Assembly (NCBI GenBank): GCA_030142905.1
Contig: JASJOG010000202.1
Span: 526,768 to 590,767 of the forward strand
Length of the DNA: 64,000 nt
Source of the DNA: Heliopora coerulea
Taxonomy: Eukaryota > Cnidaria > Anthozoa > Scleralcyonacea > Helioporidae
Reading direction: 5' to 3'
The translations under genes were made by a program, and so were the position numbers. Of the stretch, positions 1 through 64,000 are shown piece after piece. The notes beneath the pieces were generated by a model that had not been told where the DNA came from, did not search any database, and worked only from the letters and a program-made list of their open reading frames with translations. Position 1 is the first letter of the stretch; each line of letters starts with the position of its first letter.

Positions 1-680
1 TGTTACTTGCTACGGCCACTGCTGATGACTCTGCTGTTTCACACCACTGCTACTTATGCCACTGGTACTAGAAGTGATGTTACTGCTACCTGTACTGCTA
101 TTTCTTATGGTATACTTCTACAACTCATACTGCTACCTATAAGAGTCCTGCTGCTGCTACTGGTGCTACTGCTACTGCACTGCTACTACTATTACTACTG
201 CTGCTACTACAGATGGTTCTCCTGATACTTCCGCTTCTGCTACTGGTGCTGCTGCTATTGCTGCTACTACTTTTGCTACTGCTTCTGCTACTACTGTCAA
301 TACGACTACTATTGGTGCTGCTGCTGCTACTTATGCTACTGCTACTGGTGCTGCTGCTACTACTGCTACTGTTACTGCTGCTACTCTTGCTACTGTTACT
401 ACTCCTGATACTTCTAGTGATACTGCAAATGTTGCTACTGTTGCTGCGGCTGTTACGTATACTACTAGTGTACTACTCTTGATACTGGTACTGCTTCTGA
501 TACTACTGCTGCGGCTTCTGATGCTACTGCTGCGGCTTCTGATACTACTGCTACGGCTACTACTGTTACTGCTTCTATCTCTGATACTTCTAGTGATACT
601 GCTACTGCAACAGTTACTACTGCTGCTAATGCTGCTGGTGCAATTACTTCTACTTCTACTGCCGTGTTGATGCTACTTCT
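1..680. repeat. Degenerate trinucleotide (ACT/GCT/GTT/GAT) repeat tract
   Basis: Imperfect triplets of the form xCT/xTT repeat for about 670 bases. Read with T in third position the + strand gives Thr/Ala/Ser/Asp-rich peptide (for example around 371-470 and again around 541-660), but the two stretches lie in different frames, with a stop near 467 in the second frame. The other frames give poly-Leu, which is a repeat artefact. The downstream frame runs past the repeat into a hydrophobic stretch (about 664-720) and stops near 787. It could be a decayed mucin-like exon or simply a microsatellite; the latter is the safer reading. Confidence 0.7.
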
Positions 681-1463
681 ACTGGTATTCGTCCTAGGAC
701 TTGTACTGGCACTTGTGCCCCTGAAGGGGGTCTATGGTTACCCGACGGGAGGCTGTAGCCCCCTCTGCTTCCTTTGGCGCCAATCCTGACTTGTACCATT
801 ACTTCTGGTGCTGAATAAATACAATAAATGAAAGTATAAACCAGATGTGAAAATGGATTAGAAAATAGCCTATCAAATAGAAGAAAGAGTGGTTAAGAGA
901 AGTTGAGTAATAGACGGCAAAAATTAACGTATGAAATGGTGGAAGTATTTTAATTTCACTCTCATTTTTTGCAGGACGTTGTCCTTCTGTGATGATGGAA
1001 GCTGTCTTTCTCACTTTCCGCCTCAAAAATTGTAGCTTTTATACTATTAAGTTGATATAACTCAGTTCACGTAAATAGGCAGTAGCTCTGAGCTTGCCAA
1101 GAGAAGGAAGTAAACTTTCCTGGTTGGAGACTGGGGCAAGATCTTGCTCACGATATCTTACTTCTAGAGATAGCAAAGTGGTGCGAAAACTCTTTACCAC
1201 TCAAATAATAGTCAGTACTAGCTGCAATTTGGATTCGTCTTTTTTATTTTTGAACGTGCTGAGGGATAAGCCCTCGGTTGCACCCCAGAAAACCGACTGG
1301 AGATTTTTAGATATTCTTTAGGTCTTTAAAATTTACATTGTCTACAGTTACCAAACTGACCAGTCTAATCGTGCCAATGGAAAACGGCTGAAGAAATTGA
1401 GGAAAAATGGCAGATTTGTTCTTTTTCCACTTATACTTGCAACTCTTTATTTATGAAGTCATA

Positions 1464-1681
1464 GAACGCGTTCACACGATACCGGTACGAAACTGCACCG
1501 GCATCAAAGTATCACGGTACGAACCTGTTCACACGATTACGGTTTCACATTACGGTTTCAAATCGTTACGGTTAGCATTACGGTTTCATGCTTTTTCATA
1601 CCGGTACCGTGTGAACGCAAGGCCTAACCGTAATAATTTCGTTACGGTTTCATTTCGTACCGGTATCGTGTGAACGGGGTC
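1464..1681. mobile_element. 218-bp PIF/Harbinger-type MITE, copy 1
   Basis: The ends form terminal inverted repeats built on CGTTCACACGATACCGGTA, and the interior is filled with alternating direct and inverted copies of short motifs such as ATTACGGTTTCA and TAACCGTAA. The flanks carry ATA on both sides, compatible with a 3-bp target duplication. A second copy at 12947-13164 has exactly the same length. No coding capacity is seen; the ORFs across it are artefacts of the repeat. Confidence 0.8.
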
Positions 1682-4600
1682 ATAGAGACTAGAAAATCAC
1701 TACCCGAGGATCGAATTCCTATTAAACCTCCCGCTTGATTCGGGTCATTTAGTGACATTTCCTCGGGCCTTCGGCCAGAAGAAATTTTACTGAACGACCG
1801 TCATCCAGCGGAAGGTTTAATAGCTAATACACCTCATTTCGTGGTATTACTTATAATTAGAACTTAAAGGCATCGTGTCACCAAACTATTCCTGTAACTC
1901 GTAAAAGCTTAAAGCCGCGGACTTTAAGTCTGGTGAGTTTTTTTAAAATTTAGTTGAAAAGTTGAAAAGGTATTTTCAACATTCTGGTTTCTGTTGCGTT
2001 TCCATGACAACCGCCACCTCTTTGAATCTCAAGTGATTCAAAAGTACTGTAATCTCATACAAACAGTATGACGTCATATTGACGTTTCAATCTGATTAAA
2101 ATTTTTATTTAACATCACTCCTCGTCTTATAATACACTAACACATCACATGCCAAATATCTTTTTGAAATCAGGGAAGACACTTCAGCAATCTTGCAAGA
2201 AAGTTCCAATGTCTAGTGTTGGGAAAAACGTAAATTTCAATTGTATTTGACGTTACCACAACACCATAAAGTGAAAATTAAAGTCTGTAATTTTTCTGGA
2301 AAGGACTTACCTTACGTTATATCATCGTTGGCCCAGTTTCTTTTGTTCTCAAGAGGATTATAACTAACTTATAAACCTCATAAAGATATTCATGAACTTT
2401 CTGCAGAAATTTCGCCATTTCTATACGTTTGTCAGACAAGTTAAATACTTCTTCAACTTCGAAACTTCACCAACGATGATATAAGTAGGTTATGTACCTC
2501 GACCTCGGTGTTTGAGCGATATATCAACAAAATAAACAAACACTTCGGTCACGATATGTAACCTTTACTTATACCTGGTGCCACAATTAGTTTGTAAAGT
2601 TTCAGAAATGCTCAAGTTATAGCAAGTGTGGTAAATAACGGCCTCTCCTAAGCCTGAGAGGTCTTAAAAAGCCCAGTCCGAATAAGATTAAAACAACTTC
2701 ACGTTGTCCAGGGCATTTCGCTTTTTTATGTACACCCAGCAACATTCGAGGTACACATTAATACTTAATATACATTTGGATTGTGAGAGCTTCAGTGAGA
2801 GTATTGGGTACAGCTGGATTACTTATTTGTTTATTTTTCATTTTATTTATTTGTAAGGTAAGTTAATTACGCAAAAGTAAAGACCAGTTAATGGGGACCA
2901 GGTTATATCAAAATCGAACAACATAGGAATCGTCCCCTAGCGGTAAATCTCGGGGTAATAAGGACAAAATTCGAAAGAGATGACCCGTGATGGTTACAGA
3001 TTTTACAAGCTTCAACGTTCTTATCAGCTATTTATGAATTTTTCATTGTTAAAAAGCATTGTATCGGGACTCTGCTTGGTGAGGCTTTTTATCACTAGTG
3101 GAAGCAGTTGCATCAACGTTATTAGCTTTCGCGTCTGGACTTTGTAACCCCAAGAGTACTAATGGCGGGTCGCTATGCAGGTTTCGTCCCGATTGGCTGA
3201 AGGTTTTCCCGCCTCTTCAGTAAACTTGGAACAGGTTTCAACGTGGCTGATTGTAGACCAAGGAAGAAGGTAAAGGAAACATAAAAAAATTAAAAACTTC
3301 ATAGTGAAAGACTCTAGCAAGAACTAAAAGGTATGAGACACGTTTATATTGGGACTAGTTTACACTTTCGCAACAAAGAAAACGTGCTGCCATTCAGTCA
3401 GTTACGTTCGCTGTCCTCCGCAAAAATTACTTGAAAATCTCAATATTTATTATCTGAGTATTTAGGTTTGTTTTTAAAATTTTATTTGTTCGTTTGTGGC
3501 AAGCTCTTGTTTGGCAAGGTGCCTTGCCATCTTTCAAAAACTGGTCGTGCCAGCTTTTGAACAGGGAAACTGGTTCTTTGACAGTTTGTCATATCGATTA
3601 TGTACAGTGTTTTTAAACGCTGTTATAGTCGAACTATTTATCGTTTAAACGAACCTTGACGCCCCCGTTTTTCTGTATGACTACGATATGAGTTGATAGC
3701 GAGCAACACAGGAATCAATAAGGCTTCGGCAGTAGCAAAATCTAGGTTTTCCCGATGAGCTTTAAAGTATCGCTTTATCGGGTAACTGAAGACTAGACCA
3801 AATTTCTCTTAGGACTGCGAAAAGATATGCGCTGTCACACTGAATTATGCCAGATATTGACTTTGTATATTTTAAAGTTAAGTGTCTATTCATACTCGAT
3901 AACCTTATCAGCTACCTCAACTGTTGCGATCAGTCACGGCAGTTATCAATCTTTGAACTTTTTAGCTTCTTTAACTCTGTCTATACGCAGTACCCTTTAT
4001 TTATATTTTTGTCCACTGGCGTAATTGGCAAGTATTTTGCCAGCCAGGCTTAATAAGTTATCCGCCAAAACAACAATTAAAATCCTAGCCACACGATGGC
4101 AAAGAACGGTTTCTCAGATTTTACTTCTGCAGGTTAGTATGGCAAAAAGACGACAAAGGCAGGCAGAGAGTATGACTATACTTTCAATTTGATATTATAC
4201 TCTTAAATTCAAGTAAATAAAAATATTACAAAAGAAAACAAACTGAGCAAAAGATAAAAAAAAACCCGGAAAGGACAAGGTAGTCTCTAGGACGTTAATC
4301 TTATCTGGTCAATTTAACATTCTTCATCTTCTGCAATCAGGTCAAGACTGTCTGACCACTCAGTGTATAAATTTAAAAATGGAAAAAAACATGTTTTCAT
4401 CAGCGGTGACTCCGATTCGTTATTGCAAATTCACCTTTGGCGAATGAAATTTAATTTTTTAAACGCCAAATGTTTTTTTTCCAGTCGCCATGACAAGTAA
4501 ATCTCTCGCCAATTTCAGCGCTATAGAAAGTACCACACAGAAACATAAAAGGCGCTGGAATCCTTGCTTTTAATGTTTTATGCAGTAACCCCTACTTTCC

Positions 4601-4869
4601 CTCATTCCCTCTTGGTCTGTGACAATATTACGGCCAAGTCCGATCCATGTGTGTAGAAAGATTGAGAACCGCTCATTTTGATGGCGGCTAGGAGTAAAGG
4701 TCAACCATCAGGATGAAGGAAATATCAATATTTCTTCTCACGATTCAGGTAGTTCACTATCTCTTAGCTCTGACTGTTTTTAAAACTCGCGCTCAAGAAA
4801 GGTTAAGGTAAAAATAAAGTACATTTATTTATACTGGATAACCCCACCAGCTACCTAAGCTGTTCTCCC
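1682..4869. other. Gene-free stretch
   Basis: No recognisable exon, RNA gene or long open frame on either strand. One local structure is visible: TATATCATCGTTGG at about 2317-2330 recurs inverted at about 2473-2486, which may mark a small foldback element. GC content is low and ORFs are short and uninformative. Confidence 0.5.
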
Positions 4870-5090
4870 TAGAGGTCCAGATAGGGCCACCCCTCATGGG
4901 TCCAGTGTTAGTACAGGAAGAAACCGGAGTACCCGAAGAAAACCTGCGATGCTTGGTAGAGTCAAACTGGACAATACTCTTCTCACATGTAACCAAGGTA
5001 ACTTTAATCAGATAACTGCGCGGAGCCGGAATCGAACCCTAGTCACAGTGGTGAGAGACACGTGCACTTCCACTGTGCCACCAGCACTCC
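4870..5090 (-). repeat. tRNA-derived SINE
   Basis: On the minus strand the segment 5090-5016 carries an A-box-like TGGCACAGTGG and a B-box-like GGTTCGATTCC at tRNA spacing, giving a tRNA-like head. About 140 bases of non-tRNA body follow, down to about 4870. It does not fold into a convincing functional tRNA, so a SINE is the better reading. The body boundary is an estimate. Confidence 0.5.
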
Positions 5091-5490
5091 AAGTCCTAAA
5101 ATATTTTGTCAAATGAACACATCGCGGTTATGAAAAATCACTAAATTGAAATCTTAGAGTACTTGCAACCCTCAACCCTCAAACACCAACCACTCTACTT
5201 AAGCAAGTAAACACAATATACGAATTGAAATTTGACAAAACATGCCTAACAGCTCGACAAAGACGATACGAACTTCCATTTGTAGTACTTTTCTTCTGGA
5301 TTTCCGTATCGTCACCAAAACCTGGCTCATCACGTGTACACTGCGCTGAAGACCTCACTACCTAGCACAATTAGGCAGCTACTAGAGTATTACTGCGGTG
5401 CTATATCCATTGTATTAACATATTAATATATATTATATTCAACTGAGTGACGTAAAAAATGAACGTATTTCTGTTTTCTTTTTCGATGAT

Positions 5491-5604
5491 TTAGAGCTCC
5501 AAACGCCAGAGATGAACCACATGGTCACCACCAGCAGCACAGACAGGAAAGTGACTGTGCCAACTTATTCCACCTCCAACCTTTAAATTTCCGGTGACGG
5601 GATT
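5491..5604 (-). CDS. NUP37: Nup37 coding exon 7 and stop (residues about 292-328)
   Basis: The acceptor is CCAG at 5608-5605. It reads NPVTGNLKVGGGISWHSHFP, then VCAAGGDHVVHLWRLEL and TAA at 5493-5491. The SWH and GGDH motifs close the last blade as in animal Nup37. No AATAAA is obvious immediately downstream. Confidence 0.9.
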   Translation of the reverse strand, partial: NPVTGNLKVGGGISWHSHFPVCAAGGDHVVHLWRLEL

Positions 5605-8600
5605 CTGGAATGTACCGTTATAGGAAAAAATTAGTGAATTGGTGAGTAAGAAGCGTCGATTTCAGTACCTTACATGTTCTATATGCTTCTAACTCGGCGG
5701 CATTATCTCGATAAGGAAACTGAACCGCTTTGACTGCAGAAATAGCACTCGAAGTCAAATCCGAGTAAGGAGTTTAGTAAGCATTGCAGATGAGATTACA
5801 ATTGCCGGTTTACATAATGTTAGCTGAATGTAGCAACCAGTATGTTTTTAAATGTTAACGTTTGTGATGACAATGATGTGTCTTTCCGTTCTCTTTGGGT
5901 ATTAAATGTTTCCACGAAAAAGAAAACGGCGTCAATGTGTTCTGATTACTGTATTTTCAGGACGTAGGAAACAGACTATTACTTTTATCACCGGGGTTAA
6001 GATAAAATGTATGGTATAAGGCCTCAGATGTACCTCATGATGACCAACTTGATAAACTTTGATCTGGTTTCCGGGACGACCAGAAGTAGCGAACAGACCG
6101 TCAGTTATCCTACACCACCTACGAAGAAATAAACATGAGATTTCAGGCCATTCCTATCAACGCCTGGTAAAGGATTTGATTTCCCGAGAGAATAACGTTT
6201 CCTTTTCCCTCTATGAAAGTCTAGACCATACTTTCGTCTACGACGTTCTAACAAAGCCCAAGCCATGTAAAAGATTTACCGGCATGTGAAATACCTGAAA
6301 AGGCAGACACCTTCCAGATGAGCGTCTTTGGTTGCTTGAGGGGAACTATGAAAACAGATACCATTGTCACTGTCATAACTGTTATTATTTTTATCATAAT
6401 GGCTATCCCTATTATCATCATCCTCATAATTATATTTTTATTGCTATCATCTTCACTTAGCAGCATCATCATTACTATTATCACCATCATAATTGTTATC
6501 ATTACAGCCGAACCTCCCTGAGCGACCACCTCTCTTAAGTAACCACTGGTCCAAATTACGAAAATTTTGCAAATTAAATCATTACAGTTAAACATTTCGT
6601 AAGCGACGGCGACCACTTATTACGCTGATGGTTTGGAATTTTCAAATGTTTTTAACCTTCCGTAAGCGACCACGCAAAACCGGAAAAACAAAAACTGAAA
6701 AAGTCATAGCATGGCTATGACTATAGTATACATGCATGCGAAACATTTTAATTCGGAAACTGAAATCGGCCTAAGAATAAGTGATATTTTGTCAATCTAG
6801 TATGAAACGTAGACACTTGGCGTTAATCAGTCCAATACATTATACCCAAGACCTTCCAGTTTCAACTTCAGCCAAGGAATTGAAGTTTTACGGTCCCCGT
6901 GAAATGTGTATTTGAATTGTTTGCAGGTGGTATGTACCGATATTTTTACACAAAATCTGTTAAAAATCGCCTCTACAATCGTCGATGTGTAACATCGCCT
7001 GAACACCAAGATATAACGCGCAGATAGCGTACATCAATTTCACGTTTATCCGCATTCTATGTTATTGGCCAGTGAACAGCATACTACTTTTTTGCTCGTA
7101 TCAAAATCTGTGATACTTTTGTCTTGCTACACGCTTTTATACATAGATCAAGTCTCTGCAATTATGGATGCTCGAGATATCCAAATTTTAAGAACTATGT
7201 GGTCGGACCTCCCGTAAGCGACGACCTATGCACGACATTTCGGTTGGTCGCTTACGGGAGGTTTTACTCTATCACTATTAACATGATATTATTAATGTCA
7301 TCATAATCATCCTTACATCTGTCATCGTCGTCAACATTATTCAGTAAAAGGAATGACACGTAGTTTTAAGTAAGAAATAGCGTGGATATGATAAACCAAC
7401 CTGGACTGGGAAATATCCCAAATTTCCCACTCGTTTGAAGCCACAGCTCCAACTCTAATTGGGTTCGCTGTCGACCAATCAACGCACTTCAACGGAGCAG
7501 TGGTTGAACCAAGAGTCATGAAGGGTCGCTGGCTCACCGTATCGTAAAATCTGATTGTTCCATTTTTCTGCGCCACTAATATCTACTTGCAAATAAAAAC
7601 TTAATAACCAGGTCGTCGAAACATTGCAGAGTTGAGCTATACAACGGTAACAAGCTTTTTTATTTTATGCCGAAAACAAACACGGGTAGGTTTCGAATGT
7701 GTAAAGTGTAAAGAAGTTAATTAGTGATATGAAAGTTTTAGGGTGTGACTAGGGTGTGACGAGCACATGAATATTCTTTGATGTTTAGTAATTAGGTTGT
7801 GTTTTTTGTTTGTTTTTTTTTTTTGAAGTTGTAATCAAGAAATAAAGTTCATATACTAGTTGTGAATCATTTCCATGTTGTTCTTCGTTAAACCTTGTAT
7901 CAAAGAACAGCGAAAGGAAACGTCAAGCAAACTTCTGTATTCTCCAATTTGGGTATGTTTGGTAACTGACTTATTCTAATTTTCGACATTTGCAGGTTGT
8001 AACATACCCCTCCTTTCTAATCTTTATGTCACCTTTCTTCCCCTCTTCTTCTCACTCGCTGTGCTTTCCTTCACTTTCATCTGCCTGTCTGCTTGCCAGC
8101 ACGCCAGTGTCTTTGCTTCCGTCCATCTGTATGTCTTTCCTACCATTGTTCGTCATTTTTATACCAGTCTTATTCTTTCTCTCTTATTCTCAATCTCTCC
8201 TCAATTTGTTCAGTTCAAATTACGAATTTGTTTCTGTCAAAGGTTGTAGGAAATGTTTCATTTCAGTCGGAAAATATGTTCTAGTCACTGAATTATACAC
8301 TCATATAATAATAAAACACTTTGGTATAATTACAGATGATTATCAAAAATCCCGCGAGGAGATCAGCTAATAATTACTTCATATTTCTCGATTATCGATT
8401 ATAACTAAATGAAGGAATTTACGCAGAATGGCCGGTACCTCTGCATAATTATGTGTCCGAGGAGTTTTTCAAACAACTTGTTTATTATTTATACTAAAAC
8501 AATTACTCGCATCAAGCTCAGTGAATTTTGAACAATTATATAAATATCATTCACCATGTTTTAGCATGTTTCTGGAATAAATGTTCTAGTGCATACATTT

Positions 8601-11600
8601 TCTAAAATTTTTGCAACAATGTTACGTAGGTCGGCTTGTCGCCTGCTTGTACTTTATAAACCAATTGTTTTAAAAAAGGGTCCTGAGTACATTTATCGCT
8701 AAAAAGTAAGAGAAATACATCCCAACGAATACTTTAATGCCAAATTTCGTGGCTTTGTTGGTAGTATCTAGTACCAAGCGGCTTCGGTTACTAAAAGAAT
8801 TCTTCAGTGACTCAAACAAAACGGGAAGCCATTTTGTTTTGCTCGGAAGTGAACAGTGCTAGTTATTTCGACACAGTGGAACCGATCAGATTGTGCAGAA
8901 AACACAATTCGTGCACCTGTGAGGTGCACAAACATTTAACCAATTAACAATTAACAATTATTCGCTGAAGGCTCAGTGAATATTGTTGAATAATCCCCAA
9001 GATGAAAAATTGTTTTAGTATAATTAAACAGCTAATTTGAAAGAAAGTAGTACACGAATCGTTTTTAAAATTCCTTGGTAACGTTTACAAATGTTGCCGC
9101 CATTTTGCGTAAATGGCTTGTAAGACATAAGTTTTGGCCAATCACCGAGCGCAATTTTTTTAGTCACCAATGTAATTATACTAATGTTCAATTATCTCAT
9201 CGGCTTTGTTTCGGGGATTATTCATCAATATTCACCTCACATTCAGCAAATCGCTGTTAAAAATCGCTCTTTTCACGTTTGGTTAACATACGCAATGAAG
9301 AATGTCAACGTGAACATTTTGGGTCACGCCACTAGTATGTAGGTTGTGTTCTTTTTTTCTTCTTTTTTTTGAAGTTGTAATCAAGAAATAAAATTCATAT
9401 ACTAGTTGATTCATATAAAATTCATATAAATTCATATAAATATTCATATAAAATTCATATATATATTCATATAAAATTCATATATATATTCATATAAAAT
9501 TCATATATATATTCATATAAAATTCATACTATAACTATATCCATATAAAATTCATATACTATACTATAATAAAATTCATATACCGACAAGGTATTACACG
9601 TAACATATCAAATACCAAGCAGAGAACTGAAAAACAAGGCGATGCCGAATTTTTTAGACGCTGTTCAAGACGTTCGATTGAGTTGTTCGATGGACAGCTT
9701 ATGAACTCACGACTGTTCGATATACTTTCTGAAATGAACTAATATTTCATGAGAGAACCAAGGCATAAGTTGGCTTAATTTTTTATTACTACGCAAGTGT
9801 TTCATCGTGTTATGAAAACGTTTCTCGGTTGTGATTTTGCTTTGTGCTTTCCACATGAATTGTTAGTCTTAGCTATGGGGTAGAAATTAACAATTGTCCA
9901 ACCTTGTTTTGTTCATTCGGGATCCACTTTACAGACACTCCAGGAGACGATAGGCGAAACGAGCTTTTTTCCTGACCACTCTCAACATCCCACAGACGGC
10001 AGGTGCGGTCATCTAAAAAAGAAATTACCAACTTCACTTTAGAGCCATTGTTTTCAATGAAACTGCAGAACGAAGACGTTATGTTTCTAAGGATGGACAA
10101 TAATATGAGTACATACCAGAATACAAGGATCTGAAGAAACCTCTATATACACACCTGTTGCTGAAAGTAATGTAGTTGAACTATAACTGGGCTGTGAGTT
10201 ATGCTCTTATCTGAAAGCAAATATTAATTTCCGCCGAACTTTGACTTCTCGAAATCCAAGAATTTTTACCTAAGCTCTTTCAGTGTTTAAAAAGACATAT
10301 ATATCAATCACACAGCCAATGATTTCTTACTGAGTTGATGTGGCGAGATGTTCAAGACATTAAAATGATCACAAAAGCCACACTTTAAGCCTGTCATCAC
10401 TTCGGCCTCGTCTTTTATCTACCTTTTGTCCTTTACACTCGATGCAACGTTTCTATGCACGAGTGCCTAAACAAAAGGAACTGAGTTTAACCTTCTTAAT
10501 TTTGTGAACACCTTCTCTTTCTATTATCCTAGCAGTCTGGGCAAGTTCGATTTCTTTTGGAGAAAAACGTCGACCTACACGGTAAGTGGAAATTATAACT
10601 GTTGCAAGTTAAACTACCACGAGAATGGAACTCCGAAAAACAACTTCTTGCAAACTGAAGATATGTTTGTAATAAGCCTATTGTTTGACATGACTTTGAA
10701 ATAAAGTCGTAATAATACCGTTTACATTTGTTTTGTTTTTAACTTAAATGTTAAGTTTGGCTTAAGCTGTTTTTCGGGAGTTTGCATCTTACTTTATGTC
10801 TTAAATAGTCGGCAGATATAATGGCTTTTTAAACTACAATTGAAACCTCAAATATGAATTTCCATGTTATCTCTAATAATAAAGCATTATGAATGTACTG
10901 CATGACAATAAATAAGAGTTCTGTTACATTTTCTGAAGTAAAAATAAAATTATGTAAAATTAAATTATATTTAAAATTAAAAAAATAAAATTATGATGTA
11001 GGAGCAACGTTATTATAGGGAAGGTCGGTATACCTGTATAGCGACATAACGACACTGGCATACTGATGGCGTTGCCTTGCTTATTGGTTTAAAAATGTGG
11101 GATTTTCAATAACGTCGATACAATGGTTCTGCCGACATGCCTAATCAAGTATCAGTTTGGGGACATGGATACACTATTAATGTTAATACGCGTGATTGAA
11201 TATAAACATTCTGTAGTTAACCATTGGTTAAAATCAGCCGGTGTAGGGATTGCCGAATCAGTGACAAAAAGTGGTTATTCCATTCATGTTGAAAAGTTTA
11301 TATTCTTTTGTGAAGCTGGAAATTTAAGAGCCGTTTCCTTGAATATCATTTGTGTACCGCATTTATTTTTTATACTGACCCTGCTCATTATACTTACCCA
11401 ATAAAGAAACGCATGAAGTGCATTAGGGTGCTAAAACGTCTAAAACTGAAATCTAATGATTGGTTTGGAAAATCAAACTTACCCCCCAAAATACATTTGA
11501 AAACTGCTGAGACCCTATTCGAAATCTTAGAATTTTAATTGCGTTGCAACAGTACAGTACACTCTTCTTCATTTTTCTTAATATATTAGCTTCGGTTGTC

Positions 11601-14303
11601 CCTAAAATTTTCCCATTCTTTACCAGCAGTTCCTAGAAAAGTTTGACTGTTAAACGCTCCAAAGAGAGTCAAGAAAACAAGCCGCCAACTTTTTAGCAAC
11701 TTTAGATTGAGGAGTTTCTTTTTTACGTGTTAATCTTTGAGCCAATAACATATGCAAATCAGTTAAATTGAAGGCTGAGGAGGCAATCGGGAATTTTTAT
11801 GGTTCCCAAACATACTAGATATTAAACGCACGATTCAAGACAAGGCTATACTTACCACTGACACTGGCGATGGTATCTCCATTTGTCGGGTTGAAAACAC
11901 ACTCATTAATATAGCTGCTATGGCCCTCGAAGGTCTGAACCGTTGAATTATTTTTAAGGTCAACAGCGAGATAACGTAATTTCTTATCTCCACCGGCGGT
12001 ACAAAACCTAGACGGGCAGAATTAGAGATTATGCGCATGGGTGAACTCTTGAAAAGAATTGTGATAGATGACAGACCTTTCGAATGTCAGCTAGTGAGTT
12101 AGAATGAAATTCTTTATACCAGGAGAGACGGAAGCGGAAAGACACGATTTTGTCGATTCTTTTGAACTTATTACAACACAAGTAAAAGTGAACTTTTTGT
12201 TGATTTAAGTAAATCAATTCAGGGGTCACAATTTCGTTTGGCAGTCAAAATGAGTTGGTCAAATAGAACATTCACAAATTTCTTCGACATTAAAAAAACA
12301 TTTTGCACTAATGGTTTTGTGCAGCGATGACGCTTAAAGACTTGCCCTGAAATAATTAAGAAAAATTAACCAAAACATTGGCTGTAAAAGTGTTCCGTAC
12401 AGTTCACGCAACTACTCTCAAATTCAGATAAACCGGAGCCGATCAAAAAGATCTTTTACACCAAATAACCCAATGAATAAGAAACAAGTGAACAAATTCA
12501 AGATGCCACACTCATACGCGTTCCATTGTGGTCGCTGCGCATAGAGCAGCCACATTACCGTGCGTTTAAAAATTGAAAATTGACCCACTTCTCAATTTAG
12601 GTCTGATGCATTGCTCGCTCGCTTCAGGTTTGCCTCATGTGGCAGCAATAAACTCAAAATTGTTGCGTAACAAAGCATCTCCAAGATCCTTACCTTGAAA
12701 GCAAAACGCCGCACCAAATAAAACAGCTACTGCCGGACCTGAATACTAATAGTGCTTAGCTGATTAGGACCATTTATACGAGAAATATAAGACATGCACG
12801 GAATACATAAAATGTGCCTAACATACGTCATTAAACGCTTGTACAATAAACATTGCAAAAATAATGTCCACGTTTTACTAGACTTAATCTGCGTCCAACA
12901 AAAGACTCGGATTAACCTGATATGAGGTTTGAGCTGTTCTTATTTAGATCCCGTTCACACGATACCGGTACGAAATGAAACCGTAACGAAATTATTACGG
13001 TTAGGCTTTGCGTTCACACGGTACCGGTATGAAAAAGCATGAAACCATAATGCTAACCGTAACGATTTAAAACCGGAATGTGAAACCGTAATCGTGTGAA
13101 AAGGTTCGTACCGTGATATTTTGATACCGGTGCAGTTTCGTACCGGTATCGTGTGAACGGGGTCTTAAAGACCCACCCTGCCTCGGACTTGAAATTGCTC
13201 ATTAAAATAGGCTCAAATAGTTCGCATCTTAAGGAACACGTTAACACAAATCGGGCATTCGTATGTCTTGCATAATATGACAAGAAACAAATAACGTCAT
13301 TTTTGGACACGAGCAAGCTGTTTGCATCTTTCATAAGCCTACTTTTGCGTCTTACGAAAGGCGTGTCTTATTTCTCACCTATAAAAGACACAATTAGTTC
13401 TGTATGAAAAAGTCATAAACGTCGGATACACCACAGACTTAAGATGTACATCATGTACGAAAAATTTCGGACTGTTTAATTTGGACGAGAAATTTTCAGG
13501 CAAACGTTTTTTTTCCATTTCCGACAAAGTTCGGACAAAGTTTGGACAAAATTTTGGACAATGACGAAGGAATGTTCACTTGAATCGCGTATGTTTGGAT
13601 AAACATAAACGCAACCAATGAATGTTAATTTAACTACGCTTTTATTGCAAAATGGGACAACTAATGTAAAATGTGACATCAATGTAACATCTTTTCTTTA
13701 CTGACAGCTGAGACAATTTGTTATATCTCGAAATGTGAACACTTCCATGCTGCATTCAAATATTAAACAGAAATTGAGTAACAGAAGTATCATTTGAAAC
13801 CTTGTCTAAATCTGTTACTTTTACGACTTTGTCACGTAACATGTCAGACCGTTTAGTTTTTGGACAAGGTTTTCTCCGAAATTGAACGTGTCCGAAATTT
13901 TTCGCAGTTAATGTATACAGTTGCCTGGTGAGATATACCGTAGTGGGAATAACAGAGATCGATTATGGTTGTTAAACACCCAAGTGTGTTTTTACAAACA
14001 TATTGCTCACCTTAACAAGCCAGGGAAATGATCTAAAGAGGACTGCGGGGACCAGCAAATCGCATCAACACGTGCTCCATGTAAAATATCAATTTGGTGA
14101 TCAAACCGAAAGTCTCGTAAATCTTGGTTCTCCTCTTCGAAAGTGCATGAACCAATACATATTCGATTTTCTCCACCATACGCTATTAGTTTGCTAGTAT
14201 TCTGAAAAGGACTGAACTCCACCGCATTAATTATTTCCGTACAAGCAAAAGAATACGTGCTCTCCACTTCCTGACTACTGCTTCTTCTCACTACTCCAGG
14301 CAT
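5491..14303 (-). CDS. NUP37: Nucleoporin Nup37 (gene span, 7 coding exons)
   Basis: The product is a WD40 beta-propeller subunit of the Nup107-160 (Y-shaped) scaffold of the nuclear pore, known in animals to join the complex through Nup160 and to relocate to kinetochores in mitosis. Coding exons in order are 14303-14011, 12007-11856, 10012-9903, 7582-7401, 6345-6295, 6118-6034 and 5604-5491. All have AG acceptors and GT donors and compatible phases, and they sum to 987 nt: 328 residues plus TAA, against about 326 in human. Diagnostic stretches shared with animal Nup37 include LIAYGGENRICIGSCTF, EGHSSYINECVFNP, RTCRLWDVE, AQKNGTIRFYD, GAVASNEWEIWDIS and AAGGDHVVHLW. The family match rests on recall of the vertebrate sequence, not a search. 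No frameshift or stop interrupts it, so it is probably functional. Introns hold several transposons and microsatellites. Confidence 0.93.
6034..6118 (-). CDS. NUP37: Nup37 coding exon 6 (residues about 263-291)
   Basis: It reads WCRITDGLFATSGRPGNQI and then KVYQVGHHE. The acceptor is the TAG at 6121-6119 and the donor is GTACAT at 6033. The LFATSGRPG stretch corresponds to the LFATTGYPG of vertebrate Nup37. Confidence 0.9.
6295..6345 (-). CDS. NUP37: Nup37 coding microexon 5 (residues about 246-262)
   Basis: A 51-nt exon found by phase and family expectation rather than ORF length. It reads SPQATKDAHLEGVCLF between an AG at 6347-6346 and a GTATTT donor at 6294. It supplies the linker before the RW of the next exon, where animal Nup37 has a similar CLFRW. 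Confidence 0.85.
6363..6510. repeat. ATY-type trinucleotide microsatellite
   Basis: A run of imperfect ATT/ATC/ATA triplets in the Nup37 intron between exons 4 and 5. The Ile-rich and Met-rich ORFs across it are repeat artefacts. Confidence 0.7.
6511..7263. mobile_element. Non-autonomous DNA element with CTCCCGTAAGCGACC ends
   Basis: The left end AACCTCCCTGAGCGACCACC is matched inverted at 7242-7263. Additional copies of the end motif lie at about 6600 and 6661. The right end itself is a hairpin: ACCTCCCGTAAGCGAC at 7207-7222 is perfectly complementary to bases ending at 7262. No transposase remnant is seen. Boundaries are approximate. Confidence 0.5.
7401..7582 (-). CDS. NUP37: Nup37 coding exon 4 (residues about 186-245)
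   Basis: It reads ILVAQKNGTIRFYDTVSQR, then PLKCVDWS, RVGAVASNEWEIWDIS. The acceptor is the GTAG of 7586-7583. The donor is the less usual GTTGGT, but joining there restores the family sequence in the next exon. Confidence 0.9.
9391..9582. repeat. ATTCATATAAA minisatellite
   Basis: Tandem imperfect units of about 20-24 bases containing ATTCATATAAAATTCATATA, in the intron between Nup37 exons 3 and 4. The block starts inside a segment (about 9342-9408) that also occurs at about 7795-7862 (GAAGTTGTAATCAAGAAATA), so the satellite seems to have grown at the end of a dispersed repeat. Confidence 0.75.
9903..10012 (-). CDS. NUP37: Nup37 coding exon 3 (residues about 149-185)
   Basis: This exon completes the WD repeat begun in exon 2, reading DDRTCRLWDVESGQE and then SSPGVSVKWIPNE. 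It has an AG acceptor at 10014-10013 and a GT donor at 9902-9901, and it ends on a codon boundary. Confidence 0.92.
11856..12007 (-). CDS. NUP37: Nup37 coding exon 2 (residues about 98-148)
   Basis: The acceptor is TCTAG at 12012-12008 and the donor GTAAGT begins at 11855. The frame reads FCTAGGDKKLRYL, then TFEGHSSYINECVFNP and DTIASVS. These are typical WD40 strands, with the GH dipeptide of one repeat. Phase in and out agrees with the neighbouring exons. Confidence 0.92.
12947..13164. mobile_element. 218-bp PIF/Harbinger-type MITE, copy 2
   Basis: Same family and length as 1464-1681. The ends read GATCCCGTTCACACGATACC and its complement, and the element is flanked by TTA on both sides (12944-12946 and 13165-13167), a clean 3-bp target duplication. 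It lies upstream of Nup37 exon 2 in the first intron. Confidence 0.82.
14011..14303 (-). CDS. NUP37: Nup37 coding exon 1 (residues 1-97)
   Basis: It starts at ATG 14303-14301 (MPGVVRRSSS) and ends before a GTGAGC donor at 14010, leaving two bases of a codon. An AG at 14312-14311 just upstream suggests the exon begins in the 5' UTR at 14310; a further in-frame ATG at 14321 would lie beyond that acceptor, so 14303 is preferred. It encodes the first propeller strands, with FACTEIINAVEFSPFQ, LIAYGGENRICIG and GARVDAICWSP, closely matching the N-terminal blade of animal Nup37. Confidence 0.92.
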
Positions 14304-17300
14304 TGCAATTCTAAAAATCAATATAGAAACCCTAAATTAAGCGTATATTGAAGGATCACAAATGAAAAAAAAAAATTGTGGGGTTTACACCAGTTTATTT
14401 GTGTCTTCACCAGGAATGATTGTTTTGAGGATGAGATCCGATTTTTATAATCTCACAGAACCACTGATGACGATATCTATTCACAAGATGGAAATAGGCT
14501 TCAGGTAATAGATCACGGTAATCACAATTCAGCTAGGCGTCGGCAAACACTGATGTGCTTCCAGGCCAAAGAACCTCTCTGATAGTTGAGTTTGATACGA
14601 TGCCTTACTTAGTTTTAACACGGTAACTTTTCTGAATGACGGCACGTCTTATCAACTGGTCTTTGGCACAGCTACAGGTGTAGCTGTAACGATAAAACTC
14701 TAAAAGCTTAAACCAGACGAGAACTGCCGTAAACAAGTATAGCGATTTTCCATATGATATTCTCTAAGAAGTATAGTATCGTTTTGAAACTATTTTACTG
14801 AATTCGCAGGGATTCAAAACAAGGCGTCGCAAGCCACGTTTACTAGTCGTATTTCCATCGCCTATTTTGGCCATAGGTGCTCAGACGTCATTCAAATATT
14901 ATCCTGTTTCTTTTCTGAACGTTTAAATCAGACTGGCAGATTTCTCACTTTTCTGCAGGATCGTGCTTCCAAATGAGATCCCCTACTACTACGGTGCTCA
15001 GGCCTCTTGCCCTCGATAAACCCCCAACTCCTACTCTGCAAATTCCAACTTCTAGTTCTAAACCTTTTTGAATCCCCTGTCTTTCAAACTCGAAAATTAA
15101 GCGAAAAAAACGTTACCTCACGCATGTACCAATATACGAACGATATGCCATAAACTTTCATACATATTCCGAACATGTCTGCTATTGAAGGTCATACTAA
15201 ATAAGGGTTTCATCCACACTAGGTGAAATCTTCGTCGCGGTTCTTGTTCTGTCAACACTATTGAGCTGTAACTGAAACCCCGGGAGTAGTGATGCTTTAC
15301 CTTTATGCCGTCGTTCATACATGCAAACGACATACACAATAAAACTGTCAAAACCTGACTTTATGATGATCTTACCCATCTCTACTGTCGACGCTAATTT
15401 GGGGAAGGAAAGTACTGAACAAACAGCATTAGCACCTGGACCGTACACCCTTTGTTTTCGAATAGAGATATGTCGATGTCCGCATTATCCAAACGAGTGT
15501 TCATGCTTTTATTCATTTAGATTATGTTGAGGCTTCATATCAATTCATGGCAGAAAGTTTAATGAATGATTGCTTAGTTACCATTGTTGGATTTAGTTAA
15601 AGGACAAGCCACAAGACAAAAAAACTGGAGTACAGTGCCGATAACCAACAGACACACGCTCACATTGACCAGTCTCCCTTTGAATCTCGCCATCCCGTAT
15701 ACCATAAGATGTTCATTTGCAAATCTTTATTTCTGAGAGCTGAGGGCACACCATCTGGTCCTGATTCCAAGACATTTTGCAGGTCAAATATCCGTTTAGT
15801 CATGCTTAAAAGACCGCCAAAAGACTGTTTTCTTAAAAAAACAAATTTCTTATTCATCAGGGTATGTGCGATTGTATACAAAAATTTCACATTCCTTCCA
15901 ACAATCTATGGTAACGTCAAAGGTATTGTCTGGAAGTGTGGTATATCAATACCACTCATACCGCTTTGAATTGTGCGTTCTCTATTGCCAGAAGCCTATT
16001 TGGCTGTTGCTGATTCATAATACCATTAAAGGTTTGGTCAGGGTATCAAAATGGGATCTCATCTTCATAATGATCAACCTTAATGAAGCCTCTATGTAGA
16101 AATGTTTTATCATGGGTGGTATATTTTTAAGTTACATTCAAAACTTTTTCACCAGTTGAGAGTAACATTAAAAAATATCAACTGGAATAACTGAATTGAC
16201 TTCCTCAGGCCTTTGGACTTCATTTTCAGGTTGTTAGATGGCTCTACAATCAATCAACCTCCTGAATTATCTGGGAGGAGTATGCTTGTAGAATCCAGTT
16301 TAAGTACACAAGGTATCCTTATGACAATTTAGCAGTTATCTGTGGGGATATGTAGTGTTTCAATTGTATTTTGGAATCATCCACCAAGTAATGAGTAGAG
16401 GAGCAAAAAAAGATGAGAAAACATCATGAAATTTTGTCCTCATGTTACCCTCAAGATGGTCCAGTAGTATGAAGCTGCAACTTAAAATTTAAAAACTTGA
16501 CTTCTTGTGGTGCATTTTTAATTCTGCTCTTTGGCAAAGTTTCTTGTCAGCAGCAAATTTCATGAAAAGCTCCATATTGAGTTCTTGTAGTATTTAAAAC
16601 TGTAAAGGTTTAAAACAATTTTAAGACAATGATTTGTTTTATTTTTGAAAGGTTTGTACTGTAAAACTGCAACCAGAGGTGGGCTGATGCTCATGTGGAC
16701 CACCACTTGCACAAGTGTTATGCAACAAAACAGCTCATGTACACTGTAAATAAGGACCAAATGTATTAGGCCCTGCCTAAATGGTATGATTATTGTATGC
16801 TTTGGTTTGTTGTGGTGCATACAACTTAGTCACTAGTGTTGTCAGAATGTATCAGCACATTAGCAAGCAAATCATAAGCAAGAACTGTAGATTTGAGACA
16901 ACATTGGACATGCCAGGATGAATTATATCATATAAATGGGCTTTTAGGCAGGCTAAACTCCTTTTAAATTAAGGTGGTTGAACATAGTCACTAGTTTTTT
17001 GGTACCTCATGCTTCCCTTGGAAATTACTCTGAACATCACCATCCCTTTATTGAATTTTTAAGCCATGCAGCATCATAAGCAATGACTAAAGCATGCTTT
17101 GCAGTGATTCCAGTTTATTTTCAAAACTTTACAACTATTTTACAATTATGTTACAATATATCAATCATGCAAAGAAAACATATATTGATTCAAATACATG
17201 TATGTAATGAACTTACTTTCACCAATCACACTCACTATCTGACACATCTTACATCTCATCAGTCACTCACTCTTCCAGCCAGTAAAATTAGGGTTTTTGC

Positions 17301-17560
17301 TGATTATGGCCAGACTATTTTCTGATGTCCAACTTCTGTTTAAGAGAGACATCAACCCTTCTGTACCAATGTGATAGACAAATGAAGCAGAGATCGTATG
17401 TATTAAGAATATCAAAGCCCAGCAAGACTCATAGAAGAGGCATAATAGGAAAGATTTCATTGAGATCTCACATTTTGTTGCATTTAACACAACATCATCA
17501 AAGAATGAAATAGCATATGACAAAGACTAATGATAAGGTTACTATTACTGGTTAATTAGC
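14304..17560. other. Intergenic sequence upstream of Nup37
   Basis: No exon of a recognised family on either strand. Several open frames of 60-90 codons overlap one another in different frames between 15100 and 16100 and look random. The Nup37 promoter and 5' UTR must lie near its lower end, but I see no clear core promoter motif. Confidence 0.45.
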
Positions 17561-17574
17561 ATAATTTGGCCTTT

Positions 17575-17828
17575 GAGAGGAAGTGGAAGGTGAAAAGAAG
17601 TCAGAGGAGGGAAAGTGGAATAGAACTGATATTAGAATTAAGAGTGGGATTGACTTTCTTAATAAGTAAGCTTTCTGTTATGAGAAGGTCACAGCTGGAG
17701 GGACACAAAGAAGAAGAAAGGATAGTGAAATCAACTGGTGAAATATGGTGACAAGTGTCATGGTGATGTGTCAGAATGCTGGTTGGTGCAGGGTTGCCAC
17801 GCTTCTTTCCCGTAATGGTATTTAGCAT
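17575..17828 (-). mobile_element. Penelope-like element remnant, GIY-YIG C-terminus
   Basis: On the minus strand about 50 codons match the C-terminal end of the GIY-YIG endonuclease module of PLEs: LLITESLLIKKVNPTLNSN followed by SSIPLSLL. The same ending (LLIRESLLIRKLSPSLNTN, SSIPLSLF) occurs in the larger copy at 54532-55011. Upstream parts of the ORF are missing. Confidence 0.7.
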
Positions 17829-20704
17829 TTTCCACAGACAAGGCTATTTGCCACATTTTGCTTTGTACCACTACACCAATTTTTATATGCTAGTCTTAAT
17901 ATGGTACGGACAGCTCTGGTTTTCCGAGTATGTTCATTAGCGACCGCCCTTTTTATTCACACAGTGTAACTGCTGCATTCACTTACTGATTTTTCACGTG
18001 TTCAACGTTTGAGACATACAAATTCACATTACTACTGATCTATGTAGAACTGCAGGTCCACAATGGCTGGACGCTACGTGGATTCTAAAAAATTCTCACA
18101 TACTGCTGTTAAAAAAGCGCTAGTATAACGTCTAATAGTTATTTCAAATTTCAGGGAATTAGTGATACGTAAATAGGAACACTGAACTTCAAATTAATCA
18201 TTAAGTTTACCTCGACAGGCTTAGGTGAAATAGGACAAAATTTTGCAATAGACCATAACACTTTAAGATTCAAGCTGTTGAAGGCCCTGAAATATGTCCA
18301 CTTGGTGGTTCTTTTAGCTTTAAACAACCAGTTTTACTCACAAGAATCTTTTATTTGCATTTAAATACCTACGTTTTGAGCCTGCAGTCCTCTGTTTTTG
18401 TCAGCGGGATTGCTATGAAGGGGAATTTGTTGGTATAGCGTTGTATAACATTGATCCTTAATAGAATATCTTCTACATAACTTTATTCTTGATTCGTGTT
18501 CAAAGGTTATAACTCAGAAAAAAGTTTAATATTGTAAGTGTGGAAAAGATCATGAGAAGTAGAATTTAGGAAGGCGTGATACAATTTGCATTGATAAATG
18601 ATTGACACGAGTTCGCCAAGATTGAAAGAACCGACATTTGTCAATCTTTTGTGCAACTTCATTTACATGACAAAAAGGCCTTGAAAACTGGTCCATGTAA
18701 CATCACCTTAAGAGAAAAGTATATATGACCTAGATTTTCGCATCACGATAACTGTTCTCTGGAACGAAAACGCACGACTCATCAGTGTCGGATTAAGCTA
18801 ATGTGGGGCCTGTAGCATATATAATTAAGGGGCTTTATATTTCAGTGGTTTCCTCATGAGTCAACTTTGACCAGCAAGAGAAAACGGCGGCAAATGTCTT
18901 TTAAAAAGTTATAGGGGTTGATATCTTTGGTACGTCCTCTGATCAGAAGATGTTAAAGATATCGTTTGGATCTTGTTTTAATTCAAAATGGTTACAATAT
19001 TTTTTCCTTTTTCCACATATTTAGAGCGGAGCCTCTGAAAGTGCGAGGTCCGTAGCATACGCTACTTTTGCTACTAGGATAATCTGCCACTATGACTCAT
19101 GCAACATGTCGGACACCTTTCTGTTAACCATCCCTGTGGTAAGTGCGGGTCTGTACCCACCGTGCAGGTTTTGAGAAAAGAACGCTTCCTATAATCATAT
19201 CTAATGGTTACACTGAGACCAACCTGAAACCTGTGTACAGCAAAGTAGTTTTCCATAGCATCGTCTTTCTGTTAATGAGTTAAACTAAAGAAAATAGTTA
19301 TGTACGTAGACGAAAAAATCATTTACTTTTAACACCTTTTTTTAAAAGAACTGACGTAAGACTGCTATCGAAAGCTATTTTTGACTAATTGTTATAAGGG
19401 CTCGGATTGAAATGAAGTTTGTTTTGCACAAATGCACCAGTGGCATCAATGAGGAAGGGGCATTGTTGGGCACGTGCTCCCCCAATGAAATTTGTGGTTT
19501 CAGAAATCGTTATGGAAACCAGTAGGTTGCATTATACTCGGTTATTTACAATACCAAATTATCCTACAATAAATATTTCATAAGGTCCGTTCACATGTGC
19601 GATTCTATAGGTTGCAATTGTCATCTTTGTGTGTGCAATAACCCCTTGACAGTCAGTGCATCAAAATACCCGCTTTCGATTCGTTCCAGTTTCTCCTAGA
19701 AGCTCTCATCAGTTTAATATAAACTCCAAGCTGTCAGTCGCGAGGCACCAAATCGCAAGTGTCTACAAGCCTTTTTAGCATAAATGAAAAAATGGACCTA
19801 GTATTTCAAATATGGTTTACCGTGGTTTCTATGTTTTGTCTGTCTCATCCGAATCTTAGTGCCCCCCAAATTTTTTCGCGACGGGTGCCGTGCTCACCCA
19901 GTTTGAAATGTCTAGCGACGCAACTGACATGAACACACTAAAGGCCGACAAACAGGCCATTTTCACTTCTGAAAGATTATTGTCATGAAACAGCTGATTC
20001 CTTTGGCTGTGCCATGTAGTGTATTCTGATTTAAGAACACGGCAGTTTTCTAATGCTTAGTGCTCTGGTTTTGCTTGGTTAAAAGGCGTGATTGGATTAC
20101 TAATAAATGTACCCAAACATGGAAGTGTATCGCTATTTGGAGTGATGTCATTAAAATGATTTCATTAGAACTTGAGTCCCCTTATTTTGAAGCAAATTAT
20201 TGCTAAAATTAAGTCAACTGGTCATGAAGACGTGAAGCTAAACCAAAAATAAAATCAAAGACAATGATCATCGAGGAAGCAAAGAATTTACTGAGACCAA
20301 TCTCAGAGAGCACAAAAAAGAAAGAACCTCCCCTAAGGCTAACCGTATAGTATTAACAACTCAATAGATTCAAATATTTGGCATTTGTGTCGCCATGGAC
20401 AAGCCAGGCGAATCTTTTTTTCCATTGTTGTGTTATTTGGAGCGATTACTGTCTGGATTACGTTAAATACATAGTCGACAAAGTTGTGATTATATGATAA
20501 CCCATTTTAGGAGCTATTATATCGCACTGTATATGGAGTCTCTAGGGTTAATTGTTACAAATCTACCACTCAACTTCAAAATTTGCCGCTGTAGCGCACA
20601 ATATCACGCTTTGAAAAACTCCAAATAACCTATTTTTGTTTTCCAAAAGCCCCAGTTTACCAAGATACCCGTATGCCGTGAAGATTTGCCAATTGCCAGC
20701 CAGA
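17829..20704. other. Gene-free stretch
   Basis: No recognisable exons. Short segments near 18790-18830 and 19020-19080 resemble each other in mentioning GTAGCATA and look like old dispersed repeats, but no boundaries could be set. Confidence 0.4.
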
Positions 20705-21078
20705 TTAAGCTAAATTTCCATTCCTATGGACACGGAGACGGATATGATCATGATACGAATTTGTATGCTGACTTAGGAGATGTTTCTTTTGTTTCCACTT
20801 GCGCGGTTCCCATTATGATTTTTCCCTCTTTAAAAGATAATTTATATGCAGCCGCATACGATTACGTAAACGGCAATGGTAGGACAGCTTGATGATCCGA
20901 TTCTTAAAATCGTGTCCGCATACGTACGTATGGAAACACCCCTGAAAGTTTAAGTCAGCAAGATTTTTGCCGAACCCGTACCCGTACCCGTACCCGTACC
21001 CGTACCCGTACCCGTACCCGTACCCGTACCCGTACCCGTATCCGTATCTGTATCCGTACAAATGGAAATGTAGCTTAA
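20705..21078. mobile_element. Foldback MITE with CCGTAC hexamer core
   Basis: Ends form an inverted repeat (TTAAGCTAAATTTCCATT and its near complement, with one mismatch). The right half holds about a dozen perfect tandem CCGTAC/TACCCG units at about 20977-21045. The element begins and ends with TTAA-containing bases. Gly-Tyr repeats translated from the minus strand are an artefact. Confidence 0.65.
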
Positions 21079-22556
21079 GACCCCTCCGAAACAAATATAG
21101 TTGATGGATCATGGATGATATTTCGCTCAAGTTATCTGGTCAACGCTAAAAAGAAAGTTAAAATGAAGAATGACTATTGGATTAATGAATAACCAATAAG
21201 AATGAATAATTCTATGCCCTGTCTCAACACATGTGTTAAATTGTTATATTTTCATTTTTGCACCTGAGAGAGTGGGTGTTTGTTTGAGGAAAGATTGATC
21301 ACTAAATAATTAATAAATACAAGTAAATTTGCGGTTTAGTTTTTCAACGGTATGATAGCAGCACTTGCAACTGTAAAGCTGTCTCTAAGAATTTCGAATA
21401 CTCGAGCCATAACTCACAAACCCATTAGACTAAAGTTACAATTCGTACTTAGTTTCTATAAATTTTGCATTTCTACTGTTGTACAACCCTAATACGTCAT
21501 TAATTTTGTTACATGTGACCTGCACGCGAAAGAATTTTTTGCCCATCGTTTCGAAAAGTATCGAATTCGTCGCGAAAACATGTTAAAATATTCATATGTC
21601 ACTAATCTCCCGATAACTGGTGGTTGTTGCCAACATTAAGCAAATAAGTTTGTTTCAAAAAGAGTCAAGAATATCTGTTGAAAGTTCATGGGAGTAAAAT
21701 ATTTCCATGTTTCTTAAAACCGAAATACTCTGTTATTCTTGGATGATTTTCCGCATCTAAAAGATTTGAGACAGGTAAATATAAATTCTCCAGAGAGACA
21801 TACAAGAAGCTGGACCCTGACAGATAATACAGGTGAAATCTGAAGGTTAGTGACGGTTCGTTACAATTCACCAATTATTGCCTTGTCAACAGTCGTTATT
21901 TCTTTGCTCGTTTAATGGCTTGCAGAATTGCTCCTGCTTCTTGATAGACAAGTGGCGTTGAATCAAGCTCACATTAACTGGTTATTAGAGGCAAAAACAT
22001 ACTCAGGTGAAACGGTTCTTTCATTGGAAGAACTAAATCTTACGCACATGCATTAAACACTTGACGTCGTTCAACACTTCAACGTTCACATTTTGTTGCG
22101 TAGGTCCGGAATAGACCTTTCCCTCATTTATTCTAATGGCCACAAATTATGGCTCCAAACTGAGGTCCGGGTGGGCATTTTCTTACATTTGCCGTTGTTT
22201 GTCCACTCAGACCTCAACTTGAATCCATCATTTCTTGACCATTCAAGCGAATACTGGAAAAGCCTATTTGATGCAAATCTTAATGCAGCAACTCGGTTTG
22301 ATGTTATTAAGTCTGCAGGCCAAACGAAAAAGTCAACTTGAGTTAAGTTTCATTAAACGTATAATGACAACTCCCGAAAGAATTAGTAAGATTTAATTTC
22401 CAACAATGCCTTGCTCAAAATATCAATCGTCGCTTGGAAACGTGAACGACATTAGTCCGTTTATTCGAAAGCAAGTAAGCCACGGCTAAACTAAGTTGCG
22501 AACATTGCATCTGTATAAGCGACTCGCGCCCTATTTTATAGTCGCAAACAACGTCA
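21079..22556. other. Gene-free stretch
   Basis: Nothing recognised. The open frame at 22093-22341 (+) shows no family resemblance and no splice context that would support it. Confidence 0.4.
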
Positions 22557-22697
22557 TTGCGTGACCATTTATACGAGTATTTTTGAGTATGTTTTCTAGC
22601 GTATAAAATGTCCTAACTAGCAAACTGGATATTTTATACGAGAGAAAATTAGCCTAGACTAAATAGGCCTCAAAAGGTCGTATAAATGACTGCACAG
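22557..22697. mobile_element. Possible small MITE (CATTTATACGA ends)
   Basis: GTGACCATTTATACGAG at the left is echoed inverted at the right by GTCGTATAAATGACTGCAC, and TTTATACG recurs inside. The assignment rests only on the imperfect inverted ends. Confidence 0.35.
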
Positions 22698-23315
22698 TGA
22701 GGTTGTCTGGCAAATTAAGTCGCCAAAATAACTTGCATTAACTCTTTCCTGGCGGCATAAGACTTCTATCATCTTACTCTGGCTAACGCCAGACGATTTT
22801 GCTTGTCAAGGGGAGAACTCCCGACTTGAAAATATTAATGAACTGTTCGCAGGTCATTTTAGCCTGCGGTCTATATTAGCCTAGGCTTACATTCTCTCAT
22901 CTATACGCGGCCCTATTGCTTAATTGTTCCATAATTACGTAAAGTTTTTGTACAAACGAGTACAAACTTTACTATAACACAGTTTTATCACGTGCGCAAG
23001 CCGGCAACATGGCAGTGTTGTCCTCTAACGAGAAGAAAGTGTTGCCCAATCGTTACCTCAGGAACGACAGTTACTTTGTAACATTTTATGCGACCGTAAA
23101 TCAACCAATTGAAACGGTGTGTTCCATGTAAGTAAAAACAGGCTATTGGCTGATGTACTTGTTACGATTGTTGCACACGATTGTTTGTGTTTGTGTACGT
23201 TTCACTAAACAAAATTCGTCTGGACACATTGACACAATCGCAAATGAATCATCAGCTGGAATATTTGCTTTTTACGGAGTGATCAGTCAAAAGCTGGAAT
23301 TGTGCTAGTTGAGAG

Positions 23316-23730
23316 ATGATCACATCAAGACGGAGAGTGGTACCCTCATGGGAATCCGTCATAAGAAGAGTATGTGCCGTCACCTGGTTATACAAGCAAC
23401 AACTGCCCCTTCTGTCTTCAAAACGCAATCAGATCATACTGCAACCACTCGTGAACAACTCACGGCACAAACTACAGTCCACTGAAACATTAATGGACGT
23501 TATCAAAACCGTACGAATTCCTGACAACTACAAGCAAGTATCTTTCGATGTGAAATCTCTGTTTTACCAGTATTCCCCTTCAACTGGCACTAGAGCGCAC
23601 TGAAACTGCCATCAAACGATCCACCGACGAACTTCCTCTACCAACTGAAGACATCATGCAACTACTGACACTCTGTCTTACGTCTACATACTTTCAGTAC
23701 AATGGCAAACATAATTTCATGCCGTTTTGC
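23316..23730 (+). pseudogene. Penelope-like reverse transcriptase fragment, frameshifted
   Basis: The + strand reads ILQPLVNNSRHKLQSTETLM and then YKQVSFDVKSLF, characteristic of the fingers/palm entry region of PLE reverse transcriptases. After SLF the frame breaks, and the expected continuation appears in another frame (LPLPTEDIMQLLTLCLTSTY, about 23630-23690). The reading is lost at about 23715 where a MITE begins. No YxDD catalytic motif remains, so this is a dead fragment. Confidence 0.75.
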
Positions 23731-24404
23731 TGTTCCGTTCACACGATGCCGTTACGATTACAAGATTTTAAATTATTGCTGATTGTGTTGTTCGCAGTCA
23801 CTTGCGTGTTAATCAGTATGCCAACACTCCTCCGACGAAAAAACAAAAAACATCAGACGAATCGGTCCGAAACTTTGCTTGGACCGATGAGGAAGTGTCT
23901 TGGTCGTGTCCAAAATCGTCGTCGTCGTCTCTTTTTCTTTTTTCCTTTGTCTTTGTTTGTACCAAGTTGCAATAAAAATATTAAAAATCGCCGTTTCTTT
24001 GTGTAGTCCGTCAGATTTTTTTCTAAGAAAGATAAGTTAAAATGTAACGCACTGCACAAACATGAAAGAATCACCAGTAGAACCTATTAGCTTTGCTAAC
24101 TTCATTTTTATTTTTTTTGTTTGTAAATTCCCGCTTTCTCACTTCATTTAACCTGTACTTTTTGGCGGCGAAAAACGTTTCTTGAAACCGTGAAGAAATT
24201 ATTACGGTAAGGCGTTCACACGATGCCGGTAGAGGTACAGTTTCATTACGGTTTCAAATCATTGCGGTTAGCATTACGGTTTAAATCGTTACGGTTAGTA
24301 TTACGGTTTCATGTTTTTTCATACCGGTATCGTGTGAACGTAAGGCCTAACCGTAATGATTTTGTTACGATTTCATTTCGTACCGGCATCGTGTGAACGG
24401 GGTC
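23731..24404. mobile_element. Longer Harbinger-family copy inserted in a PLE
   Basis: The left end CCGTTCACACGATGCCGTTACG and the right end CCGGCATCGTGTGAACGGGGTC match the 218-bp MITEs, and the MITE-type interior lies at about 24180-24404. Between them is about 450 bases of unique sequence including a short open stretch (about 23822-23900, + strand) ending NFAWTDEEV, which resembles the start of a Myb/SANT-like DNA-binding domain. The right flank is TTA; the left flank is not, so the left end may be damaged. Confidence 0.6.
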
Positions 24405-24785
24405 TTACACTGGAAAGTTGGTTTACCAACTTGGAACCGGAACCACTAAACCGATCACAACAATTACCAGCACCTTACAAAAGACTTATTCAAAACTTAA
24501 AACGAACGGTAAAACAGTAGACCAACTCTAACAATGTCAATGACGCACACCCACAAACCGCAACCTCCCACAATCACCCACACGTATGACGTAATGAACC
24601 AGTCATAAATAGGCTGACTGTTCCAGACTATTCCTGTTTTTGACTCTGAAGATGACCGCCACTGAGGCCGTCGAAACGTCAATCACCAACAGTCTTTCTC
24701 AAGACTATAGTAACCTGGACGATCTACTATCACTTACATGTACCGATTCTCCCTGGTTCAAACCGTTTACTTAATTTACTTTAAC
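24405..24785 (+). mobile_element. Continuation and terminal repeat of the interrupted PLE
   Basis: The bases after the MITE lack MITE motifs and end with GAAGATGACCGCCACTGAGG, CGTCGAAACGTCAATCACCA and AGTCTTTCTCAAGACTATAG, the same string pattern as the PLE terminal repeat at 62564-62640. I infer that 23316-23730 and this piece were one element before the insertion. Confidence 0.55.
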
Positions 24786-26063
24786 ATGTGATAATGAACA
24801 AGAGTTGATGAAAGTTAGTAGTCAAACGAAAGCGAGATTTTCATCCTCTTTTGATCGAGGCTTTGAAAAATATATGCCAGAATTTGGTTTGATATGTAAG
24901 ATGGAGTCAGACATAAAAACATCCAAACTCTGACCTCCTATATCTCTATTCATCTCTTCAGATTATTGTAGAATTTGAAAGTATTAAGAATAAAAAATTG
25001 ATAGATGGTGGTAAAAGTGTCTGTTAAATTCCATGTGTATTTATTCATTGATGTTATGCATGGTTTGGAACCGAATGTCAGGTAATTTTTGACCGCAAGT
25101 GAAATAATTTGAGAGTTTCTGAATTCAGATGCATCTAGAATGCCGTGCTGAATTGCTTTTCTACCCAGTGTGAACTATTTGTGAATGTAAGGTCTTGTCC
25201 ACACAGATTAAATCTAACTTAAAACTCAGGTTTTTTTATGCATTTTCATGTAACGTTGATGAACTTTCAGTGAAAATGTAACGTTTTGAAAACGCGTTTC
25301 AAGGTGCGAATTTTTGAAACCACAACTTTGTCTTGTCCGTGAGCATAGTCCAATATGCAAACTTCTGAAAACGCGAGAGTTTTTGAAAAACTATCCGATG
25401 GAAATGACCCAAGTTTAATAGCCCAAGACGCCAAATTAAAGCATCACATGTCAGCTCACTACTCATAAGTCTCGGGACTGTTTTTCATTAATGTCGGGAA
25501 TGGTCTTCAGATGTTTTTAAGATTTAAATAAACTTCAATATTGTACGTCAAATCAAGGCATCCTATCTACACGTTAACTATATATCTAATCCCGTTACGA
25601 AATGCCACCTTAGTAATTACTGAAGTATTACTGTTTAGCAGAGCTGTTTAGTTCTAAGAAGCTTTTGATTGTCTTTCTTATTTAAAAATGATCCCAAAGT
25701 TTTTATTGTAGCCTTTCTTGATTTTGATATTTTTCTTATACGTTTATCAACCTTTCTAACAGGGCTCAAACGTTTTCGTATCACTACACGGAACTTTTCA
25801 GTCCTCCCTACTGGGATTGAAATTCTAACCTCATTAGTTCAGACCGGTCTGAGATTTTATCCCGACTGAGATTTAATTCCCACCGAATATATGTACATGT
25901 AGGATTACCACAGGTACATAACTATCTATCACAAGATTAAACTAACTATGCGTTATACAATTGCCTGTAGTTGCCAGATAGCTTTTGACTGTGGTCTTCT
26001 TTTGTAATGAATCCACTCCTGTTTTAATTAGTGGCCTGGTTTTTGCATATTATAGGAATCTAA
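24786..26063. other. Presumed promoter/5' region of the lectin gene
   Basis: No exon is recognised. An AG at 26054-26055 after TTGCATATTAT could be the acceptor of a 5' UTR exon that carries the start codon. No convincing TATA box or CpG cluster is seen. Confidence 0.35.
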
Positions 26064-26160
26064 ATGTTGTTATTTTTGCTGGTATTCGTGGTTCCTGGTT
26101 ACGAATCCGCCGACATTCTACCTGAACAATGTGAAGATCAGTTTGGTGCAGATCTTACAG
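26064..26160 (+). CDS. Lectin gene exon 1: start and signal peptide
   Basis: The ATG at 26064 is followed by MLLFLLVFVVPGYESA, a short hydrophobic core suited to a signal peptide with cleavage near residues 16-18, then DILPEQCEDQFGADLT. The donor is GTACAG at 26161, phase 1. Joining to 30774 gives a natural entry into FTP1 (LTENFALHKPASQ). Confidence 0.75.
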
Positions 26161-29100
26161 GTACAGAAAGCAATAAAAATTGCATTTCCTGAATTCTGCT
26201 TTATTTGATTCTTCGTACTCCCTTCCCAACCCACTTGAGAATGCTGTCGAAGATCAGCACCTGAAGTTAAAAGGATGGATAGATGACTCGCTTTATAAGG
26301 TTGTATAAGGTGTGGGAGGGGATCTGTCGTATCTCTGGGTTATTTTGACTTAGATATAGACTAGTTGCGTAAATAAATTCCGTTTTTAATTTTTCTCATT
26401 CAGTTAATTACATGCAAAAATTACAAAATGAAATAATTTGAAATTAATAATCAGACAAATAATGGAGTTGAACATCAAAAATATCCTAGGAGATGCCTCC
26501 ATTCCAATATTACTTGACAACGCACGATTAGTAATGAGTGATCATTAATTATATACAGACAACAACCATAAACACGGGGAAACTATAGACGTTTAAAATT
26601 TAGCCGAAAAGTGAAGAAATTATCTTGATATAGAACAGATAACAGCAGATCATCAACCTGGAGTGTAAGTGCAAACGTTTGTAGCCAAACGTCTGGATTT
26701 CCATAATGTGTAAAAAGGAAAACTTTTCAAGTTAAAATTAAGTTATATTTATACAGGTTAGCGCAACGTAGCCAAAAAAACTGATTGAAACAGGGCACTG
26801 CCCTTCGGGAAGGGGAAGGGCATAACCAAGAATAATCAAAAGGAGGGACAACGTCAAAAGAAAATTTTCTTTCACTGAATTTGAGGTTGAGGAGTGATCC
26901 CCTTGAAACTTTTTGATTTAGGAGCTCCAAAATCACTCAAAAAATGCAAGCCCTTGCTAGAATTTTGCAAAACCGATTACAACCAATGACTTACATGAAG
27001 TCAAAATTGCAAAATACAATTTAAAATGTAGAGAATACTGAAACTATACTAGATAAACTTTAAATTGTATTTTGTAATTTATAATTTTAATTGCAAAATG
27101 CTGTATTTTTAATGAGAATTTTCAATCATTTTAAAGTACAGTGGAACCTGTATATAACGGCCCTGTATTAAGCGGCCACCCTCTATTAAGGTGGTCTTAC
27201 ACACAAAAAAAATCGATTTTGAGTGAAATCTACGAAATTGCAAAAGTTGGAGAAATACAATCTTTGAACCCTTCTTAATCTTGTTAGTATAATTTTTTTG
27301 CCGAGAAATACCTAAAAAACCAAGAAATCCAGCATTTTCCAGAACTCTTACTATGTTCATCACCCGTACCACCCTTAACTTTAAGGCTGTTTTTCTCAAT
27401 ATGTCAAAATGGCCTGATCACTGACATATCATGCAAGATATCTCAAAAAGCATTCAAGCTATCCTTATCAAACTTTCAGGGCTTATAGTGCATGCCTCTT
27501 GGGGATGAACTAAAAGAATTGAATTCTGTTCAACTGTCAAAAAATAATGAAAGTTTTAGTGACACAATTGTACACATTCTCGGCATTCAAAAAGTTTAAT
27601 GTTGATTATAGCCATACTTTATATAGTAGAGAAATGATTCTAGTTCATACCCTAGGCAATTAAAAGTTATTCCAGATTTCTGCCATCATTTGTTGTCTAG
27701 TTATCACGTTTACAAATGTACCCTCTTTTCTCCATGGGAGGTGGTGTATCTTGGTTACCATGGAAACAATTTACCAAAAAAAATTATTTTTATAGTTGGG
27801 TAACCCCCCTGAACAACATAATATAGGTAGAGTTTCATTTTATTTCAGATATCAAAAACAAATTTTCTTTGTGTAAGACCACCTTAAGCGGCCAGTTTTC
27901 AAAGTCCCGAATTATTGCCCATACAAACGTTGTAATTGTTACCTTTATTAAGCGGCCACCTCTATTAAGCGATCATGGCCACCCTTTAGCAGTCCCATGT
28001 TTGTCTTTCTTTGTTCTTTTTACCTGTGTTAAGCGGCCACCCTTGAACGGAAACCTAAAGTCACATGTCATTTCACGCGGTGTTTTATTGTGTTTGATCG
28101 TGTTTAAGAAGCGACCATCGTCACTACAGAAATGACAAAGCTAATGTTTATAATTAACCGTTCATTATGGTTAATCCTTTCCAGATGTCCTCAATGAACT
28201 GTAGTACAAAATCACTGGATGCAAAAAATATCGTTCGTTTCGAATCTGCTTCAGTCTAACTGTACTTGAGATTTCTCTTTAGCTAGCTTGTTTTTGAGCC
28301 ATGTGATTGAGAAAGAATCGCCTTCAAACGCATACTTGTACAGGATTTCCAGGCCATAACCTCCACCACTGTTAACGCATTTGTCCTTTACAGTGACCTT
28401 CCCATTGTTTTTGGTTTGAGTTTTATTGCCTACAGTGCTATCAAAATTTAAGCAAAATTTCCGTTTTAACTGGATGTTGATCCTAAGAACTATGAAATGA
28501 CGGAATGAGATGTACTTCGCTGTGAACTGTAAGTTATAAAAATACTGCATAATAGAGCAGAGGACAATGGAGTGTACCCGCTACATTTACTAGTTTGCAA
28601 CTTTGTTGAAAGTAAAAATCGCCTGAAAGAGTGTTGATAGTAAAATTGACATTTGATCACGCCCATTGAGTATTTTTAGCGATCCTGTATTAAGAGGCCA
28701 CCTGTATTAAGTGGCCAGTTTCTCAAGTCCCGAGGGTGGCCGGCATATGCAGGCTCTACTGTATCAAAATCCGTTCCATCTCCAGTAAAGTGATAAAGAG
28801 AATTCCAAATAGTATAGCCACTCTCAAGCGAAACAGTTCTCATGCGCAACTTAATTGGTTCAACTTATTAACAAAGAGAAATCTTTCATTTAGGAATTAA
28901 AAAGAAAAGAATAACCTTTCAGGCTCAAACGTAACTTTGCGAGAAAATTTTTACATTTCGCAAGAAATTTTCTCTGTGGAAATTGGCCATTAATTAGTCT
29001 CTTTTTGATCGAATTTGATGAGTTTGAGCACTGGCTGTAATTGCAGCATTTTTATACGTAAATCTATCATGTGCTTACGTACAACAACACTCTTATCCAC

Positions 29101-32100
29101 TGAACCACTTCTGAACTGTGCTACCATTATTAGCTGAGGTTTAGAGTTTATTCTGGGTTTACTGGCTCGGGTAACATTGTTTCCTGAGGAAAACATATTT
29201 AAGCGAAATATCATTGATAATATAATGATTTTGATCATCGGTTGACGTTGAGTTGTAACTGCAATCTACATTTGAAAAAGAAAATAAAAATTTTCAGATT
29301 CTAATTTCTTTCCGATTGTTTGCTTTTTCTTGGCAACATCTGTGTTAGCAAGGTCAGGTATGCCATTCGAAAGTCAATTAGTTCTTATCCAGTCATTCTG
29401 AAAGAAAGGTTAATTCCTTTCTGAATATCCATACGTTCTTGGATGATCATCTAACTTCAAAATTCATGAACAAAACCTTTCTGAATCAATGTAAAATGTG
29501 TCATTCCTTTGCATATGCTCACAGTTTCGACAACAAAATTTTGACCGACCGAGGATTAAACTCATTGACTTTTAAATGACCAGGCCGTGTTCAACAAACG
29601 TGACGTTTTTGTACATTAAAATTAAAAATTTTAATGACATCACCTGATAAGTTGATCGAGAGACTTTGAATGTCCACAGTCCGAGGGAGATATGTCGATC
29701 CTTTATTCATACAAATCTTGCTCCCTTATAGCATGCATTATGAAATGATCTGCATGTGGGAACTGTAAGATCATGTGAAGATGTATTTCTTGCGTAAGAA
29801 GTAATTTAAGAGTTGTTTAGACAATTGCTCCCAATTGGGCCCCGCGCCTAAGGGGGCCCCACGTTAATGTAATCTACTCTAGTCTTGTCAATTACACACA
29901 ACACATTGCAACATATTACACACCTAAAACCACATTGCAGGTTTTACAGAGAACAGCAACGATTATAATTTTGTTTTGAATTCTTAAAAAGTTAGTAGTG
30001 TTTGTTCATACTGTTTATATTTTGAATTTTTTTGCTGTACTTGAATTAAATAATGTTAATTACATCTGAGTATGTATATATGCATGTTGTGTGTTTCCGC
30101 TGTGTTGTAAAGCAATAAACGGATTATGGTTTATGGTTAATATCTATATAATTTCATTAATTCCAATAATTTGTTAACGCTAAAAGATTTTTAGAAATCC
30201 AAAAAATTAATTTGTTTCCAACAATGCTGTTCACTTACATTTTGAATGTTTTTTCTAAACAAAAAATAAAATTAATATTTTTAATAAATCATTTCACAGT
30301 AACTAAAACAAGTAGTTTTGTAACTATGTACTTTTCAAAGGTGACCTACACATTTTGTTTGCTCACTTGTACGCTTACACGTATGCAATTTTATATTAAG
30401 ATATAGCTTAGGTCTATTTGGTCCATTAACTCACATGCACTTTTTAAGGCACATTTTGATTGCTTTCCATTCTGTCATAGAAATATAAAGTCTATAACAG
30501 ACTTTATTTACATCTCTATAATTCTATAGACCTTGGCTGTGAACCTGGGGCCCCGCCAAAAATGTTCCCAATTAGGCCCCGCAGCTCCTAAGGCCGGGCC
30601 CTGTGTTAAGATTATCGCTCCTTTGTTAATATTTTTGCAAGGTGGGAGATGGTATAGTCATTGAGTTGAATATTTGAGTTAGATGAAGTCATCTACTTTG
30701 CCTCCTCTCCTATTTTGCACATCTGTACCTAATCCAGTGTAACACTCTGAAATCGTTTATACATTTTATACAGAAAACTTTGCACTTCATAAGCCTGCTT
30801 CGCAAACAAGCACAACTAAAGGTGGGTTGGCAAGCCGCGTCGTCGATGGTAACAAAAATCCGTATTTCAACGAAGGAAGTTGTTCTGAGACTGATTTTGG
30901 AAACGACGTGTTTTGGAAGGTGGATCTTGAGACTCAGATATACATTACATCGGTCACGATTACTGCTAGAGCTGATGAACATTGGATGCAGTCCGACTTT
31001 TTTCAAATTTTGGTGCAACTTATCTCAGCTACCTGGAAGTGTTCGGATGGTTTTCTTCCCAATAAAGGAGAAACTAGGACAATAGTCTGTTCTCCTCCAC
31101 GAAAAGGCGATGGGATAAAAATTCTAGTTCCAGGATCGAACAAACGACTTTCACTTTGCGAGGTTGAAGTTCATGGACGTCTGCTTGATTTTTACGACCG
31201 CGAAGGTAAGAAGTTATTTCTAAATAAGGATAAGTAAAGTGAAAACCTGTGTTTTTCATGCAATGATAAAAAGGAACTGATCAACACATAAGGCGTTCCC
31301 GACTCTGATACACCATTAAACTAAATCAGAGAAATTTCTGTTATGCATTTTCGTAGGTGCTTATATGAATTAGAGTCCCTTAACTGACAATAGTTAATCG
31401 AACCTGTAACTTTCCATTAACACCGGAGCTTTGTCATATTTTTATCTACTAAGCTATAATGGTTATCATATATTTACTGTTTCTTGTAGATACTGGCTAA
31501 AAAGACAAATTAATACAGTATAATCCATGACCGTTATGTCACAACCAGAAATAGGTTTAGAGAGATTTTGGCGAGATATTAAGCTAACCAGCACATTCTC
31601 TCGTAAAATGTAATTTATAATAAAAACCGAGCAGAAGTGCTTTGTCATATGTCGAACTCTTTTGCCGAAATATTCCTTTCTTGTAAGTAATTGTCTTGTG
31701 AATCTTAAACTAATTTTTCAAAAACTTTATCGACAATAGATAAGCAGAAATTGGTCTATTATTTCCAAATTCCTGTTTATGTCTAGATAAACGGATTGGT
31801 GACACTCAGGTTTTTTCCCCTCATTCGGAAAAACACCAAGAAAAAGTGAACAGTCGTATATGTATGAGTTAGGGATGGTAAAGTTATTATCATTGCGATC
31901 CTTCAGAATTTTGCTGGTATATTATCAGGTCCACAGGCTTTTCATGAGCTTTAATGCATCATAACTTTGTAACCTCATGAATTGTTATATCATTAAATTT
32001 ACACGCTGATTCACTTTAAATTTACACTGTGATAATTTTAAACACTAATTCTATAAATTCAACAACGATGTTTGCTTGTGAAAAGTGATCTGATAAGTAT

Positions 32101-35100
32101 TTTCTTACATTAGTTAAGTAGTTGTTATATAAATCTGAGATATTTTTATTGTCCTAAAAATTTATATCGTTTTCATTGATATAAGGAGCACAAGTCGTCT
32201 TAGAACGTTAACTACTAAGCTGATCGGTATCTTTGCGCATGTCTTTTGGATTATTACTATTCTTATCAATTGCGCCGTAAAAATAATGCGTCGTGGCCTT
32301 TTTATTAAGTTGTTAACGTCACTTCTCGCTTGCTTATATGACATATGATAAATTCGATGTTTAGTTTAAACTGCCCTCTCCAAGGCAATCACAATTATTT
32401 ATTGTGGTTTTAATATGGTTATTTAACCAAGGAGCATACTTACATGTTTACATGAAGCACTGCTATTCCTTCGCAGCCTCGAAGTGACATACCTCTCACT
32501 TGTAAGGGTACATTTGAATCTCTTGAAGAGCAGTCACTCATTGCCAATACATAAGCAAGACTGATTTTAAATTCAGCGAAACCATAATTTTTAAAATTTT
32601 TTGTCAAACTGATTTTTCCGAACATATGCAAAATCCAATTGTCTACATTCGTATGTAAGACTGTGGTTGCTAACCCCCGAATAAGCTACACATAAATTTC
32701 TGAAATTAATTGGGTATATTGAAATAAGTTTGCAATATCTAGGAATCGATATTCATCTTCATCATTATTGTCATTAACACTGTCATTGTCATTGCAACTG
32801 CAATTACGAAAATTATTATCACCATTATCATTACTATTAGATAGTTACATGCACTTTATCTGATATCATTCCAGTGAATTACGCTTACCAACAGCCTGCC
32901 AAACAATCATCAAATTATAACGTCGAGCACGTGGCGTCTAAAGCCGTTGATGGTACCCGAAGCTCTGACCTTTTGGATTTATCATGTACACACACTATGA
33001 AGGGCACCAGGGAGTGGTGGCAAGTAGACCTTGGAAAAACAGTAATAGTGTACGCAGTGACAATAACTAACAGAAATACATATTGGCGTAGGTTGGGCAA
33101 TTTTAAAATCAGTGTTGGTGCAAGTGAATACCCAACGGATAATGAGAACCCGACCTGTGCAGGACGTAATGGTTTATTATCTGGAGAGACAAAGCCCATA
33201 TTTTGTTTTAATCCTATCAGAGGACGATATGTGACTTTACTATCGTGGCTGGATGAAGTCTTGACGTTATGCGAGGTGTCTGTTCAAGCCAGGAGAATCT
33301 CAATCAGGAACGAAAGTTTATCAGGTTTGTGATTACAGCACGGGAAGTGCTAGAATCCCATAAGGAAACGGACAAACAGACGAAAAAAGAAAGACAAACA
33401 GTAAAACAGCCAATGAAGTTAATCAAAATAACACATTACTATTTGAAAAAAGGAGGCAATTAAAGCGACAAAAAGATCATGAAAAGTCACGGCGTTTAAA
33501 ACACTAGTGTAGCCAGCCCATTGGTCTTGGGTGGACACAGGCACACAGCCATGAATTTACCCGGGGGTGACAGCCAAGCATTAAGCGCAAGCCTTCTAGA
33601 AGGTGTGGGGACATTGCCCTCAAGAGGTTTTTCAATTCTTAGGTCTCTGAAATGGTATTTCCTGCATTTTAAGAGGAACTTAAAATAGTCTAACAAGTTT
33701 CTCTTCGGTTGCTTCGAGTTTTGTTCCATTCTTCAATTGACATGACAACAGTATATCAACCTTCATGTGCGCCAGCAAGCTTCTGGATCATGCGTACACG
33801 CATCACGCACGGGAAATGGGTTGGCATGGGCTAGAGTGGGATATCCAATGACGTCCTTCGTTTGCAAGATAGGCTAGGCACGTGGCCGACCAGGCCCAGC
33901 CTTGCCTACGCCACTGGTTTAAAAGCCGCAGAAGTACAATGGCAAGGTTTCGCCAAGAATTCATATAAGATAGATATAAAAATGGGTTGCAGCGTCGGTA
34001 GTATAAAACAGCACAGAAAGTTAAAAGGTTGGTAGACTGCTGAATTTATTATAGAGATTTCTAACGTTTCGAGCTATGGCCCTTCATCAGAAAGTAAAAC
34101 GAGTTCTAAAAGAATGGCAACTAGACTAGGTTTTATACTAAAGGGAGTCATGTGACAAGAGTTAACCAATAAAATGTGAGAAATATAAACGAACAGAGCA
34201 ACAACCTAGCAACGACAAGGACGTCGCTTGTGATTTTTAACGGCAATCAGTAAACCGACACGGGGAGAAACCGCCAGAGACCCCAGAGGAATAGGAATTT
34301 GCAAACGATAAAAATGAAAACAAAACCAAGGGAAAACAGTGTATAAGCTAATGTTTCTATCTGCCCATGCTAGACAAAAACAAAAACTTATTAGGTGGTT
34401 AAATAAAAGAAAACCGTTCGTTGAGCCCATGGGGAAGAATTGTTCCAAGTTTGAAAATGAGACGCCTTTCCTGTCTCTTGCGGCTATCATTGCCACCGGA
34501 GATGGATGAGATGACGCAAACTTTAATATTCGTATGTTGACAAGCCTGTCGCCCGGCATTTCAACAGCGCTAACCATGTAAATTGGCCCTAATTTTATTA
34601 TTTTTAAGTAACTTTGAGTAATTACAGTTTGTCCAGATGCAAAGCCTATGGGTATGGAGGATCATAAGATTCTTGATTCTCAGATCAGCGCTTCCTCTGA
34701 ATGGAATCACGGACATCGTTCCGCTAATGGCAGGTTAAACTTTCAGCGACGTTCAGACAGAACTGGGGCATGGTCGTCGTTGCTAAATGACGTCAATCAG
34801 TGGTTTCAAGTAGACTTTTTACAGATAGTGACCGTGATCGAAATAATTACCCAAGGTCGTGCGGATCATGATCAATGGGTGAAAAGTTACACAATTTCGT
34901 ACGGCAACGTAGCCACCAGCTTTTGGTTGTACGAAGAACATGGACAAACCATGGTAAGAGCATAAAGGCTTCTTCACTAAAGCTACAGTAACACTGATCA
35001 ATTTTTGTCGCCGATTTGTTTTGCCATGGCTTTGCGAGGTAAATCAGTGAGTGTAACATGCACCTACAAGGTCGATTTTTGCTTTTCAAAAGTATTGAAA

Positions 35101-38100
35101 GTTTTCGAATTGGATCAAAAACTTGCAACCAAGTGATAGATTTGGTATGATGATGATATTACCATTTCAACATTATCTCTTGTTTCTTTGACTCATATCT
35201 TGAGTTTTACAAGATGATCATTTTCGGTGTATGTTTTGTCTTATACTTTTTCAAACTATCGGCTGGTCATGGTTTTTAGGACGAGAAAGGTTAATACAGT
35301 TTGAGTTGTATCGCTCATTTGACTGTTTCACAAGTTTTAGATGAGGACTGGGTTCTTCTCTTCGTTTCATCCAATCCGTAGTCCATATAATCCGGTTTCT
35401 TCTCTTATCTTTAATTAAACTAAATTTAAAAAGGGAAGCTTCCTACCGCTAGATAAGTATGTATGTACCGCATTTCCTCTATGTAGCCCTCCCCGTCTAA
35501 TTAACTCCCAGTTCAGAAGTACAGGGAAAAAAATAAGCCCCCAACCTCTAGCCCCCACCCCTGATAAGGGTACTTTTATTCATTAAAAGTAGATATATTT
35601 CGATATGGAAATATGAGTGCTAAGCGACAACGTTCTATGAAGAAACACGTTCCTTTGTTTGAAAGTCGGTGTATTTAAGTTCTAAAGAACAAGAAAATTT
35701 GTTAAGCCTCCGGCCTCTATTTATCTCTTCCTTCTAATAAGGCCCCGGTCTAGAAACAATGAAAAAAATAAACCGCCCCAGCGGGCTAAATAAAAGAAAT
35801 ACGGTAATTAATGATAAGCTGCCGCACTTACATTCTTTGATCTTTTTCAAAACAGTATTTTTAAAGACAATTCATTATCCAACCAAACATTATAACGCTT
35901 TGACCTTGCCTAAGATATGGGGGGAAGGTTCGTGAAAAATGAGAGTTCATTCGAACTCCACCAGTGTCATCTACCGTGCGCCAGCGATCATGCTATTAAT
36001 GGTGATATTTTTTTGAAAACAAAAGGTATTCCTTGGAAACACTGACAGGAATTCAATTGTCCGTCATACTCTATCACCAGCTATCGTGGCTCGCTTGATT
36101 CGCATTCACCCAAAAACCTGGCATGGACACATCTCAATGAGAGTAGAATTTCGTGGCTGTTATAAAGGTAAACTGATTAGGGAAATCGAATGAGATAATT
36201 GTGAACAACAAAAGTATCTGAAAATGGAGAAGGCTTGCAGTTTGATTTTTTTTGCAGTCGCTTTTTTATTCGTGCATAAAATTTTTCAGGGTTCCTAATA
36301 CATTCACTTTTATCCTACCTTAATCGGAGGTGGTGAGTGCCTGAAATTTTAGAAACAAGTGTCAGTGGCAAATGAGTCCCGTTTAGTCCTTATGTATTCT
36401 ATGTACTCATTTCAAATCAAAACAAACATGGCCAAAACAAGAAGAGATGCTCGGGTTTTAATGTAATAATATATCTTTAAAACGACATTCAGAATGATAT
36501 TAGAAGAAAAACTACTACATAAAATGAATTGCTGAGAAATCATCAAAGTAGTGAGATTTCGAGAGCTGGCAACTGTCATACAAACTTTCTGCACCAAAAG
36601 TTTGAACCATTCGTGTTTTCGTTGGTATCATTTAGTTTTATAACTTAGATCATTGCGATATCATCAATTTTGCATTGTTACTAAACCTATATCTTGAACA
36701 TCAAACTGTTGTATACACTTAATATGAAGGATAGTTTGATTGCTGATGATTACCAACACTGTCACTGAAACCTGTTTTGCGAAAGTTTTCCATGCGATTT
36801 TTTACCCGTGACAGGACTTAAATTGAGTTAGTTGAAGAACTAGTTTTGACCCTGTATTAATCTACCAATCGTCTTATTTGAGAAAATTAGAGAAAAACAA
36901 CTTTGAACAGAACAAACATTGCATTGTTCTAAGACCTCAAGGTCCAGATTCGCTGCAGACAAGGTGTAGGTGTGCCTTGCCCAAAACGCCAACTTGGTGA
37001 GCCCGAATTCAATACCAAAGTGGTTAGTGAGTCACCCACTTCTTCAAAATGTACGTGAGCGAAAGGCACAGGGCCAACATTACCGCCTGCGGCGTAGGAA
37101 ACGAAAGTGCGGGAGCCGCGACCTCTCTAAAGTCCACGTGAGGACCAGGGATATCATTTGACCCCGAAAAAGCTTAGACCGTGTGAAAAGAAAATGTTTT
37201 TTAGGCCCAGTTTCATCCAAACAAACTGTATACCAGAGCTTAATAGTTAAGTCTTATAATTTACTTTTCATGTTATCTGAGGGGTCAATTTCATGATATT
37301 AGAAGTCATAATCTCCCAAGGAACAATGCATGCCACTTACCATAGTCGAGTGAAATTTGTTTTAGTTAAAAATTAATAAATTTAAGAATTAAATTCACAT
37401 GCTTTTACTGTCCTGTTATCCCAGAATCATTCCAAAAATGCATTAAATTGAAAGAATTTTCTTATTTTAGGCTTAAAATTTTTAAACACTGACCAATAGC
37501 TCAACTACCTCAAAGTGAAACCTCGCATAACCAATTTCAACAACTGTTGTTAAGATCTCTGGTTTCGTATAGATAACGTCTTTAAAGATAACGTATGCAG
37601 ACTCAACTGAGCACGTTTCTTTTTTTTCGCAACTGATATACAAAGATTTCTTTTCGAGAGTTAGCCTTTATCTTGTTCTATTCGCATTTCATTTGGGAAT
37701 AAAATAATTACCATGATTTTCTTTTTATGTTTGCTAAGTTCCTCAAGAGCCTCTAATCGATCCTGAGTATGTAGCTTTGGAAAAACGATTAACTGCATCG
37801 TCTTTCGAGGATCGGTAAGTTAATGTTTTTGATATATTAAACCTACTAACTATGTGTATGCTGGTACTCCTGGGTTGGCAAAATCAGAAAAATTTCCTCA
37901 AAATAAGTTTCGAAGATGAGGCTCAAGCAAAACTGTGCATGGTCCAAGGCCCTCCTTTAGACCTATCGTGGGATCCAGAGAAGGTCTTGGTTCATCGAAT
38001 TCTATACTACTTTTGCCACATATTTTAACGGTCATTGATCTAATGGTTGTGAAGCTAGAGCAGTTACATTGCTTTGGGTCATTTAGGGTTAACTGCCACC

Positions 38101-41100
38101 CTAAGCCTGATTTTTAATTTAGTTAATCGCACCTTATTGGTTGCATAATCAACATGATTAGCGAATCATGCACCGCGGATTTCCTACTTTTTTTTATTTT
38201 CTTGATTTTTTTCTTCGCACTCCATTTTCCCTCCTCTTCCCTTACTTCGTTTCATTTTCCTATTTACATTTATCCCTTTTCTTATGTTTCAGTTTTCTTT
38301 CTTTGTTTCTTCTTCCTTATCTTATTTTTCTCATTTTCCTCAAATTTTCCTCATTGATTTGCTGCGGGTGGGCAAGCCGCCCACCCAGAAAAACCCTGGC
38401 TACGCAACTGGTTCAGGGCATCTCAAGAGACTGCAACTGAAAACCTTTAATGTAGCGATGTGCATGCTTGTTCAATTAGAGAACTTCTTTCACTTGAGAT
38501 TGAAATTCCAACAGTTTATGATTTTCTTTGATTCAGGGACCAGCAGAAATAAGCGTTTCCTCCAGAAAATTTTTATGTTTCTAGGCTGAAAATTCACGAA
38601 GAATTATAATTAACCTCGCACGAGTTCGTCAACTTCTTGTAGTTTACAAGCTTACAATTTCCTGTAGTATGTCCGTACATACCGAATTATAAAACATCGG
38701 CGTTTTTACGAAAAGAGCATAGACTATATAAGGTTTATTCAACAAAGTTTGCAAGGTTTATGCTGCGTGACCCAGGGCACATACGATATAAAACTTATGA
38801 ACTTTGTTGAATTAATATCATCTTATCCATGCTCTTTTAAAAGGACCTGACAACAAAGATTAAACTATTTGTAAGCAAATTTCAATCAAAACATTTTCAG
38901 TCGCATTCAATTGACTGTCCAATTTCATTTGAACTTGTCATGACTTACTCAAATTTCTTGTTTCATTTTTCACTCTTGGTAATGACTGATCTTAACATTT
39001 TGTAAAGAGAACTCGGGAACTATTCGTGTTGCCGGGGAACTGCGTCAAGCTTACTCTCGAGACAGTCATATAATGACATGAAATAATGAAACTGAAACAT
39101 GGTAGCATAGCTATTTATGGAGCACCTTCATGTAGTTTGGTAATAGATATCTCTCTTGCTGAGATGCAAAGTGATAACCATTGAATGCAGAGGCATTCCT
39201 ACCAAAGTTTAAGAACATGCTCAACTTAGAAACATGGTTTAAGGAATTTCTGTACTGGTAAAACCATTTTTAAATTGGTGGGTGGAGGAAGCCGGGGTAC
39301 GTCATGCGGGTGCCTGCGAATGGTGACATCCCTCACTTATCGCTGAATGGGTCGGTAAAACGGTTAGTCGGAATAGGAAACCTGACCCTGTTGGTAAGGT
39401 GCAGTGAGAGCAATTACTTCAGTTGATAAAACACGGTTAGCTGACCAGCAAAAGGGCTTGTTTGGTCGGTAAATGAGGCAACAGGCTACAACACTCCTAA
39501 CCTTAAAATGGTCATGCCTCTCCGTAGGATTTTCACACTTACATCCCATTTTGAAACTACGTTATACTTATTTATTCTATAAGCAGTCCTTAACCTAAGG
39601 ACAAACAACCAAATAGTTTGAGGATTGGCCTGAAGAGACGCCATGGTACTGTTGAAGCTTTACAAAAGCCTAGAAATTAACCAACTTTACAAGACGATCG
39701 TGAGTTGTAGCATGTCGGAGAGCATATCACCAGTTGTTTAATTTCTTCTGGCTTTGGAATATCTATTCACTTGGTACTCTGTATTCCATGTGACTTGTCA
39801 TTTGGGTTCCGAAATAAGAATAGTCAGACTTAGCCCAAAAGAATGCACCATTAGAATCAAGCGACGGTGGCATTGTAAATGAAGGTCAGGGGCAGCCGCC
39901 TTCCTAACGGAAAATGATTTCCCACAAGCTGAGAGGCATGTGTTAGGGTTACGATTTTATGGCTAACGCTAGGGTTTTTGAGATAAGATTTTCGATTGAT
40001 GATAATAATAAGATGACATGTTCGGAAATAAACGGAACCTTTCTCTGCAATGAAGGCTGTAGTTTCAGCCGTCATGTTACCATTACTTTATTGTTGTGCA
40101 TCATATTCTCTAAGATCTTAAACATAACTACTAAAACATATAAATAAACATCACTGCATTTTGCTGAATCAACGCGCGACAGTGGACTCAAAATACAGGA
40201 GGCTTTATTTTAAGAGAATACCCAGTATAATTTATTCGATGTGTACTTAATACGCACGCTCTCAAGCTGTTCTCTCAGAAAAACTTTCTGAGTCCCTGAC
40301 GGACCCGTAACCTTCTGTACGAAACGAACCCGTAACCTTCTGATCGCCGGTGAGATGCTCTAACCATTGAGCTACACAGACTCAGATGGTGAGCGAAAGT
40401 TATTTCCGTCAGGGACTCAGAAAGTTTTTCTGAGAGAGTAGCTTGAGAGCGTACGTATTAAGAACATTATAATTACCAAGCTACCACAATTACATCATTA
40501 ATTAGCACTAAAAAAATAATAGACGACATATCGAGACTTGCAGACTGGCAGTACGTATGTCTACCATCGATACGAACCAGTACATAAATGTAACCTTCGC
40601 TCACCATCTGAGTCTGTGTTGCCCAATGGTTAGAGCATCTCACCGGCGATCAGAAGGTTATGGGTTCGATTCCCGTCAGGGACTCAGAAAGTTTTTCTGA
40701 GAGAGTAGCTTGAAAGCGTGCGTATTAAGAAAATTATAATTACCAAGCTACCACAATTACATCATCAATGTGTTAGCAGTTGCGAAAAAAGCTTATCTCG
40801 GTATGATCGATACATTGATTATAGAAACTTATCGATAGTCCTGGGTATGGATGTAAAACTAATAAATTAATTTTTGAAAGTTTACTATTATCCAAAAAAA
40901 TATGCTCTTTTAAAATCTGTTTTTCCAAACCCTGTGATATGACAACGACATAACGTCAATGTTTATTTTCAGCCGCCACCAACCACATTATGGTATACTC
41001 TCAGACAGTCCTAAAGCTTCGTCCTGGACTCCAGCAATCAAGCAGACAGGACAATATATACAGGTTTTCCATCTTTTTACACTCTGATCATATTGATATT

Positions 41101-44100
41101 TTGCATCCTTGAGAACAGGCATATTTGTCTGGCTTTTAACGTAACAGAACAACTCCTTAGATTATTTGACCTTTTGTCACCCAATATCAGATATATCGCA
41201 TACCTAGAACGGAATATCGATTGAGAGGACAAAATAGAAACGAAGAGGAAAAAAAGGGGAAAAAACGGGGGGAAAGGCAAGCATCAACTCCATTACGGAA
41301 GTTTCAGTCTTTCACTATTTTACGATGGCTTACGCCAGACAATTTTACTAGCCGAGGGCAGACAACTTGCCTGTTTATTAGCTGCTTATGAACAGTTATA
41401 TATAACTTTCTTATTCACCAGCCTTGTAAAGTTCTTTTGAAAGAGGTTTACCTGATCACGAAGAAATGTGCTTGTAGTACAAGAAATGTGAAAAATCGTG
41501 TTAATTTCGAGAACTGCTGTTTGGAAGAGATGGTGTACCTCTGAATAGAAGTGGTGAATACTGAAACAAAAAACTCGCAGTCCAAGTACACGAATGAACA
41601 GATTCCGTGAGGAATGTACCACCAGACGATAAAAACCAGCAAAGTTTCTTGTTTAAACAATGCATGCGAATTTCTTTAACATAACACAGAATGACCTGGA
41701 CAAAGATGTCATCAGGCGAAAAGGCTAACTAGACCGTACTAACCTTGATATGCCACTATCTTCATGTGTATGTATGTGTAATTTTTGCGAATGCGTTTGT
41801 GTTTGTGCAATGTCTTTTGTTGTTTTCGTTATGTTCATACTTTTGCTTAACTTCCGTTATAATAATTCGTTTTTGGTCTTTTTATGACCATGGTCCTGCT
41901 CGGGTGTAAAATAATTTTATATCTTTCAAGGTTGATCTACTTCAGTTGACCCCAGTAGCCAGTGTGGCGTTTAGAAGAGCTGCAGACAAACCTGAGGATC
42001 ATCATACAAAACTTATCATGTGGTATAGTGATAATAGCTGGTCTTGGAAAGTCAAGACAGACTACCTTGGAAAGATAATGGTAGGTACATTCTGTCAAGA
42101 TATAGAGGATTTCTGGAAGAGTTTCATTTGGTTTGAGGTTTCCTGAGAGACCTGCTTTTATCTTCCAGATAAATAACCATTAATTTCTCTTCTCGTGACA
42201 TCACTTTTCATCACTTCACCAGCTCGTTCCGCATTTCGGCAGTAAATAAAAGGGTGAACGTTGAGATGAATAGCCAGTTCTTCTTGTTGCCATATTTATA
42301 CGACAGCATAAAAAGAAAGAAACGAACAGCACATAAAAGCAATTTCAAAAGAAAAGCAAGGAAAAGTTTGTTTTGTATAAAAGAATATGAACTTTATGGA
42401 GAGCTACAATCCTGGGCAAAGAATATTGGGACAGAACTCACAAGTTAATGTACTTTTCACATCTCCTCCTCCCCCTTCAACGTTGCGTATTTTATATCAA
42501 TTTTTCAATTTAGGCCTGACACAGCCAGCATAACCTGACATTTTTAAAATGAAGAAACACTGAAGGAGAGGGGAGGGAGAGGGAGAAATATTCCTTCTTT
42601 TGTCTTTAGTGCGGTTAATAGGGAGTAATTTGTGACGCTGTCGCAGGAATTTTCGTCCAGATTTGTAGCATATTAGGGGCTGATCATATGGAACAAGCCA
42701 GCCCGGCTAACCAGGTTGACATTTTCTGTGCGATCATATGAGAAAGTAATCTCGGTTAACCCGGGCGGAGCTCGCCTTCCTTATTTACGGGAAATCATAT
42801 GGGAAAAAGTCAGCCCGGTTAACAGGGCTGGTCCGCTCCATATGATCAGCCTCTTAGTTAAGTGTGATTGCCACAACCAGTGTATTTGTCACGTAACAGT
42901 TCTTTGTCTTCTTTCTGGCACAGACGTTCATTACCGTGAAAGATTATGATTTCGAGGACATTGTAATTGCTCGATATGTGCGCTTCATAGTTGTTGGCTG
43001 GGAGAGAAGAGTTGGATTCCGATTTCAACTTTATGGCTCTACAGGTACTGCTCTCAGAAATTAATCAGTAGACATGTAAATCAGCAGGATAGAGAGTAAA
43101 ATGTAATGAAATCAAGGATGCAACGTACCAACAAGAGAAAAATATAGAAACAAAAAACAACCGACAAAATACATCCAAAACAAATTGGACGAACAGTGAA
43201 AGCCCATTCGCAAACTTGTCATAGTGGATTTTTTGTATGCACTTGCATCACCAATTACCAGGTTTTTATCTTAGTCGTCTGGTTGCTAAGTTGAGTTTGT
43301 GGTTTGAAAGTTGAAATCTGAAGTTTGAAATATTATGGAAATGCCGAAACAAAGATAAGGAGACGTTAGTTTAGTATACCGGTAAAGGATTGTGATCCGT
43401 TTTTCTTTTAAACTTCTGAATACTATGAAACTGGCTATGGAATTATGCCGATATAGTTTTGTTACAGAGTCTAACCGGCTACAGGCTACGTATAAATAAG
43501 AAACCTTTTCCTCGCCTTGTTTGCTTCAGAATGGTTAAGACCTATTTTGACTCAGTTTAAAACAGGACATTGCTGTCATAGCGATTGACGAGGCGCACTG
43601 TTTATTACGTTGGTGATGATTCCTATTTACTGTGTCCATTTTATCGATTTGATTGATGTTACATAATGATATCGTTCAGTATACTGAACGATATATCCTT
43701 CACAAAAATGGGCCAAACCAGTGATGAGGAAATAATTAACGAGAGAAGCAAGTAATCAAGCAATAACTTGAGTAATGAAGCAACCAATTAGAAGTCTACG
43801 GAGTTACGGACGTGACAGGCAAACGTGGTTGCTTTTTAAAAAAATCCTTTTTATGCTGTCTCTTGTATTTTCTCTGCTCCCAATAGATTTTCATCACTTC
43901 CGTTTTTACACGTCCCCCATATCAACAAAACAAGACAAGAACTAACAAAACAAGAGCGAATGGCAAGGGAGATCCAAGGGGTCTACGTTCTTCATGTTGA
44001 CGCAATTCATTTGGCAATTCATTACATTTTTTCTAAATTCATTCGAATGAATTTGGAAAGGAAGAACTGAAAACCGAAACAGACTACATTTGACCCATCT

Positions 44101-47100
44101 GGAATTGATTTTATTGTTGACTGTTGTTCAATTTTGTGAATTATATCTCTTCATTTCTCATCACTTCCAGACGAATTGTTTGCATACCTACTCCTTCCTC
44201 TATAAATATTAAACCTGTTTCCTATTCATACGGTTAGGCTTAAAGCCCTTCCGTCAAAATCTGGTGTACCCCCTAAACGGCTTGACCCAATACATCTTTG
44301 AATAGGTAAGGAAATTGAAGAAGCCAACAAGTTTCTTGTAACATTACAGATATATGTTGTGTGATGAACTTAACTATATATGTCTTTAATATCTGAGATA
44401 CACTTCGTAAGTTGTCAATTCAGTAAAAAGATTTAGTTTTATTTAAATATGCTAATGGTTTTAAAATGTTTACTTTACATTAGTATACACTGACGTTAGT
44501 GGCGGTATTCAAGATGGCAACGTTAAGGACGATCAGATAATTTCCTCCAATCATCCAAACGATCCATTCCCTGCCCATGAGGGACGCCTCAATGCACCCA
44601 GAGCCTGGTGTGGTAGCACTTTCCGCGAACAACTGTTTCTTCAAGTTGATTTTCGGTCAAATTTTCAAGGTAAACATTTGGTGTTTCGAGATGTACGAAA
44701 TAAGTCTGGACTAGATATTGGGGCCACTGTTCTGTTCCAAAATTTCAAGATAAGGGAACTCCTTAGTTAAAGTATGGACTGAGGTGGCGATTCGCTTCGT
44801 CAGAAGTGCCTTAAATCTCCAAAGTGTGTTGGGGCATGCTTCCCAGAAGAATTTCAAAATTCAATATAGCAACCCAGTGGCCTTTTTTCACGCTACTTGT
44901 GATACAAAATCTGATCTTCACCCATTGCTATGACGTCGTGACGGCCACGTTAGTATTATCCGAACAAAACATCTCTATAATTACATGGCCATCTTATATT
45001 TGTTATTTGAATACGAACTGATTGATCGCAACCCATCTTTTCTACATACTGCTTGGTATCAAGAGAGTTCTCCGTCAACGACTCAAAATCGTCTGGTGTT
45101 AGCCAGATTAAAATGCCAAAGTCGGGTATGGACTTGAAATGGTTAATCTGCTTAAAGTGCCCCCAACACCATTGTTCATACTTTGTTATGGAAATCGAAT
45201 CACTAATATCCATGCAGTACTGAAAACAATTCTGAAATTGACTATATCCCGAATTTCTGAGTATCAATTGATTTTAAACACATCTTTTGGACTTTGGATA
45301 AATTATTTACTCGTTACAGAAAATGAAGTTTTCCTCATATTCTTAATTTTACATCATCACAGAGGAAGCGATTGGGACTAAAAGTGAAACACGATTGAGA
45401 TCAATTTAGCTTACTTCAGTCACTCATAAAAAACCCGCAAAGTTATGCATTTTTCCCGCCGAAACATGCACGTAGCTACAGGGGTGCGCGGGGGTGCAAT
45501 CGCCCCCCCAAAATTTGGCCTCGCCCCCCCAAAGAAAATTCTGAAGTAGTTTCAAATATAATTTAAATATGCCAAAATCCGATAGATTTTTAAAATATCT
45601 TATGGAAAATATTTTTTCGCTGACCATTCTGACCTATTTTTGTAACGTTATACCAAGTCCACTACATTTGACAACATGAAGTAGTCGCTGAGTAGTCTGG
45701 GTTTTCCGCTTACGTCGACAACTGCCCCCCAAAAAACAGTGCTGCCCCCCCAAATTTTACATCCTAGCTACGTGCCTGCGCCGAAATGCTCCAAATAAAA
45801 TCTGCAGTTTTAAGAAATTAAAAAGACAAGGTTAAGGACACATTTTACAAACATAGTCCAGGACTAAAAAGGTTGCCCACATCGACGACGAGATGATGTG
45901 GGCAAAACAAATGTTACAGTATTATACAAAGTAATTGAGAAATTACTTAATTGAAAAAATACAAAAATGTCTAATTACTAATTTCAACTTCACTCTTCAA
46001 TCGTTTCTTACAGTGCATGCTGTAGCAACACAAGGAAAATCAGTTGGTATGGCGGAGTATGTGACTCAGTACAAGTTATCTAACACAATGGATAACATTA
46101 ATTGGAATTCATACGAGGAAGGAGGGCAGGTTAAGGTATAGATATGTTTTTAGATTGCATTATTTGCCATTGAGGTGTTGCTTTCAAGCTGCTGTTTTTC
46201 TTTTTATCGACTTTCTTTGTACTTTCTTGTACCAAATTGTTGTCATTGCTTCCGATGTTGTTGTTTTAGTTACATTTGATCCTTCATGCCTTTTTTTATC
46301 TACCATTTCGACGAAAGTCTATTGAAAATGATAGATTTTATTTGATTTAATTTTTTTCCTAGTGGTCATTCATTCAGTTTCATATCAAATTGACAGGCAT
46401 TTTTTTTGGATTTGCACTCTAGGCGTTTCTCGGAAACATTAATGGCCACTGTATTCGGAAGCAATTAGTCCATCCATTCCTTGCTCGTTCTTTACGAATT
46501 TTGCCCATTACATGGCAAGGCAGACCTTGTATGAGGATTGAGGTGTTTGGAATTTACAAAGGTCAGTTGCCTTTTAGAGAAATAAAATCAATAATGCATA
46601 CGTAATGTAAACATTAAATAGTAATCATACAGCATCTAGTTCAATCTGGAATTAACTTGCACTCGTACTCACTCAAGGGGTTCACACAATTTCGGCCTCT
46701 TTGAAATGCACACTCGTGCAAATTAATCCCAAGTTTAACTTAATTCTATAGATGACCAAGACTAACAATAGGCACTGTGAAATCCACATAAGCAGTATGT
46801 TTGTACAATCTGGAAACAAATTTGTTGCCATATTAGAACACATTTTTGCGACGCACAACATTTTCAGGCAAGCTTCCGATGATCCACTGTAACCCGGGGA
46901 ACCGTAGAGAGATCCATGCGTTTATTTCCATCTCTTTGTGGTTTCCTGAGGTCGTTGTCCTGTTTTAAGTTGCATCTTACTTTACCGTAAACCAGGTACC
47001 CATTCCATACTCCAATTCTAAGCTAACGTATCGGTGTTAAAAAAGATATATTTGTGTTTTAGGTATACTTCAAATACATGCAAGGTCCGAAAATACTGTG

Positions 47101-47752
47101 GATGGAAATAGCTTAAACGCTTTTTCCGGGTGCTCAATAAAGGTGAAATGCTTATTCATCATAAGAAATCTTTATCCCATTCTTAGGGATGTCTTGGTGA
47201 GGAAGATACATACCTAATGGCGTCATGATCACCCATGCCTCAGTGAAATGAGGAAATCTGTGTTGCGCTGACAACATATGAGCGATCTGGTGTGAAATAG
47301 GGACTAATTAGCTGGCTGGAGTGAAATATGTTATTTTACATAGTTCGTGTATTCAGCCAGATATTCATGAAATGCTCAGTCTTGTTTCACAGAGTTTTCC
47401 CGTTGTGAGCAGGCCATCGACTAAAAGTTACAGCTGCCAAAATGACGCCAATATCGACTGGAACCTGCACTCCCAAAACACTCCCAACAACGCAGTCCAT
47501 ATATCTTATTTAATTTTACTCTATCCACAACTAATATTCATGTTTTTAAAAAATATTTTTAAAAAATTATTATATGAAATTATGTACTTGGATGAAAACA
47601 AAGATATGTATATTAACTCTCCTCGAAGTGAACGAACCCGTACCGGACAAGTAGAGAAAAGCTCTACTCGACCGTGGCTAGGATTAAAAGCCGCGGTCAA
47701 GTGGAGTTTTTCTCTACTTGTCCAGTATGGATTCGTTCACTTGGAGAAGCAT

Positions 47753-47796
<44 letters not shown>

Positions 47797-48591
47797 GAAG
47801 TAAAATAAACAAAATTTTTTTGTCGCTACTCTGAGTTTCACACGATCAGGCGATCATCAGGCAACTGACAGCTTAGTTGAAAAGAAAACATGAAATCCTT
47901 TATCACTAGACACAACAAAACAATACTCAAAAGACATGACAACCAAACAAAACCAACAAACGCAAACAACACACGGCACTGTAACTGTAGACAACCTGAC
48001 CTATTCCCAATCCAAGGCAATTGCCTAAAAACGAACGTAATTTACAAGGCCGAAGTTACAACAACTGACAACAACGAGACATGAACACACATAGGCGTCA
48101 CAGCCAACGACTTGAAAACTAGATACCGAAACCACAGCAAATCACTGAACAACAAAAAATACCACAACGACACTGAACTTTCCAAACACATATGGCAACT
48201 CAAGGACAACAAACAAAAATACACGATTAAGTGGGAAATCATCAAACAGCTCCCATCATGTAAAGCAGGATCTAGAAAATGCTGCTTATGCTTAGAAGAA
48301 AAGCTCTTAATCTTGAAGGGACGTAAAAAGAACATCTTAAATAAACGATCTGAGCTTTTCAGTGCTTGCCGACATGTAACACAACACCATCTGTAAACTT
48401 ACAAATATCCTAATTGTGTGCATAATTAAATAATCTGTCAGTTGCCTGATGATCGCCTGAGTGCGTGAAACTCAGACTACTGACAGCAAAATTTTGTCTA
48501 TTTTACTTCTTTATTCGCTCTACTGATATGGTATTGGGCGCTCTTCATTCTCAAACCAACACTAAAACCTTCCTGGTCCTCACCTTTGGTT

Positions 48592-48622
<31 letters not shown>

Positions 48623-51600
48623 ATCAAAAGAAATTGTTTGACCCTTTCCGGTTCTAACGTTAGCTAGAGAAAAATTGAAATGTCAAGCACGGACCGAAAA
48701 TAGTTAAAAGACCAAATATAATTACAAAATGTTGTAGCTTTTTCAACCTTTAATTTCAGCCATACTAGAAGTGCATGACCATACATCTATCCGAGTTATG
48801 AGAGTATCTACGTGCAACTCTAAAGCAACGATAAAGCATCAACTATTGCTAATGCCATGTACAGTACATCAGATTTTCAAATATTTTCTTTTTTAATTTT
48901 GAAATGCAAGTGCACACGATGGAAAAAATTAAAAAAACACTTTACATTCTTTTACCATATCTGCTCCTAAGAGAGGCCGGACGATATGGCGACCCTCCTA
49001 AATAAAATGTTGGGGTGGGGCGGCCTAAAGCATCAGCAGCTTTCCCGCTTCCAACGCCAACGGTTTGTATTCACTTCAATTTTCAGCAGAAGATTGATAT
49101 CTTTGTTGGAATTTCAAAGTTGATGTACCATTTGCTTGCATGAAGGCTACTTTCCTTCCGGAATTTTTCATTTGAAAAACTAGTGGACAAGAGTTCTAGC
49201 TATTTGTTTATCTCACTTAAATACAATCGTTAAGAGTTTCTCTTTTGTTTGATGCTCATTATTTGTTGTTGAATTTCTTGTTCAGCTTGATGGGCAGGAA
49301 GTTTGTGAAGCACGCGACGGTTATAACATTGTGGTGGTTGACTACACAACTGGGGAACTTGTCTCGTCCAATGTATTCGACCTTGTCGCAGATTCTTCGC
49401 ATTTCAACGATTATCTAAGGAACATCACGAACGACTCAGTCGTTATCATTGCTACACAGAACGCTGCAGAGAGGTGAACTCATTCGATTTTCTCCAACTA
49501 TGAGTGTAGTCAAATTGAGCTATCGAATCAACTGGGAACATGAAGTTCACTCTATTGAACATGCACACTGTTGCCAGTTGACGCGATAGCTCAATTGGTA
49601 TAGCAGAGGTCCAGGAACCCGAACAAGCGAGTTCGAATCCCGCTCAAGGCAACTTTTGTAGTTGACTTTAGTAGTGCAGGTTTATCGTGAAATATTCTGT
49701 TCGTGTTACTCTGAGCTTGATTGTGAAATAGAAAATTACCTCGTTCTCTCAGTTATTTGGTATAGTACTACCTATTTGCTTGCTTGCTTGCTTGATTGCT
49801 TGATTGCTTGCTTGCTTACCGACTTACTTGCTTACTGACTTACTTACTTACTGACTTAAGTACCTACTTACTAACTTTCTTTCTTACTTGCTTGCTCGCT
49901 TACTTATTTACTTTCTTTCTTATTTACTTTTTAAAGTTAGTTTTCAAGCTCTTGTTTTTGGCAGAGTACTATACTCTTAAATGTGTTCTACTTTGTTCAA
50001 CACTGCATAAGCAATACTTCATTTTAGCATTTCAAAAACCTTGATGATGGTTATTTAAACTATTATGTCTATAACTTGGTAGAAACATGGAAAAGCTCGC
50101 GCCATCACGTATGTCATCTTTAGCAGTCAGGAGAATCAACTCTTTTATGACAATAAAAAGAATGCTGTTTCTGCTACTTCGACAGGTTATTTTACGAAAT
50201 AGAAAACTTTTTTCTGTTTCCCAATTTCTGGTTCTCTTACTGCCATTTCTTGTTCTCCCAGACTGCCGTTCGTGTTTCTATAATTCAGTGGAAACACGAA
50301 AATATTTTATATTTCCTAATTATGCCTAAATAGAGGTTTGTGACTTTGCATTGGATCTCAAGATCGTCTACTTAAAAATAATTTTTTGAGACTTATTCTC
50401 CAATGTTCATCATACTCACGATTATCCAATAGCCGATTACACCATCAAAATACTGCTATAGGCTTTTGAAAGCATAATTGTCTCATTGATTCCTCAAACG
50501 GGCCGACGTTTGTTTACGGGGAAAATTTCAAGCTCTCAAACATGCATACTCTGCTATTTATAAAGACCTCCCGAACAAACCTTACATCTTCTCGAGTCAC
50601 TTGGAGCGATCAGCTTACGCTACTCAATGACCTTTGAACACGATAAATGGATCCTTGTTGGCTTTAAAGGACATGAAAAAGTAGAGTGGATTGTAGAAAA
50701 ACTTGGAAAGACTGGAGAAGGAGCTATTAGAGTTGCAGTTTTTATACCTATTAATGAAAGTAAGCAACTTTCTGTTTTAACTTCTTTCCCTCTTTTCTCC
50801 GACTCCTTCCTTCTTTCCTTCGTTCCTTCCTTCCTTCTTTCCTCATTCCTTCCTTTTGTCCAAGTTACCAGTTTTTTTTGAACCTTATTTGTCTGTTTTA
50901 TATTTCTTTTACTGGACTGTCTGTCAAACGTAAGTTCATTTAATTTCTTTTAGGAAAAATTAATCCAAGATACCATCACCGCTCAACGAACACGAACGAT
51001 TTTGCGTTGACATTAGCAGGAAAGCATGACACTCAGCTTCAGAACGTAAGTACCAAATGTGGAAGCAGCAACAGGGAATGCCAAGATGGTTTATCGTTGG
51101 CCATGTGGATGAAACACAGCATGCCCATCGACAAACAAGCGACAACAGTAACAGTCAGGCTAAAGGAAATGGGAGGTAAGGAGTACAAAGAAAAAACTAA
51201 AACAAACATTTTATAATGAGGCTTAATTTAAATAAATTAAATTTAATTCAACGTAATTCGATTCAATTCAATTCGACTTAATTTAATCCAATTTAACTTA
51301 ATTTAATTTAATTCAATTTCTGTTTGACTGCCTGTCTGTGTGTTTATCTATCTTTCAATTAGTCCATTATCTCTCTCTTTTTCATCCTTTTTTTCTCCTC
51401 ACACACACTGCCTCTTTCTTTCCTTCTTTGAGCCATCAAGCAAGGAATATAACTTTATTAAAGGCAAAAACAAATGACCATAGAAATACGAGGAAAACTC
51501 AGGAAAATTCTAACCGAATCCTATCTCCAAACTAAGTAGTCGATACTGAGTATCTTCGCGTTTTCCTATGGAGTATTGAGCTCTCAGTATTAGACACCAT

Positions 51601-54600
51601 CTCTCGTGAATTTTTACACAAAACTGAATTTTATTTTGTTCTTTGTTTCGTCCTCACAGAACGCTTAGTCTTCGACCACTACTCCCAAGGTTTCAACTAC
51701 ATTGTTGTTTCTGCTTCTAAATCTTGGTCAACGGCACGTGCTTATTGCCTGTCACTTCAAGCAGATCTGGTCATCGTTCAAAGTCAACATTCGGTGAACT
51801 TTCTCAAAGACATCGTGAATCGTTTTAACTTGGGAAAGATTCATATTGGTTTGAGAAGACATCCTGGCACTTCCGTATTTCACTGGGTCAATGGGTTGGA
51901 AGTAAAATTCTCGAACTGGCACCCTAATGAACCTAACAATAAGTATCAGGAGTGCGGTGACCAGTATGCAAATGGTTTGTGGGATGATGGAAGTTGCCAT
52001 ACCCAGTCACGATTTGTTTGTCAACAGCCTATTAAAGGTAAGTCCAGTATATGATATAAAAATTGGATACCGCGTAGACAGTGTTGAGAAAAGTAAAATT
52101 TCAAAGGTTGGTAACTACCACGCAAAGAATTCTAACGTTTCAAGTAAAGCCCTTCGACAGAGAATCAGTGACAGCAGTAACCAACCTTTGAAGTTTTACT
52201 TTATTGAAGGTAAGTGAGGGTAAGAGGACTTTTCAGTGAACTTTGAACTAAACTGGATTACCAAAACTTAATAGAAAATTTGAGAAAATACGTTGTGGAA
52301 GTCAAGGACGACACAAGTTTCCAATAAAATTTCTCTGCCCAAATTAAAGAGATAAATAGTTCATGGTTACTAGAGTATTCTCAGCCTTTTCGCGCATGAT
52401 TTTTTGTTCTTTTATTTCTTGTTCTCTTTTATTTTTGCTTTGTTTTTTCATTTGAACTTGTGTTGTAATTTGTTGTTGTACGACAACGGTATAGATGAAA
52501 GGGTTGACGTCCCCTTAACGCCAGGCTGTATATGAAGCAGAGCATTTCCACTTTTTAACGACAATGCTTGCAGTAATAACCCGGTGGGATCTGGTGCTGT
52601 GTTCAGCGAAAATGTTATTTTACGAAATAGAATTCCTGGAATGTGTTTATTAAGAATAAAAAGAACGTCGTGGGTTTATCATGTGCGGTTTGCTTCGTGG
52701 CGAGACATTCACAGTACATTACTGGCGTCGATGTCGCAGCTTTCTTGAACTTTCAAAAAAAAAACCAAGCTGGGATTATCTTGCATGAGGTATTTCAGTG
52801 CCAGAACAATGGAATCACTAAAAAGTGTTTTTCAACTTAAGCGTTCAATCACCCTCCCACGGGCAGAATTAATTATTTTTCATCAATAGAAACCTGCTAG
52901 ATCTGGCAAGCAACGTGGTGAGTGGCTAATGAGGTCAAATGTTACAATATACGACAAAAATGTTTGGATAAACAGTATAAATCAGACCTGGAAGAATGAA
53001 ATTTCCAGCAAGTTTACGATAGAGAACGGATCTGGAGTCTTCTTTTCTTGAAAGATCGTTGGATATTTTGACATGTAGTTTAGGAAAGCCATTTATATTG
53101 CAGAGTTTCCAATTATCGTCGGTATAATTTTCGGTTAACTTACCTTCTAAATGTTCGTCGGTTGATTACTCCATGAAACAGATTTTGTGAAGTTAAGTCG
53201 GATTGAACAGGTTTAGTCATATTTAGACACTTAGAACATTTTCAGAAAGGCGAAAAATTTAAAGCTGATGGAAGTGGGGAGAAGAGAGAATGATTCATTC
53301 CTAATCTTCGTTCCATTAATGTACAATGCGATCGTATGGAGGCTTGAGAAGGCTTCCTGCATTTTCTTGAAAGTGATTAAATTCATATTTTAAATGAAGC
53401 ATTAAAAATTCTAATTAAATACTTTAAAAACTAAATACGTTTTCTGATTAGCAGAAAAACTTGCAGGTTGCCATGACAAAAGTGACATTTCAAAACACCT
53501 TCAAATTACTATTCAACCTGTTCTAATTCAAAAAAGGGTTCAGAGACGTCTTTTTTGTTTGTTTGTTTTATTTTTTTGTCATTTTCGTTAAAACGTTTCA
53601 TTGCGTACGTGCTCTAAGTAAGCAGATTAAAAAAAGAAGTTCTGTTGGATCAAAAAGTTTTAGTAAGAAAATCATGTTTTATGTAAAACTATATATGTTT
53701 ATACCATGTTTTTCTTACATTCTCAAATGGTCTATTTTCCAAAACACAAACTTGCATTTTCTGGTATTTGTGACTGGTTAGTGAGCTAACATGTTACAAT
53801 GAACGACAAAATCTCGAATGTTTACATAAACAGTCAAGATCAAAGAAATCTGAATATCTCATGTACGAAGAGGGGTGCGGAAAAGCTGTGAACAACATTC
53901 ATAATCATTTCAACAGTTCTTTCAAACACCACAAATTGATTTTCATGGGCAATTTAAAGGATTCAAACACAGCAACCTCATCCTGTTGTCAAGTTTTGTT
54001 CCGACTTAGATCAGGTAACCACGAAATTCATCATACGAATAAATTTTAAAAAACTACGATTTAACTACTACCTCTGAAGTAGGACCCACTTACGATATAG
54101 ATGACCCATGTACTTGGAAAACAGTATGTTCAAAATGTAATATGGCCCTGGGCCTTAGTAAACCATTAGTATGTTGCTTTTAGCTAAGTCTAAATCTTCT
54201 GTATGATTTAGTCGCAACTTTGAGTACTGTTTAGTCACAACCATATATACCTAATAGGCGAAGAATGAGTACTAATGCCCAGCATATAACGCGGAATAAA
54301 GCCATAACAATTGATAATTTAAAGCATAACTTATTGAACAAGCAACTAACGTTTCATCGCGACACGTGGCATCATCAGAGTGACCAGGAGTTAATTTACA
54401 TATGATCTGTAAGTGACAAGAGGGGTCATATTGCAAGCTGTAGAGTTCATTAGATACTTAACTAAGAGAAGGAAAGGTAGTGACACATTACGAGTAATAG
54501 ATTAAGGATGTCGATATCAAAGAATTTAAAGTTAAAATAGAGACAAGGGAATAGAACTAAGGTTGGTGTTTAGTGAAGGACTAAGTTTACGAATAAGTAA

Positions 54601-57600
54601 ACTTTCACGGATGAGAAGCTCAGAAGGAGAGGAGTTTGATGAGAGAATCTGAAAGTCGTTCATGGAAGCAGAGTGGTTAGTTTTGCAAAGATAAGAAAGG
54701 ATGCTTGAAGGCGAGGGATTAACACGTTTCTTCCACGTCAAAGCAGAGATTCCCAAGTGATCAGAGACTCTTGTGGTTAAGTGGTGTGCTGTTTGGCCCA
54801 CATACAATGCGTTACAACATTGACACGAGAAAGAATAAACCACATGAGATCTCAGACCCTCAGGAAGTCTGTCTTTGAAAGGAAAAAAATGTGAAAGGCG
54901 TTTGGTAGGTCGAAAGACGGTGCGGATGTCAATGTGTGAAAAGGCGGTAGAATTTAATAAAAAATTTAATATAAAAATTAAAGCCCAGTATATTACTTGG
55001 AGAAAAGCCATGAAAGATGGATAAAGGAAACATAATATTTATACATCTAACGTTTCGTCGCTACACTCGCAGCATCTTCAGATAACTATTTCCAGAAGTC
55101 AAATTAAGCTAATTATATAATTACAAACAAGGTGATAATTAGTTATCTGGACCAATCAGAGAAAGAAAGAACTAAATATAAACCTGACACATAATAGAGG
55201 AGATTAATATTTTGTTCTTATTTTTTTACATTTAGTTCTTCACATCAAGCTGTCAGATTTATATTTAGTTCCTTCTTTTTCTGATTGATCCAGATAACTA
55301 ATTATAATCTGGCTTGTAATTATATAATTAGCTTACTTTGACTCTTGTAAATAGTTCTCTGAATATGTTACGAGTATAACAATAAAAAGTAATAAATATT
55401 AAGTTTCCTATACCCGAGTTTCATGGCTTTTCTTCGAGTAATATGCTGTGCTTTAATTTTTATATTACCCATACGTTTTCCTGCTGGTGAATCGCTAGCA
55501 AACTATGTACATTGTTGAGTAGTAATAACGTGCATTGTTTTGTTAGTGTATTTACATTAAGGGACCGCAGTAATTGGCGTCAGCTGTTGCGGTTGTCCAG
55601 CCACTAATTATGACAAGGTAAATAAATAAATATGTCATGCCTAGCTGAACCTCCGAACTGCTATTTTCTTGATATTCTTAGATATAATAAATATGACACC
55701 TTTGGGTATGGAGAGTGAAATTATAGCAGACAGCTCTATCACAGCTTCTACTGTACGAAATAATGATCACCATGCTCATTTTGGCCGTCCTAACACTCAA
55801 AGAGGTTCTTCCAAGTCATGGTGTTCATCGCCGTCTGATCTTGCACCGTACCTTCAGGTCGATCTTGGCGAAAGAAAAGCAGTTTGTGGTGTTGGAACTC
55901 AAGGACGCGGTATCCTCGATGGAAGTGTCTATTATCCCATGAGATATTCAGTTCAACTGAGCAACGAGTCTTCGAATTGGATGGCTATCCATCAATATGG
56001 AGAGACAAAGGTGGGAATCCGAGTAAATAATTATCGACTGCAACCACTAATTACGGAGGAGGTTCGTCCAAACTGGAGTCTTGGGTGGGGCAAAATTCAA
56101 CAATTACTTTAAAAAGGTTTAGGAGTCGTACATACACCTAAATTGCGTCCTCAATTTTTTTCTCGTAAAAGTCAAACTATGCTAGAAAGTCATAAAAATA
56201 ACCTGAGCTTCTCCATGGAAAAACAAAACATTATTGCTTACGATTATACGTCTTTGTCTATCGGCAAAAAAGAACATTTACGGAAAATCTTGAATGTGCT
56301 TAGTCCCTTAACAACTATAGGCGCAGCAAATAGTAGGTTCGGTTTTGATCTATGGAAGTCCAAGTCTTTGTTCAACTTAGTCGTCGACGTCTTGTAGACC
56401 TAGCTACTTTTGCTTCCCTGATGTTGTTTCCTATAATGCTAGTCGAAGCGTACGTTCTTGTGGTATGCCATCAATCTTTCCTGCATATATTCGTTTCTTC
56501 CGAATTTGAAACATATCAGTATATAATATAATTGTCTTTAATGCCATACACATGGCTTCAGCCATTTTAGATCTTATTTTGTCGGTAGATGTTAACTATT
56601 AACGGGACAATCTACGGACCACAGTGTTATATTCACATCCGTTCTGACTTCACATTCCCAAAATAAAGTCAAAGTTTGCTTCCCAGAGCTGGTTCTAGAA
56701 TAGCACAAGTCAAGCTAATAAAATTTTCATCTTGTGTTGTCCAATTTTCATAAACTAATTAAAGAACAATGCAAAGCAGAAGTTCGCAATGTGGTCCTTT
56801 ACGTTGGAGAAAAAGCAATGAACAGGGAGTTTTTGCGATTATTTTCGCAACTTAAATCATTCGTAGGTTTTTTGTAGTAGCAGTTGTTGTGCACAAACGA
56901 AAGGGAGCGCAGGAGTTCGTGGCTTGGTTTCCTCTGAGATAAATAACTCAAATTATGCGTCTAAAAGTGATGCAAAGTTGAAGAACAGACTGTTGAGGTT
57001 AAAAAAGGACAAAGGAAACAAACCAAAATATCAAAATTCAAGATATATTGAGCTAGAGTTATAAAGTATCATCTTTCCATCGTACTGATAAGCAAACATT
57101 CCGACAGGTAAAAGAGATTTTGATAAAAACATAAGGTAAGAGTGTTGCACGATAGCAGAACCAAGAAACTGGATGACCAGGTATTATAATGCTTCGAATA
57201 TCCTTTCATTGACCATCCGAATCGCAACGACTGTAACTCAATTATCTGAGCTTTATTTTTCATTTACCTTCTGTGGATAAACTACAAAAGTTTTTTGCCC
57301 TTTCTGTCCTTTTCAAAAAGGTATTCAGTGGTAACGAAGATAGGACTAGCATGGTAATCAACCGTTTTCATCAGCAATTTGTTGCTCGATTTGTTCGCGT
57401 TAAATTTTTGGCGTGGAACGGTCAACTTTGTGCAAGAATGGAAATCTTTGGCTGCAAAACAGGTATTATGCTTTGTTGTAAGTATAAACCATTTCGCCAG
57501 GCCCCGGTGCTATTTTCCTTCCACTGATACCCCAACTTCAATGTTAAACTTAACTACTTAAATTACTTGCTTTTTTTGTCCTCATTTCTAAATAAAGTAT

Positions 57601-60600
57601 GTTCTTGACTTACTGAATTTCTGATATAATTTCTGAAATCTTCAGCCTCATGTCAAAATCTAAAGAAAAGGCGTATGTTAAATACCTTAAATACCTAACC
57701 CAAGTAGTGTTATGTTCATCACTTATGAACTGTAGAGACTTCCAGCGAGTGAAAGCAATTAATGCGTTGCAATGCACTAAAGATGAGTAAATCCAGAAAA
57801 AAATTGTCGCTTTTTTAAGATCGATGCTCATTACAGCTATTTATAGGGTCAGACTAAGGCATTTTGTTACCATGCACTGGCTATCAGCGCATTTATGAAA
57901 ACAGCGCCTCAGCATTTTAGAGATTGAGCAAGGTGCCGCATCTTGACAAACAGCGCAGCTATTTTAATCCGACTCAGGATTTGCGATATTTCTTTCTTCC
58001 GGATTAGTAAAAATTAATATTTTTTTTTGTTTTAGTTTAACATAATGCAATGGATTTTATCCCAATTTCAGAAAAAGACCAAGAACAAGGACAACCTGCG
58101 GAACTCAGTAAAAAGGCCAAATTGATTGGTCGTAGTTTACCATCAAGTGCCACAGGTATTTTAGTGAATTAATTCATAAACATGGATTTACAGAAGGATG
58201 GGTATCGCTGTTTCTTTCGAAGACTCCTATTAAATATGATATCTAGAAAAATACGTTTTACAAAATTTCTGATATACCAAGACGCCATATACTGCATCAG
58301 AAAAAAATTGCATTTAAGAAACTAAGATGAAGATAAATGGTGAGTCATGTTAAATAGAATTGCAATTGTAAACATGCATGTGGTATTGAATCATTAGACC
58401 CTTAACGAAAACTTAGGGAAAATTGTTCAGCAGTTTTCAGATCTGCCAAGGTCAAAACTAACATGCTTTATATTCATATTGGTTGACTACGTTAAGTAAG
58501 TCGTCTTAGTAATGAATTTAACCAGAAAATAAGGGTGGCCAGTTGGGTTTTTCTACTGTGTTTTCTTGCTTGACGACCAAGGTATAAAGGAGTGACGTGG
58601 AAAGACAATGTTCGTGGTTGTTTTAGTCAGCTGCTTCCGTGCAACTTGCTAAAGTTACCGAGGTCTTTTTTTAGTAGACTGTCCGTATGGTGATATCATT
58701 ACTATGCCTATGATGTTATCCAGTTTTAGAAACAACTTCACCCCATCCTTCGATCTCGTTTAGAAAGTAACTCTCCTTTTCGATTAGAAAAATAGCTAAT
58801 AATCTTATATCTTTGAACTTCCAGATCCTATTTTCGAAGCAAAAGTCAACTTTACTTTATGCATTTAGTATCTTTTATTTTTTTCTTTTATTTTTTTCTT
58901 TTATTTTTTTCTTTCGTTGTATTATAGGGGAAGTATCTGGGAGCTGCTTAGACCTTCTCATTAGCGGCAAAATTTCCGATAGTGTCTACATGATTGATCC
59001 GGACGGTGAGGGAGGTTTTCCTGTGTTCTGTGACCAGACTACAGACGGTGGCGGATGGACTGTGTTTCAAAGACGCCAAGATGGTTCAGTGGATTTTTTC
59101 CGAACTTGGAACGAGTACAAAGTTGGCTTTGGCGATGTTTTCGGTGAATATTGGCTAGGCAATGAAAAAATCTTGAGGCTTACCCATAATCATGAATCTG
59201 AGCTTCGTGTGGATCTTGAATCATTTGCCGGCGAAAGTTATCATGCTGTTTACGATTCGTTTATGATTGGCAACGAGGATGACCACTATAGATTGTATTT
59301 AGGTAATTATCAAGGAACAGATCGTGATAGCATGGATTGGCATAGAAATATGATATTTGGAACAAAAGACAAAGCTCCCAATGGTTGTCCAAATATTTAT
59401 TCTGGTGCCTGGTGGTATCGTGTTTGTCATACGGCGCATCTTAATGGCATTTATATCGACCACATGAATGTTAATACAAGCGGTATCACTTGGACATTCT
59501 GGAAGAATCGATACGAAACATTGAAAACGGCAAAGATGATGTTAAGAAGACGAAAAGGTAGGAAACAACATGTGAATTAACAAATATCGACCTGTGTCAC
59601 TAACCGGTTGTGTATAGTCAATTTAATTTCGTAAAATTGACTAACATATAACCAAGACAATATGAACAGCTGGACTGCATGGGATTTACAGGGGGTGACG
59701 TAAAAATTTCATGTCACTGGTGATGAACGCATCTAAATGTCATCGTGAAGCGTCTTCTTTGGTGATACAAGCAATTACATGCAGCCAATCAAATCGAAGG
59801 AAAAGTTGATGTAACTTAGGGCCATTCTGTCATAAACAGCCGAGTCTGTTTTATGTTGTAATGAGCATATTATAAAAGTGTTTACGGCATGACGTTCAGA
59901 AAACAATCGAAAATAAACACTTGTTTAAAAAAAAAAGAAAAAGACCAGTTTATCCCTTTGCACAAGAGATGTACAATGAGTGCAGTTGACCTTGAAATTC
60001 TAACTGCGCTTGTATATTCTTATGTCAGGAGGGTGTAACCAGCCTATATGCTGCAGCTGCTACAGTTAGAAAGCTTTTGACTTCTTGCATGGCACTCGCC
60101 CATCAATGCAGCCTCAGTCTCAATAAGATAATTTATTTACAGTTGGAGAAGGCGCACTTGGAATTGAAGACCAGTTTATCAAGGACGTGCAAATGTCTTC
60201 GAACTACGAGCATAGCACCAGTTATTCTGCCTCAGAGGCTAGGCTGAACTCTCTCCACTACTGGACGTCACCTGATTCACCTGACTCTGGTTATTACCTA
60301 GAGGTAAAACTGCTTCTTCTCCGCCACATCACCCATATCGCAACTCAAGGGGGAAGTGATTACAGCTTTGTATCGCGGTTTTACATTCGGCTAAGTGGCC
60401 AGGGTGGTTTCTGGCAAGATTACACAGAGGATGGAAAGACCAAAGTAAGTATACCGTGTACATGTGAAACGATGCGTCTTCTCGTTTTATACGGCAAAAT
60501 GTCAAGTAGAGGAACTTTCCATACATGATCATCATGTCTTCGAACCTGAAGAAGTACTTTGACAAGCGCCTAACAAAAAACTAAACAAAAGAACGACAAG

Positions 60601-63600
60601 CCATTATTCCTTGTAATTATTCCTAAATTATATCATGTGAATGCACTTCATATTTTGTTGACAGAGTGGGTGCTGTATTTTGTATTTTCAATTAATTTCA
60701 CGAAAACTTAGGACGTTTTTACTAAGAATATCGATGGTGTAAAACCGTCAACATATGAGTTTCTTAAAAGCAAGGAGTTTTAATTATTGCGCTATTAAAA
60801 CTAAATCCAAATTAAAATTCTTTGGCGAAAATACCAAGAAAGAATTTAAATATACGACAGAATGTTAATTCCTTGTATTTGTGGATGTTGTCAATGCATT
60901 TGTACTTATATATTTACATATTCATATGTTCGTGGGAGAACATGTACGAAGACCGGATGCAATACTACTCTTTATTCAGAGTTTCTTGTCGGTAGGCGAT
61001 CGATCGAGTTGCCAGTAGGTTATCTACTGGAGTGAAACGTGAAGAAGAGACTAACAAACTTTAAGTTTAACTTTAACACTTTCGAACTCTTTTACTTTAC
61101 TTGCCCCTCCAGCTGTCTTTCTAACCAGCTGTCTTTCTGCATGTTTGCTTGTTTGTTTCTTTTTTTCCTTTCTTTTATCTTTTTCTTTCTTTCTTTCTTT
61201 ATCTCTTTCTTTCTTTATCTCTTTCTTTCTTTCTTTCTTCTATTCTTTTTTCTTTCTTTCTTTTTTTCTTTTGTTTACTTTAATGTCTTGTTTAAAAAGA
61301 TGATCACATAAAATATGTTCAGGGCTCTAATCGTGTAACCTGGACACCTTTAACCAACTATACTAAATATATACATGCTAAAACTCCTAAGTTCTATCAG
61401 ATTTAAAAAAGTTCTTTATACTAATCGAGCCAAATATAACTGCATTTTGCATTCTTTTCAAAACATTCTCTACTAATTTGTCCTGTTGTAAAACTTATTT
61501 AGCAAATTTTTTAAACACTTTAAGTATCCTCCCAACGCATCCAGCAACGCGTTAATTTGATAGACATCATAGCTCTCATATCTCCTCTGAAGCTCAACAC
61601 GAACTTCCTGGTATTTGTCGGTTTTTTCCTTGTCTTTCTTTTCCACGTTTGTAATCCATTGCAATACTATTTCTTTCTTTCTTCCTTTCTTTCTTTCTTT
61701 CTTCCTCTCTTTCGTTATTTCCTTGTACTTTCCTTTATTCTTCTCTTTGTTTCTTTTTTATTTCTTTTTGCCAATTTGTCTGTCCTATCTGTCTGTCGTT
61801 TGGATTTTTTTCTCTGGGTCATTCTTTCTGTACATAAACAGTAAACTGCAATTTCTGTTGCTTAATGATAATTTAATGAACTCAAAGTAGGTTTCCTAAA
61901 TGCAAATCTGCTCTTCCACATAGTTTCTAAAACAGATGAATTTATGTCCATTTTGCTTTAGATATTTAATGGAAACCAACACGCACAAGACCCATCAAGT
62001 ATAGTTTCCAACTGCCTGAAAGAGACACTACCAGCTAAAGCGATACGAATATATCCCACAAAATGCTTTCAGTCATGCTCAATGAGGATTGAGTTGTACT
62101 CTTGTGAAAATTGTGAGTTATTGCATAAATTCGTTGGATTAGCTGAATTCCTAGTAATATGGTTTAGAAGCAAGTATTTTACGCCGTTTTCCCTGCCAAC
62201 AATAACATAACACAGAGTTCACGATTCATAAATTTCTCTCATGAATTTTGCAGTCTTGACGCAACATTGGCACCAAATTTTAGGATATGCCATTTTAGAG
62301 ATCTTAATTAGAATTTCAAAGTTTTCCGGGATATGCAATTTTAGAGATTTTAGAATTTCAAAACTTCGCGAGTGCCGGCTCTTAGTGAAGAAAAAAAAAT
62401 CCTGCTTAAAATTTCTTTATCAAGTTAATGTTTTGAACCTGGGAGAATCAATACGCGTTTGTGAATCCTGATCTTCCAGGTTAGTGTAGTGTGGAGAAAG
62501 ACTGTCTGTGACTGACATTTTAACGGACTTAGCTGAGTTCGTCTTCAGACTCCTTATTTAACTGTGAAGATGACCACTGTTGAGTCTGATGCAACATCGG
62601 TCACTAATAGTCTTTCAGAAAACTATAAACTGACCTGAATGATCAACATCTATGAACACCTACTAAAATTCGTTTGTTTACACGAACCACGATAAATCTG
62701 ATATGTGAAAGTCAGTCGTCCAAACCTAAACACTTTGTCGCATGACAGTCACAACTCGTGAATATCAAACCACACAATCCACGTTCCGTGAAATCATCTC
62801 TAATTATAAGCTCACCATACGGGGCTGTTCAATATGCCTAAGAAATGGCAGGGTGTAAACGTCTGAAAGAGAAAACAAAAAAAGCTTTAGGGTCGTATTA
62901 GGAGCAAACGGCTAACACAGATTCTTAGCTCATCCACATGGGAAACGAATAAAATAATTAATGAATGATTGAATGATTGAAGGACTGATTAACTGAATGA
63001 TGATAAAAATACTAAGACAATTTACAGTTACAACCGACCATACAGAGTTTTGTTTGGTCTTTAATGAATGTTAATCTTAATAAAAAGTAAATATTTTTTT
63101 TTTTAAAAAATGCTTGAATAATGCTTTTCTAGTGTGCTCTGCACCACTGGGGCTTGAGTCTGGCAACATCACTGACGAAAGAATGATTGCTTCGTCTTCG
63201 AATTCTGGAACAACTGCAGCAATGGGACGACTTCTTGGCGCTAGCTCGTGGTGCTCCAGTCAACAGAAAGTTGATGAGTATCTCCAAGTCAATTTTGCTG
63301 AACCTTTCCTTGTTTCCTATGTGGCAACTCAAGGTGGAGCCAGTGCTGGTACCAATTGTTTCGTGACGAGTTACGGTCTCGTGTACAGAGATACTGGAGA
63401 CAACTGGTTGATCTATGGAGGAAGGAGAAAAAAGGTAATCTTGCTATTGATGTTGATAATTATTACTAACTTATTAAAAATAATTTAATAAAATGAAGTA
63501 ATTATACTATTGTTTACCAATAAAACTTAGAAGTGACAGTAATGAAAACACATTTTATAAAAATGAAAACAAATTCAGGTTATTGAAGGCTCAATCACTT

Positions 63601-64000: not shown

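Follow-up and report, generated by a model that had tools for sequence, protein, structure and literature searches.

Introduction

Among iGluR-type channels, a K+ filter is known from bacterial GluR0 and from AvGluR1 of the rotifer Adineta vaga, and the GluR0 proteins of cyanobacteria are described as having only two transmembrane domains (both according to passages of PMC12332018). The sequences concerned here come from a window of 64,000 nucleotides of the octocoral Heliopora, which holds the N-terminal 36% of a 65-exon gene for an octocoral membrane protein, and from an overlapping contig that carries the remainder. The best explanation, which we consider probable, is that this one gene encodes a lectin-headed iGluR-type K+ channel gated by engagement of its head. 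Among the papers listed by searches of the openly licensed PMC literature, none describes a cnidarian protein that combines a lectin, FN3 or EGF ectodomain with a K+-filter iGluR, and none names any of the six LOC numbers tried; the names LOC114517402 and LOC114531613, under which the two orthologues described below are filed, are absent from the papers searched. In the portions of two papers on iGluR evolution that were available, 'GYG' is absent from PMC12226733 and PMC6307864 and 'fibronectin' from PMC6307864.

Results

A 65-exon gene runs past the end of the window

The 25 exons in the window were rebuilt from the raw DNA and then checked by script (Table 1): between 26064 and 63860 of the forward strand they hold 5476 nt, or 1825 codons, without a single stop, all 24 introns are GT-AG and every border between modules falls in phase 1. 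This bears out the one frame over 25 exons put forward in the sequence-only reading and corrects its count of 1819 codons. Pfam likewise returned the domain order proposed there (two FTP-like domains, three F5/8C, ILEI, Lectin_C, F5/8C, Fibrinogen_C and two F5/8C) with the exception of the LamG-like domain assigned to exon 16, which had no Pfam match when scanned alone. The N-terminus is hydrophobic (mean 1.81 over 19 residues in a hydropathy scan), and the EQCEDQ..ENFAL border of exon 1 recurs in the Dendronephthya protein P0017. Two Dendronephthya proteins can be aligned, at least in part, with every one of the 25 exons in unchanged order, and we rest the exon model on this homology instead of ab initio prediction because a home-made gene finder (penalty 15) recovered exactly only 7 of 13 and 0 of 12 exons in held-out halves. 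Trained on the 25 window exons, the same program yielded on the adjoining contig, C619, a best chain that ran unbroken from the contig start to the S2 exons, took in mobile-element-like segments and false exons, missed several of the rebuilt exons and served as a lead only.

The gene had been said to be still open at the window edge, and the window does end where its contig ends (C116:526768-590767). The first 16,411 of the 71,796 bases of C619 match window 47620-64000 at 99.4%, and its 3' part is overlapped in reverse orientation by contig C275 (246001-260095), where the 6 kb compared gave 99.2% over 3853 bases followed by pieces at 97.1% and 87.4%; because it overlaps with both, C619 appears to bridge these two large contigs. 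The two copies of the gene in the C116/C619 overlap show seven coding differences, two of them residue-changing and none an indel, and outside the exons there are 39 changes and 52 gap columns. Since two of seven coding changes alter a residue and 79% would be expected to do so at random, the copies are likely under constraint, although seven is a small number.

On C619 the frame continues from exon 26 to exon 65, giving a protein of 5015 residues and 64 introns, all GT-AG (46 in phase 1, 15 in phase 0 and three in phase 2); a candidate micro-exon of 21 nt (C619:64173-64193) was excluded from the model. A Pfam scan of ten pieces of a 4941-residue draft found eight discoidin-type domains, five Lectin_C, four Fibrinogen_C, ILEI, MAM, Laminin_G_3, nine fn3 and Ion_trans_2, and a hydropathy scan of the draft picked out the N-terminus, M1, M3 and M4, plus one weak stretch in S1. 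The multivalent, lectin-like recognition ectodomain proposed in the sequence-only reading is supported in its anatomy, though not as just an adhesion or matrix protein, since the polypeptide is a membrane protein whose end, outside the window, is a channel of the iGluR type bearing a K+ filter; the frame also encodes three membrane helices, which makes it unlikely that the protein serves solely as a secreted matrix component.

Other features of the window (Table 1) are possible exons of a WD40-type neighbour gene (weak WD40 matches in two open frames, none in a third); a tRNA gene in intron 6 (Rfam 41.1 bits), the surroundings of which recur nearby as partial and inverted copies; a GIY-YIG-like fragment (E 0.00094, 19.9 bits against a cut-off of 22.6) that overlaps a 500-bp inverted repeat in intron 17 and is probably a mobile-element remnant; and low-complexity open frames, overlapping on both strands, that derive from a degenerate repeat.

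Table 1. Location of gene modules and of other features in the window and on contig C619
Feature	Position	Strand	Remarks
Exon 1	window 26064-26160	+	start codon, signal peptide, EQCEDQ..ENFAL border
Exon 2, FTP-like discoidin domain 1	window 30774-31205	+	Pfam F5_F8_type_C_2
Exon 3, FTP-like discoidin domain 2	window 32875-33324	+	Pfam F5_F8_type_C_2
Exons 4-5, F5/8C 1	window 34628-34953, 36026-36167	+	Pfam
Exons 6-9, F5/8C 2	window 37739-37814, 40973-41063, 41931-42080, 42924-43044	+	Pfam
Exons 10-12, F5/8C 3	window 44484-44669, 46014-46135, 46423-46561	+	Pfam
Exons 13-15, ILEI/FAM3-type domain	window 47063-47142, 49286-49473, 50566-50759	+	PF15711, E 1.2e-17
Exon 16, conserved 74-aa unit	window 50954-51175	+	aligned in both Dendronephthya orthologues, 35% and 27% identity
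Exon 17, C-type lectin domain 1 (CTLD1)	window 51660-52037	+	PF00059; EPN present
Exons 18-19, F5/8C 4	window 55682-56010, 57321-57462	+	Pfam
Exon 20, linker	window 58072-58155	+	weakly conserved, 28% and 22% identity to orthologues
Exon 21, FReD 1	window 58928-59557	+	PF00147, E 1.9e-62
Exons 22-23, F5/8C 5	window 60143-60444, 61962-62112	+	Pfam
Exons 24-25, F5/8C 6	window 63133-63434, 63719-63860	+	Pfam
Exons 26-28, Cys-rich unit	C619:17663-17734, 18477-18649, 19572-19656		frame continues
FReD2	C619:20893-20981, 23428-23968		
CTLD2	C619:25417-25596, 26325-26486		
CTLD3	C619:27123-27311, 27986-28159		
FReD3	C619:35106-35741		
CTLD4	C619:35978-36157, 36526-36687		
CTLD5	C619:37086-37274, 38088-38267		
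FReD4	C619:39650-40042, 42537-42782		
Exon 42	C619:44258-44614		
MAM	C619:44828-44965, 45718-45977, 46959-47046		
EGF-like bit	C619:47419-47484		
LamG	C619:48746-49360		
SEA-like	C619:50062-50150, 51546-51759		
FN3 exons 1-5 of nine	C619:52002-52307, 52971-53258, 54477-54773, 55829-56131, 57382-57678		
FN3 exons 6-9 of nine	C619:58643-58939, 59627-59926, 60472-60768, 62926-63234		
S1 and M1	C619:64782-65251		
Pore helix	C619:66648-66742		
Filter and M3	C619:67609-67774		
S2	C619:68616-68682, 69933-70204		
M4	C619:70280-70448		
Last exon	C619:71178-71338		ends in stop; AATAAA about 250 bases further on
Possible exons of WD40-type neighbour gene	window 7337-14336	-	
tRNA gene	window 40612-40684		
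Partial and inverted copies of the tRNA gene's surroundings	window 40242-40769		
GIY-YIG-like fragment	window 54532-55467	-	
Low-complexity open frames	window 1-800	both	
Long open segments between CTLD3 and FReD3	C619 ~30695-33552		

Two colinear octocoral proteins and the case for a single gene

A search with the draft returned 17 proteins, the top two being uncharacterised proteins of Dendronephthya gigantea, P0016 (LOC114517402, 4987 aa) and P0017 (LOC114531613 isoform X2, 5535 aa), both of them database gene models; the next matches cover far less of the query (at most 20%). Every one of the draft's 63 exons aligns at least in part with both proteins, and the order is the same. The alignment to P0016 is weak in exons 1-3 (12 of 32 exon 1 residues aligned, 18-19% identity in the FTP region, and no signal peptide in the P0016 model), and a further weak spot, 27 residues of exon 58, was excluded from the final model, which is 48.4% identical to P0016 over 4871 of its 5015 residues and 46.9% identical to P0017 over 4950. 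P0016, the one of the two that was scanned, has the same Pfam counts as the Heliopora protein (eight F5/8C, four Fibrinogen_C, five Lectin_C and nine fn3). Both orthologues are colinear with it from the discoidin domains to the channel and differ from it in particulars, P0016 in having no clear FTP pair and P0017 in extra residues in the discoidin region and in a lost SEA motif. Because they are only 44.6% identical to each other, P0016 and P0017 are an old pair. Taxonomically, Heliopora is placed in the order Scleralcyonacea and Dendronephthya in Malacalcyonacea, both of them octocoral orders.

The sequence-only reading named, as the outcome that would speak against it, a further gene with its start close to exon 10, 13 or 18, and these two colinear proteins contradict that outcome; the reading's statement that no described protein has this domain order holds for described proteins and fails for the two uncharacterised ones, which share the order. 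A misjoining of neighbouring genes could also be imagined further downstream, the window holding a gene for a secreted lectin and a second gene, for an FN3-channel protein, lying behind it, and there is indeed an alternative in-frame stop that starts 39 nt past exon 34 (C619:28198), with mobile-element-like segments of about 3 kb behind it. We judge this very improbable: the two Dendronephthya proteins read through exons 34-36, the draft has no second signal-like hydrophobic stretch from exon 1 to S1, and Montipora P0002 carries F5/8C, FN3 and channel in one protein. The locus is almost certainly a single gene. The long open segments in the intron between CTLD3 and FReD3 look like neither lectin nor channel and are probably a mobile element; the one segment tested had no Pfam match above cut-off.

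The lectin head and its stalk

The head comprises 17 lectin-type domains (eight discoidin-like, five C-type lectin and four FReD), beside which stand the ILEI, MAM, LamG and SEA-like units and nine FN3 domains. Their sugar motifs are unevenly kept. Fucolectins (FTP) bind fucose through H...R-x-D-x4-(R/K), from which the two FTP-like domains depart, FTP1 reading RADEHWMQ and FTP2 RNTYWRRL. Of the EPN or QPD sugar motifs of Ca2+-dependent C-type lectins, EPN is present in CTLD1 and CTLD5 and absent from CTLD2-4 of the Heliopora protein; in the orthologues, CTLD5 has EPN in both, CTLD1 has EPN in P0016 and EPS in P0017, and CTLD3 has EPN in P0016 and EPD in P0017. FReD lectins of the ficolin/tachylectin-5 type combine a D-x-D-N-D Ca2+ site with a GGWW..C...LNG pocket: FReD2-4 have DRDND or DQDND and FReD1 has no such site, the pocket residues are largely kept, and the Ca2+ site of FReD4 is altered in both orthologues. 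Because the motifs are patchy and their conservation in the orthologues is partial, sugar binding is plausible for some domains only.

The roughly 110 residues of exons 26-28 form a Cys-rich unit whose exons show identities of 42-62% to the two orthologues; it has no Pfam match and is an unnamed domain. We also considered that exons 16 and 42, about 2000 residues apart, may be the two halves of one LamG domain, which was not established: joined, they matched LamG in the Heliopora protein at E 0.03 (profile positions 16-115) and the exon-42 piece of P0016 did so alone at E 0.042, and the joined pieces of P0016 and P0017 gave no LamG match in Pfam.

Directly before the FN3 stalk lies the SEA-like unit, sub-threshold in Pfam (E 0.0043 here; 24.9 bits in P0016 against a cut-off of 26.4), with the sequence RRGSVIADV. 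Self-cleaving SEA domains are cut at G-S-[VI]-[VI], a motif that reads GSVV in P0016 and GSVI in P0004 and P0005, is lost in P0017 and was not found in P0001 or P0010; P0014 has GSLI and no SEA among its listed domains. The head may therefore be cut at the SEA-like G-S-V-I and held non-covalently.

An iGluR-type channel module with a K+ filter

By hydrophobic profile and alignment with relatives, the membrane part has the order S1-M1-P-M3-S2-M4, which is that of animal iGluRs and, M4 apart, of GluR0, and its pore helix is followed in the Heliopora protein and both orthologues by the filter TVGYGD, of the K+ channel form T-x-G-Y-G-D. Pfam finds Ion_trans_2 at E 1.5e-14, and Lig_chan reaches 16.1 bits against a cut-off of 30.8, which the relatives P0005 (34.0) and P0010 (41.7) exceed and P0002 and P0004 do not. 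Classical animal iGluRs have SYTANLAAF in M3, where the Heliopora protein has SSLLIGAIAAAFTTS and the relative P0010 STFTATITTMLTA, and no Pfam family of the periplasmic-binding type, as in the N-terminal ATD of classical iGluRs, was found in the ten pieces. Eight channel pieces matched K+-channel models of NCBIfam, and one member gave one weak solute-binding-protein match (E 0.0021), all of these matches lying below cut-off wherever a cut-off is given. Searched by sequence, solved structures among the matches listed were only K+-channel pores, or FN3 proteins and pores; searched by fold, they included iGluRs and GluR0 cores, and the absence of iGluRs at the sequence level is not evidence against an iGluR-type fold.

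The fold search matched the two-lobed S1/S2 ligand-binding part of a relative to the GluR0 cores, and an S2 aspartate (D359 of P0033) is invariant in 19 of 19 aligned sequences, four bacterial-type ones included. Both observations would suit a ligand-gated K+ receptor in which the lectin head does no more than place the channel and the S1/S2 clamshell, like that of GluR0, shuts on a small extracellular molecule. Against this stands the S1 arginine for the amino-acid carboxylate, which we take to lie five residues before D-F-S-x-P: the position holds I in the Heliopora protein and L and I in the orthologues, and most close relatives lack an arginine at the equivalent place. P0042 and the bacterial-type P0044, P0045 and P0047 have it, in a pattern search that missed the site in P0034-P0040, P0043 and P0046. 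Gating by such a ligand seems to us improbable.

The filter varies among relatives, being THGYGD in P0014 and absent from P0006. Taken with the 17 lectin-type domains, this could mean that the pore is a relic and the protein a non-conducting receptor for multivalent adhesion or pattern recognition, much as the sequence-only reading had supposed. That is decidedly improbable, given that the Heliopora protein, both orthologues and most relatives retain the filter together with the sequence around it, and that few exons of the gene are as well conserved in comparison with the orthologues as those of S1-M1 (60-61%) and M3 (66%). The protein quite probably conducts K+.

A cnidarian channel family, expanded in Heliopora

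A search with the channel part returned 15 proteins, 14 of which align over at least 87% of it; all organism-named matches among the 14 are cnidarian, and P0015 is a pore match only. Their ectodomains comprise F5/8C and FN3 in P0002 (Montipora); EGF, TSP1, F5/8C, SEA and FN3 in P0004 and LamG, TSP1, SEA and FN3 in P0005 (both Oculina); TSP1 and FN3 in P0014 (Hydractinia); EGF in P0010 (Rhopilema); and CUB with or without Ig in P0007-P0009. Montipora P0001-P0003, whose match to the channel module spans 95-96% of the query part, resemble the Heliopora protein in their FN3 array (P0002 also in F5/8C) and in that module and differ from it in that their precomputed domain lists contain no FReD, C-type lectin, ILEI or MAM; their database name, 'protein sidekick-1/2-like', probably reflects the FN3 repeats only. 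A profile search scoring only the 7997 candidates with the most shared words found 39 proteins at E 1e-5, among them relatives such as the FN3-channel P0033 (Stylophora) and the CUB-Ig-channel P0035 (Oculina). Next came four GluR0-like proteins, P0044 (named from Pseudidiomarina) and P0045-P0047, with SBP_bac_3, Lig_chan and Ion_trans_2 in their precomputed domain lists, and below them mostly ordinary K+ channels.

In the Heliopora genome the channel query matched at 63 places. Because 12 further places (on contigs C490, C268, C523, C20, C6, C117, C85 and C334) match the S2 part, beyond the present gene and its copy on C275, the family is, by these matches, expanded in Heliopora; some of the other matches cover the pore only and lie in long open frames, as expected of ordinary K+ channels. 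Three of these contigs, C85, C523 and C490, also carry discoidin matches on the same strand as a channel match, at a distance of about 16 to 49 kb upstream.

Several relatives keep FN3, EGF or Ig before the channel while the outer domains change, and in the Heliopora protein nine FN3 domains and the SEA-like unit lie on the membrane side. These features, together with the fact that discoidin and FReD domains often bind matrix, would also agree with a force-gated K+ channel anchored to mesoglea, skeleton or a neighbouring cell, its pore opened by tension in the SEA/FN3 stalk and not by sugar. We regard this as somewhat unlikely: a pure tether has no obvious need for 17 lectin-type domains, the numbers of which are the same in P0016 from another octocoral order.

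Discussion

The lectin-headed K+ channel that we prefer would have a K+ pore made by four subunits, in the manner of iGluRs and K+ channels. Its gate would be linked to the head through the S1/S2 clamshell and the FN3 stalk, and the K+ conductance would open or close when the lectin array attaches to a dense surface. Candidate surfaces are the mucus of prey or microbes, a symbiont, the glycocalyx of a neighbour and matrix. That the channel is gated through its ectodomain is a real possibility, if short of an even chance. If the protein were in a stinging cell, its K+ current could drive the membrane to more negative voltages and so relieve CaV inactivation. According to passages of PMC7250568, acetylcholine has this hyperpolarising effect on Nematostella nematocytes via K+ channels, whereupon CaV inactivation is relieved and discharge, which N-acetylated sugars are known to modulate, is permitted. 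A glycan-engaged K+ channel would fit this logic; a cnidocyte role is quite unlikely.

We offer as tentative, and hold with some doubt, the broader reading that lectin-gated K+ channels are a new class of receptor, in which engagement of glycan or matrix leads directly to hyperpolarisation. Cnidarians would then have taken a GluR0-type K+ channel, dropped its amino-acid ligand and added interchangeable adhesion or lectin arrays, the octocoral array amounting to 17 lectin-type domains per subunit, or 68 if the channel is a tetramer, with a possible break-point at SEA. A working channel would make a direct molecular link from surface recognition to a change in membrane voltage. The glycan receptors for cnidarian stinging and symbiosis are, in our view of the field, open questions, and the protein, if this is true, might be considered for the role of the missing receptor through which glycans arm nematocytes for discharge, or for recognition of contact with symbionts or neighbours. 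The retention of a K+-type filter, within an animal lineage, by an iGluR-like channel that has an unusual ectodomain also bears on the origin of glutamate receptors from K+ channels. Members of the family readily escape notice, being named 'sidekick-like' or 'uncharacterized' or, as in this case, split by contig ends.

Among known systems, polycystin-1 and the adhesion GPCRs share with the Heliopora protein a very large lectin or adhesion ectodomain, a self-cleaving module before the membrane part, which in the Heliopora protein is a putative one, and signalling via the membrane part, predicted for the Heliopora protein; they differ in having 11 or seven transmembrane helices, GAIN instead of SEA cleavage and another set of domains. 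GluR0 has, to our knowledge, no adhesive ectodomain. In the passages that describe it GluR0 is without M4, whereas the Heliopora protein is without the ligand arginine. AvGluR1, finally, is alike in being an animal iGluR with a K+ filter signature and unlike in its ordinary eukaryotic iGluR architecture, a distinction drawn from its description in passages of PMC12332018.
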